Below, piece by piece: positions 1 to 64,000 of a stretch of DNA of 64,000 nt. Source of the DNA: Clytia hemisphaerica (Eukaryota; Cnidaria; Hydrozoa; Leptothecata; Clytiidae); the NCBI GenBank assembly GCA_902728285.1, contig CACVBU010001154.1, positions 496,001-560,000 on the forward strand, in the 5' to 3' direction. Below the pieces are notes generated by a model. It saw only the letters and a program-made list of their open reading frames with translations. It made no database searches and was not told the origin of the DNA. The translations under genes were made by a program, and so were the position numbers. Position 1 is the stretch's first letter, and the number at the start of each line of letters is the position of its first letter.

Positions 1-538
1 GGGGAAAAAGTAGAAAATTTGAAAAATTTTTGGAATTTCAGTCCCATTCAGGGTCCCACGTAGGGTCCATTTTTCGAACTTCAGCGGAGCACCCCCGTCG
101 GTCGACAAGGGTAGTACCTCCCCCGGAGGTAAAAACACTCTCGGTTATTTGAACTTCAGTTATTTGAACTTTCAGTTATTTGAAGCTATTTCTATTCCCC
201 CTGGGGTACATTATAGACTAAATCGCCCTCCTCAGTTATTCGAATTTTTCTTATTGGGAGATCGTCGAGTGAGAACATTTTCTGCGATTGAAATATTTTT
301 TTCCATTAAAAAACAGGTTTCAATATTTAGGGCTATATATCGCTATTCAAGTAATTTCTTTGTGTTTATTACGCTCAACTGAACTGCAATGCCTTAATTA
401 CTTCAGAAAAGCCCCTCCAATTAAGGTTAAGTTGAGAACCTGGCGGGAAAACGAATTTTTCAGTTATTCAAACTCTCGGTTATTTGAAATAAATTCTTAT
501 CCCCCTTGGAGCTTCGAATAACCGGGAGTCTACTGTAT
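1..538. mobile_element. Partial MITE with Tigger/pogo-like end
   Basis: The stretch repeats the words GGTTATTTGAA and AGTTATTTGAA several times and ends with CTTCGAATAACCGGGAGTC, then TACTGTA at 538. Read on the other strand this end is CAGTAGACTCCCGGTTATTC, the type of terminus seen in pogo/Tigger elements that insert at TA. The left end lies near or beyond the window start. A related end-like sequence (CGAATAACAGGAGAGTCTAC) appears at about 49908 and 51648. The two short ORFs here are not coding. Confidence 0.4.
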
Positions 539-567
539 CTCCAGCATGGAGAATTAAGTTATAGGGA

Positions 568-979
568 GTGGTCAGAAAGTATCTACTAGGGTTAGGTGGA
601 GGATATTTTCAAAAATTTCCTTGATATCCTCAAAAAAGATTCAGCCGCCCTTCCTAACTAGTCAATGTATTTTGGTACCCCCCTCCTAATAGATGCCACT
701 TGAAAACTTCTCAAAACGGATGATTTGACGCTACAAAAATAGCAGCTGACAGAGACGTAGTTATGAGTTTAGGTTCTGGGGGAGAGATAAAAAACAATTG
801 ACCTTTTTTAGGTCAATGCTTAAAGGAGGACATGCTTAAACATGCTTAAAGGAGGCCTTAATAAGGTCAAAGGTAAACAAGGAACATTTGAAATCTACTC
901 TAATGAAAAAAATTGAAGCCCCCGCCTAAAGACTTGAAGTTTTTTCTCCCCCCCCCCCTAGTAGATACTTTCTGACCAC
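568..979. mobile_element. MITE with 22-24 bp terminal inverted repeats
   Basis: GGTCAGAAAGTATCTACTAG near 570 is repeated in inverse orientation at about 958-977 (CTAGTAGATACTTTCTGACC). The interior has C runs and AT-rich DNA and no ORF of note. The target duplication is not clear. Confidence 0.6.
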
Positions 980-1918
980 ACTCTTAATCCTTCTGAATAT
1001 ATCCACGCTGGTCGGCTTTAAATTATCTTTCAATCAAATGCGTATCCAGAGCAAATTGCACAGCTATTTGATTTGCGGAGACTAAGCAATTGTTTTCAAT
1101 GTTTAGACTAGACGATGTTTAGACTTGAGGGTGGTGGGGTGACTAGTTGAAACGATTTGAAACAACCCGCTGTTTTTACCCGTAAAATCCAGGATGCTGA
1201 TTTACCGTCGTCATCGGTCAATCAAGATCTAGAAAAATCGAAACCTAGCAATCTCCATTGTATAAAAACACACAAACATAAACTCGGTATAAATATCAGC
1301 CCAAAAGTGTTGAAAACGATTCCCAAAACCAATTGCATAGCAATATCATAAAAACAGTACCATTATACACATCAACTTTTCAGGGAAAACATCCTTGACG
1401 ATCCGATTTGTGTGTGGTGGATTTGAAAATAGATTTATTCCAACAATTGGCATGGACTTGCAAGAAAAAATTATGGTAAGTGCGAGGCTTTCTATACGAC
1501 CTGGTCGCTTATCATGCTTAGCATGTTGACTTGACTTATTCTACTTTTTAGTCCAATACACGCGCCTAGATATGGGCGTATCCATATATCCAGCGTATTT
1601 TTCATATCCTGTATATCGCTATTTTGGGTAAGATCTCACTGACTAGGACTCCAGTGAATTATTTCCTGGACATTTTTGCTAAATATTTCGAGGAAAGGAA
1701 GGTTAAGTCGAACCGAACATCTGACAACTTTCTTGGATGATGATTGATGATATCTGTGGGGATTGGGAAAGGGTGTTACAGTGCATATCATCTTTGCAAT
1801 TGTTAAAGACGACTAAATCAGCGGAAGCGAGACATTATATTACACTCTAGAGGTACGCCTTATACTCTTCAATACTTCGAAAGATTCCTTGTTAGCCCAA
1901 ATTTGCATAACAGGTGCA

Positions 1919-2064
1919 ATTCATGATATGCAACACTGGAGAGTCTTCCAAGAATTTTCAAAAAGTTCAACCCAATACGTCACTTTTTCTATTGTTTAAG
2001 TGTCGTATTGGGTTGAACTTTTTGAAAATTCTCAGAAGACTCTCTAGTGTTGCCTATCATGAAT
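1919..2064. repeat. Long hairpin (fold-back) element
   Basis: Two arms of about 60 bases, running from ATTCATGATATGCAACACTG to its near-perfect inverse, surround a short loop near 1981-2003. The inner arms share CAAAAAGTTCAACCCAATAC and its complement. No coding capacity; most likely a short non-autonomous transposon. Confidence 0.65.
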
Positions 2065-2477
2065 ATAGCTAGAAGGGAAGGGAACTCGCGAGATATCGTG
2101 AATGCCACAGGTTGGCCTTCCTTGTAATGTGACTAATGTGTTTGAAAAAGTGTAGAATTTTTTTTGCACTGAATCTTCACACTGGTTCACCATCGGGGGG
2201 GGGGGTCACTTAGACAAAAGGAGAATGCGGGTATATGCCATCCTTAAGGGTGCCTTTTTTCGATCGTTAAAATCCCACTAAGGGTCGTAAAAATCACAAA
2301 ATCTCTAATTCCAGTCCCCTTAAGGGCTGTAATCACCTGAAATCCTATTTCTTGACCCTCAAAACTCAAAAGCCTAAATTCCAAGTAAAATAGTCCCAGT
2401 CCGGCTTTTTCCTGGTTGGTGGGGCGAGGAAAGAGGAAATCACTCCCGGGGGTGGGGCACTCGATTTCTAAACGACA

Positions 2478-2856
2478 GCATGTGCCACCAAAAAATGGCT
2501 TTCAAAATCGGACGCTTACAGTGCAGCCCTTCAGCAGTGAAAAGATACCCTTACAGTACATTTTACCAAATGTTTCTGACCCTTACAGTGTAGTTTGATT
2601 TCATATCTTATTTTGCTGAAGCCACCGGGAAAAGAACCAGAGATGTCGCGACACAATGTGTAAAACAAATCAAAATGGGCGCGAGTCAAAACTATTAAAT
2701 TAAATCAGATTTTAACTGTCACACTTCCAATTCAGCAGTCTCCAAAGACTAGCTTTACAGTTTATCCAACAAAAAGAAGACCCTGTGAACTCTATAAAAA
2801 GTTCACCCTTACACAGTGCATTTCGATAAAAACCTACCCTTAAGGGTGGCACATGC
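2478..2856. mobile_element. Possible MITE with 12-bp inverted ends
   Basis: GCATGTGCCACC at 2478-2489 is matched by its perfect complement at 2845-2856. Between them the phrase CCCTTACAGTG recurs. Short inverted ends and no visible target duplication make this tentative. Confidence 0.35.
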
Positions 2857-3729
2857 CGTGGACTAGAACATATGAGTGCCACCTAGAAAATCCCTGCCAA
2901 GATCAAATGATAACCCCCACTTCCCCTTCCCTCAGGACTGTCAAAAGAGCATTAACATGCCCGGGGGTACTAGGATTGGCGGATGAGCGAGAGGTATGTC
3001 TTACTCTGTACCAGAGTGTATCTCACGTTTATCGCTTCGTAGTACACTCTGTGCGCATTGTCTGTTTGATAAAAAAAATTCCCGTACATATACCTCTGCG
3101 ATGAAGTATGAATTATAAATAGCAACACAACTCTTATCGTCTCTCCTTTCTCGCGAACACTCCATCGCAGCGGTCGGTTTGAAAAATCTCAAATGAAAAA
3201 AGACAATGACAACAGACTCTCTAACGGCAATGAATTTGAAACTGGCTGTAGACACTGGGTCTGTGTACAGACAAGGTATGTCCGGAAGGGACCGAAAACC
3301 GAGAGACTGATTTTTGAACCGTGAGTATCACAGCTCGATTAAAAACCAACCCTAACCGTCCGCACATACCCCAGCACCCATTTTTGCCTAAGTAAGTACC
3401 CCCCCAAGATAACATGAAGAAACTGAATTCGTACGGTAAAGTTCTGAATGAAAAAGTCTATCAAATTATTTCACTAACAACAAAGCTCGAAAACAAAAAC
3501 TCAGTCAAAGATCTTGGAGCGTGGATATGAGTAGTGACCGTTCATTCATAGATCCTCGTGATTCAGACTAGGAGGGCACCGTAGCGTAAGCGTAAGAAGG
3601 CAGATTTTCTTACACGGAGCCGGTTTTTAGAGGATGTGGTCAAAGCATAGATATTTAAAAGAATTCTTTAAAAGAGAATTTAGCCTGTCGATCATCGGTT
3701 TCCATTACCACTAACTACATACAGAAGCA

Positions 3730-4225
3730 GCCAACGAGCCCATTTCCCCGAAATATCTGTTTCCCTTTTCCAGGAGAGAGCTTTTTTTGAAAAATGGGGA
3801 AACAGATCCGTTTTTCTAGGAGAGACCTTTTCCTTAAAACTATCTGTTTCCCCGCTTCAGCTGATGACGTCATCAGAGAGAAACATATCAATATTTCTAG
3901 GAGATGACATGATAAATTGGGAAACAGATATCTGTTTACAAAAAAAATGATATTGCATTGGAAACGGATTGAACTTTATGGGGGAAACAGATATCAATAA
4001 CAAAAAGAAAGGGAAACAGATGAAAATTTCCAGGAGAGGGGAACAGATATCCTATTTGGGAAAACAGATCAAAATTTTAATTCTGAAAATTGTGGAAACA
4101 GATCAAATTTTCTAGGAAAGATACTTTGAGATTAAAAATTTAGGTTTTGCGGAGAAACAGATCTTCATTTCTAGGAATAAGATTTTTGAAATATTCGGCC
4201 AACAGATCAAATTTTACAGGAAGGC
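3730..4225. repeat. Diverged tandem array with GGAAACAGAT and TCTAGGAGAG words
   Basis: About ten imperfect copies of a 40-70 base unit are seen, each with GGAAACAGAT (or its complement ATCTGTTTCC near the left edge) followed by TTTCTAGGAGA or TTCCAGGAGAG. A palindrome containing TGACGTCA lies at about 3863-3879. The array ends about 290 bases before the Rab27 start codon. Confidence 0.55.
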
Positions 4226-4518
4226 TATGTCTAAAGTAGAGATCACCGAAATCGATCTACTTGGGCGTAATACGGGGGGCGTAAAAGTATTACGCCAATA
4301 TTCGATTTTTGAAAGCGAGGCTAAACATCTGTCTTCCGATTCAAGTCGCACAAACAAAAACATTACAAAAAAGAAGCTGCTGGTTTTGGTGGTTTGGAAA
4401 AAAAGATCAACTTTTTAATATTGAGAGGTTTTATTGGAAAATAGTTAAAGAAGTTTGAGATTTCCTTGGGAAAGATATGATATAGTTCTAATAGTATCTA
4501 TCAGCTTGTAGATAGAGA

Positions 4519-7500
4519 ATGGATGAAAAGCCTCCACCTCAAATAGCTGATTATGATTATTTAATAAAACTTCTTGCACTTGGGGATTCCGGAGTCGGAA
4601 AGACTACCTTCCTTTATCGATACACTGATGGAAAATTTGCAGAGGAATTTATATCAACAGTAGGAATAGACTTCAGAGAAAAAAGAGTGGTGAGTTTAAA
4701 ACAATAAGATCTGGGAAATAAATATCTAACATGAATTACGCGTGGTCCAGTGTGGAATCCATGCAAAAGCCACGCCAAAGATATTTTGAGGATCAAGAAG
4801 GTTACACCCAATTGAGGACATTCTCATGAATTCCAGACTGGCGCAAGGTGCAGCATGACATTACACACGACCCTGCCGATTCCCCGGACGACCCTCGACA
4901 TGGCCCGAGAATTCTCGGGCCTCTCGGGCCATGTCGGGCCGCAGAGACCCTATCAATTCTTTTGGCCCGAACATGACCCGAGTCATTCGGGCCATGTTCA
5001 GGCCATGTTAAATGTTTAATTGATTCAGCATGTCCAGTCAAACAAAATAGTACAAAATAAGATTTGTCTGTTTTGTTTATATCGCTCAAAAAACTTTACG
5101 AGCTTCCCGTGGACACGCTTCAGTTTAAAACCAGGACCAGTTTACTAGCAAATATTTCTATCCTTAGTATATTTATAACTATGTTTTCATACCAAATAAG
5201 ATATTTAATATTTATATGAATTTACAACATTCATATATTTAGTATAATTAAGAGAAACCAAGTTTTTCTCAAAGAAAATGTTTAAAAAATTCAGTCCTGA
5301 AATTACACGCCTGTTTAAATCATGTTTTCAAAAATTGGCCCGAGTGTGGCCCGTGTGTGGCCCGCGTGTGGCCCGAACACGGCCCGAATTCTCGGGCCAG
5401 CTCGGGCCATACTCGGGCTTTACGCGAATTCCAATAAAAGTTTTGGCCCGAGAATACTCGGGCCATGTCGAGGGTCGTTTCCCCGGACAATCCGGGGATT
5501 TTACAAATCAAACTCCATCGAACAATTAAAGTTTGAGTAAAAAATTTAATCAAAATCTAAGATTTTTAAAAGAAAATGTGAGTCTTCGATCAAGCTCGCT
5601 CAATGGGTTGCAGTTCGATCAGTTTGATAAGCCAAATTTGTTTGACAAGCTCATGCCGCTTCACTTCTCTTCAAAACCAAATTCAGAATATAAATTGGGA
5701 AAATACTTCTTATAACAGATTATACATTTTTCCTGTGCTGCACCATCAACTGCTCTAACTTGGGACGATTGGTCGAAACATGGGACTGTTGATATCTGGC
5801 CTGTATTTTCACTTACTGTTAAATCTCTTTGACAACAAATTTGTTTTGATAACTCCACCAAGTTTATCAATGATACTTTCTGTCATAACATGTCACGATA
5901 ACTTTCACTGATAGCGCGTCCTTTTTAACTTTTTTGTTTTCATTCAAAATGACCGGACGCCAATTGGAGAACGCCCACCGCCAATTGGAGAACGCCCACC
6001 GCCAATTGGAGAACGCCTGCCGCCTAACCGTCTATCGTCTGATGGGATTAACAAATAACGAGTGTGTAACTTGCCGCTCGAGTGACAACCCACGGCATGG
6101 CCCGAACATGTTCGGGCCATGTATTTACAATTGATACGGATTTATTTACCTTTCCTGGTTTATCATCATCCATTGTTAAATATTTTCATTAAGACAAATT
6201 CAAAGTTCCAAATACCAGTTTGATTCACAAAGTTGTATAACAGTACAAAAAACGATCCAGAAAAATTCTGCTTCGAATAGGAGAAGAGCACGAGAAAAGG
6301 GAACGGGATAAAGAATAAAAAGAAGACCATATTATGTAAGATTCAAATCATTCTTTTTAATAATTTTCCTAACTTAATTGGAAAATAGATGATTAACTTT
6401 TATATTTGAACAATATATATTTGAATAAAGATGAAGATTTTTAAATTTGTTTGCTAAAATAAGGAATTTAAAATATAAATATTGGGTCCTGAAATTACAT
6501 GCGCGATCGTAGCAAGTTTTCGAAAATCTGGGCCGAACATGGTCCAAAACTGCGCGGACCCGCGCGGGCCATTTTTAAAAAGTATTAATCAAGAGGCCCG
6601 AACATGTTCAGGCCATGCCGTGGGTTGTCTCGAGTGACGTCAAATGCTCCATCGTTTTACCACTAACTCAGTCTTCTTCGTTCCAGATATTTGCATGTGT
6701 TCCACTACAGATTTTTTTTCATATTTCATATTTTAAAAGCCTACTCTGTGCGAAAGAGAAATCGTGTAGTTTTTAATACGCTGTTCGTTAACTCAAATCA
6801 AATGACTTTGGAGGTTCGGTAAAATGGTGGCCAAATTGCGGTCAAATTGCGGTCCCATGTTTTGTCAGATGTCCCAAGTTAAAGCAGTTAACGGTATCCT
6901 TTCAACGTCATTATCAGGGTTGTTGGAAGATAGTAGTTTGCCACGCAGCTGCAGGCAAAATCGTAACAGAGAGCCTACAGACTTTATTCCGGATTGACAA
7001 ATATCCGGGTACAATGATAATTCTTAGGTCCAGGAACTATCAAAATGGCAATTGCGATCCAAATGAGGGAAGAGGTAAGGATTGATACAGTGCTGCAAAT
7101 AAGGAAATTTCAGTTGGCCGGTAATTTTTTGAGTGCATCAAAAATAATTTGTACATGGATTTGGCAGAACCCCTTTGAATAGTCCGAAATGACCTTTAGA
7201 TTGGCTCTTTTAATTCGAATTGCTATTAAGTATTTATTTAAGCCTCTAACCATCAAATTTTAACCGGACAAAGTGAAAGATTGAGCTCCAGAATGGCTTG
7301 TAGAACTGCGAAATTATTGGTAATTACCAGTCACCGGCTGTTATTTGCATCTGTTGAATATCATCGAAGGAATGGAACTTTTTACTTAGCAAATTAATCA
7401 AACTCTTATTTCTTCAAAAATTGTGAGTGTCTGATTACATTCGAATAATTTATGAACTTCAATCATTTGATTGAGTTAGATTAGTTCGATTGTTTGATTG

Positions 7501-10500
7501 GCTTGACAAGTTCGATTGATCGGGTCTGTATGATGTAGATCAAACAAATTTTGCTTAATGTTCAGAGCGCATGGCGGGGGGTTACACTCAAAAAAATTGC
7601 AAACGAAAACTGGGAGCTAAAATACAGAAACAAGTAGCCACCTTCACAAAGCAAAATATAAAAGAAATATTGCATGCAAATTCGTGATAAATTTAATGCG
7701 TTGCAGACAAAAAAATTTTCAAGAGGGATAAAATGGGATAAAAGGGGATAAGGGATAAAACCTTCCCCACAGCATAGATTTTTAACATAATTTAAAATAT
7801 CTTCAATCTATCAGCTCTGTCCCCAGTTTTATTACACAACACTCAGCCCCCCCCCTAGCAAGCTAGCCCCCAGTATTTTTTGAAAAATACAGCCCCCAAT
7901 CAAGCAAAAATGGTTTAGCCCCCCCCCTAAGCTCAGGGGGGGTGCATTCTATGAAGGCGTTTTGTAGGGAGAGACTTTTTACAGCCACTCACTATACAAA
8001 AATTTCTGTTAACTAAACTTGGGACGATCCTACCAAGGTAGAGGACATTTTGTGCCAAGTTTTAAGTTCATAGCATCCCTAGTTTACAAAAAACACTAAG
8101 GAGGATGGAAAATATTCCCCTCCCTTAATAATATCAAACCCAAAAGGCTTGTTAATAATCTCATAGTCTTGTCAACTTTTTCTTTTAACTCTTGGTCAAA
8201 CTTTTTAGATGTCTTTTGGATGTCTGCTGCAAAGATAATTTCCACTAAATATATACAGAAAAAAGTCTTTTTTTAAAAAGCCCTAGGAAAATGAATGAAT
8301 TTGGACACAAAAAGGGTGATTAAAATTTCGCTTAGAAACCTATTTCAAATATTAGTACTGCAAAAATTATTCCACAAGAAGAGGAGTTATTTTTATTGCT
8401 ACCTATCTTTTAATTGATAGGTATACCATGCGAAAAATTCTGATGGATCCAAACAAGCGAGAGGGCAGAGAGTTCATCTTCAACTATGGGATACCGCCGG
8501 CCAAGAAAGGTATGTTTACAAACAATGCGTAATTGAAAAAATAAATTTTGCACTCAACAATCCGCTTTACTTTAGTTGAAGCGTTTAGTTTTATCATTAC
8601 ACGTTTTTTTGTAAGAATAAACTATATAAGAACATAAAGCTTCGATGGCCAAAATCTCAAGAACATGTTCAGGAACATTTTACGGCTTTGCAGACTCTAA
8701 AACACCCGATTTCTTAAGAAAATAGGCAAAAATTGTCCTAAAATGGTGAAAATATAAAAATGTTAAGAGCATTTTTAGGCTTAAAATCCAAAAAGTTAAG
8801 AAAATCCGAAGATTTCAAACATTTTTGGATGTTCTTATAAAAAAGACGTTTTTAATTTTAATTTCAATTTAATAAAAACATTTATATTTTTATCATTCTC
8901 TTGCTTTTTATATGTGTTTGTAATATTTCTTTTGGGTCACAAAAGTTGATCACTTTTAAAAACACTTCACTTGTGTGAAGAACCTAACAATATTCTAATC
9001 CCAAAACAAAGCTTTGTGTCAATATTTAAATATCACTTTTAGGTTCAGAAGCTTAACAACAGCATTCTTTCGTGATGCAATGGGATTCTTATTGATGTTT
9101 GATTTAACACATGAAGAATCATTTGTCAATGTGAGGAGTTGGTTGTCTCAACTGCAAACACATGCATACTGCGAAGACCCAACTATAAGTAAGCTTGTTT
9201 TACAGACAGTCAATGGCCTTCATTGTCACTTTTCTTTCTATTCCTTTATTTCATAGATAGATGGATGGATAAATTAATTAATTACTTTTTCGGGATTAGT
9301 GAGGTAGATTACAATTATTTACCCCCGTTTGTATACAGGCTGATCTAAGCTGAATCTAACGATTCGTTCGCAGAACGTTCTAAAGTTGAACATTGAACAA
9401 GCTTGAAATAATATGATCTATTATAGAGAAGCTGTGTAGATAATACATTTTCAAATCGTTTGGTACCTTTTTAATTAATTACTTGCTAATGGTTTTAATT
9501 GATTGCATGTTGGTTTCTATTTTAAAATGAAAATAATAACCCCTAATTGATAAGGAAGGAGATTCATGTTAGATTTTGTGAATTGAAAGTTATCCGTGAC
9601 TCCAACAACCTCTCCTCGAGCAAAAGAACTGAGAATTGTTTCCCTTTTCTGCGGTAAAATCTTAATTTCAGTGGTTATATTCTACGGTTTTTTAACTTTC
9701 ATTTTTTTTCATTAATCTGTAGACAGATTTATAAATTAATTTTGCACTGGAAGACAAAACTTGAATCATGTCTTATTATCTCTTTAGATTTGTAGTAATT
9801 TCCAAACAGTTTAAGCATAGATAAGGCTACAGACAGATAACCCGAAATCCTGTTTGATTACGACCTTTAAAAAGTTCTTCTTTTGTTAGACATAACCTGA
9901 ATACCAGCAAGGGTTGTCTAAAAAGTTTATCAATGCTACTAAAGTCAAGCAAAATATGTTGGGCCCTCTGCCAGAATCTCAAACAAAATATCTTTTCGAC
10001 ATGCTAAAATACAGATCTAGCCAATTGTGACCTCTTTCCAATTATTTTTTGTTTAGTTTTGATTGGCAATAAGACTGATTTAGAAGCAGAACGGCAAGTC
10101 GCCGAGAAAGCAGCCAGAGACTTAGCTGACTCTCTAGGGATCAAATATTTCGAAACGAGTGCTAAGACTGGTGAAAATGTCAACGAAGCTATCGACGCTC
10201 TCCTAGAACAAGTAAGTGTTTATATTTCAATCCTTTCTTTCTTTTTCTATCACTTGTGATTTGTTTCTGCAATATGCAGATTATATATCAATAACAATAA
10301 CAGTTGGAAAAATTTCAAAAATTGATAATTAGCTTCGTATTGGGTAAAAAGTTAACAAAATGAAAGGGTCTTTCAGGTACCTGAGAACGGATTTCTTTTA
10401 AAGTTGTTTACACTCCGCTGGTCTATTTAAATGTAAGAATCTTAATTTCATACACTTTGTTTTCCTACAGGTGATGGAACAGATGGAAAGATGTGTTGAC

Positions 10501-10605
10501 AAAGCCACCCTTCCGCCCTCCTTAGCGAATGGCGGTGAGCGAGGTCATAAATTACGTGAAGTAGACGAAGCACATGATGATAGGAGCGGTGGGTGTGCTT
10601 GCTAA
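4519..10605 (+). CDS. RAB27: Rab27-type small GTPase, five exons, complete
   Basis: Exons 4519-4689, 8421-8509, 9043-9188, 10057-10211 and 10471-10605 join in frame with GT-AG introns and give 231 aa, against about 220 for vertebrate Rab27. The P-loop GDSGVGKT is at residues 22-29, the switch I motif TVGIDF follows, WDTAGQER is at 80-87, the guanine-specificity motif GNKTD at 139-143 and FETSAK near 170. The protein ends in CAC, a double-cysteine geranylgeranylation signal. The DYDYLIK start, the REKRV stretch followed by a basic, glycine-containing insert before the [12 protein letters not shown] strand, and the [19 protein letters not shown] stretch are family hallmarks of Rab27. Known role: GTP-dependent recruitment of effectors for docking of secretory and lysosome-related organelles. 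Intron 1 (3.7 kb) carries two transposons with target duplications. Rab3/Rab26 are less likely because of the Rab27-specific insert. Whether it is the single ancestral Rab27 is not tested. Confidence 0.93.
4888..5478. mobile_element. GC-palindrome DNA transposon, non-autonomous, with 8-bp target duplication (copy 1)
   Basis: The element starts ACGACCCTCGACATGGCCCG and ends with the inverse of the same sequence; both sides are flanked by TTCCCCGG (4880-4887 and 5479-5486), a perfect 8-bp target duplication. The arms contain sub-palindromes such as CCCGAGAATTCTCGGG. The middle is AT-rich and non-coding. It lies in intron 1 of Rab27. Eight-base duplications are typical of hAT and a few other superfamilies, but the ends do not start with the usual CAG, so the superfamily is left open. 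Confidence 0.8.
5949..6017. repeat. Three-copy tandem repeat, 21-bp unit
   Basis: CGCCAATTGGAGAACGCC plus a three-base spacer is repeated three times in Rab27 intron 1. It would encode RQLENAH repeats in one frame, but it sits in a short ORF with no other support. Confidence 0.8.
6085..6628. mobile_element. GC-palindrome DNA transposon with 8-bp target duplication (copy 2, diverged)
   Basis: The ends are ACAACCCACGGCATGGCCCG and its inverse, flanked by CTCGAGTG at 6077-6084 and 6629-6636. The ends match copy 1 at 4888 at most positions, and the interior shares TCCTGAAATTACA. Same family, older or different subfamily, also in Rab27 intron 1. Confidence 0.75.
7835..7950. repeat. C-run-rich AGCCCCC repeat region
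   Basis: AGCCCCCCC-type runs recur four times with CTAGC and a small hairpin around GTATTTTTTGAAAAATAC. Similar poly-C or poly-G tracts are found in several MITEs of this window, so this is probably a transposon remnant in Rab27 intron 1. Confidence 0.35.
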
Positions 10606-11261
10606 GGGCGTACTGCGACAGGTGATTAATAGGCACATGTAATTCGCAACCTTTTCAAAATGGAATTATTAGATTTTAACAAATTTCTGTATAATGCAAT
10701 TTAGATGATTATGATATTTCTAATTTAATATCGCGAACTTTCTTAAAAATGAAAGAGGAATTCATCCTAAGAAAATTAATATTTATTTAAAATTCCACTT
10801 TAAATTTGTCCTTCTTCCATTTTGGGAAAATTAAAAAAACATACTAAAAAGATAAAATATTTTTTTGTGATAATTAGAGGTATTTTTAGTTTACTGGTAG
10901 TATTTTTATTTATATTTTATTATTAATATTTTTTGTTGTCTTGTCTTTTATGTATACATATTGCATCATTAGAAGTTACATTGATTGTTGATTTCTTGTT
11001 GATTTTTCTTTGTAATTTTTCTCAAACCAATTTTATTAATGGAAATTAATTTACAAAAACACTGTCGAAGACACTGGTATTATACGAGATTTGATCATAT
11101 ATACAGTTATTGCTCAAATCGATCACTCTTGAAGAGGAATCACTAAAATGATTCTCTTGTAAAGATTGTAAAAAATAGTCTTGGAGTTTGATTAACTCGC
11201 GATAAATCTTTTAGAATCATCTTTGAATTTGGTTCAGAGAAATTTATTCTGCCAGTTTTAG

Positions 11262-11419
11262 TGGCATAGGCGTAGCGAGATACCCTGCAAAATTTATGGA
11301 TGAGAGCAGTTTTTACGACACTGTAATTATTGTCTTTGTTTTATCAAAAGATAATGAATATGTCATAAAAGTCTGCACCCCCTCATAAATTTTGCAGGGT
11401 ATCTCGCTTCGGCTATGAG
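11262..11419. mobile_element. Short palindromic MITE, TAGCG family
   Basis: GGCGTAGCGAGATACCCTGC followed by AAAATTTATG is mirrored by CATAAATTTTGCAGGGTATC and CGCTTCGGCTATG. The centre has AATTATTGT and TGTCATAAAA. A related element is at 33382-33502. Confidence 0.6.
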
Positions 11420-11510
11420 TGGGTATGAACTAAGGAGTTCCCTGGTCTGCCTTCAACAAAATATTTCCATCTTGAATCTGACAGAACGACTCAAGTGTCC
11501 AGTGTAGTGA

Positions 11511-11568
11511 TTACATTACAGTCTCCATAACTCGAATTCCTCCTTAGTGTGTTCGAGTTATGGAGGCT
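11511..11568. repeat. Short palindrome CTCCATAACTCGAA
   Basis: TCTCCATAACTCGAATTCCT and its near inverse at 11545-11564 form a hairpin of about 50 bases, preceded by TTACAG. Related CGAGTTATGGAG ends are found near 34093 and 54840-54940, so this is a dispersed MITE terminus. Confidence 0.5.
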
Positions 11569-11983
11569 TAATATTCTCTTGTGTTTACTTTGAATGTGTT
11601 CGAATCCACACTATGTCATATACATTTTCCTTTTCATCGTCGAATAAATAATAGACTACATTTGCTTTATTTTTTATTTATTGTTATATTGGATTTATAT
11701 TTTGAATATAAATTAACAAACTGGAAATTCACATTTGTCTGCTCTTTCATTCCTGATTTGGTTATGTTCTCTCAATGATGAACTGGTGCTGTAGCCCGAA
11801 AACTATGACTTGGTCCAACTCAGCTGACTTTGATTTCAAAAAACACGAAAATTCACCGAAATACCTTAGATTGGAGAACCTGTTAAATTAGAATACTGCG
11901 CATATTCATTTCGCCATCATATATAAATAAAGAAATCATAGCATGGATCTCCAGGCTAAAATGGATATGCATATTGAATACTC

Positions 11984-13823
11984 AGCCAATTAGCCTCCGT
12001 CTCAGAACGCGGTCAGAAAATTTTGCGGATAATTTCACAGCGAAAATGCATCCAGTGAAATGTGAGTAATGTATCATGATTCAAGTCGACTGACATAATT
12101 ATACACATAATACATGTTACAAGTTCTGCCTACGGATTCTCAAGCTCGGCTATAATAAAACTATTACATGTTAGTAGCAGACCCGACTGACCAATGTTAT
12201 GTAGCAGGTTGAAACATGAGTTTCTGCTGGAAAGTTGCAGTTTGTTTTCAAGTTAAATCTTCAAAATAAAACAAACTGTGTGGGTTTCTTTACTTCCAAA
12301 CAACCTACCAATAGTTTTGGAACACTCCATAATAAAGGAAGATGGCTCTTCTTGTGGATTGGCTTTCTGATACCCCATATAAACACGATGTGACATGAAA
12401 GTGAAGAGACATGATTTGTTGGTTTTTGTTTGATTTGTTGACTCATATATCTCATGGCAAAAGGGATAGCAAATGACTTTTCATGTATTGCTTGGCTCTA
12501 TATATGATACCTCTAACTTTGAACACCTCCAGAATGTTTAAAAAAGCATTTTACGAGATAAGTTTCAATTATAATTTTCATGGAAATTTTTAATCGGCAG
12601 ATTTGGCTTGGCGTCAGTTTTGTTTGGTTGATGTTTGGTATCATGATCATTAAAAGCAATGAAATGCCACACAGTCACTCTACACATGATGCCTCCAGCC
12701 ATGATTGGTATCAGAATGTTGAAAAAAAAACATTTTACGAGAAATTGTTGATAGAAATTATATTGACTTATTTTTACAATTTTGGCGGGGTGGGTTTAGT
12801 TGGTTGATAATGTTTACACTGTGGGATGGTTTTCAAAAAACTGTCATATTGATTGTTGTTTGTTGGAATTGATTACCAAAAAAAAAGAGAACCTTTTTTT
12901 GATAAATACTTTATTTTTTTCATGAATCGAAGAAACCGTGTGGATAGTATGTCTTGTATTAACCAATGCAGTGTCTGTTTTCAAATTTTGAAAGCTCTAT
13001 ACCTACTGAATTGAAGCTCTGACTAGGTCTGTTTTTAAAACTTTGAGCCATGTTTTTTTCTTTGTTGCTATTAAAGATAGATTTTTAAATTGTCGTAATG
13101 TAAATTTATGGTAAAGTTTTAGTTTTTGAGTTTAGTTCATCATCATTAGTACATACAGTAGTATTTTTCAGTAATCCTTTCTTGTAAATATAGTAACATT
13201 TAACCAGACTCATTGCCCTCATTATATTCGAATTTGTATTTTTTTAGGACTGATAAGTACATATTTTTAAACACCAAAACAAAGCAAACAACATGCCAGT
13301 TCTTTCTGGACAAATATATATATGTATACTTTAGTGTGTGCTTTGAGTTCTATTTTAATCAACCCTCTCAACTGCTGATCTTTCAACTAGGGGTATCATT
13401 TAGGAGTATAGAATGGGCTTCCATAGTATCATTTTCTCTAAGTATTTTGTGCAAATTTTCAACAAAGTAGACTTCTTGACTGTCCTTGTCCCTTATGTAA
13501 AAGTTGTTCTGATGGAGGACATTGCTATTTTTGGTAGCCTTCACATATCAATAAGGAGCTTTGGTGTAAATGTTTTTTCTGATGAAATCATACTAATCTG
13601 AAACTATTAGGGCTTTATGAACTTTCTAGAACAATAATCTTGCTCCAATCTTGAGAAACACTGGAAAAATAGGTTAGCATTCCCTGCCATAATTTAACAG
13701 ATTTCCTCTGCTTTCTGCTTGAAAACGCCGTCGTATAGCCGAAAACGAAAGTGAAACTGTGAAAACGTCCGCAAATTCGGGCCCAGTCCTCTTCCGAGAC
13801 GGAGGCTAATTAAGAATTAATTT
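11984..13823. mobile_element. Possible degenerate DNA transposon with about 60-bp inverted ends
   Basis: AATTAGCCTCCGTCTCAGAA at the left is matched on the other strand by AATTAGCCTCCGTCTCGGAA at the right, and similarity continues inward through TTTGCGGA and TTTCACAG on both sides. The 1.8-kb interior has only short ORFs and an internal direct repeat of GAATGTT-AAAAAA-CATTTTACGAGA. No intact transposase is seen. Confidence 0.4.
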
Positions 13824-14282
13824 GTCATTAATTCCGCCCGGCTTTCGACCCTCGGACCCTTAGTGGAACTAAAAGGGAGGAAAATTGCAAAATTTTGTGA
13901 ATTTTACGACCCTTAATGGGACCGAGATTTAATTATTTGATGTCAGTCTGTAAAATCTGAATGCTTTTAGAAAGAGTATAAAAATACCTTTTTAAGAGTA
14001 CCAAAACCATTGTATTGTCCAAAGCTCTCAAGCTACAAGCTGAAATTTTGGATTTCAAAAAAAAAAAGTTGGAAATTTTCTTATTTATTTACAAAAAAAA
14101 TTATGCACTGGAAAGGTTAAAGATCCAAATGATATGGCCTAAAAAAATCAGGGTACATTCAAAATTAGCCCTGAAATTTATTATCAGTAATATGATGGAT
14201 AAATAAAAGACATAAAAGAATCCACTGATCTTTGCTTCTGTCAGTCCGCTTATTCTTCACGGTGCTTACACCTATAACCAAT

Positions 14283-14438
14283 AGCGAGGTTAAGTAAGTG
14301 TTTATTTAGACCGTTCAATGTGATATCGTAGCCCTGTACATAAATAAGATATTACTTACATGGTTTGCTTTGGCAAGTTATGTACAGGCCTACGGTATCG
14401 CACTTTACGGTCAAAATAAACCCGTGCTTAACCTCGCT
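14283..14438. mobile_element. Fold-back MITE GCGAGGTTAAG
   Basis: AGCGAGGTTAAGTAAGTGTT and TTATTTAGACCGT at the left are mirrored by ACGGTCAAAATAAA and CGTGCTTAACCTCGCT at the right, with a second inner pair around CTGTACATAA. No ORF. Confidence 0.65.
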
Positions 14439-14799
14439 AATATAAACGCTCCCTTAGCCCTTAACAAGTGACAATTTTGTTGGCGCTTTTGATTGTTGTT
14501 AGGAGGCATTGAAGTATAAGCCCGAAGGGCTAGAATCGAATCTCTAACCTTTCTCAGGCAAGAAAAAGTGAAACCTTAAATGCGTCGTATTTTGGACGAC
14601 GGATTGAATCTAGCAATTCTTTTGTTTTCATGTGATATATTTTTCGAAATTTAGCAGTAAACTTTAGTTCCAATCTGCCTGTCATTTGTGTAAAAACTAG
14701 ACGGACCGTGTTAGTACCCTGAGTATCAGAGGTCAAGTTTTCAAAGAGAAAATATTCGCGCTGTGATACTCACGGTACCGTGTTAGGTTATCTGATATT

Positions 14800-14856
14800 C
14801 CGATGGTGTATATTGGCGGCCGCCCCGCTAAAGGAGCGGGCCAATATCACCATCGG
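14800..14856. repeat. GC-rich hairpin inside the MITE
   Basis: CCGATGGTGTATATTGGC is followed, after a GC-rich loop with GCCCCGCT and AGCGGGC arms, by CCAATATCACCATCGG. It is part of the sequence inserted into the host MITE. Confidence 0.6.
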
Positions 14857-15095
14857 AGACCTATAGTAGTCATCGTTTGATGTACCGCATCACAGTCGTG
14901 TCTAGCTGTCCTTACACTTTTTGCTTGACTATCGGTTGCACCCGACTGAATTTAGCATGAAAATCTCTGCTGCCTGAGAAACCTTACAGAAAAATGAAAA
15001 ATGGTAACCCAAAGGTTCCAGATGTTAAAATTTTCCCGAGCGACCTTCAGAGCTTTAGCGTGTCGGAAGAAAATTTCTACATTGAGTACCAGATG

Positions 15096-15203
15096 ACCAA
15101 CCTCGTTCCCTGCGCATTATCAGCTTTTTGATGCTTACTGATAGCGCTAGGCGTCAATCAGTAACGTAAATAAAGCCTGGGATACACGGGGACGAGGTTG
15201 CCA
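15096..15203. repeat. Short inverted-end element ACCAACCTCGTTCCC
   Basis: ACCAACCTCGTTCCC near 15098 is mirrored by GGGGACGAGGTTGCC near 15189. The interior is AT-rich without an ORF. It lies inside the larger MITE and so is a second insertion layer. Confidence 0.45.
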
Positions 15204-15924
15204 GATAACGTGTTAGAGGAGGCCGCGCAACTTTGGTTTGGTAGGATTTGTTGGCTTCAAATCCTACCAAGGAGATTCGATTCTAGCCCTTTGGGCTTAT
15301 ACTTCATTGGTTAGGGGGATTTTTGATTTGGTATAAAAAGTGTCCTTGGGTACAACAGTTAACACAGACTTTTAATAAAACCGCACGGCGCGGGTCCGCC
15401 CTATATCTGTCTAATTCCCCCGCCCCCGACTCGGAACCGCCCGGCTCCAAATATTAAATGTTTAAAGATGGTAGTCAAAGAACTGGGTGAGAAAAAAACT
15501 TGAAAATGGCGACACAATCAGTCATCAGTTCAGTCAGTCGGCCAAAAGAATTAAGCTAATGACGTTCACAAAAGGAAAGGTATTACTTTTTTAAAACTTA
15601 AACCTGTTCAGGAATATTTTAAGATACGTTTTCTTTACATTTAAGTGGTAAATACTTGGGCCATATTTTGAAACTAGACAAAGAGTGTTCCAAGGATAGG
15701 AGAGTCGTAATTTAAGAATGTTCCATGATGAATTGATTCATAACTAAAAGCTAAAAACTATGCCGTAGTGGTAGGTGTTATTGGCATTTATTTATTATTT
15801 TACATTTCCTGTTGTTACTGGATGGAATATAACCCAACCAAGCTGACCAAGCAAAGAACAGAGACGACCCTCGACATGGCCTGAGAATTCTCGGGCCTCT
15901 TCGGGCCATGTTCGGGCCGAGAGA

Positions 15925-16661
15925 CAGTAGCGGCCTGGCTTAATTTTCTTGGTGGTGCAAACTATCAAATTGGCGCCCCTGGTATTTGTGTCCTTATTTG
16001 CGCCCTATACCATTAAGTGATGAAACTATTAAGGTAAGAGCAGTGACTGGTTGAAAGTAACGCCCGGAATCTCTGAGTCAACAAAGTTTTATTTATACAA
16101 AGGTGGTGGTAATGATAATTTGATATCTATTTCCTTGTTATTTCCTGGTTTTACTGTACTCTCCATAATAAAGATCAATGGCTGAAAGAGGCCCCAAAAA
16201 TTCTAAAGTTGGCAAGAATAAGGATTCTTTGTAATTCTGGCGCCGCAGGCAAAAAAATTTGGTGTAAGAAAGGCTTATAAGATATTCTAAAAAGCAAAAA
16301 CTTAGTCCGCATAAGACCACAAAAACCACAGCTAGCACTTTCGATCAATCTCTCACTTTGGGAGTGAGCATCCTATTTAACCCCTGGTGGATACACAACA
16401 CTTCTCTTGCTTTGACTTTTCGCAATTCAATGTTGATAGTAGTTTTGAAAAAATTCGTTAAAAATAATGAAGGGCCGCAGGCGAAAAAAATATACATTGC
16501 ACTTATAGAAGGCGCTAAAAACGTGTCAAAGAGCGCAAAATCGCCCAACCAAACATCAAAAAAAAATTTTGGCGCCCCCTTGAAAATCTTTTTTGGCGCC
16601 CCTCTCAGGTTTTTCTGGGTGGTGCACTGCACACCCTGCACCCCCTGCCAGGCCGCCACTG
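15925..16661. mobile_element. hAT-like non-autonomous element with 8-bp target duplication
   Basis: The ends are CAGTAGCGGCCTGGC and GCCAGGCCGCCACTG, inverted with one mismatch, and the flanks are CCGAGAGA on both sides (15917-15924 and 16662-16669). CAGTGGCGG-type ends with 8-bp duplications are typical of hAT elements. The interior repeats GGCGCCCC and contains an ORF of no recognisable similarity, so no transposase is evident. Confidence 0.8.
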
Positions 16662-16740
16662 CCGAGAGACCCTATCAATTCTTTTGGCCCGAACATGACC
16701 CGAGTCATTCGGGTCATGTTCGGGCCATGTTAAATGTTAA

Positions 16741-17000
16741 ATTGATTCAGCATGTCCAGTCAAACAAAATAGTACAAAATAAGATTTGTCTGTTTTGTTT
16801 ATATCGCTCAAAAAACTTTACGAGCTTCCCGTGGACACGCTTCAGTTTAAAACCAGGACCAGTTTAATGTTAAATTGATTCAGCATGTCCAGTCAAACAA
16901 AATAGTACAAAGTAAGATTTGTCTGTTTTGTTTATATTGCTCAAAAAAACTTTACGAGCTTCCCGTGGACGCGCTTCAGTTTAAAACCAGGACCAGTTTA
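16741..17000. repeat. 133-bp internal tandem duplication
   Basis: The block that starts ATTGATTCAGCATGTCCAGT and ends with AACCAGGACCAGTTTA is present twice, 133 bases apart, with very few differences. Copy 1 of the same transposon has it once (5020-5142). Confidence 0.8.
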
Positions 17001-17220
17001 CTAGCAAATATTTCCACCCTAAGTATATTTATAACTATGTTTTCATACCAAATAAGACATTTAATATTTATATGAATTTACAACATTCATATATTTAATA
17101 TAATTAAGAGAAACCAAGTTTTTCTCAAAGAAAATGTTAAAATAATTCAGTCCTGAAATTACACGTCTGTTTAAATCATGTTTTCAAAAATTGGCCCGAG
17201 TGTGGCCTGGCGTGGCCCGA

Positions 17221-17450
17221 GTGTGGCCCGTGCGTGGACCGCGTGTGGCCCGTGCGTGGACCGCGTGTGGCCCGTGCGTGGACCGCGTGTGGCCCGTGCG
17301 TGGACCGCGTGTGGCTGTGCGTGGACTGCGTGTGGCCCGTGCGTGGACTGCGTGTGGCCCGTGCGTGGACCGCGTGTGGCCCGTGCGTGGACCGTGTGTG
17401 GCCCGTGCGTGGACCGTGCGTGGACCGCGTGTGGCCCGTGCGTGGACCGC
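17221..17450. repeat. 22-bp GC-rich minisatellite, about ten copies
   Basis: The unit is GTGTGGCCCGTGCGTGGACC plus GC. Ten or so copies are seen, one with a one-base deletion and one half unit. Because 22 is not a multiple of three, all frames are open on both strands, giving several overlapping ORFs that are not genes. In copy 1 the corresponding place has only about three shorter GTGTGGCCCG units. Confidence 0.9.
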
Positions 17451-17639
17451 GTGTGGCCCGAACACGGCCCGAATTCTCAGGCCAGCTCGGGCTTTACGCG
17501 AATTCCAATAAAAGTTTTGGCCCGAGAATTCTATCAATTCTTTTGGCCCAAACTTGACCCAAATCATTCGGGCCACGTTCGGGCTACGACTTAAGACGTA
17601 AACTGTTCAACCTATACCTTTGTGCCTGTGTCAGAAGAT

Positions 17640-18017
17640 TCCATTGATTAATCCAGCTTGTCCAGTCATAATGAAATTAAAACGTGAAAATGACGTTGAA
17701 AATGTTAATTTTAATTTATTTTGTCGCGTTTCATCCAGTTCATCTTGCTAAATAAACTTAACAAACTCCTCTTGGACCACGCTTCAAAGTTTAAAACCAG
17801 GACCAGTTTAATAGCAAATATTTGAGTGAAATCAAGTTTTTCTAGAGAAAATATTGAAAAAATGCAGTCCTGAAATTACACGCAGGTTTAATCATGATCT
17901 CAAAAGTTAGCCCCCGTGCGGCCCGCGTGAGGCCTGCCTGCGGCCCGAAAACTCGGGCCATCTTCAGGCTTAATGCGCATTCCAATAAAAGTTTTGGCCC
18001 GAGAATTCGAGGGTCGC
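17640..18017. mobile_element. GC-palindrome transposon, 3' part (copy 4, truncated)
   Basis: From CCAGCTTGTCCAGTCA through AACCAGGACCAGTTTAATAG, TCCTGAAATTACACG and AATAAAAGTTTTGGCCCGAG the order equals copy 1, ending GAATTCGAGGGTCGC. The left terminus is missing. It could be the displaced right half of the preceding copy. Confidence 0.6.
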
Positions 18018-18388
18018 TCCAGCCTATCATAAACTCAAAACTACATTTCTTAAAAAGAAAAGCAGATAAAGAAGAGGGGGCTCAAGGGCACCATCTCTCT
18101 GAATTAGTTTTGTTAGGCAATTAGACAGGACAAGCAAACAGACCTTTTGCAGAATTAGATTGAAGAATGTTGACATTAGACCAACAAAGTGAAAGTGCGA
18201 TACCTTTCCATCCGCCATATTGAATTGCAATTGAATGCAAAAGTTATGGTGACCGCACTGCTGTGGTGAGATTTCATTGAAAAAATATGGAAAACCAATA
18301 CAAAAACAAAGTATGAATATAAAAACTTATATACATGCATAATCAGTTGGGTGTTTAAGATAAAAACTGCAATCATTTCTTTTTTTGC

Positions 18389-18973
18389 GGCTATTTCGAA
18401 ACACAGGTCACGGGGCACAGGTCCGGGTCCCGGTTCCGGGTCACGGGTCCGGGTCACGGGTCACAGGGCAGCTCTGATTACAGTAATTCAAACAGAAAAT
18501 GTTTTAAAAACGCTAAAAATTATCGAAAAAATCAATTTGAAGATGTTTTATCCACGTATAACTATTTAACAGCTGAAAACCGAGCTTTCTCAAGAAAATG
18601 ATAGTACGGCTATTGTTAAATCATATCTCATTATATCCCCTCCATCCACTTGAGTATGAATATAATTTTAATGGATAATAATGTAAAAATGATGGTAATT
18701 AATAAATGTGTCAATATTTTCCACTACCATTATGAATTTTTTAATAAAAATGACTCTAAAACCACCTTGCAGCATTTAATTGTTTTAAAACATGTCAATC
18801 TATATCCATTCACATGATTAGCATCATATTGAGTATGAAAAAATATTTTGCTGTAAATTTGTTCAGAGGCCTTATATTTCATTATTTCGACAATATTTTA
18901 TAGATAATACGTCATGATATCGTTATATTTTTTTCAGTGCCCCGTGCCCTGTGACCCGTGTTTCGAACTAGCC
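18389..18973. mobile_element. MITE with GGCTATTTCGAAACAC ends
   Basis: GGCTATTTCGAAACACAGGT followed by CACGGGGCAC is mirrored by GTGCCCCGTGCCCTGTGACC and CGTGTTTCGAACTAGCC. The left arm has an added run of GGGTCACGGGTCC units. T-rich direct repeats (CTTTTTTTGC-like) flank both sides. The interior is AT-rich and non-coding. Confidence 0.65.
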
Positions 18974-20273
18974 TCTTTTTTTTGCCAACTGTCACCAAAA
19001 ACAGCAATTTTTTCAATGATAAGATACTGAATCAGCAGAAAAGTATAAAATAAGGCGAGGCCAATTTAATTTGTTGTTTTACGGGCCAAGCTACCCAAAA
19101 AAGAGGGTCGGTCGGTCAGCAAAAAAATAAAAAACAAAAGTAGCATTTCACCTAGATCTCCTTAAAAACTGCATTTGTCACACCAAAAAAATATAAAATA
19201 GAAAATAAAAAGACACAAAAAAAAAACTCAAATTCATGGAAACAATGACAATTACACATAAAATTCTCAAAATTTCATAAAATTACCCACATTTTGAAAA
19301 TTTGGCAGTCTGTAAGGCAATGAAAACAAAAATGTACTACCTTAAAAAGTTGATTAATTTTTGCTGTTTTCGCAAAATTTAGTCCACGCAAAAATTTTGA
19401 AGGCCTTTGATTCGCGAAAATTAGTCCACTCAAAATTATTTCGAATTTTACAATCGCGAAAATAAAAGTTCGCAAAATCAAATCATTTACTGTATTTAGG
19501 TAGACTTTCTAGAAAACATTTTACAATCAAAACATATTACGAGTTCAACTCTTCATTTCAATTATAAACTCTAGTAACATCCTAAAAGTACTTTCTTTGA
19601 AGTTTTTTAAAAGCTTTTGATGGCTCTATTTTTGATTTTTGGATTATTGGTATCGAGCACTTTTGTTTTAATCTGTTCACCCACACAATTGATAGAAAGA
19701 TTTCTCTGATTTCTCTATAATATATCCTTGTGCTCACAATATTGGTCCAGATAATGAGTTGAAAAAATAATACCCCTCTTGGTGGGGTGATGTGAATTAT
19801 TTTTTGTTCAATTTAAGACACTTGTGAATGCACAAAATATTTTTAAAAGTATCATCCAATCAAACGAAAGTCAAGTGTCCAATCAGAAACCAGATATTTT
19901 GTCATCTTTCAATGAATGTGTATTTTCATATCAAAATGAAAACATATGGTTTTTACTAAGCTGACATTATAGTTCCAAAAAGTGCTATTCGTATTGTTAT
20001 TAAAAGTTTTAACAAATCCATTGGAACTGTATAATCTGCTTTCATTCAAACTGGTCCATCCAGAAACATTTTGAGTTTGCAAGATCTTTTATGATTATTA
20101 TTGTTATTATTATTATTATTATTGCATGTGTATCAACACTACAACTTTGTCGATAAAACCTGTTTCCATCAAAACAAAAACACACTATTTAAATGGGTAC
20201 CAATGTATCTCAATATTTTTTCAATAGCAAAATTTGAATTAAAAGAGACAAAGTATTCCAAAGATGGTTCTAG

Positions 20274-23200
20274 ATGTCTCAAAATAGAAGCAATCTATCT
20301 GAACGAACAAGATTACTCCAAGACACAACAAGTGGGGAAAGTGAAGACGAATTTTCTGTACCAACAGCGCAAATATTAGATCCAAATTCAACAGGAAGAA
20401 TGGATGTAGTACAATCAGACAACCCTGATGGTGCAGCAAATGTACCACCCCCTGCACCTCCTGCACAAAATGATACAGAACAGGATGAAATGGATGAAGA
20501 GATGCTTCAATATGGTGCCAAAAGTGTTTTGATGCTAATCGTTCCTGTATCTGTTTGTTTACTGGTTGTCGTGACAACCATTTCTTCTGTGACTTACTAC
20601 ACCACAAATCAAGGAACTTATTTGTAAGAATAGTTTGAAATTTTTTGTTGTTTGATCTAACTTTGAAGGGTCTTGTAGATTCTGATTTTTATTTTTTTCT
20701 GTCCAAAGAAACAAATAGGGTCCAAAGTACTCCTCAACAGATCTTATTTTGATTTCTGTTTAACTTTTTCACTTGACTAAATGCAATTTTTCAGCAAAAG
20801 AGGAAGATTTATCCAATTAATTTTGTTTTGAGCTTTTAAACTAAATACACTAGGTGCAACTCCCAATTTTCCTTCCTAGCCTTGGTGAAATCAACATGCA
20901 GCTTATTGACTTTTCATTCCTTTTCTAGAATCTATACACCATTCCATGAAGAAGGACCTATTTCTTCTGGAGAAAAGTTTGGTCAAGCTTTAGCAAATGC
21001 GCTCATTGTGATAGGAGTAATTCTTGGGATGACAATCTTCTTGGTTTTACTCTACAAGTACAGGTGCTATATGGTAAGTTCTTTATTATTATAAGTACAT
21101 TTTTAGATTATACTATTATTTCCAATGTGCAAATGTTGAGGTGCCTTATCTTCTGAAGGCTTGGACAAGTAAATAATTTTGATTTTTATTTTTTAGATAA
21201 TCGAAGGATGGCTTGTTATTTCGTCTTTGATGTTGCTGTTCTTCTTCACGTTCATTTATTTACAGTAAGTAGACTTTTGTTTTGCTTCACTGATGCAAAG
21301 AACATCCCAACTCAAATGTTATTCTCTTGCGAGGAAGTGATAGCAAACTACCAAGAAGTCTACCTCAGTTGTTTTTCACTACCACTCTCCTCTCTCATGG
21401 GGCTTTAATCATTTTAAAAATGTGTTTTTGCCGAGTTTTAGACCTCTTCAAGCCAGTTCAAGCCTCTTGCGATTTCAAAACGCCACAATAATTTCTTCAA
21501 CATTTCAGAGAGCTGTTACGTGTTTACAACATCCCAATGGATTACATGTCAGTGGCGTTGTTGATTTGGAATGTTGGTTGTGTTGGATTGATATGTATTC
21601 ATTGGAAGGGACCACTCATTTTACAGCAAGCCTACCTTATTCTCATTAGTGCCCTTATGGTAATTCATCTTGTTTTTAGCCCTTCTCTTTTTTTAAAGAT
21701 AACTCAAACAAACCAGAAGTTCCTCAAATTCCACTGCTCACCTTTTGTTTAGCCCATAGTTAACCAGACTAGATGACTTGAAACGGTTGAAAAACTTCTA
21801 ATAGTTAGGTAACAGGGTTATTAAAATTATATTCATTTAACTGTTTATTAGTGAAAGTTATGAATGACGGTTAAAAAATTCAAAATCATTTTTTCTTCTA
21901 GGCGTTAGTTTTCATCAAGTATTTACCTGATTGGACACTGTGGTTTATTTTAGCAGCAGTTGCACTTTATGGTAGGTCCTCCATATAAATTGTTGTTATA
22001 GCAGTGCTTGCCGTATAAGCTCATATCAACCTCGTTACATTCTATTTGATGAAAGATCTCAATTTTTATTTTTTGTCAATCAGCATGCAAAGATATTTTA
22101 TGTTCACAACTATACATTGGGCTATTCCATTAAATTTCCATACAGGTGGAGGAACAAACCTTTTCAAGTCAAAAAAGATTTCTTGGAAATGCGTAGATAC
22201 CCCCGGAAAAATGGAAAAATTTGAAAAAGATTTGTTTTCATACCTGACGTTTTCATAAGTGACTGTGGACGAACTAAAATCAGTCTTTTACACCTTGAAA
22301 ATTAAAAAAAAAAAAAAATTACCCCCTGGAAAAACAGAAAAACACTCTTTTAGACCCCCTCGAAATTCTGCTCAAGTCACCCCCTGGAAATGTTCGTCCA
22401 CCCCCTTGTATGGACATAAAAGGGAATGGCCCATTTCTAGGTTCGGATTCATGTTTGACGGTTATTGTTTTTTTATTTCAGACTTGTTTGCTGTATTATG
22501 TCCGAAAGGTCCTTTGAGAATGTTGGTCAATCTAGCTCAAGAAAGAAATGAACAGCTCTTTCCTTCCCTTGTTTATTCATGTAAGTGACTGATCCTTGTT
22601 GGTACTTTTCCTTTTTGTGAGAGGATTCAAGACATTCTGTAATATATCTGTAAATCGAAAACACTTCCAATTTTTAACCAATTAATTAAGCCATTTTTTG
22701 AGGTACTGAATTTTGAATGAAACTGGTTTCGATCATTCTATTTTCCTTTAAAGATGTTATTATTGACTTAACTTGCTTTTCAGTTTCTAACATGTTTATT
22801 AATCTTTTTTTATTTCAGCAACGGTCATGTACCTGATCAACACAGTGACAGACGATGAAGCACAAGGAACAACAGCCTCATCACCAGTAGAAGACAGCGA
22901 AAGACAATCTGGTATGAACAGTCCACCTGCACGTTACTCAGAACAACCTACATTGTTAACACAACCAGGGGAAGTGGAGATTGTTTCACCATCATCACCA
23001 CCTGTTCAAGTAAGTTTCAGATCAATTCACTGGCACCATGTAATTGATGGATGGTTTTTGTTCAATCAAGGTCTTTGAAGAGCTTGTATGTGATTACAAA
23101 AACATCAATTTAAAATTTGTATTTCTTTAAGAAAACCAAAAACACTACAGACTATTTCACGCCCTACATACGATCATCAGATATGAATTAAAAATGTTTG

Positions 23201-24839
23201 AACAAATTATGTTTCTTGGTTATACTTTGTCAATTTATTCATATTATTTGTTTGCGTTTGAACATCTTGCTAGGATGATTATGAATTTGAGTTATGTCTT
23301 CTTGATGAATCAGCCTTGTAAGGGCTTGTTAAAAAGCTCCATTCAACATATAACACATATTCTTATGGATGAGGTTCTAGTTTAATATCGAATGATGCCA
23401 AACTTCTGAATTTAATCGTACTGACGTGCTAACTGCTGTAGAGACTCTTGATGTCATTTAACCCTATTAAATTCGAACATATTCCCTTTTTAGCATTATA
23501 GTTAAAAAGTTTATTACAAACTACCAAGACAATTTAACTTTCCTTTTTTCACTCATTCTCTCCGTCTTCTTTACAGTCGCCATCTAGCGAAGGTGGACAT
23601 GCGAATAGTGGGTTCACAACTTCTCCCTCATTGGATGACCACGCTAGACACCAAGAAGCAGCCCAATCATTGAACGGTGACCATTCCACACCACCGACCA
23701 ACACCCGACAACAACAACAAGGGCAACAACCTTCACTGAACACAAATCAAGTTCAAATGGAAGAAGAAGAACAAGAAGAAAGTCAGTATTTTATTCTTCT
23801 TTAAGACTTTAAGATTTTAAGATCTGAATCGGGTTACTGTACATCTGCCAGTTCTTTTTTCCCTTCCATATTTGTAACACTTCGAACCAAGGCTAAACAA
23901 ATCACGTCCGAGATTTTAAATAGCTTTAAGTTGCAATTGTTAATTGGTCCTTACTTTTATTTAACATTACAAAATGAAAGGACTGGTAATTGAGAAGAAT
24001 AGTATTAACTCTTCCTTTACAGTTCACCATTTCAGTTTACTGCCATACCAGAAATTGTTACAATTCGAATTAGTTTATTCGTTGTAGTCGACTACCTTTC
24101 CGATTGTCAAAAAATAAGATGAACATTATTTTCATATCTTAACCAACTTTTCTCTTCATTTTCAGGGGGCGTCAAGCTTGGTTTAGGAGATTTCATTTTC
24201 TACAGCGTGCTTGTTGGCAAAGCATCAGCCAATAAAGATTGGAATACAACCATTGCTTGTTTCTTCGCTATATTAATTGTAAGTCTGCACCATTTTTTCA
24301 ATGTCAAGCGAGTTTCAGCAGAAAACATTATGATTTTTCTCTTCTAGAAAAAAATTGTACATGTGGTTGCGGTGAAGGTTAAAGTATTGTTCAATAACTT
24401 TTAACTTCCGGACAAGGATCCTCGACCTTTTGGAAATCCTAAAGTACTCCAATATACTTTAAAGAAGTTAATGTCAACTATTGTAATTGTTAATTTCGTG
24501 CAGTCTATTCTTCTTAAGCAATTTTGTTTAAAATATTTCAATCATCCTTATTTACTCTCAAAAGCAGATCATTAAATCATCTCTGGATAATCTCTGGATG
24601 AAAGTAGAAAAGGAGGTGGGGTAAAGGATAAACAGGTCCAAAAGGGAACCTTATCTAATGAAATTACTTTTTCTTATTTTCAGGGATTGTGCTTAACATT
24701 ATTACTATTGGCAATTCACCGGAAGGCCTTACCTGCGCTTCCCATCTCCATTTTCTTTGGGCTGTTATTCAACTTCGCTACACAATATCTTGTACGGCCG
24801 TACGCCGAAACTTTATCAGTCAACCAAGTATTTATATGA
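20274..24839 (+). CDS. PSEN: Presenilin, catalytic subunit of gamma-secretase, ten exons, complete
   Basis: Exons 20274-20623, 20929-21073, 21197-21264, 21509-21659, 21902-21971, 22482-22580, 22819-23009, 23577-23781, 24166-24278 and 24684-24839 join in frame to 515 aa. The YD catalytic motif of TM6 places the first aspartate at residue 262 (codon split by intron 5), the GLGD motif of TM7 places the second at 435, and PALP is at 481-484. The first hydrophobic segment begins after LQYGAKSV, exactly as in animal presenilins, and LYKYRCY, HWKGPL and [16 protein letters not shown] landmarks follow. The cytosolic loop between TM6 and TM7 (about 310-426) is long, rich in Ser, Pro, Gln and Glu, and includes short Gln and Glu runs; it is the region cut in auto-processing. 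It acts in membranes of the secretory and endosomal pathway, cutting Notch and other type I membrane proteins. The start ATG is the first in frame; the acidic, Ser-rich N-terminus has the usual presenilin character. Confidence 0.96.
22118..22433. mobile_element. MITE in presenilin intron 5
   Basis: TTGGGCTATTCCATTAAATT followed by TCCATACAGGTGGAGGAAC is mirrored by GTTCGTCCACCCCCTTGTAT and GGACATAAAAGGGAATGGCCCA. The inside has repeated ACCCCCTGGAAA words. It lies wholly in the intron and does not touch splice sites. Confidence 0.6.
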
Positions 24840-24923
24840 GATCATTGGGTCGGTGTTTTACCCAAGGACATTACGATTTCATATGATTACCATTGCGTTG
24901 TTTACAACAGACCTTAATAAGAA

Positions 24924-24929
24924 AATAAA
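24924..24929 (+). promoter_or_regulatory. Polyadenylation signal of presenilin
   Basis: A canonical AATAAA lies 85 bases after the presenilin stop codon, and a T-rich stretch follows. It is the first such hexamer after the stop, so the 3' UTR is probably about 100 bases. Confidence 0.55.
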
Positions 24930-25510
24930 TTGCTCTTTGATTTGTTCTTGTGTTTGGCTGAGCCATGGAGGCTAGAGTTGAGACAGCGAGGCGAGGAGCC
25001 ATAATTTACTGATGGGAAAGCTAATGTAGAACAATTCTCTTGAGAGGGAGAGACGGAGAAACTCTTTAATTTATATAAATTATCCTATAAAAAATTATAT
25101 TAGTTTTAACCGAATTCGGTGGAGAGATCCTTGTAATAAAAACTCAATTTGAATATAAAAGATAATATTCCTTGTGCAAAGTTTTCAAGAGCACATAGCT
25201 CACAGTATAAAAATTGCACGGTGATATTTGTAGTAGCAAAGTTTTTGTTTTTGAACTTAGCTGTGCAATAATTTTCTTAATGACAAGCATTCAAATCATT
25301 CAAATTGATTTTATTATCATATATTTTGTAAATTTTTGTTGCATTCATTTTAGATTACTTGTATTACACACTTACGTGTATAGCTTTGTAAAATTCACTA
25401 TTAGATTTTTAGGGTATAGAAAGATACTAAATTAAAATCAGTTAAATTTATTATAAGTTGAAGTCTTCTTTTTCCTACTTCTAATTCTATTCAATTCTTT
25501 GTCCGAATTA

Positions 25511-26012
25511 CTCTTAGGTTCCTAATAAACGAGGGGTCGGGAGATTTTTGAGATTTTATATACAGGCTAAAATCAGGCTATTGAGAACATTGAGTTTAAA
25601 GCCAAAAGGGCTAGAGTTCAATCTCTAACCTTACTCAGGCAAAAAAAAGTGAAGCCTTGAAAAATGCGCCGCATTTTTGACGACAGATTGAATATCTAGA
25701 CATTGATATTTTTCTCGAAATTTAGCGATAAATCTTAGTTTCAATCTGTCATTTGTGTAAAAACCAGGCGAGCCGCTCAAGGCCGCGCAACTTTGGTAGG
25801 ATTTGTTGGCTTCAAATCCTACCAAAGAGATTGACTTCTAGCCCTTCGGGCTTATGCTTCATTAATTGAGAATAAACAAAGGGGCCTTCTCTTTGACAGC
25901 TGAAAATATTCTTAAAAATTAATAAACGGTGGGATCCTAATAAGGTGGGGTTGGAAAATTTTCGAAATATTAACAAGCGGGGGGGGGGGGGCGTTTATTT
26001 GGAACCTAAGAG
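25511..26012. mobile_element. TA-flanked MITE CTCTTAGGTTCC with nested insertion
   Basis: The ends CTCTTAGGTTCCTAATAAAC and its inverse (GTTTATTTGGAACCTAAGAG) are each flanked by TA. A poly-G run of 13 lies near the right end. A second element, the CCCGAAGGGCTAG MITE at 25591-25861, sits inside. A relative is at 27916-28487. Confidence 0.7.
25591..25861. mobile_element. CCCGAAGGGCTAG MITE (copy 2), nested
   Basis: The left arm GCCAAAAGGGCTAGAGTTCA and the right arm TTCTAGCCCTTCGGGCTTAT are imperfect inverses, with a second inner pair TCAATCTCT and AGAGATTGA. The interior AAAGTGAAGCCTT and GGCCGCGCAACTTTGGTAGG sequences match copy 1 at 14505. Confidence 0.65.
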
Positions 26013-26246
26013 TATACATTCAAACTCATGAAAATGTTGCTGAAAGTGGTTCTTTTTTAAGAGCACAAGATTTCGCAATAATGTGACAAAATATTTCCCG
26101 TAACATTTGTTAAAAAAACACACAAATTTTGCTTTATAAAAGTTGGTCCGAAAATATTTTATGAAACACAACGCATCAAATAAAAGAACGTCACGCATCA
26201 CATATAATTAAAAAGAATATTAAGATTAAGATTTAGATTTTATGAT

Positions 26247-26600
26247 ACACACGTATAGTGGTGGTTATCATCATTGAACTTAGGAGGGCTCGAGTTCGAT
26301 ATCCACCGTGTCACTACGATTCGCTTGGCAAGTGAATACACCCTCGCCCGGGCCAACTCATGCCATGTGGGGGGAATTGGGTACCATTACTCTTATTCAA
26401 GAGTGTAGGTAGATCAGAATGACATTGTGAAGAGCCATGGCACTCATAAGGTTCGGCCTCGCATGAGCATCGCTCTCCTAGTGTCATTCGAGAGTCATGG
26501 CATACGCCATTGCTTGGCAGCGTCTATAAAGTGGCAGTGTCGCTCAGCGCTGTGATTCCTACTCCTTCGGGAATATGAGCCATCCCGAATGATTCGGATG
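26247..26600 (+). mobile_element. Candidate tRNA-derived SINE
   Basis: TATAGTGGTGGTTATC resembles the A-box region of a tRNA-Asp or tRNA-Glu and GAGTTCGATATCC resembles the B box, at a spacing that suits an internal RNA polymerase III promoter. The acceptor stem is not intact, so this is not a working tRNA. The unrelated downstream body runs to about 26600. Confidence 0.45.
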
Positions 26601-26611
26601 GCATTATCTAC

Positions 26612-26998
26612 TTTCGCGGGCAGAAACTTTCGCGGGCAGAAACTTTCGCGTTTTAATCAGATTCGAGTAATTTTGCACGGCTGACGATTATTGATATTAT
26701 CGCAGTGACTAGGATTCGGAATGGGAGGAAGAAGTGCAAATTGTTTATTTTTCATTTATTAGCATGTCACTCTTTCGACTGAAGAAAAAAAATGAGGTTT
26801 GAAATAATTTTTTATTCACTTTCCCTAGCCACTCGCGAAAAGTTATTGCTACTAAAATTTAACATTCACAAAAAACCGCAAAAGTTTCTTCTGTGCATTT
26901 TCTTCAAAAAGTAAAAATCGCGAAACATAAATCCGGCGAAATTTCGCGACTTTTCGGTCTCGCGAAAGTTTCTGCCCGCGAAAGTTTCTGCCCTTAAA
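26612..26998. mobile_element. MITE with repeated inverted ends GGGCAGAAACTTTCGC
   Basis: The left end carries GGGCAGAAACTTTCGCG twice in direct order and the right end carries the inverse CGCGAAAGTTTCTGCCC twice. The interior is AT-rich with further CGCGAAA words. No ORF. Confidence 0.65.
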
Positions 26999-27802
26999 GT
27001 ATATCTATCTATGATACAAACACAGTTTTTTCAACTTATAGGAGTAGTCTGACACGGTTTTTTTTGGGACACCCTGTTACTTACAAAGTAGTGGTATATG
27101 CTTCTTTGCTGAATTATAGCTTAGAGGAAACTTTTGAGGAGCAGAAATAATCTGAAAATGTACACTGTCCTAAAATGAAACATGTATCTGATATGAAACG
27201 GAAACATCTATGTAAAAATGAAACCTTTAAACTGGACTTGGGGTTATGGGGTGATGGGGTTATTCAAACAGTTGTAAATTTATGACTTTTTGCCAAAAAG
27301 TGCTGAATTCTTTTCTGTTCAATTATTAACTTATCCTATGAAAAAGAAATTAGGAATAAGGAATATCGGCTATTTAAAATCATGTAAAAGTGGGAATAAA
27401 AGTTTCTAAAATCTCCTACCAAAAGAAACGGACATAAATTTAGTCTTCTTGAACTCTTTTCTTTGAATATAAAAACATTCCCATTTTTGTTTGGAAATAA
27501 AATTTACAAAAACATTTATATTAATTTAGCTATCACTTCATAAAACCTATGAAAACACAAAACTATAAAACTTTTAAAACGAGTGACAAAAATTAAGATT
27601 TCTGCCTAAGGCTAAGAAATTGAAAAATGTAAAAGTTAAAGTACGATAAAGCAAAACCTTGAATTTAACTTCGCTTACTGGAAAAAACTTAAAAATATTA
27701 AATTAAAATATAAAAAGAAATAAGGCACAAGAAAATATAAATACAAAAACAGTCATAAGAATTAGCAGTGTCAGCATCGATATTTTTATGCAAGTGTCTT
27801 CT

Positions 27803-30800
27803 CTAATAGTACTTCATTCCTGTAAAAAGGAAAATAAAAGAATGGATGAGCTTATCAAAGAAAAAAACTCTAGGCAGTACGGGAAACATTGTACGTTTTT
27901 ATGTTTTTGGGGCTACTCTTAGGTGCCAAATAAACGGGCACCCCCGCTTGTTAATTTTTCGAAAATTCTCCAACCCCCCGCTTATTAGCCCCCCCCCCGT
28001 TTATTGATTTTTAAGAATATTTTCAGTTAGCAAGAAGAAGTCACCGTATTTTGCTCCAAAAAGCCTGATTTTAACCTATATTTACCTAATTTTTGGGTTT
28101 TAAGAAGTACAATCTCCAACCACAGATATCTGTAAAGCCCGAAGGGCTAGATTTGCAGCTTTGTTCAAAAAGTGAAGCTCATCTTTGGAAGGATTTCCTA
28201 CCAGAGTCACGTGACTAAAATATGCAATTTCACCGGTTTGAGAGATGTGAAATAGCGTTTGCCACCTAATTTTTTTGATATCGCGCTCCGAAAACAATCA
28301 AAATGCTAGATCCTATCCATCGGCACGAAATTTAAAAAGTCAAATTTTAGCTTCACTTTTTTTTGCTGGAGAAAGCTTAAAGCTGCAAATCTAGCCCTTC
28401 GGGCTTAGATATCTGTGTCTCCAACCCTCTCGGCAATAAGGCAAAAAATTTTCACCCCCCCCCCCCCGTTTATTTGGCACCTAAGAGTATACTTGCAATG
28501 CCAGGGAGTAATTTTTGATGTTCTCTAAATCTTGTTGCTCTAATGCTTAACCATGACATAAATTTAGGTGGGGCACTTTTTAGTTAGAGCTGTAAAAGGG
28601 GTGCAAATCAATTTTAGGGAAAATGATCTTTATTCCAGAATTTTTCGCAGGGTCGTCTAAAATTCGTGAACAACGAAAGATTTCTTCCCTTAAAATATCA
28701 TTCCTTTCCATCCACATGTAAAGCCTAACTTAATATAACAAACTTACTGCATGGTCCGACGTAAGACATTGAGATTGCACCCTTTGATTTGCACGTGGCC
28801 ACGGCCATGGTACACGGGTTGCCGTAAGTACGTCCGTCACTTCCGCAAATTGGCGAAAACTCACGTGTGCATGCTTCAGAGCATTTGGTACCTTAGAAAT
28901 AAAATATTGATAACATCATGATAAAACAGACCTGGAACCGAGGAATAAAACAAATAATTCAGATACATAATCGACATTTCCCAGATTTGTTGAGTTGTAA
29001 AGAGGGTTCAAACAATGTTGATACTTTAACAAAGTATACTCTAACAAAGCCATCATATGCTGATAAAGTCACGTATAAGATAACGAAGCTTTCTAGACAA
29101 ACAATCTTTTTTATCACTATTATAAGAAAAATTCTGAGTTCCCCTAAATCAACATAATTTTCAAGAATAGCGAAATGATGGAAGAACACAGATTTTTCAC
29201 TTACCGCAGTCTTCGATACGTTTTCCACGCATATAGAATTGAGCATTACAGCTTCCACAGTAGTTCGCAACACATTGTGCGCGCGGGTATTTCGGACAAT
29301 AAGCACCAGCGCATGGGTTGCTCACGCATCGCACTTTCGGTTGTCCCCTACTGCATTTTTCTAGAAATGGAATGATAAAATCAAAATTAAGGAAATGTGA
29401 AAAATTGAAATTGAAGATCAAAGAATAAAGAATATCCAAAGAAGCCTTATCCCAAAGTTTGACGAAGGTGCTTATATATCTGATAAGGCTTAAAGAGAAC
29501 ACAAAAACTTTGTATAACAAGTCTGAGTGTAAAATAAATGGATTTTGTGTTTGAATATCAATAAGCACACAATTATGAAAAGAAAGTTCTTACTGCATCT
29601 TCCGGAGTGCGCCTTTCTGATTTTTCCGTTGCTTATACACATGGCTTTACGTAATTCACAATGATTGGCGTACGTCTTGGAGTCTGTTCCGCACACTGGA
29701 CGGTAACGGAAACCGCAACGCTTGTTCACACGGCATCGGTTAGCTAAAAAACGAATATCAGTAAATATTAGTATTGAAATTCTAAATCCACTTAAATATG
29801 TTTAACCCATATCGAAAATCTGATCGAAATATCCGATATCCCATAAAGCAAAGTCTATTTTGTTGAGGGGCTATTACAGATAATGAAAATTTTACTTTCG
29901 TCATCTTATTTACTGCTCTCGTCATGGGCAAAATTTGCCTCGGCCCTGTGGAAATCTTTAATTTCTAGAGTCTAGCTGAAATCCACTTCCGCTAAAACTA
30001 ATAAATAATTTGCATATAACAGCTTTAGTAGAGAACTTACCACACGGACCGGTATGACGTAACACAATTGATTCATCACGGCATGTATCTTGTTGTAAGC
30101 GACATAAGCTGGCGTACGTCTTTCCGTTCGTTCCGCAGACACGATTTCTATCGGACGGACATTTCAACGGACAGGTCGGTTCTTTACATTTTCCGTGATG
30201 TTTGAGTTGAACACGACCTCCACTTCTACAGGTACCAAAGTTCATCATGCACTCATTTCCGTATGTTCGGTCGTCTGTACCGCAATACGGGTCCCACATT
30301 TTGTTACAAATCGGACTGCATTTCACTGAAGCGAAAAAAAAACAAATCATATTAAGTAAGTGACAAAATGATTATTAAGTATACCAAAATCCGAAAGAGA
30401 GTTCGGAATGCTATTTGGAAGAAACACGAAGGATACGCAGATAATTTACACACACAAGATTTAATTATAGAGTGATTGCAATCAAGAAGTTACGAAGAAG
30501 CTCATTTTACATACCGCATTTCCCGAAATGTTTGAATTTAACGACACTTCCGGTAGCGCAGGATTTTTGCTGCAATTTACAGAAACTTTCATAGGTGTTG
30601 CCGTCAGAACCACAGACTTGCTCTTTGTCAGCGGAATCGCAACTGTCCGGACATGCAGGGTTTCCGCATTCACCTTCATAAGCAAGACCGACTTTCCCAC
30701 CAGTTTGACAGGTCTTTTGTTGCATGATGCACTGGTTGTCATAATTCTTGCCATCTGTTCCGCATTGAGGTTCGTAATTAAACGGACAGACCTTGACGCA

Positions 30801-31175
30801 TTTTCCTGGAAGATGAAGAAAATGGTCACGTTATTAAAACGAGGAAAGAAAATAGTAAGAAATTGGCTGGAAATTTAAACGACTTTATTCCAAATTTAGA
30901 TAATGAAATTCGAAGAAATCTTTGAATAACTCAAGAATAGTAAAGGGTCAAAAGGTTCTAGTTCTTCTGCTGCGAAATACGTTTAACACAAAACAATGAA
31001 AATGACAAAACGTCCATACCACACTCCCCATCATGCATTTTAAAGATCTTTGAACTTTTCACACAAGCTTTCATTTCCATTTCACAGTTATTTGAGTGAG
31101 TTTGACCATCACTGCCACAAACTGGTTCATATACAGCAGGACAAATCATCGAACATTGTGGTACACTGGGTCCAG
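27803..31175 (-). CDS. Giant gene exons 54-60: seven Kazal domains, YCGGC module, five-residue C-terminus
   Basis: Exons are 31020-31175, 30515-30805, 30041-30325, 29594-29743, 29205-29360, 28748-28891 and 27803-27819 (residues 2583-2981). Exon 54 is Kazal (P1 Ala, [11 protein letters not shown]). Exons 55 and 56 hold two Kazal domains each, with P1 Phe and Ser (exon 55) and Lys and Ser (exon 56). Exon 57 is Kazal (P1 Phe, [11 protein letters not shown]). Exon 58 is YCGGC ([22 protein letters not shown]). Exon 59 is Kazal (P1 Arg, [11 protein letters not shown]). Exon 60 is only 17 nt, behind a strong polypyrimidine tract and TACAG, and encodes RMKYY and TAG. No clear AATAAA was found close downstream on this strand, so the 3' end is not fixed. 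Confidence 0.8.
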
Positions 31176-34100
31176 CTGTAAAGATGACGAAAGTGAATGA
31201 AGAGTTATATCACACCACGAAGAAGAACCTTACGATAAATATACCTCCAACTTATATTACCTCTTCAGCTTGCACACCTATAGAGTAATTCTATATGAAA
31301 AGAATTGCACTCCTCGCGTTTTCGAATTCATTAAAACCGGCTGTAAATAAAATTTTTGTTGGCGAAATTATTTCAGAATTTCAGAATCGACCACTTTATA
31401 TGTTTAAAGAGATTCAGCCTATTTGAGCAAAAATTACTACTTCAACTTCAAAATTATCATGAGTTTTACCTGCAGCAAAGGGTTTGATCAAAGATCTTGG
31501 TTCTGGACGAATAACTAAAATGGAAAGATGGCGAAATTAATAATTTGATTAAGTCTTAGGCAAATAAAATATACCGATATGTTTATTAATTGTATGTGTT
31601 TTGTAGAAGTAACAAGTCATAAAGAAGAAACAATCATTCCACAAACTTACGGCAGTCGACTTTCTTGTCATTCACAAAGAATTCAGCATTACATCCACCA
31701 CAATAGTTGCCTTGACAACGAGCTTTAGGGAAAGCAGGACACGTGCTCGTGTCACATGGGTTCACTGCGCATGTCACGATTGGAACGTTGCGTGGACATT
31801 CTGAAAATGTGCAAATAAAATTAAGTATGAAAGTTTTCATAGTTAACAAACTTTTCAGGTGAATGAAATGGCAAATTTTTCTTCAAGCCTATATTGCTAT
31901 CATTGGACCTCAAAAACAAGCTTCGGTACTTTATAATGTAGCAGAAAATTATTTCATTTGATCTTACATTAGCCTAATTTTTACGTAAGAGCTGTCCGAA
32001 AAAAAACGTACCAGAACACTGTCCAGTATGCTTGATAGTGAGCGAATTGTCCAAACATTTCTGATAATTGAAGACACATTTATTGGCCATCGTTTGTCTG
32101 TTGGAAGCGCAAACAGGGTCGTATTCGAATGTACAAACTCTCATGCAACGTTGCTCTGAAATGATGCAAATTGTGATTTATTAGAATTGACTAGAACATG
32201 AATTAATGAAAAGTATATGTTCACTGGATATGAGAACAAAGACGGGTGGAATATGTAGTAACTTAACTCACGTTACGACAGTTGTAAGGCACTATTTCAT
32301 TATCCGTTCATTTTCGCGAGTGAACTAACGATGGTTGACCTCAATATTGAAAACAAAGAATGATAGAATCCAGAAAGGTCTTTTCCCAATTAATTCTACT
32401 TTGAATCAAGATTTTGGAAGCAACTGTGAAATCCAAGCTCCAATGCAAATTGCGTACTTCTCTAAGTAAACCCCAATCTATTCTCGGAACGGAGACAAAT
32501 TCTTTCCAGTAGTTTAATCTCAAATCGATAACCTACCTCGACTCAAATTTGATTCTTCGTCATCATAACAGTTGGGTTGTCCTTGGCCAGGAGCTTTTTC
32601 AGTACCTTGTTTCTTAACACCTTTCTTATCTACACACCAACAATAACCGGTGGAGCCATGGCATTGTATTTGTTTGTAAGCGCCGCTTTCATCACATTGT
32701 GGTTTGTATGAGCCAATCAGAAGAGGGCCATTCTCTGCTGATCTCACTTCGTTCTGACATGGTGTCAAATCTAAATAAAAAATGATTGCACATAAAAAAT
32801 GTTTCTTTTTTTCTTATATTCCGGTCGGAAACCGGGACAGTAAGACTCAAATCACGACAAATGCAATAGCAGATACATAGTCAATAAGGCTAGACAAAAA
32901 TGCGAAGGAAAGGCTTCTTATTCGCCTAGATTGATCCTTCACTCTCAATATGAAATTCTATTCATAGTTCCGACTCGAAATTGTTGGAATTTCATAAAAC
33001 GTTTTTTCTAGATTTTCACCTTTATCAACACATGGTCCTTGATTTTGGAGGATGATTTTATTATTTTCACATTGAGCAACTTTGAGCAGACATTCGTTGG
33101 AGTAAGTTTTTCCATCACTTCCACAGAAGGGTTCATAGTTAAATGGACATCCTTGGCTACACCTCTTCTTCTCTTCAAAGAAAAAAAAAATCGAGAATTT
33201 AAAATTTAGTAGTAGAATCAATGAATTGCTGATCGATATAACTTCAAAACACCTGATTTTTATAAAAAAACCTGGTGCACATCATTTGGTTGTATACCGC
33301 TGAAGACAGTGAGATTCTGAGTAAAATTCTGTCTTTTAGTACTACGAAATCAAATTTAGAAGAAAAATATTACGGCAAATTAGCACACAGTAGCGTACTA
33401 GACAGGAGGGCGCAAAATTATATTACGAATAGATAATAATAGTGTCATAAAATATGCTCTCCTACACAAATTTTGCGTCCCTCTTGTCTACGCTACTGGC
33501 ACATATTCTTGAAATATTTGTGAAATATGCAAAATGTTGAAACAGAGAACTTCTTTATAGACTTCACTGAGACGGAAGAATTCTTAACACGAATCTAAAA
33601 CATTAACTTACTGCATTCGACTTGTTTTCCATTGAGGAAGAATTGTGCTTTACATTGCCCACAATAATTGTTCTTGCACACAGCTTGTGGATAATCATCA
33701 CATAAAAGTTGGTCACATGGTACGAAGGTACATCCCACTTGTGGAGTACCTCTTGGACATTGCACTTCTTTCAAAGAGTCTGTGGTAATAAAAAAACAGT
33801 TCTTAGTTATCGAGTTGCTCTTTTTCTAAGTGTTAATGATGAGATTTGCTCTGATACAACAAGAGATCATCTCAGAGATGCTTGATTCTGGTTGGTTGAT
33901 TTTGATTTCATAAGGTTGCTTTTATGCTTTTTGTCATAAAGTGTTTTTTAGTGTGTTTTAGTGTGTCTTAATAACTCGAATATCTCCAAATAAAATGTGT
34001 CGAATGTCTCGAACAAGTCGTCCTGCCCCTCCATTTAACAAGCCCTTATAAAACGTTTCATTAACTCGAAGAAGTTTGTGTTCTATGTTCGAGTTATGGA

Positions 34101-37100
34101 GACTGCACTGTAATCAAGAGGTCTGCTATTCACACCCATTTTTTCAATGAGTTTTCTTTTACTTACTTCCAGAGTTTTGTTGTTCAGGTTTCTTATTGAG
34201 TTGATATCCAACTAATTGAGCTTCAACATCGATCACTTCGCCATCATTTGGTCCTCCGAAAGTTGGGAACGTCTCCGTATGGTAATCTCCAGGGCGTATC
34301 CAATTATCGGCGTATTTACACCACCCGATGTTTAACACCGCACTGATGACATATTGAACACCCGGTGTACCATCGAATGGCATACGGTAGGGGATGATAC
34401 CGGGTTTAGCCGCTTTGACGCCTCGTTGTAAGAAAGATTCCACAATGACCGGATCACAAGATATTTCATCGCACTGGCGGTCTTCTTGGATACGGACGCT
34501 CAAACAGGAGTCTTTGAGATCGGTAGGTGCACCAGATGGCAATAGAAGGTTTCCTTTGACAAATGCAAGTTCTAATAGAAAGAATTGATAATATTAATGT
34601 TAATAGTGTTTTTGGATTAAGCTACAAATTGTATAATACAGGTCAATGGGAAATATTTGATAGATATTCGATCAGATTTGGATCGAGGCTTAGAGTAAAG
34701 AATGCTTGAAAACGCATCTGAATCAATGAAGTCAGTTAGCACAAGATTTTCCAAAACTACCTAATTAGGACGAATTATTATTGGAAGATTCATTTTCCCG
34801 GTTGCTAATTAGACTGAGCTAATTCCAAAACCATTTGATTGTAAAGGATATTCTTACGTTTTTTCTCACACAATTTTGTGGTGCATCCAATGTTTCCGAA
34901 CTCGTTTTTATTAGGAACTGAACAGAAGCTAAAGGAAGATAATAAGCAGGAGGTTATTTTTGGGAAATAGTGGGGTCGTATAGCATAATTTACGGGGAAA
35001 CAATAAGATCTAGCTGAAACTTTCTCTAGACCTTCTCTATAGGATGGTTATGCCTCAGGAAAAATTCCCCTAAAATCCCACTGGTGGAACATCCCTTTTT
35101 TGGGACATTTCTATTTTCCCCAGGCAAAATCCTAAAGGCGAAATTTTTTGAAAATTTCAAACTTATTTTCAGAGAATATCATGTATACCATTCGAAAGCT
35201 CTCGAAAAACTATATAGAAGTGCCTGGGGAAAATAGAAATGTCCCAAAAAAGGGATGTTCCACCAGTGGGATTTTAGTGGAACTTTTCCTGAGGTATAAG
35301 CATCCTATAGAGAAAGTCTGGAGAAAGTTTCAGCTAGATCTTATTTTTTTCCTACAAACAGCCTGTATTTTTGTAACACGACCACACTAAAATCGAAAGT
35401 CAAAAATACTCAATGCTTTGAAATTGAAAGTCAAAAGAGTGTAACGTGTAAGGATCGATTTAACGGAATATTATATTTCATACGGTACAAGGCGTTCTAA
35501 AGTAACTTTAGAACGCCATGATACGGTATAACACACTCTACACAAAACATTGTGCAACCTATACAGCCTCCTTTATTCACAGCTGTCGTCGGTAATGATA
35601 ATGAAGAAAGTATTGTTTATTTTACGAGCGTTGACTTACCACGTGTTGCATTGTTCTTTATCAAGGAAAGATTCTCCATGCTGCTTCATCATCCCTTCGG
35701 AATAACATACACCTGAAAATCAAAGTGTTACAAAGGTATTGAATATATGGGAGCATTAAAGTTATCTTCAATTAGACGCGATCCAGAAACAGGATGAAAA
35801 TACTAGATAGAAAGAGTCGATATTTTACGTTAATAGCCCAGTGACTTTGATACAGTTTTTGATTGTTTTCACTGGGCCCACGGCCATCCGACTCCGCTAT
35901 CTATGAATCGCGAACCCCTGGTTTGTAACGATGACGCCTTTGACCAATTACATGTTTTATTTTTTATAAGCATTGCACCTATAAGCATATGGAGGCTCAG
36001 ATATGGGGAAAAATTAAGCATATGGCAAGCATTACTTGAGCCTACGAAGAATGTTTTTTTCCTGATTTTGGCTTTTTTGGCTGGAATTTTACGGATTTTC
36101 AGTATTTCCCTAAATTTATGCTTTAGATTTAAGCATCCCTCAAGCATTTTTCAGCCTTATTTAAGCTTTCGACCTAAGCATCTCTGAGCCTGTTTTCGGA
36201 TTTTTGTATGCTTATAAAAAAAAAAACATGTAGTCACCGCTCCTTAACACCTTAACACTATTGCAGTAATGAAGATTGTTCATAAGTCTTCGTTACGCGT
36301 TGATTTGGCAGAAAAACCTTTCCATCTTTACCTTTTGGGCATCCTTTTCTTGTACAGCCCCACAGTCCATTTGACATACACCGGCTGAAGTAAACAAATA
36401 AAAAATAGTTTATATATTGGACGGAGGATCGTCGATACAAAAATACCATTAGATGCTAGAAATAGTTAAAAATAATTAATACTTTAGATACGCCGTTATC
36501 AATGACCTCAACTGGATCCAATGTTTTGAGGGTACTTAATCAAACATGAATTTTGTGTTTTATGTAATAAACAGATGAAATGAAACTTACCATCTATTAC
36601 ATTGTTGGTAAGCGCTTTCACCCGCCTTGTAATAAACTCCATTCAAAGTGCACCCACATTCAACCAATGAGTTGGATCTCGTGTTAGCAACCTCGTCCCC
36701 AGTCTTTGTATTGACACACCAGCATTCACCAGTGGATCGATCGCATTGTCGGTTCTTGAAGTCCCCTTGTAAGTCGCATTGCGGCGTGAAGGAGCCAGGG
36801 GTTGCAGCACGTGTTGTACATGGACCTGATGTGATGAAAAGAAGTATAATGTAAATTGTACTTTGTTGCAACCAACTTTAATGGCTAAATTAGAATTCAG
36901 ATTAATTGGAGGAAAAAACCTCCGTCAGTTTGATTGTACAGGCGTAAATCTGGATTGAATAGGAGACCGTCTGTTCAGTGAGGCCTTTCATTTTCTTGAG
37001 TCAAATAATGAAATTCAAGCTCCTAATAAATAAAACAAAGGGTTGAGAATTATGATTGTGAAAGTTGTTGTCGAAATTTCACCTCACCTTGTCTTGGAGG

Positions 37101-40100
37101 TGTTATTCTGTAGATGTCAACTTTGACGTCTTTCTGGTAACTCAAAATATCCTTTTTGATTTCAACACCATGTGCGATGTTCATGACGTAATCAGAATCA
37201 CGTAACCAATCACTGGACCCTGCTGCAGGACACCATCCAACATTAATTGTGACCGATACCAATAACCTGTACAACTGACTCTGTTTCTTGAACCGTAATT
37301 CATAATTGTAGCTTCCATCAGATTTTAAGATTGGGCTTCTATCGGTTCGCTCAGCAAGTTTTGGTATTTTACAATCAGTTGTAACGCACATGATTTCTTC
37401 AGCGATGGAGTATCGAACGCAACTGCCGCTAGGTAGTTTGTTGTTTTTCATTGGTGGAGCCAGAAGAACTTTTCCAGAAACTTTAATCTCGTTGGTTGCC
37501 TTATCATCAGTACACATGAAGTAATTCTTGATGCTTAAACTTTGGTCTTTACATTTTGCATTTTCGAATTCACATTCATTTGGGTAAGTGCGTCCATCAC
37601 TTCCACAAACTGGCTTGTATTCACGAGTACATGGTCGAACGCAGCTTTCTAAACGAGAAAAAAGGGAAGTTTGATGAGCTTTGAACAAGATAAAGGACTA
37701 CTGGGACAGGAAGGAAAAGAAGAGAACGAAATCATTACTTGAGAGAGTCTCATTTTTACTTTCAGAGAACACAATGGTAAAGGTGGTTGCCATGCATTCA
37801 ATCTTTGTAGGAGCAGAGAAATTTTCCCTATTTACACTTTTGGCACGAATTTTAGCAATTACTATTGAAGTATCACTTTACGATTTTAAGATGAAATAGA
37901 GCAAGTTTACTTTGTAATCAAGAAGAAATTCGATGCGTGTTGTTGTTGTCAGGTTTATATCACATGTTATGATAATCTTACGAAAGAGTATATAGTATCA
38001 GAGCTTTCAGACGATTTCATACATGCAAGATGGAAGGGTTGAAACTCTTCCGATTTCTGCTCTTTTGCACACTAGCAGTGCAAATTACCGAAACGTTTGA
38101 CTGCAGTTCAACAAATGAGAAGCTACAAATTCATTTAGTACCCCATACACACAACGATGTAGGTTGGTTGAAAACTGTTGATGAATATTTTTATGGTGGA
38201 AACAAGACCATACAAGATGCTGCAGTGCAATATATCTTGGATACCGTAGTGACAGAACTACAGAAGAGCCCAAACCGAACTTTCATTTATGTAGAGATTG
38301 CGTTCTTTAAAAGATGGTGGGACCAACAAACTGATGAAGTAAAATCAGTTGTCAAGGGACTGGTTGCTAATAAACAATTGGAATTCATAAATGGCGGATG
38401 GTGCATGAATGATGAAGGTAAAAGTTAGTTTTGTAGATTTTTGAATTTGTAGGTTAACACCTAATTTGATCACGCTTCCACAAAAATCCATTAAGAGTTA
38501 ATAAAATACAACATAAAATTAGAATCTAACGCCATAGAATCTATCAAATAATCCAATTTCCGTTTCCTTCTCCTAGCTGCGACTCACTACAACGGCATCA
38601 TAGATCAGATGACGTTAGGACTCCGTTTCATCAATGATACCTTCGGTGAAGACGCCCGGCCGACAATCGGATGGCATATCGACCCTTTCGGACACTCTGC
38701 GGAACAAGCTTCATTATTCTCTTTGATGTCTTTCGATGGATTCTTTTTGGGAAGAATTGACCAAGAGGATAAGGTGATTTGAAAAATTTTGAATCTTTTA
38801 AAGTGAGTTTATATTTATATTACTTATATTATAAGTAACAGCTCTAATTGCACTCATTTTAAGTCAAGATTTGATGTACTTTTAATGAGAAGTTTCATAC
38901 TTTCATATTTTACACAAGTGAATTCTTATAAGTACAGACGGCCAAAATGCGAAGAAAACCTTTTTAACTAAGTGTTTGAGTACATTTAATTTCGACGAAT
39001 TACACGTACAGTGTCCCCTCAAAAGCTCATAGGGAGCACATCAATTTTTTTTCGAATTACAGTTTACTGTATCCAAAACTGATCTATGAAGGTTATTTTT
39101 TTAAACAGAGAATAGCGAGTTTATGTGTGTGCACTTTTGAAGACTGACGACCCGCAATTCTGACCCGTTAAATCGAAGACAGTAAAGATACTTGTCCTCA
39201 GTTGATCAGAATCTAGACAAATATCTGAAAAAGTTAACCGTCACCGTCACAGAAAACACACATCTATAAACTCGTTAATGTAACTTATTTGTAGGACAAA
39301 CGAATGGCAGAGCAGCGAATGGAGATGTTGTGGCAGGGAAGTCGAAATTACGGTCAATCATCACAAATCTTCACAGGTGTCACTTACAACAGTTATCATG
39401 CGCCGTCTGGTTTCTGCTTCGATGATCATTGTTCAGATCCACCCATACAAGACGATGGGCGGCTTTACGACGTGAATGTAAAGGAGAGAGTTGACTTGTT
39501 TGTGAAAGAAACGTGTGACCAGGCAAAGAGTTACAAAACAAATCATATCATGTTAACAATGGGGGAAGACTTCAATTATCAAAATGCTTTGAAGTGGTTC
39601 AAAAACCTCGATAAATTGGTCAAATATGTCAACGAGGTAGCTTTCTCACTAGCTTTGTATCTTATTGATTGAGCAGACGTTATTGTTTTTAAGCGACTTC
39701 TTTTTTGTTTTTATTGCCACCCTTAATTGAAAAACCTGTCAATTGTAAACACAAAATATAAGTTCTTTTCTCAGCGATGTGTAGGTGAAGCGCGTAAAAC
39801 CTTCGTGTGATTTTTTTAGGATGAACGAGTGAATGTTTTCTATTCAACACCATCACGTTACCTGAAAGCACTTCACGACTCCAAAAAGTCATGGGAAGTG
39901 AAGACGGATGATTTCTTTCCGTATGCACATTGTCCGCATTGTTATTGGACCGGGTATTTCACCAGCCGTCCCGCATTGAAGGCATACATCCGAGAATCAA
40001 ACGGTATCCTTCAAGCATGCAAACAAATGGAAACATTCAATTTTGGGGATCCGAGGATGGACACGCCCTCTTCAGATGGCTTAAGGCGGGCGATGGGCGT

Positions 40101-43100
40101 TAACCAACACCATGATGCAGTAACGGGGACTGAGAAACAACACGTGACGAATGATTATGCGAAACGGTTGTCCATCGCACGTGAGGAGTGTAAGGTATAT
40201 ATAAGAACCTGAAATTTTTGGCTGATGCCTCAGCTGCTCTGTGCTTCGGAATAGAGTGTTGCTATCATGTTGTTGATACACCATATTTCTTCAATCAAGG
40301 ACATAAAAGAGTCTTAAAATTTCAGGCTTGAGGCTTAGATTGTTCATTGTTTGTTTGTTTGTAATTGTTATTTATCGTTGACATAAAAACAAATAGCTAC
40401 TAGGCTAATACAAGTCAACCTTCATTCATAATTTGTTCTTCAAGGTTTTAGCCCACTTTTACCCTCATGTTATTATAAAAAATAGTTAAAAAACAATAAA
40501 CATTTTGAGAGTAGAGGTAACCAAATAAATTATTTTATCTCTCCTTTAAATCATACAGATGCCTCTTAAAGCAATCCTTTATCACTTTCAAAACCAATAA
40601 TTTTTACTTTTTATCCGATATATCACCTTAACAAAAATAACAAAAAAGTTTTCACTTTCTTCTAGGATTTGATGAGTTCATTCGTGGAATCGAAGGTGTC
40701 TTCAAAAGATGTCCATTTTCAATATTGTGACTTTCTGAACATCAGTATGTGTAAGATTACCGAGACCGAGAAATCATTCATCCTTAATGTCTACAACCCT
40801 ATTGGTCGATCAGTATCAACTTTCGTTCGGTTACCGGTTAATTCGCGTTCATTCTCGGTAAAAGATTCGAAAGGTAAACCAGTGGATGTACAAGTCGTCA
40901 GTACTACGGCCGAAACGATGAAATTACGACCGCTCAGAACCAGTTACGCGTCCTTTGAGCTGGTTTTCAAAGTCGCAGCACCAGCTCTGGGTTTTACGAA
41001 TTATTTCATCACCAAAACCGAACAACAAGAAAACAATCCAGTAAAGAAAAGGAGAGAAGCTACTCGCAAAGAATTGAAGGAGGAAGAAATCATTTTCATT
41101 GAAAATGAACAATTAAGACTTGATTTTTCACCAAGCACAGGACGACTCACAAAGATGACACAAAAAGTCAAAGACTTGACACTTAAAGTGGATCAACAGT
41201 TCTTCTGGTACAATGGTAGTCAAGGTAACGATGTAAGTCGCCAGACCTCTGGCGCATACATATTCCGACCTAATCGAAGTGAACCTTTCCCTTTGACCAA
41301 TGGTAATAAAGCAACCATTGAAATCGTCAAAGGTGCTCTGGTTCAAGAAGTTCGACAATCGTTCGGCCCAATCGTCAGTCAAGTGATTCGCCTGTATAAA
41401 GATGAGCCATATGCTGAATTTGAGTACACTGTGGGACCGATCCCTGTCAGCGATCATCTTGGTAAAGAAATAATCACAAGGTTCGATACAGACATTGAAA
41501 ATGGCGGGAAATTTTACACCGATGCGAACGGACGAGAAATGAAAGAGCGGATCAGAAACCATCGTGATACATGGACACTGAATGTGTCCGAACCCGTGTC
41601 CGGAAATTATTATCCAATCAATAGTCGTATTTTTATCAACGATACAAAGTCGCAGTTGACTGTTATGACAGATCGATCACAGGGAGGAAGTAGCATCAGA
41701 GACGGTCAACTTGAAATCATGCTTCATCGTCGTTTACTCAAAGATGATTTCCTTGGTGTAGGCGAGCCCTTAAATGAACCTGGCTTAGATGGTAAAGGTC
41801 TAGTTACACGTGGTAAGCATCGTGTTTTGTTTACAACACCTGGGGAAGGATATCATTTGCATCGTGAACAAGGAGAACTAATGATGCTGCAACCAATTTT
41901 AAGGTAAGCATTACTTCTCAAAAATCCCCAAAGCCTTAGGCAATGTTTCATCATCTCAAAGTTTAGTCTAGGATTTTTGACAGCTTACATGTATAATTTT
42001 TAGCAAATCAAGGCAAGTAGGTTTGAAATACGTAAGCTCCTTCTAGAATCTTTCAAAAGCTGGTTGTCATGAGGGCATTTCTGGATAAAATGTTTCTCTC
42101 TGCAATCAATAATGTTTTCATGCATTGTTCAATTTCCAGCTTTTCGAAGAACCTCCATCCATCAATCGAGGTGGTTAGAAATTCGATGACGTCAGAATAT
42201 AGTGCTCTCTCCAGACCTCTTCCTTCACAAGTTCATCTTCTCACCATGGAAACCGTTCGGAAAAATAAACTTTTGCTGAGATTGGAGAATTTCTTCGAGG
42301 ATTACGAAGGTGGAAAAGTTGTGACCGTTAAATTGGATGGATTGTTTAAAGAGTTTTCTGTGGTTTCACTTACTGAGCTAAACCTGTCAGCCAATCAAGA
42401 GTTGAAGAATAAGAAAATGTGGCATTGGAATACAACCGAGTCCCATCACCAAGCGAGTCTTGATCATCGTAGCAACACGGAAATTCATAATGGCGACTCT
42501 TTGGACATCACCTTGAGACCGATGGAGATCCGTACATTCATGTGTAAAATTCAGAAAAACTAATTTTTTGAAAATACCTACATTTTTAAAACGAATACAA
42601 GCATCTTATTTTTTGTTAAATTTATAAATAAAAATATTTGACCAATATCAATCAAATATGTATTGATTCAAAGTCTGACAAAATAATCCATTGTACACGA
42701 AAAAGAAGTAAAGATTAGAAATTTTCATAAATTACGTCACTGGCAACACTAACCTCGTTTTCAAAATATTGCTATGGGAGAGGAATTCATAATAAGTTTA
42801 TTATATTCATAAAGAAACACTTGAAAACTCAATGGATTTAATCATCTTGGTAATGGTTTCAAAACGAGGCAGTCGTCGCACTCAAAATAATTTATGAAAA
42901 ATGCTATTGGTTTCGAAAAAACAACTTACCACAATTGACAATATCTTGTCCTCTACCTCTCACATTCTTCCTGGTGCCTTGAATTTCTTCACCAGTCTTT
43001 GTATGTACACACCAACAATAACCAATCGATCCATGACATTGTCGTTTTTGGTAATCCCCTTGGCCATCACATTGAGGCGTGAAAGCACCCAATAATGGGC

Positions 43101-46100
43101 GTGCACCATTTCGTTCTTTCTCTAATCCGGACACATGTTCCTTACACGATTTGACTGGAAAGAAATGAAAATTGACGTCAATTTTTTATCCTTCTTTGTG
43201 TCAAATACAGTACATAGTAAAACTGGAGCAAAAGCTAAATATTTCAGTTTGATTAAAGCAGTACTGTGCAGTGATCTCTCACTTAGGTTCTAGGGCCTGT
43301 TCCTACTTGGGAAGGAACATTTCTTTTCTTGTATTGACCTATATAGCTGTTTTTTTCATTTGCCTGTTTTTTTCCCTCTGTATCATTTAGTGAGTCCGTC
43401 CACACATATTCTCAGGCTAGACTTTTAAAAATGTTAGTTCGTCGTTGTCATCCGACCGAACGTATTTTCGAAACCTGCTGACCCAAATATTTTTATTGCC
43501 ATTTTAAAGAAGAATTATTTTTTCTTCAAATCAGAACATCTATTGTGTCTGTTTTGGTCCACCTTAAGATTATAACAATCGTGAATCCCCTTCTAACTGC
43601 TCGGTTTTCATTTCAAAATTAACCTACGCAAACTTAACTTTCACAAGTCGTCAAAATAAATTTTTTTCGGACCGGCCGACCCATTTCCAAAATCTCATGT
43701 CGGGAACTAGCAAACTAACACTTTTCTTAGTCCAACCTTAGTTGAAGTACGCAGAAAGCTAGTTAAAGAAAAGCAAAGAAAATATCGAAAATCAGCAAAG
43801 CGAAGTGAATTCCTTACCTGGTGTTTTGTATTGTTCAATTTCAATGTCTTTTTCATATTTGAATTTCCCATCGTTCAAATTCAACAGGTGTGCAGTCATC
43901 ATGGTAAAGTCACCACCCTTCAACCAATCAGAAGAGGCCTTGTTTTTACACCATCCCATATTCAAAGTGGCGTCGATACTGACAGAGGGGACGAAGTTGT
44001 GAGCCAATTTCAAGACGTAATCAATGGTACCATCTTGGTTTAACCTCGGGTTACCGACAACTGATGTAGCAAGTTCAGGGATATCACAACCTTCACGAGC
44101 TTCGCCTTCTTCGGTTACCGGCTCATCACATTGGATATTTTCCTTTACAACCATTCGGAAACATGAACCGATCGGGATACGCGCCGGAGCTCTTGGCATA
44201 AATCGGATTTTACCGGAAATCGTGAACTGCGGAGCGCCCTTGATGTCATCTTGACAAGTAAAATAATTCTTGATGGTCAAACTTTGATCTTTACATTTTG
44301 CATTTTCGAATTCACATTCGTTTGGGTAAGTGCGTCCATCACTTCCACAAACTGGCTTGTATTCACGAGTGCATGGTTTCACACATCCTGAGAAATTAGA
44401 GTATATAATAGTCTTTCATTGCAAGCAAAATGTTTTTATATCGATTTCAGTTCAAATAAAAACCTCACTTCTCCCAGAGAGTGATGATTTAAAGTAAACT
44501 TTCAAAAACTAAAGCCACATACCGACATCAGGGGGTAAAACATTCTTTGGTTTTGGTGGACAAAGTTTGAGAGTACACCCTGCTGTACCAACAGCATTCT
44601 TGTCCCTCGCCGAACAAAAGCTGGAAGATAAAGCGAAACAATTTATAGAAAGAACACTTTTTATGCAAAAATCTACCTCCCTTTTCTTCTCTAACCCCTC
44701 TTCGGTCAATTATCTAGTTCTATGACATGTGAAGTTGCCAATGGAATTATTAAATATTAAACATAATAAAAATACGTGTGTATTTAAAAGAACGGTTTAG
44801 AATTCTTACCAAGTGTTGCAGTCCATTTTGAACGATTCGCCATCTTTGTAAGATATCCCTTCATTGTAACAAACTCCTGAAAACACAAAGAAACATGAAA
44901 TGATATCAGCCATTTTGGTATTTTAAAGTTTTTGTTTTTAAATAGGAGTGATATCGTTTGCTTACTCATCAATCTTAATTTACAAGCTTTTTCATATTGG
45001 ATTGACACGGATGTGGAGAAAGATTGGTTAGAAGGAGAAATAGAAAAACATTTTCAACAATATGCAGACACTGTCCTGATATGAAAAATGTGTCTGATAT
45101 GAAACAGGCCACTTATATAAAAATAAAACCTTTAACAAAAACAGAACTATTGGTTAAAACTTTAAGAGTCCCGGAATGTCGGAAGGTGAAATGATAAACA
45201 GTTTTACCTTTAGCACATGCGATCTCTGTGCACCCCATGAATCCTCCTTTCTGGCAAATGCTGAAAATTGCAAAATTACGAAACGGTTAAATCAGGTTTC
45301 AGACCATCACAAGGAGCCAAATCAAAACTCACACAGTTGGATTTTGAATACAACGCCGATGTAATTTTCCCTGTTAACACCCAAAGACTTACTTTAACGG
45401 TTAATAATTAAAACTTCTGAACCAAATCACGGTTTTCAAAAACAGAAGTATTCAACCAACACAGAGCATATCATTTGAAAAGTCTTTTTTATTTTGATTA
45501 CTTAGGTTATAACGTTGACAGTAGAAAGCTGGTGTATTCAGAATGAAAGATTTCTAGGTATTAGGTAATTACCGCTACAAGCTACCGGGTGTCCCAGAAA
45601 AAAGTCTCCCTCTTTGAAGTGAATTTTCTCGAGTCTCGAGTCTCATTAAAGATTGATTATTTAAAAGTTCAAGAAAATTCCCTTCAAAGAGGGGGACTTT
45701 TTTACGGGACACCCGGTATTAAACCCTTTTAAAATCGTAGTTCAGCAGACGAAGGTCTCCCGTCGTTGGAGAAAATATCTTTCGTCCGTTATTGGCATTA
45801 ACTAAAGGACATACAGAACAATTTCTTACCATGAATTACAATCTTTGAAGAAACTTTCGCCAGTTTTGTAGGTGATCCCATTATGCTGACATTCTAAAAA
45901 TGAAAAAAGACAATTCATCTTGATGGTGAATCTGTCACAGATATGAGATATATTCGTCTTGTCTTCCATGATTTAAAAGAAGATCAATCTATGAAAGCGA
46001 GAGTCAATTTGTTGGCAGCTTTTTAGTGCAAGAGTCTCAAAGGGAATACAAATAAAATGAGAAGGATAATGCCGGTCTAAAAGCTTTTCTTCACCTAACT

Positions 46101-49100
46101 TTAACCTTATCGGATCTATTGATTTTATTGGCTTAAAAAATTGGTGGAAGTAATAAAAATTAGTACCGTCTTTCTTGATGTCATCTTGACAAGTGAAATA
46201 GTTCTTGATGGTCAAACTTTGATCTTTACATTTTGCATTTTCGAATTCACATTCGTTAGGGTAAGTGCGTCCATCACTTCCACAAACTGGCTTGTATTCA
46301 CGAGTGCATGGTTTCACACAGTCTGCGATAGAGAAAAAGTGATACAAAACACCAAGAACAGTCATCTGTAAAATTCAATAGAATTTAAGAAAAATCTGCA
46401 AAATAGTACAGAACAAGCTAGATGCTGAATGGACCTACCTGATGATGAAAGTTATATAGCAAAGCGAGGAGAAAAATGAAAAAAATCAGTTGGAAAATAT
46501 AGCGTTTAGCGAAAATGCATAACGCAATAAATTCATCATTGATTGTTGATGGGGGGAGTAGCCTAGCAAGCGTCTGTCTTTCCTTGGACACAGGAACACG
46601 GGAATAGTGCTTATGATAAAGAGTTCTTACAAAAAATAGAAATTGCCGCGAGAGAGTGGTTTGGAAAGATTCAGTGAACATATAGAAAAATAGATCCTAT
46701 TGCAAGTTTAATATACAGCAAAATACAACGACGTGGTTTACTAGTCTAGGGGGAGAGGGAAGGGTTGTAAGGAAAAAATAAATAGAAAGTTCTGGTCGCA
46801 AAAACCAGTTTTATTGACAATTGAATCATGCTTGATGGTGAGCATTGTTATCAATAATGTTTTTGCGTGAAAAAACAACGAAATATAAGGAAAAAGTCCG
46901 ATGAAAATCTGCAAAAACGGCGATTTCCGGGATATTTCCGGCATTTTCAGCCGGAATAGAATTTTTCTCAAAAATCGGACTAGGCCATGTTTTAGACATT
47001 GCTAATACACATCTTTGTGCAAAAAATCAGAAAAAACTAATGATGAAATCTCGAGAAAATGCCAAAAAACCGGTTTTTCCGGCATATTTCCGGCATTTTC
47101 GGCCGGAAATGAATTTTTTTCGAAAATCGGGCTCCGTCACATTTTGGGCATTACCATTTTGCATCTTTGTGCCAAAAATTAGGAAAAACTAATGAGCCAA
47201 TCCCGAGAAAAGCTAGTAACGAACGGACGAACGAACGAACGAACGAACACGGGTTAATTTATAGGACCTCCAAAGGTAGGTCCAAAAAGCAATCCAACAT
47301 ATAAATAACATAGGAACAAAAATATATCAGTAGTCATTAAAATTACCTTCATTGTCTTTTGGACAGAGTTTCAACGTACACCTGGCTGCTCCAATTTCGT
47401 TCTCATTGAATACAGAACATGTGCTACGAAAAAATGATAATTCAACTATGAATAAATACTACAACAAGAACCCAATATGAAACAAATCGAGAATATCAAA
47501 GTTAACTTCAAATACAGGAAGGCTCAGTGTTCTTGTACTTGAGTCCAATGTATGTATTTCTCGTTTTATCCCACCTTGAAAAATATATTTTGACGACAAA
47601 TTGAAAAATAGATCTTACCATGTATTACAATCATCTTTGAAACTTTCACCATCATTATAACTCTTTCCTTCGTGGTAACAAACTCCTACAAAATGGAAAT
47701 AAATGCCCAAACATTTAATTTTCACGGATTTAATATTTGTACGCTCAATAGAACGGCTCTCTCAAACAGTTGTATTGAAGTTTTTACAAGATGCTCACAT
47801 AATTGGTTATTCAAAACAATAGAGATGACGCGTTCTTTAGAAAAATGTAATAAAAGTTTTTGTTTGAATAGTTAACGACCAATCTAATGACAAAAATTCT
47901 TGTAAATGTTCAACTTGACCCCTCTCAAACGCCAGTTTGATTCGTCGAACTTTGTCTGATTCATCCCTACATTATTATTCTATTATTAAAATATTAAACA
48001 ATTATCAATAAAAAATATCTTTGTACCTGGAGGACAGGCAATTGCAGTACAGATCATTTCGCCACCTTCGGAACAAGTGCTGTATAGGAAAAAAGTAAAG
48101 AAAGGTTATATTGGGTTTGTTCACCACAACATAAAACCCTACAGTCCATCTAAAAGACCAGAATAGGTTTTCAGGCTAAAATGACAAGAACGTACTTTTT
48201 TCGAGTTACATTTTTTAAGGATGAAAATACGAACGAAAGTTAATTTTTTGTTAATAATAAAATGAAAAAAAATAACCATAGTGATATTTTTAGTCCTCCT
48301 ACATCCTAGGACCACAGAAACCGCGTTGCTGACTGATGATGTGAATGGTAATTGAAACGAAAAAGATTGTTGTTAATATGATCAGGACGGCAGATGAGAT
48401 GGAGTTTTTATAAGCTACTTTAATAATTGGTCATTTGAAGTAATAAAAATGACGTGTTCTTTAGAAAAAGTAGCAAAATTGTTTTATTACTGGTTAACGA
48501 CCAACAAATCAAATAAGAGCTTGTAAAAACTCCATCGTCCCCAGGAAAGAGGTCTTACCAATAATTGCATTCATCATAAACTCGTTCACCAATTCTGTAA
48601 GAACCTCCTTTGTGTTGACAACCTGCAAAATAAAAAATTAACAAGTAAGGAAACAAATGACGATACAGTGCTCCATACGTAAGTAGAGCTTTTCAAGGAA
48701 ATGTATTATAGGGAATATATAATAATAAATCATAAATCACAAATATCTCATGGTAATTATCAATAGTAATTATTTACGTAATAGTATCATATCTTTTAAA
48801 AATAATCAACAGAAAGATTTCAACTCACGTGTAGGTTGAACTACTGGTTTTGGTGGGCAAAGTTTGAGAGTACATCTTGCGAGGCCGACAGCATTTTTGT
48901 CTGTTGCCGAACAAATGCTGGAAAACGAATATAAGAGAATTCAACATTTAACCGATTGCAGCCTTCAAGTGGAAACCATTGGAAATTACAAGAAAGAAAC
49001 AAAGGTGATGTAATTTTATTGACTTAAAAAACTTACCAAGTGTTGCAATCTATATTGAACGATTCGCCGTCTTTGTAAGTTTTCCCTTCATTGTAACAAA

Positions 49101-52100
49101 CTCCTGGAAGGGAAAGAAGAAATTCCGTCGCTTAGAGAAAAAGGGCCGATTGTTTTAATTCTGTGACATTTTTCACCAGATTTAAAGAGACAAAGACACA
49201 TTAAAAGATCAGGAGCGGTTTACTGTCTTCTTAAATCTGGTGTGTGATTATCAGACTAAAAAAGTATCTACAAACTCCTGGAAGGGAAAGAAGAAATTCC
49301 ACATGTAAAATTAAATGTAGATAGATAATGTCATTGAGAAGGGAATTCATGGGGAATATTACCTGGCTCACAAGCCATTAAAGTGCATGACATCTGTCCG
49401 TTCGGTTGACACATGCTGAAAAGAGAGAAAGGAACATCAATAAAAGCATTCGTTCGACGAATTTCAGTTGTTCTTTTCATTGCAAATCAAATGACAAATA
49501 AATGATGGTTAAAAGTTAACAATCTTACCATGTATTGCATTCATCGAAAATGTTTTCACCAACTTTGAATTTTCGTCCATTATGGTTGCATTCTGATTTA
49601 TCTGAAATTGTTTGAGAAAAATTCCCATCATTTATTCAAGAATAAATTATCCGTGATAAAGCACAATTTTCTTTTCTCAAAAAGCTATCAGTCTATACGC
49701 TATTCAAGTAAATGCAAATCTGCAAGTGCAATGCTCTCTAAACCACAACATTTCTATTTCTTCGTAAACTTTTTGTTGTTTTAATTCTGCCATTATAAAA
49801 TCAAACGTTCGAATCTCTAGAGGCAATCCGTTACGCTAATCGAACGTTTGATTCCATAATGGCGATTACATAACTTAACAAATCATGAAAAAGCTCAAGG
49901 AATTTACTTCGAATAACAGGAGAGTCTACTCTAACCCTTTGAGTGCCAGGGTCCTTTTTTCTAAGTTTTTTTTAAAAAATCGCTAGTTCAAACTTTAAGG
50001 GCTTATATCTCCTGATCTAGAAGGAATTAGAAGCTCGTATATAGCTCGTTGGATAGCTTAGAGTCTCTTCTTTCTTTTGGGCGCCTTCGGCGCCGCCCGA
50101 TTTAGGAAGGGCGTGGTGGGCGGCGGCCAAGGGGGGGGTAGGTTAGGGAATTAAAGGGGGGTAGGTTAGGGAATTAAAGCAGTCAGGCCCGCTGCGCGGA
50201 CCTGACTGAACTGATGAAAAGGTGCCCAGTGGTAAAATTTCAAATCAATTCACTAGAAGACAGAATAAAGTAAAACAGGGCCAAATTTGGAGGTTCTTGG
50301 ATCACTCGTTGACCAAAAATAGTCAAAAAACGGTCAGAATCTCAAAAAAGTGAATTTTTGTCAATTTTTTGCATTTTTTTGACTTTTTTGCTTAAAATTT
50401 CGCTGGAAAGACTCACTTTTGAATTTTTTTTTGCTTGACCATAAAGGACAATCTAATTCCTACGAGTTCGACCAAAAATAACGATTTCTAACTCAAACTG
50501 GGCATTACGGGAGGGCTTCGCCCTCCTATATAGCCCATGTCGTATATATACGACATCGGCACTTAAAGGGCTAAGAAAGATTTTAACTCACGTGTAGGTT
50601 GAACTTCTGGTTCTGGTGGGCATAGTGCGAGAGTACATCCTGCGGTGCCGACAGCATTCTTGTCTTTCGCCGAACAAATGCTGAAAAATAAACGTAAGAC
50701 AAATAAAGATTATATTTTTTGAACCCAAAAAGATACTGCAATTGCAAAAAAGAGATGTAAAATGCGTCTTAGAACTTCATTTTCTCATACAAGTTAAATC
50801 AATTTAGATGGCTAATTTGCAGGGGCAGTTTAGTTTTCTTATTTCGAATCCTTACCATGTGTTACAGTCCATTTTGAACGATTCGCCATCTTTGTAAGAT
50901 TTCCCTTCGTGGTAGCAAACTCCTGGAAGCGAAAGAAGAAAGTGTATTAGTTAAAGAGAAAAACACCCGTTGTTTGTAATATTGACATTTATTATCAGAC
51001 TCATCAAGGCTAAACAAAATTGTTTAACAGAAAAAGAGACATTCAAAGATCAAGAGACTACTTTGAGCCTAATTATGTAATGTGATATTATTATCATACT
51101 AAAATTACCTGGCTCACAAGCCATTAAAGTGCATGACATCTGTCCGTTCGGTTGACACATGCTGAAAATAGAGAAAGGGGCATCAATGAATTTCTTCCTT
51201 CGACGAATTTCAGTGGTTCTTTTCATTGCAAATCAAATTTCATACAAATAAATGATGGTTAGAACTTAACATTCTTACCATGTATTGCATTCAACGAAAG
51301 TGTTTTCACCAACTTTGAATTTTCGTCCATTATGGTTGCATTTTGATTTATCTGAAATTGTGCGAGAGAAATCCCTCATTTATTCGAGGTCCGTGATAAA
51401 GCATAATGTTTTTTCTCAAAAAGCTATCGGCCTTAAACGCTGTTCAAGTAGATGCAAATCTGCAAATACAATGCTCCCTTAACCATAAAATGTCTATTTC
51501 TTCGTAAACGTTGTCTTGTATTAATTCTGTCATTATGAAAGCAAACGTTCGAATCTCTAGAGGCGATCCGTTACGCTAATCCAACGTTTGCTTCCATAAT
51601 GGCGATTCTGTAACTTAACAAATCATGAAAAAGCTCAAGGAATTTACTTCGAATAACAGGAGAGTCTACTCTAAGAAAGATTTTAACTCACGTGTAGGTT
51701 GAACTTCGGGTTCTGGTGGGCAAAGTGCGAGAGTACATCCTGCGGTACCGACAGCATTCTTGTCTTTCGCCGAACAAACGCTGGAAAACGAATATAAGAG
51801 AAATAAATATATTGCTTGAACCCAAAAAAACAGTGCAATTGCAATAAAGAGATGTAAAATGCTTCTTAGAACTTCATTTTCTCATACAAGTTAAATCAAT
51901 TTAGATGGCTATAATTAGGAGGGACAGTTTAGTTTTCTTATTTCGAATTCTTACCAAGTGTTGCAGTCCATTTTGAACGATTCGCCATCTTTGTAAGATT
52001 TCCCTTCGTGGTAACAAACTCCTGGGGGGGGGAGAAGAAAGTGTATTAGCTAAAGAGAAAAACATCCGTTGTTTGTAATATTGACATTTGTTATCAGACT

Positions 52101-55100
52101 TATCAAGGCTAAACATAATTGTTTAACTGTTAATTGTTTGTCTTTTTTAAGAAAAAGAGACGTTCAAAGATCAAGAGACTACCTTGAGCCTAATTATGTA
52201 ATGTGATATTATTATCATACTAAAATTACCTGGCTCACATGCTATTAAAGTGCATGACATCTCTCCGTTCGGTTGACAGATGCTAAAATACAAAATAGAG
52301 AAATGCAAAGCATTTAAATGCTTTAAATCCTTACGAATTTCTGTTGTTTTTCTTTCATTGGAAATATAAAATATTAAGGAAAATATTGTAGCCCGTCCAC
52401 TACTCAATCATCTGTATGTATTTTTTAAAGGATTTAATTTTCATTATTTTTGACAAAGGAAAGAAAAGGCTTTCACACAAAAGTGAAAATGGACGGTATA
52501 CATTAACAATCTTACCATGTATTGCATTCATCGAAGATGTTGTCACCAATTTTGAATTTTCTTCCATTATGGTTGCATTCTGATTTATCTGAAATTGTGC
52601 AAGAAAAAAGCATATCCTTTACCCCGAGCAGCTTGTTTTAGATATAAAAGTAAATCGGCAATTCTTAGCCAGTTTTCAAGGCTGGGTTATTTTTTGACAG
52701 TCACATTCAAGAAAATAGCAAAAAATCAAAACGGACAAACCTTTTTTAATGTCATCTTGACAAGTGAAATAGTTCTTGATGGTCAAACTTTGGTCTTTAC
52801 ATTTTGCATTTTCGAATTCACATTCGTTAGGGTAAGTGCGTCCATCACTTCCACAAATTGGCTTGTATTCACGAGTGCATGGTTTCACGCATCCTGAGAA
52901 ATAATAACCATAATACGTAAAAAGAAAGGTGACGCCAAGATCGCTTTGAATGCTACCCCAATACCTATCCTTAACAAAAAAAAGGAACGATGTTTTAAAA
53001 AAAAATGCATGATATGAAAACAGCGAGAGAGTTACGCTTATAATGAAAATGGTATATAAAAATAACAAATATACCATGAAGCAATTATCCTTACCTAGTG
53101 CCGGTTGTGGTTGGGGTTTTGGGGGTGGACAAAATATTTTCGTACATCCAGCCATTCCAATCTTGGACTTATCTGGCACAGTACATACGCTAAGAAAAGA
53201 AAATGAGATGTAATAAGGAAATGATTGTTGATTTCCAAAATTGTCCTTCTCTTTAAATTTTGAAAATAAGGGGAAATAAGGAAAATTCAGGTGTTTTTAA
53301 TGTCTGTAGCGGGAATGTTTAAACTCGAAATTAGGATATCTTAGGTTTTAAGACTTTACTGTAAAGACTAATCTCTGGTGCAGAAAAAAAAACTCAACCC
53401 TCTCTAGAAATTCAATGTTCGAATACCCTCCCCCCCCCGTCTCCCATTCTTCGATTTCATTTTTGTTCTTACCAAGTATTGCAATCATCTTTAAATGAAG
53501 CGCCATCATTGTACGTTTTGCCTTCGTGGTAACACACTCCTAGAAGCGAGAAAGAAATTGTCCTATTAATGGGAAAATAGAAGCAGCAACAAGTATTAAG
53601 GCAGCTCAAGAAAATCACATAATCCACATTGCTTGTCTGTGGCTACACTTACCAGGGAAACAAGCCATGATAGTACAAGCCATCATTCCGTTGGTTCCGC
53701 ACGTACTAAGATAAAAAGTTCCAGATCATTAGAACAACATTTTTAACATTCACGCATAGAATAAAGTAAATAAACCCCAGCTAAATACTTTATTTATCCT
53801 TGGTAAATGAAGCAGCTGGATATAAGATCCAGTTTAAAATTCTAGCTCTTAAAGGTTATTATTTCACGCATCTCCTGCCGTTTGCTTACAAGCATTTGAA
53901 AAAAAGACTTTCTCGCCCTTCGGCGCATCTATCGAGTACAAACTTTTGAGTTACTTTTTTGTTACTTCTGCTTTGTCGGCGTCAGAGATTTCCATATGCC
54001 AAAAAAAATCTTTCACGAGATAATTACTTTGTCATAAAAGAACAATATAAATGAAAGGATATTCTGGAAGAACATACCAGCTATTGCACTCATCCCATAC
54101 CCTTTGACCTGGCGGGTAAAACTTTCCATTCAACTCACAACCTAAATAATGAACATGAAAACAACAGTAGTCTATTTGCTCATCTCGGGAATAGTGACAT
54201 ATGATGAAAGTTTCAGAATTTTTGACTTTATATTGTAATTCGAACTTGTATCTAGTCAGCCTGACTATTTTACTAAGGTAAGTGGCGGATCCGAAGGGGG
54301 GGGGGGGGTTAAAAATTTATGCTGGAATGTCTACAATACCTTATAAGGAGTATGGCCAAAAAACATTCTCCGTCATAAATTTTGAATCCCTGAGGTTGAT
54401 TAATGGATGTTTAGAGGTCGTTGTAATCTAACAATTGATGGGGATAATTACCTTCAGGCTTAGGAGGACACAATTTGATCGTGCAAGCAAAGTTTCCGTT
54501 TTGATTTTTGTCAGTAACAGAACAGGTGCTAAATTAGAAGAATAAGAATAATTTAGAAAAAACGTGGAAGATTATAACGGTTGTGGAAAAGATTAGGCAA
54601 ACAGATATATCATATTCCTTTACAAAATAGATCAGTGAAATAGATTTTCAACCAATACTTTAGCGTCGCTCACTTACCAGTCATTACATCCATCAATTTT
54701 AAAACTTTCTCCATTTTGATATTCTTTTCCTTCGTGATAACAAACTCCTACAAAACAAAAATAAAAGAGAAAATTAGAATCCAGTTTTCGTTGAATGAGT
54801 CTTCTTAACTGTAAGACGCACGGGGAATTGAAATGTTTTCGAGTTATGGAATTATCGACTTATAGTGACTTGTTTAAGGGTTTACTGTCTGAAGCGACCT
54901 GAACACTTTTCCGAAAAGACATTCAAGTTATGGAGATTATACTTTAGCCATCTTTTAATGATTGTCTTGAGAGTGCTAAGGGGTTTCCGAAAATAACCAA
55001 AATTGGTATACTTCGCCCATTCGTCAAACAATCCATGAATAAGTAATGCTTTAACACCCAGCTGCTGGCCCGATCGTTGTTTCGACGTTCATAATGGCCG

Positions 55101-58100
55101 TTGTCTGGATATTCTATAATGGTCGGAAACACTTACCAGGCGGGCAAGCCATCAAGGTGCAACCAAATAGGCCGTTTGATCCACAAGTGCTAGAAGTAAG
55201 AAGATAAAGAATCACAATACCCACAAGATTAGGAATAAAGTCAAGCATTTGTCTCTCTTCCTAAAGATAATCTCCTTTTTATATGAATCATGCGAAATTT
55301 CATTGACTTTCTAGGGAAAACATACCAACTGTTGCAATCATCCCAAGCTTGTTGTCCTGGTTTGTAATATTTTCCTTTCAATGTACAGCCTATAAAAGTT
55401 TAAAAGATATTAGTAAGTAAAAACTTCAAGCTTAAAATTCTCGTGGTTTACTATTTTTGCGGAGAAGTGCTTTCTTTAAAGATTTCGGAAGAAGTCACAA
55501 GCGTGTTTCAACAGAACATTTCTCTCTAAACTGTTTATAATGACATTGATCTTGAATGTTACGAGACACGATAATGCAAAATGCTTTTCTCTTACCGCAT
55601 TCTTCCAATCCTCTAGCCTTAGTTCCATCAATTTGTTGTCCAGTCTTTGTATCGACGCACCAACAATAGCCTGTGGACGGATGACATTGTTTGTTGACGT
55701 AATCACCTTGGATATCACATTGTGGTTTGTATTGACCGAGAAGTGGTTTACTGTTGCTCGCTTCCAAGGAGGAAAGTTTGTCTGCACATGTTGGAACTAT
55801 AAAATCGAAGGGAGAGAAGATTTTGGATTCGGGAATTGAAATCTCACAACATTTTTAAGATTTTACCAATCTTTACGCTGATGTACCGATAGAATTTGAC
55901 GATCCTGCCCTGTTTTGATTTCACCCTACCCGGATAGAAAAGGAAAAGTAAAATTTTTCTTAGTTTGGATGTGCGTGCGCATTTGAAAACAAACCAGTTT
56001 AAAATCTAAAGTTAGGGAATGATCGCAATTAAGAGGAAATTATTTTACAAAGTTACCATGGAACGAAAGGATGAGGAAAGAAAGTTTTGGGAGGGGGAAA
56101 CTTACGAAAGAGAACAAAAGAGTGAACAAACGAAAGGCGAATGATTACTAAAAACCAACCTTTGACATCACCAGGTGAAGCGTATTGTTTGTATTCGTTT
56201 AATTGGAAATCTTTTTGATATTGTAGGGTATTGCCAACAAGAATGACCGGTACTTCAACATCTGTGTAATAGTCACCCCCTTTCAGCCAATCACCATTCT
56301 TATCATTCAAGTCAGTACACCAACCCAAATTCAAGGTAGCATCCAACAATACAGAATGCATATCTCCACCGAACCTCAATTCATATTTAAAGGTACCATC
56401 TTCTGATAACTTGACATTCTTATATTGTTTTCTATCTAGAAGGTTTTCTGGACAGTCAGCATCTTCACCTTCGCGGACATCGCAGTAAAGGGGTTTAGTT
56501 GCTTTGACGGTCAGACAACTTCCAACAAGGATTGATTGAAGGGTAGGCGGGAACATCAAATTTCCTGAGACAGTGAAAACTGGGGAAGGGACGACCGACT
56601 TCTCGATGTCATCTTGACAAGTGAAATAATTCTTGATGGTCAAACTTCGATCTTTACATTTTGCATTTTCAAATTCGCATTCATTTGGGTAAGTGCGTCC
56701 ATCACTTCCACAAACTGGTTTGTATTCACGTCTGCATGGTTTCACACACGACAAACAGTCGACTTTTTTACCAGCTGGTTGTCTTGTTCCACTGATTTCC
56801 CGTCCGGAATCTTCTTCAACACACCAACAATGTGCGGTAGATGGATGACATTGTAATTTCTCGAACTTTCCACTTGAACTGCACTGTGGGACATATTCTC
56901 CGAGTAAACCACGTGCATTACTGCTTTGCTTTTGACATGCAGTGACCTCTGAAATAAAAACATACGAAATATTTTTATAATAACTCTCCTGTTATTAAGT
57001 TCACTCGTTAGGGTATTGGAAGATCTTTCGATCGAAATTAGGTCGCAGAAATATAATTTGCGATAAATTTTCCTTGCTTGAAAAACAAAAATGCAAAAAA
57101 ATCTTCTTACTTGGGCAAGGACCATTTGCAACCCAGGTGATAGAATTATCTTGACACTGTGCAACTTCTAAATTACATTGGTTTGCATATGTCTTTCCGT
57201 TACTTCCACAACGGGGATCCCACAAATAAAAGCAGGCTTGGTTGCAAGCTTCTTGCTCTAAGAGGTGAAAAAAAATCAACTTTCAGAATGTAACTTAGTG
57301 AGCAACATTGCTTCGCAAGAGAGGTGAAACCAGTGAGTGATTTATGCTTTAGATTCGTAGAGTCTTATTTTTAGTCCAAAACCAAATCCATCCGAACTAA
57401 ATGGATATGCATGTTTGAAGAAACATAAAATAAGGCTTGGAATGGAGACTGGTGATAAGGTTACTTCTGTTGCGTCCATTGAACGTTCAGAACATCCATA
57501 AGACGTTAGATGAATGTTAATCCAACCAAATTACACTTACTACACTCGTACTCTTCACCATCAAGGTACCATTTGTTAGTACATCCTCCACATGGGTCTT
57601 GCATACAAACAGCTTTCTTGTTGCTCAAACACGCTTTCTTCGCGCATGGTTTGAACGTACAGAAAGCACGTGGTTGGCCAACACCACATTCTATAAATGA
57701 ATAAGTTGGAATTTTTCAAAATTTTGAAAGACTAGGCTATATGCTAAAAACAAGGAAGACAGAATTTCTTTTACAGAAAGACAACAAAGCCACAGATATC
57801 TGTAAAGCCCGAAGGGCTAGATAGGCAGCTTTAAGCTTTCTCCAGCAAAAAAAAATGAAGCAAAAATTTGGCTTTTTAAATTTCGTGCCGAAGGATAGGA
57901 TCTAGCATTTTAATTGTTTTCGGAACGTGAGATCAAAAAAAGTAGGCGGCAAACGCTATTTCGCAGCTCTCAAACCAGTGAAGTTGCTTGTTGTCACGTG
58001 ATTTCTTTGCTAGGAAATCCTACCAAAATTTGCTTCATTTTTCGATAAAGGCCGCGGATCTAGCCATTCGGGCTTTACAGATCTGTAAACGAAACAGCCT

Positions 58101-61100
58101 GTTTCTATATTTCTGTCTATCTTGAATGCAGGTTGCGGATTTTCTGCGTTGAAATTCTGGCGTCACAAGTATCCACAAATTGGTCATCAGCTTGGACTTA
58201 TTTTGTCTTGTATATTCTTGAAAGTAGGTCCAAATAAATAAGATTAAACAAACATAAACTAACCCTTGCATTTTCCTTTGTAAGCCAATTGTAAATCACC
58301 GTAGTTACATTTGATAGCAGATTTCAAAACACACAAGTTGGAGTAAGTTTTCCCGTCACTTCCACAGTGAGGTTCATACTCTCTTGTGCAAATGCCTGGA
58401 CAGTCATCGTCTTGCACTGTAAGTGTGAAAAAAGAAAATCAGTTGAAAAGAAATTCAATCATTTAATCATGATTTTCTTTACATCTCTAAAGTAATTTGA
58501 ATTTTTGTGTTAGAAACTTGAATTAGAATTGTTCGAAGTCAGTCGATTATTTCTTTAGTTTATTCAGATTTTTTTTCATTCGATGTGTTCAGATGTTATA
58601 CTGTACCTTATAGAAATCTTTTGTCTATCTGAGAGTCTTACTAAAAACACACACACTATCAAAATAATTCGGTAAAACTGTACAGTACCTGGTTTCATGG
58701 GTTGAATTTGACTTTGCTGGCACTTTCCATCGGACACCATTTGCAATGCATTATTCTCACATTGAGCATTTTCAAGTTCGCACTTGTTTCCGTAAGTCTT
58801 CTTATCGCTTCCACAAACGGGTTTGAAAATACGCGCGCAAGCTTTCAAGCATGGTGTTCCACATTCGAAGTTTCGTCCACGTGCATTTTTACGTGAACCG
58901 TATAGTTCATTGCCAGTGTGTGGGTCGACACACCAACAATAACCGGTGGAGAAATGGCATTGTTTTGTAGAGTATGAACCATCAACTTTGCATTGTGGGA
59001 TATATTTACCAGGGATTTGTTTCTCGCTGGCTTTGATTTCACATTTAGTAGGCGCTGCAGAATGCAGAATGAACATGTGTTATTACAGTAAGCACTTTGG
59101 AAAATTTAACAATTAGTCAACCCTGGCTAGATGATCCCTCTATGAAAGAATTGTGGCGTCTTTTTTACCAGAAGAAGGGGTAAATGAAAATATGGGCAAT
59201 ATGGTACTTAGAAAGGAAATCTCATGTTAATTTTGACCAGATCATTTCGAGTTTTTTTCGGGTGTGCTTGGTTTAAAATTCAAAAGAGGTTTCTTCTACC
59301 ATTTAATATCAGCCAGGAAGGCTCAAATAGCTTTAAAATGATAAGACATGCGCATTGTCGACTGATTAAATTCATAATGATCCCTTATTGAATGACAAAG
59401 TCGAAGAAAAACTGAAGAGACGAAAGGTCAACTTACGTCTACACATGCCATCAGATTTCTTGTTGATTGAAGCATCTTTACATTGAGCGATTTGTAAAAG
59501 ACATTCGTTATCGTATGTCTGACCATCACTACCACAAAGAGGTTCGTACGAAAATGGACATGCTTTCTCACAGGAATCTCCTGCAGAACCTGAAAATGAG
59601 ATTTTCAGAAATTCTAGTAATCAGTTTGTTTGTCTGGCTTGATAAAAAAGCAAGCCAATAGATAATTAAAGATACGATAAAAATCTAGAATTAAGTCTTA
59701 AATTTCTCTAGTTAGAATCCTAGAGCTCTACAAAACTGTAGGTAGTACAAGGAGCACATTACTATAAGGAGCACAAATCCTTTAATGGGTACGAGCAGCC
59801 TAAAAATCATCGAGCTAAAAATAACGCCCGCTTTTCGGTTTTAGTTTACAATAAAACTGAAACCTCAAGCTTAAAGGTTATTTCCGGAGGGAATAGAATT
59901 AAGTTGTATCGGTGTAGGGCTTTAAAACGACTAACGTGCCCGGTAATACTGACTGCTATAGAGGTAATCTAAACTAATCTTTCAGTGAAAGAAGCAAAGG
60001 TATATGAATTTGTGCCCCCTGCTCAAACAGAATTCTCATAAAAGATGAATAAGTGAAAAACTTCAAAATAACAGATGCGTGATGACTTTGCAAAAGATTA
60101 ACAAGTGACATTTTTATTTACCAATGATCAGAAGTAACATGTAAATATCAATCCTTAAGGTCATCTGCAGACTCGACTTCCTTTTGAACGAAATTGTATC
60201 ATGATTATAAGATTTCGGTACCAGCTCGACTTAAAGATTCTTTTACAAAAAGAATACCTTAGGAAATTTAATGTAGATAGGGCCTTAATCTTATAGAGCC
60301 GAGTAGAATTTTGTGACACTAAAGACAGAGGTATTTTTTGAAGAAGGAAATGATTTCAAGGAGGGTATCCCTACCAAAACAAACGACATGGTAACGTGAA
60401 GTGGTCATGGAATGGGAAAGTTTATTTTGATTTTACAGGAGAATTATTATTATACACCTTTTCGACCGTAGCCGTCAATTGCCGCGCGGGAATTTTTTTG
60501 TCCGCTTTATTCCACTAAAACTGTCCTAGTCCTTTTTTCGCACCTATAGACAATAGAAAAATGTGTCAAAAAAGGATTGGATCGAGTTTAGTGGGACAAA
60601 AGTGGCACGCGTCTGACCGCGCGACTACGATCGAAAAGGTGTATTATTACAGTACAGTGGAGATTATCGAGTCTTTCAATCAAAAATTTGCTGATTCAAG
60701 GCTGACAGATTGACCCTGTCACACATTGGAATTTCTCGACATCATAAAATTATTACACATGAAGTTCATCGTCAGTAGTGCCGATGACTAACAATCAGAT
60801 TGACTCAGTAATAAACCAAGACAGTAGATTTGTTTATTTTGAAAATAAAAAAATTCCATTGATAATCAGAGAAGTGTAAAATTTCATAGCATAAGCAATC
60901 GAGATATATAATGAAAATACACAGTGACATACTCTGTCTGTAGCAACAAACAGTACAAATCACTACTGTACTGTATAAGTTTGAAAACAGACTAAACATC
61001 TCTGTTCAGAGAAAATGAGAGAATCCTATGGAATAGCCCTATAAAAGCTATAATCGAAGATCTGGGGCTAGTCATTGACAATTATCTCGCTGTTTTTAGA

Positions 61101-63898
61101 AAAACGAAAAATTGTACGGGATATACTTTTCGTTAGCTGACTATAAGGATAGATGGTAAAAAGCTAGCGAAAATCGCTTGTTGCCCACTTTAATCATGAT
61201 CTGTGTCGGTTAAAATAACTACAACTTAGACAATAAAAAGACAATAAAGCCTCTCAACAATGAAGTAATTGCTGAAAGAAAGCCACAAAGCCATGACAAC
61301 TTGAGAAGTGAGTTTTGTGATTTTCAGGAAGTAGAATTTCCGAAATGTTTGAGATGTACAAATAACAGTGAAGTTGTGGAGTTTATGCGGAAAGAGAACT
61401 GAGATATCTGGGGTCTCGAAAAAAAAGGAAGTCCGAAGTGATTTAGTTTACCTGCTGTAACTTGAAAAGTAAAAGCTTCGACATGGTACCACATGGCAGT
61501 TTAAAATTTTCATTCGTTTTACTATTTTTGAATAGAAGCCATTTTTGATTCCGAATTATTTCGTATCAATATTTGAGCTCGACATATATTTCATAAACTG
61601 TTACCGGGAAAACTACATCCAATTTTTATAGAATAACACTGTTTTGGTGACCCATAGAGAATTTCCCATAAGTTGGACCAGATGGGAATTGAAATATCCC
61701 TTGTCATGTTTAGGATTACAAATTACATTGTTCAAAGTCCCAAAACCTGTGTAAGAATGGTCAAATTTTACTTTAAAGTGTTAGATAAAATTTACGATCA
61801 CTTTATTTTTGAGCTTCCCTTGTCGGTCTGTGAGACGGGGTTGTTGTAAAATACATAGCAGAGCTAAGAAAAAGCGCGTGTGAAAACAATAATCCGTTCA
61901 AACCCTCACAAGATAAACCTCAGAAGTTGCATAAGGGTCAACAAGTTGAGCTTATCTAAACACCAGGAGTAGATTATAAAACCCGCAACAGATTTAGAAT
62001 ACAAATATTCCCTGCTGATCGAAGATGCTTGGAAAGATTATTTGCTAAGCATGGACTGTGAAATGTTTCTTTTAGTAGCATCTACCGTTTTTTCTGCAAA
62101 TTCAGACTCCCACCCTGTGTTATTTCAAGAAAAAAATTTTCTACCGTTGAAATTATTTTAGCAGCAAAATCAAAGGAAAGGAAGGAAAATGTTTGATTTC
62201 GTAACTCAAGCCCAATTATCACGATTGCAATGCAAAACAGGCTAATTCAGGATGTTAGAATAAAAATAAGTTTAGTAAGATTAAAAATAGAGTAAAATAT
62301 CCTTTTGTTGCGTATATCCATTTGACATCACAATAATTTTATAAATATTTGATAACTCAACGATATCATCATGGCCAATCCCGTATTTATATACACGTAT
62401 TTTTACTGTGCATTGACCTAAATTTGATAGCGAACTACTAAACTAATGACTGAAGTGAGATTCGAACTCAGGACTTACGCATTACTAGTTACTTTGTACC
62501 AGAGTGTACCTCACGGAGAACGTGTTTCAGTACGGCAATGCATTTTGAAGTTTTTATTGATATCGGGTCTACAATTGTCCTACCAACAGAGCTATCCAGT
62601 CAATTCCGGAAGCTTAATCGGGAACCAATGTGATATGAAGGATGACAGTGAAAGCCTTACCCGAGGATGAAGATTTGTACTCTTGAATGGGAACTCCAAT
62701 TTTGAATTCTGCACCCTCTGGAGGAGTGGTAAAATCCACTTGAATCTCTGTATGATAATCTCCCCCGCGGATCCATTCATCAGCGCCTTCAGTTTTGCAC
62801 CAACCCAAATTCAAAACAGCTCCGATGATGTATTTAACCTCCGTTTGGGGGTTAGAAAGTCGCATTTTGTAGGAGATTTTACCCTCCACAATAACTGGAT
62901 CTTTGATGCGGAAAGAGGCTAGTTTAGGGATTTCACAGCCTTCGCAGAGAATCTCTTCTTGAATGTCCATACGTAAGCATGATCCGGAAGGGATGCTTTG
63001 AAGGCTACCCGGTACCAAAATATCACCGGATACTGTTAAGTCGCCTGTAGAAAAGAAAATAAATAGACCCTTAGACGCTAGAAAAATCTATAGATAACGC
63101 CAATGGCTCTTTTTAGGTCTTTCTGTGAGGGAAATTTTGACTTATACATGATTAACAGTCTTTATTTTCCAAGAGATGTAAATAGAGGCTTATAGAATGG
63201 GGCAAATATCAGATCGTTTAAATCTATCATCGACGCGTGTTTTGATTTATGATGATAATATTGTAACAATTTGCTAATACTGAAATTGGACTCTCACTTG
63301 AAATCGCTTTAAAGGGCAGATAATCACTAAAAACTATTTTGATACTTGGCGGTTGAGAAATCTTCTCTTCCTTAAAATCAGACTTGTTATGAGATAGGGT
63401 GAGGCTCGGAAAAAGTTCAACATAAATGGTCAAAGTCTTTCTACGAAAATTTCACTACCTTATTTATTTGGCTCCTTGGAGTTTCATTGTTTATGAAATT
63501 TTCACAAAAGAGAGAATACTGCATTGGAATCAAAAGATGCAAGAAGATAGAAGTTACGTCAAACTTCGCCACTCCGATGGCCTCGGGGAAGAACGCTCCA
63601 TAAATCGTCCATACAGAATAGACGCTTTTGCGTAATAAAAGCCGTAAATGTCTGGTACGGCTAGTTATAACCCTCCTTGTCGCGACCGGTAAACAGCTAA
63701 AAAGGTTAAATAGCGCTGACAAAATAAAATTTTTTACAGAAACAAAATAGAAATATTCCGACGAGATTTTCAATTCGCGGATTCAGAATTGATGAAATAA
63801 GAATTCTTACATCTATCGCCGTCACATTTCAACTGTCCATTCGCCAGACACACACTGTAAACGAAGAGAAATACCAACAAAAAATTATTCCAAATCAT
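27803..63898 (-). CDS. Giant secreted multi-inhibitor protein: Kazal, thyroglobulin-1, pacifastin and other Cys modules; 60 exons
   Basis: Starting at the ATG at 63898-63896 and running down to the TAG at 27805-27803, 60 exons can be joined with GT-AG introns and no frame break; they total 8,946 nt and encode 2,981 aa. The first 21 residues ([21 protein letters not shown]) form a signal peptide; no transmembrane segment is seen, so the product is probably extracellular. In order it holds five copies of an unassigned GSC/GWC module, 18 Kazal domains, six thyroglobulin type-1 domains with CWCV cores, 16 pacifastin-like domains and four YCGGC modules. Kazal, thyroglobulin-1 and pacifastin families are known inhibitors of serine and cysteine proteases; inhibition here is inferred. 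Exon coordinates are in the segment entries. The main alternative is two adjacent genes split at the mannosidase locus; exon phases across that gap match and no second signal peptide is seen there, which favours one gene. Confidence 0.82.
27916..28487. mobile_element. TA-flanked MITE CTCTTAGGTGCC with nested insertion, in the last intron of the giant gene
   Basis: The ends CTCTTAGGTGCCAAATAAAC and GTTTATTTGGCACCTAAGAG are perfect inverses flanked by TA. C runs lie near both ends. The CCCGAAGGGCTAG MITE at 28121-28417 sits inside. The element lies between exons 59 and 60 of the giant gene. Confidence 0.75.
28121..28417. mobile_element. CCCGAAGGGCTAG MITE (copy 3), nested
   Basis: CACAGATATCTGTAAAGCCC, then GAAGGGCTAGATTTGCAGCT, is mirrored by AGCTGCAAATCTAGCCCTTC and GGGCTTAGATATCTGTG. 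Inside are a CACGTGACT motif and AAAGTGAAGCT stretches shared with copy 4. Confidence 0.75.
31470..33779 (-). CDS. Giant gene exons 48-53: YCGGC, Kazal, thyroglobulin-1, Kazal, YCGGC, linker
   Basis: Exons are 33612-33779, 33020-33172, 32537-32770, 32012-32155, 31651-31800 and 31470-31514 (residues 2285-2582). Exon 48 is a YCGGC-type module ([30 protein letters not shown]). Exon 49 is Kazal ([14 protein letters not shown]1 Phe). Exon 50 is thyroglobulin-1 ([16 protein letters not shown]). Exon 51 is a Kazal domain with [14 protein letters not shown]1 Phe, in which the common GSDG is ASNR. Exon 52 is YCGGC ([24 protein letters not shown]). Exon 53 is a 15-codon Pro- and Arg-containing linker without Cys. 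Exon 49 starts at the AG that follows the poly-T tract. Confidence 0.8.
33382..33502. mobile_element. Short palindromic MITE, TAGCG family (second copy)
   Basis: AGTAGCGTACTAGACAGGAG followed by GGCGCAAAATT is mirrored by AATTTTGCGTCCCTCTTGTC and TACGCTACTGG. The centre ATAATAGTGTCATAAAAT resembles that of the copy at 11262. It lies in the intron between exons 48 and 49. Confidence 0.6.
34167..35712 (-). CDS. Giant gene exons 45-47: type II pacifastin and fifth GSC/GWC module
   Basis: Exons are 35640-35712, 34858-34928 and 34167-34571. Exons 45-46 form a diverged type II pacifastin domain ([20 protein letters not shown] split codon, [21 protein letters not shown]). Exon 47 is the fifth GSC/GWC module, here without a Kazal partner: [45 protein letters not shown], then a polar tail rich in Gln and Asn. 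The first GS is changed to DS. A TA-flanked 418-bp MITE sits in the intron between exons 45 and 46. Residues up to 2284. Confidence 0.8.
34970..35387. mobile_element. TA-flanked MITE with very long inverted ends
   Basis: The ends GTGGGGTCGT and ACGACCACAC are flanked by TA. Inverse similarity continues for more than 100 bases, for example AGATCTAGCTGAAACTTTCT and its partner, and the inner pair GGGACATTTCTATTTTCCCC with GGGGAAAATAGAAATGTCCC. The TA duplication suggests a Tc1/mariner-type source. It lies in the intron between exons 45 and 46 of the giant gene. Confidence 0.75.
35480..35532. repeat. Short perfect hairpin
   Basis: GGCGTTCTAAAGT and ACTTTAGAACGCC lie close together, with outer arms ATACGGTA and its repeated form. 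About 50 bases in the same intron as the larger MITE. Confidence 0.5.
36332..37648 (-). CDS. Giant gene exons 42-44: Kazal plus GSC/GWC module, thyroglobulin-1, pacifastin
   Basis: Exon 42 (37088-37648) encodes a Kazal domain ([15 protein letters not shown]1 Arg) and the fourth GSC/GWC module ([33 protein letters not shown]; the usual GGD is replaced by DSD). Its acceptor lies at 37649-37650 with no start codon or signal peptide upstream, so it must be spliced to an earlier exon. Exon 43 (36591-36825) fuses a thyroglobulin type-1 domain ([17 protein letters not shown]) with the first half of a type I pacifastin domain, and exon 44 (36332-36384) gives the second half. For exon 44 the donor AAAAG/GTAAAG was chosen; reading on would hit a stop at about 36258. 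Residues 1819-2095. Confidence 0.78.
37989..37994 (+). promoter_or_regulatory. Possible TATA box of the alpha-mannosidase gene
   Basis: The sequence TATATA lies about 36-41 bases before the mannosidase ATG, within the intron of the giant gene on the other strand. If it is used, the 5' UTR would be very short. This is position and composition only. Confidence 0.25.
38030..42563 (+). CDS. MAN2B1: Lysosomal alpha-mannosidase (GH38), six exons, complete, nested in an intron of the giant gene
   Basis: Exons 38030-38417, 38577-38773, 39295-39636, 39820-40194, 40666-41903 and 42140-42563 join in frame to 987 aa, close to the roughly 1,000 aa of the family. Residues 1-22 are a signal peptide. The zinc-site motif PHTHNDVGW puts His41 and Asp43 in place, IDPFGH places the catalytic nucleophile at Asp165, and QHHDAVTGT near 405-411 supplies another zinc ligand. 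[18 protein letters not shown] and [14 protein letters not shown] motifs (here [15 protein letters not shown]) mark the beta-rich C-terminal half, and the end [11 protein letters not shown] is typical. It trims alpha-linked mannose from N-glycans in the lysosome. The Golgi class II enzymes are less likely because the C-terminal landmarks and the signal peptide match the lysosomal group. Confidence 0.95.
42627..42632 (+). promoter_or_regulatory. Polyadenylation signal of alpha-mannosidase
   Basis: AATAAA lies 64 bases after the stop codon, in an AT-rich stretch and about 300 bases before exon 41 of the giant gene on the other strand. The mannosidase transcript therefore fits completely inside that intron. 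Confidence 0.55.
42930..44387 (-). CDS. Giant gene exons 40-41: Kazal plus GSC/GWC module, thyroglobulin-1
   Basis: Exon 40 (43818-44387) fuses a Kazal domain ([18 protein letters not shown]1 Arg) with the third GSC/GWC module ([33 protein letters not shown]). Exon 41 (42930-43154) is a thyroglobulin type-1 domain ([17 protein letters not shown]) ending VNC. It ends in phase 1, as exon 42 requires on the far side of the mannosidase gene. Residues 1554-1818. This is the last exon before the 5.3-kb intron 41 that houses the mannosidase gene. Confidence 0.83.
44523..45893 (-). CDS. Giant gene exons 36-39: pacifastin pair
   Basis: Exons are 45830-45893, 45208-45260, 44810-44876 and 44523-44620 (residues 1460-1553). 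Type I reads [19 protein letters not shown] and [18 protein letters not shown]; type II reads [20 protein letters not shown] and [21 protein letters not shown], then a Pro-rich linker. The type II half closely matches exons 21-22. Intron 36 contains a complete TA-flanked MITE at 45583-45718. Confidence 0.84.
45583..45718. mobile_element. TA-flanked mariner-type MITE, CCGGGTGTCCC ends
   Basis: CCGGGTGTCCCAGAAAAAAG and TCTCCCTCTTTGAAG are mirrored by CTTCAAAGAGGGGGACTTTT and TTACGGGACACCCGG, with TA at both outer borders. It lies in intron 36 of the giant gene. A possible related end (GGGACACCCTGTTAC) is at about 27068. Confidence 0.75.
46167..46322 (-). CDS. Giant gene exon 35: Kazal domain
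   Basis: A phase-1 exon encodes [17 protein letters not shown] through [11 protein letters not shown] (residues 1408-1459), with predicted P1 Arg. The chosen donor is GAC G/GTACTA; it keeps phase 1 and joins correctly to exon 36. The exon is followed by another pacifastin pair, repeating the order seen at exons 18-22. Confidence 0.83.
46885..47215. repeat. Two-copy tandem repeat of about 150 bp with GCCGGAAA cores
   Basis: The phrases TTTCCGGCATTTTC, GGCCGGAA, TTTTTCTCAAAAATCGG or TTTTTTTCGAAAATCGG, CATCTTTGTGC and AGGAAAAACTAATGA occur in the same order twice. The array lies in intron 34 and is followed by a GAAC microsatellite. Confidence 0.6.
47218..47252. repeat. (GAAC)n microsatellite
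   Basis: About seven GAAC/GGAC units in a row (AACGAACGGACGAACGAACG and on), directly after the GCCGGAAA repeat. Confidence 0.85.
47347..48622 (-). CDS. Giant gene exons 31-34: diverged pacifastin pair
   Basis: Exons are 48559-48622, 48027-48079, 47619-47685 and 47347-47423 (residues 1321-1407). The type I domain reads [19 protein letters not shown] and [19 protein letters not shown]; the type II domain reads [20 protein letters not shown] and [21 protein letters not shown]. The Cys spacing and the split Cys codon are kept, but the sequence is clearly more diverged than the three preceding units, so this pair is older. Confidence 0.82.
48829..52588 (-). CDS. Giant gene exons 19-30: three tandem copies of a type I plus type II pacifastin unit
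   Basis: Exons are 52516-52588, 52230-52282, 51955-52021, 51692-51780, 51279-51351, 51109-51161, 50856-50922, 50592-50680, 49529-49601, 49363-49415, 49037-49103 and 48829-48917. Every unit is four exons of 73, 53, 67 and 89 nt, encoding 94 residues. Type I reads [14 protein letters not shown]...ECNTC with [17 protein letters not shown]; type II reads [20 protein letters not shown] with [20 protein letters not shown]. Introns 22 and 26 and introns 20 and 24 are also closely similar between units, which shows recent tandem duplication. Intron 26 carries a 636-bp piggyBac-like insertion. Residues 1039-1320. Confidence 0.85.
48829..52588. repeat. Recent tandem duplication of about 1.1 kb units, exons and introns
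   Basis: Introns as well as exons are repeated: 50700-50855 closely matches 51800-51954, and 49602-49934 matches 51352-51674, including the hairpin TCAAACGTTCGA or GCAAACGTTCGA and the CTTCGAATAACAGGAGAGTC phrase. Intron DNA drifts quickly, so the duplication must be recent or maintained by conversion. Confidence 0.8.
49935..50570. mobile_element. piggyBac-like non-autonomous element with CTAA target duplication
   Basis: The ends CCCTTTGAGTGCC and GGCACTTAAAGGG are inverted with one mismatch, and CTAA flanks both sides (49931-49934 and 50571-50574). Elements with CCCTTT ends and TTAA-like 4-base targets are typical of the piggyBac group. The interior has TTCGGCGCCGCC, a GGGGGGTAGGTTAGGGAATT tandem pair and no transposase. 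The empty site is preserved at 51671-51674. Confidence 0.8.
52741..52893 (-). CDS. Giant gene exon 18: Kazal domain
   Basis: A single phase-1 exon encodes [17 protein letters not shown] and the rest of a Kazal domain ending [10 protein letters not shown] (residues 988-1038). The predicted P1 residue is Arg. It is nearly identical to the Kazal parts of exons 35, 40 and 42, and of exon 8, so these five are recent duplicates or have been homogenised. It separates two pacifastin blocks. Confidence 0.88.
53095..55389 (-). CDS. Giant gene exons 10-17: four pacifastin-like domains
   Basis: Exons are 55326-55389, 55137-55189, 54678-54747, 54452-54528, 54078-54141, 53653-53705, 53473-53539 and 53095-53189. 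Each pair makes one domain with the pattern C-x9 to 13-C-N-x-C-x-C-xn-C-T-x3-C that defines pacifastin light-chain repeats. Type I (exons 10-11, 14-15) begins GC and has a short second half ([20 protein letters not shown]). Type II (12-13, 16-17) begins GVCYHEGK and has a longer second half with a DKN-type insert and a Pro-rich tail. In every pair the intron splits the third Cys codon as TG/C or TG/T (phase 2). Residues 807-987. Pacifastin domains are known serine protease inhibitors; activity here is inferred. Confidence 0.82.
55596..56948 (-). CDS. Giant gene exons 8-9: thyroglobulin-1, Kazal, GSC/GWC module, thyroglobulin-1
   Basis: Exon 8 (56172-56948, 259 codons) is the longest exon and fuses a thyroglobulin type-1 domain (YVPQC, HCWCVEE), a Kazal domain ([18 protein letters not shown]1 Arg) and the second GSC/GWC module ([27 protein letters not shown]). 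The donor could be at 56172 (CCT G/GTGATG) or at 56160 (AAA G/GTTGGT); both keep phase 1, and the first aligns with the donor after the homologous module in exon 40. Exon 9 (55596-55796) is another thyroglobulin domain ([17 protein letters not shown]). Together they cover residues 481-806. The fused exon suggests that introns were lost here relative to exons 40-43. Confidence 0.83.
57111..57690 (-). CDS. Giant gene exons 6-7: YCGGC-type module and Kazal domain
   Basis: Exon 6 (57541-57690) encodes a Cys-rich module with [12 protein letters not shown], then a CGGC centre ([14 protein letters not shown]) and a closing Cys. Three better conserved relatives occur in exons 48, 52 and 58; here the usual Tyr before CGGC is replaced by Pro. 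Exon 7 (57111-57257) is a Kazal domain with [17 protein letters not shown]; the predicted P1 is Tyr. Both exons are phase 1 on each side and cover residues 382-480. The intron before exon 6 contains a MITE at about 57791-58088. Confidence 0.8.
57791..58088. mobile_element. CCCGAAGGGCTAG MITE (copy 4)
   Basis: CACAGATATCTGTAAAGCCC and GAAGGGCTAGAT at the left are mirrored by GATCTAGCCATTCGGGCTTT and ACAGATCTGT at the right. The interior agrees with copy 3 at 28121 in inverted orientation, including the CACGTGA stretch. It lies in intron 5 of the giant gene. Confidence 0.7.
58264..59589 (-). CDS. Giant gene exons 3-5: Kazal, thyroglobulin-1 plus Kazal, Kazal
   Basis: Exon 3 (59437-59589) is a Kazal domain with [17 protein letters not shown], so its predicted P1 residue is Phe. 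Exon 4 (58689-59054) joins a thyroglobulin type-1 domain (YIPQC, then [12 protein letters not shown]) and a Kazal domain ([14 protein letters not shown]1 Arg) without an intron between them. Exon 5 (58264-58416) is a Kazal domain with [18 protein letters not shown]1 Arg; its donor is a weaker GTTAGT. All three exons are phase 1 on both sides and cover residues 158-381. Intron 2 before exon 3 is 3.1 kb and holds at least one MITE. Confidence 0.85.
60453..60643. mobile_element. TA-flanked MITE ACACCTTTTCGACCGTAG
   Basis: TACACCTTTTCGACCGTAG is mirrored by CTACGATCGAAAAGGTGTA, and an inner pair (CACTAAAACTGTCCTAGTCC with its imperfect inverse) is also present. It lies in the 3.1-kb intron 2 of the giant gene; the rest of that intron shows nothing recognisable apart from AT-rich DNA. 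Confidence 0.65.
62440..62575 (-). mobile_element. Candidate tRNA-like SINE head
   Basis: Read on the minus strand, GTACACTCTGGTACAAAGTA is followed by GAGTTCGAATCTCAC, a good B-box (GGTTCGAATCC-like) match, with a weak A-box-like TGGTACAAAGT. The phrase ACCAGAGTGTA-CTCACG on the plus strand is shared with 3010-3033. No intact tRNA cloverleaf is seen. Confidence 0.4.
62661..63898 (-). CDS. Giant gene exons 1-2: signal peptide and first GSC/GWC module
   Basis: Exon 1 is 63811-63898 and exon 2 is 62661-63044. Exon 1 encodes the signal peptide and a short Cys-containing stretch, and ends in phase 1. Exon 2 (residues 30-157) is a single module: [11 protein letters not shown], then [16 protein letters not shown], a Tyr-containing strand, AVLNLGWC and [12 protein letters not shown]. 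Four other copies of this module occur downstream, always after a Kazal domain or a pacifastin pair; only here does it follow the signal peptide directly. It is probably a beta-sandwich fold held by disulphides. The first ATG in frame is chosen because it alone is followed by a hydrophobic core. Confidence 0.75.
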
Positions 63899-64000
63899 CT
63901 TGTTGTATTCGAATAAAAAAAATTTCTTTCTTACGTCTGAGCAACTCAGTAAAGAGTTGAAGACTAAATCTCTATATCACCCTCTCCCTATCCCATTTAT
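63899..64000. other. Start of the upstream region of the giant gene
   Basis: About 100 bases before the start codon remain in the window. On the minus strand a CAGAC/GTAAGA donor-like site and an ACAACAAG acceptor-like site directly before the ATG could mark a small 5' UTR intron. No promoter element is convincing. Confidence 0.3.

Follow-up and report, generated by a model that had tools for sequence, protein, structure and literature searches.

The analyzed window, a 64,000-nt stretch of a genomic contig of the hydrozoan Clytia hemisphaerica, carries on its minus strand a candidate gene that extends from an ATG at 63898 to a stop codon at 27803 and would encode a secreted protein of 2,970 amino acids. 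In our hand-edited dynamic-programming model, the gene comprises 59 exons with a total length of 8,913 nt, which is divisible by three and contains no internal stops, and all 58 introns have GT-AG borders. The predicted protein includes 49 modules, namely 18 Kazal, 6 thyroglobulin-1, 16 pacifastin, and 4 YCGGC modules, and 5 copies of a domain that we call MOD. These counts agree with an earlier note made from the sequence alone, in which the five MOD modules were left unassigned. The other general features given there (GT-AG borders, an open frame from a signal-peptide ATG to a stop, and a length that is a multiple of three) were borne out by our independent model.

Exons were chained by a dynamic programming procedure trained on the gene's own modules. 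The unedited model has 61 exons and 8,877 nt. Two exons were then fused manually through an in-frame open gap of 81 nt, because the read-through supplies a Kazal module with its sixth cysteine; a 45-nt exon that encodes no module was removed. A retrained run of the program yielded a model of 60 exons with 8,823 nt; the previously reported 60 exons and 8,946 nt are thus within the uncertainty of such models, although they were not reproduced exactly. The GC content is 0.431 in exons versus 0.346 in introns, and apart from the first and last exons the exon phases are 1-1 (25 exons), 1-2 (16), and 2-1 (16). Under the same settings, the path score was 874.9 for the real sequence versus -17.7 for the opposite strand, while a control stretch elsewhere on the same strand and five of six dinucleotide shuffles gave no path at all (the remaining shuffle scored -25.6). 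Together with the codon-level constraint described below, these controls rule out an array produced by chance threading of open frames.

The start of the gene at 63898 stands, since the 6 kb past the window edge, upstream of exon 1, contain no match to the MOD or YCGGC profiles. On the same strand beyond this edge, EGF-like and integrin-beta-tail-like frames are found, starting some 3.9 kb before the gene start, the integrin beta tail match being slightly under the curated cut-off. On the plus strand, the probable start of a presenilin gene (20274-20627; Pfam Presenilin E 4.1e-6, below the cut-off) is oriented towards the 3' end of the inhibitor gene. A GC-rich minisatellite at 17192-17460, in a window with 36.5% GC, consists of 22-bp units (12.3 copies, 93% matches). 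The Rfam search gave no matches.

The modules are described below in the order of transcription, all on the minus strand; Kazal, thyroglobulin-1, and pacifastin modules were assigned by Pfam, YCGGC modules by alignment and profile, and MOD modules by profile. Exon 1 (63811-63898) encodes the start codon and a hydrophobic signal peptide with a peak 9-residue hydropathy of 2.99, and exon 2 (62661-63044) encodes MOD 1, a pilotin-like beta domain at residues 31-157 (AF2 pLDDT 85.1). They are followed by a Kazal module with Phe at the reactive-site position P1 (exon 3, 59437-59589), a thyroglobulin-1 module joined to a P1 Arg Kazal (exon 4, 58689-59054), another P1 Arg Kazal (exon 5, 58264-58416), the first eight-cysteine YCGGC module (exon 6, 57541-57690), and a Kazal with P1 Tyr (exon 7, 57111-57257). 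Exon 8 (56160-56948) carries a thyroglobulin-1 module, a P1 Arg Kazal, and MOD 2 without interruption in 789 nt of open frame. After the thyroglobulin-1 module of exon 9 (55596-55796), exons 10-17 (53095-55389) encode four pacifastins with two exons apiece, recognized by four Pfam stretches and by the six-cysteine pattern, and exon 18 (52741-52893) encodes a P1 Arg Kazal.

Exons 19-34 (47347-52588) encode eight pacifastins, including duplicated four-exon units that were also detected by self-BLAST. Further downstream are a P1 Arg Kazal (exon 35, 46167-46322), two pacifastins (exons 36-39, 44523-45893), a P1 Arg Kazal with MOD 3 (exon 40, 43818-44387; AF2 pLDDT 79.8), a thyroglobulin-1 module (exon 41, 42930-43154), and, beyond the largest intron, a P1 Arg Kazal with MOD 4 (exon 42, 37088-37648). 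Exons 43-46 (34858-36825) provide a thyroglobulin-1 module and two pacifastins, both with the six-cysteine pattern and one of them within the Pfam limit. Then come MOD 5 (exon 47, 34167-34571), YCGGC module 2 (exon 48, 33612-33779), a P1 Phe Kazal (exon 49, 33020-33172), a thyroglobulin-1 module (exon 50, 32537-32770), another P1 Phe Kazal (exon 51, 32012-32155), YCGGC module 3 (exon 52, 31651-31800), six Kazals with P1 Ala, Phe, Ser, Lys, Ser, and Phe (exons 53-56, 29594-31175), YCGGC module 4 (exon 57, 29205-29360), and a final P1 Arg Kazal (exon 58, 28748-28891). The proposed last exon 59 (27803-27819), which has 17 nt including the stop, comes from the model only and is a weak point of it; a read-through of exon 58 would reach a stop at 28727.

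A Pfam scan had been suggested in the earlier note as a check of these assignments. The model was scanned in pieces, with an E limit of 1 in one scan and 0.001 in the other, and the profiles recovered all 18 Kazal modules (PF00050/PF07648), all six thyroglobulin type-1 modules with their CWCV core (PF00086), and 15 of the 16 pacifastins (PF05375). A regular expression for the Cys1-Cys2-Cys3 loop matched 17 of the 18 Kazals, the module of exon 56 being recognized by eye, and the six-cysteine pacifastin pattern (C-N-x-C-x-C ... C-T-P1-P1'-x-C) fits all 16 modules, including that of exons 45-46, which is assigned by this pattern only and has no Pfam stretch. We also considered the pacifastin modules as possible VWC domains and rejected this assignment, as Pacifastin_I outscores VWC wherever a scan lists both. 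The four YCGGC modules, with eight cysteines each, have no Pfam match. The mature protein after the signal peptide contains 294 cysteines, which equals the sum over the Kazal (18x6), thyroglobulin-1 (6x6), pacifastin (16x6), YCGGC (4x8), and MOD (5x4) modules plus two cysteines in exon 1. Sequence searches of solved structures with MOD and YCGGC gave nothing useful, and in a search for single-module homologues none of the 49 candidates scored.

The P1 position of a Kazal module, which we take to be the second residue after Cys2, is occupied by 8 Arg, 5 Phe, 2 Ser, 1 Tyr, 1 Ala, and 1 Lys (17 identified by pattern, the Phe of exon 56 read by eye). For the 16 pacifastins, with P1 as defined in section 9 of PMC13388995, the residues are 9 Leu, 2 Ile, and one each of Lys, Arg, Ala, Glu, and Thr. 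Five Kazal copies are nearly identical (exons 8, 18, 35, 40, and 42), and all five retain P1 Arg. In the coding frame they differ by a pS of 0.276 and a pN of 0.028 (pN/pS about 0.1), in contrast to pS/pN values of 0.015/0.085 and 0.096/0.065 in the two wrong frames. Judged by these substitution patterns, the Kazal copies are under strong purifying selection, and because of this difference between frames and the controls of the model we consider the exons to be coding and constrained. The four-exon pacifastin units have a pS of 0.164 and a pN of 0.065, and self-BLAST of exons 19-34 aligns stretches at 86 and 89% identity. An assembly artefact is an unlikely source of these repeats, as one pair of units is identical at 257 of 436 intron sites versus 254 of 282 exon sites; a second pair is more alike, at 414 of 475 and 264 of 282 sites, respectively. 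We also checked whether exon 8 is present a second time in full, including as a haplotig, and the search of the genome, a 417-Mb assembly of 951 contigs, found one full copy; the other seven matches are four Kazal copies of this gene and three weak matches elsewhere. A search for the pacifastin family, whose exons are split, gave no match in this genome or in the control genomes. A Kazal-like frame that resembles the repeated Kazal copies is present on another contig of the same genome (reverse-complement coordinates 4780-5031).

The largest intron (42930-37648) contains a second gene on the plus strand (37976-42563), an apparently complete GH38 lysosomal-type alpha-mannosidase with the Pfam domains Glyco_hydro_38N, Alpha-mann_mid, Glyco_hydro_38C, Laman-like, and Glyco_hydro38C2 in successive open frames. 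Because of this nested gene, the continuity of the inhibitor transcript is the main doubt about the model. The mannosidase would instead separate two genes, one (A) starting at 63898 and ending near 42.9 kb and the other (B) extending from about 37.6 to 27.8 kb, and this arrangement would agree with the signals after exon 41, where a read-through meets a stop at 42906 followed by AATAAA/ATTAAA hexamers at 42842 and 42802. The splice sites argue against it: the donor of exon 41 ranks first of the 58 in the model and is equalled by none of 1,938 other GT dinucleotides, and the acceptor of exon 42 is also good (rank 36 of 58, equalled by 11 of 1,750 other AG). Moreover, exon 8 contains the thyroglobulin-1-Kazal-MOD block in one piece and aligns with exons 41 and 42 without a gap at their junction (108 of 248 aligned residues identical). 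Between 37.6 and 43.0 kb, nothing was found that could serve gene B as a first exon with a signal peptide and a phase-1 donor; this is mild evidence for one gene given that four other 5.4-kb stretches yielded 1, 0, 2, and 1 such exons. We consider two separate genes to be quite improbable. By splice-site strength and the alignment with exon 8, the inhibitor array is probably one gene that spans the mannosidase, possibly with a shorter product that ends after exon 41. This supports the single long secreted inhibitor mosaic proposed in the earlier note, which however did not mention the nested GH38 gene.

The five modules previously left unassigned are without a Pfam match, even at E values up to 10 (HMMER filters drop most weak matches at this level), but they represent a recurrent domain with four invariant cysteines that also occurs in named hydrozoan proteins and has a pilotin-like predicted fold. 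The predicted models of MOD have the fold of the bacterial pilotin AspS (5wec), at 9-15% identity to 5wec and 2yjl in VIA-align alignments. The corresponding YbaY/AspS family of bacterial outer-membrane lipoproteins (PF09619) resembles MOD in predicted fold and in a weak colinear profile similarity. For the latter we built a YbaY profile from 15 sequences (E. coli, 5 of 80 loci, and 9 of 28 plasmid matches), against which MOD obtained hhalign scores of 23.2 over 104 columns and 25.7 over 91 columns; the score of 23.2 is higher than those of all shuffles and decoys. In contrast to the bacterial family, MOD has four invariant cysteines, belongs to a secreted animal protein, and has no Pfam match to PF09619, a model that the E. 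coli YbaY matches at 8.5e-40.

The similarity could be convergent, MOD being an unrelated small beta-sandwich, and we give even odds to this explanation, which concerns MOD alone and is compatible with the two-gene and structural alternatives for the whole array. It would account for the hhalign probabilities of only 7 and 13% and the absence of Pfam matches in all five modules. A Foldseek search of the PDB with one of the two MOD models gave a best E value of 1.6e-3, with none at 0.001 or better and with 2yjl absent among the 50 matches listed. The four helices with which AspS and EpsS are described (PMC6532946, PMC3542185) are also nearly missing, with one short helix in one of the two models. 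A true descent from YbaY/AspS, in which the domain would have entered an animal lineage, acquired phase-1 intron borders and at most two disulfides, and been shuffled as an exon into secreted inhibitors, is tentative and on the doubtful side. In both long bacterial YbaY proteins that we scanned, the domain is already joined to other domains (NlpE and META, or the lysozyme-inhibitor domain MliC), so that under such a descent an envelope-protein module would have joined an animal inhibitor array. The literature search on YbaY in metazoa or eukaryotes returned no YbaY among the matches listed, and in the search linking pilotins to Hydra or Cnidaria, the sole "pilotin" item among the matches listed concerns, by its available text, a different, helical fold.

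The carriers of MOD seen so far are hydrozoans and the present genome, and by itself the domain would suggest a cnidarian source, perhaps close to hydrozoans. They include proteins composed of SEA, thyroglobulin-1, and four MOD domains (Hydractinia LOC130655955, Hydra LOC100201986, and a Clytia protein), in which thyroglobulin-1 directly precedes MOD; they differ from the present protein by the SEA domains, the absence of Kazal and pacifastin Pfam matches, and the overall architecture. A literature search on Hydra LOC100201986 found nothing. Among other proteins, Seison nebaliae SNEBB_001448 (P0002; 1,819 aa) shares many Kazal (20-22 stretches) and four pacifastin stretches with the array but has no thyroglobulin-1 Pfam match, a VWC match just under the cut-off, and no match to the MOD or YCGGC profiles. 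In Amphiura filiformis, one protein (P0009) combines Reeler, LDLa, thyroglobulin-1, Kazal, and one sub-cut-off pacifastin, and another (P0032) combines a pacifastin with five clear YCGGC modules; both have other partners (LDLa; DM13, DOMON, EGF) and no MOD match. Agrin, testican/SMOC, WFIKKN, and the furin-processed LEKTI are likewise secreted and mosaic, with Kazal modules or several inhibitor families, and differ from the present protein in having other partners and fewer modules.

The claim that no protein with this order of modules has been described agrees with our searches, although these were limited in protein length and a full-length orthologue could escape them. Residues 1-1200 gave 50 matches among 3,742 candidate proteins of 660-2100 aa, and a search at 1121-3566 aa, in which about 2-3 of the 100 search words would match this protein, gave 14 matches among 6,392 candidates; none has the same architecture. 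Literature searches on pacifastin, Kazal, and thyroglobulin mosaics, including sponges and Cnidaria, did not reveal a description of this mosaic in a body of text that mostly leaves out subscription papers. As far as searched, and within these protein lengths, the full architecture is new, whereas the kind of protein is known. In contrast, the earlier note's view of pacifastins, as best known from arthropods and usually made as short precursors, is outdated according to the available text of a 2026 study (PMC13388995), which reports pacifastins beyond arthropods and a co-occurrence network that takes in Kazal and thyroglobulin domains. In that study, an 'Ancestral' class is reported that has an N-terminal extension of 13-20 residues and frequently occurs within multi-domain proteins. 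All 16 pacifastins described here have a Cys1-Cys2 spacing of 16-18 residues, which would correspond to this extension. The 'Ancestral' proteins resemble the present one in long-first-loop pacifastins within a multi-domain setting, in co-occurrence with Kazal and thyroglobulin domains, and in the lower processing potential reported outside arthropods. They differ from the array, with its 49 modules and 16 pacifastins, in that the available text of that study mentions neither MOD nor YCGGC and names no protein of the same architecture.

The best explanation of these observations, to which we assign a probability of about 0.6, is that the locus is one animal gene whose product, a secreted protein of about 2,970 residues that is not a membrane protein, works as a multi-headed protease-inhibitor array on an extracellular scaffold. 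In the predicted protein we find the inhibitor-type modules with their reactive-loop residues, constraint, a signal peptide, and no further transmembrane-like segment (after residue 40, no 19-residue window exceeds a hydropathy of 1.6). The 18 Kazal and 16 pacifastin modules, having standard-mechanism reactive loops with mixed P1 residues, would bind trypsin-, chymotrypsin-, and elastase-like serine proteases, while papain-like cysteine proteases are possible binding partners of the six thyroglobulin-1 modules, and the five MOD and four YCGGC modules may serve as spacers or binding modules.

The protein is probably secreted, and the chain is probably left whole rather than cut into single inhibitors, because there is a signal peptide, no further hydrophobic segment, and a single furin-type motif (R-x-[KR]-R) that falls within a YCGGC module. 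The protein has one N-x-S/T motif and 31 dibasic sites. When the five [KR]R sites were placed on modules and linkers, one (residue 2347) was located in the linker between a YCGGC and a Kazal module, and none between pacifastins; given these sites, processing into smaller inhibitors is possible. The putative site of action would be the matrix, mucus, or gut lumen. Hydra Kazal-1, -2, -4, and -5 are expressed in gland cells (PMC4685579) and proteins with Kazal and thyroglobulin domains rise in the adult sea-anemone mesoglea (PMC12549020), and thus gut or mucus and matrix roles are both possible.

The protein may alternatively be a structural component of matrix or mucus, in which the inhibitor-type modules act mainly as spacers and adhesion units, with little or no inhibition. 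Among the Kazal and thyroglobulin-1 modules of matrix proteins, many do not inhibit, and some reactive loops of the array seem ill-suited, namely those of two Kazals with P1 Ser and of the pacifastins with Glu or Thr. Agrins, which are Kazal-rich matrix proteins, account for 39 of the 50 matches to residues 1-1200, and multi-domain pacifastins of the 'Ancestral' class, whose first-loop length is found in all 16 modules here, are tied to adhesion and matrix modules (PMC13388995). However, many loops have a canonical P1 residue (13 of the 18 Kazals with Arg or Phe and 9 of the 16 pacifastins with Leu), and the retention of P1 Arg in every near-identical Kazal copy also speaks against a mainly structural role, which we regard as unlikely.

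If the inhibitor array is one protein, it would unite three inhibitor families on one chain, two of them directed against serine proteases and one able to bind cysteine proteases, and would thus be an unusually broad natural inhibitor array. It would also agree with a recent proposal according to which pacifastins originated as modules within large extracellular proteins. With the mannosidase gene nested on the opposite strand, the locus offers a clear case for testing splicing over an opposite-strand gene. MOD recurs in animal proteins, has no Pfam match, and comes closest in predicted fold to a bacterial secretin pilotin, and this likeness raises the testable question of transfer versus deep common origin. 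If MOD descends from YbaY/AspS, an animal protease-inhibitor array would have taken up a module of bacterial envelope proteins.
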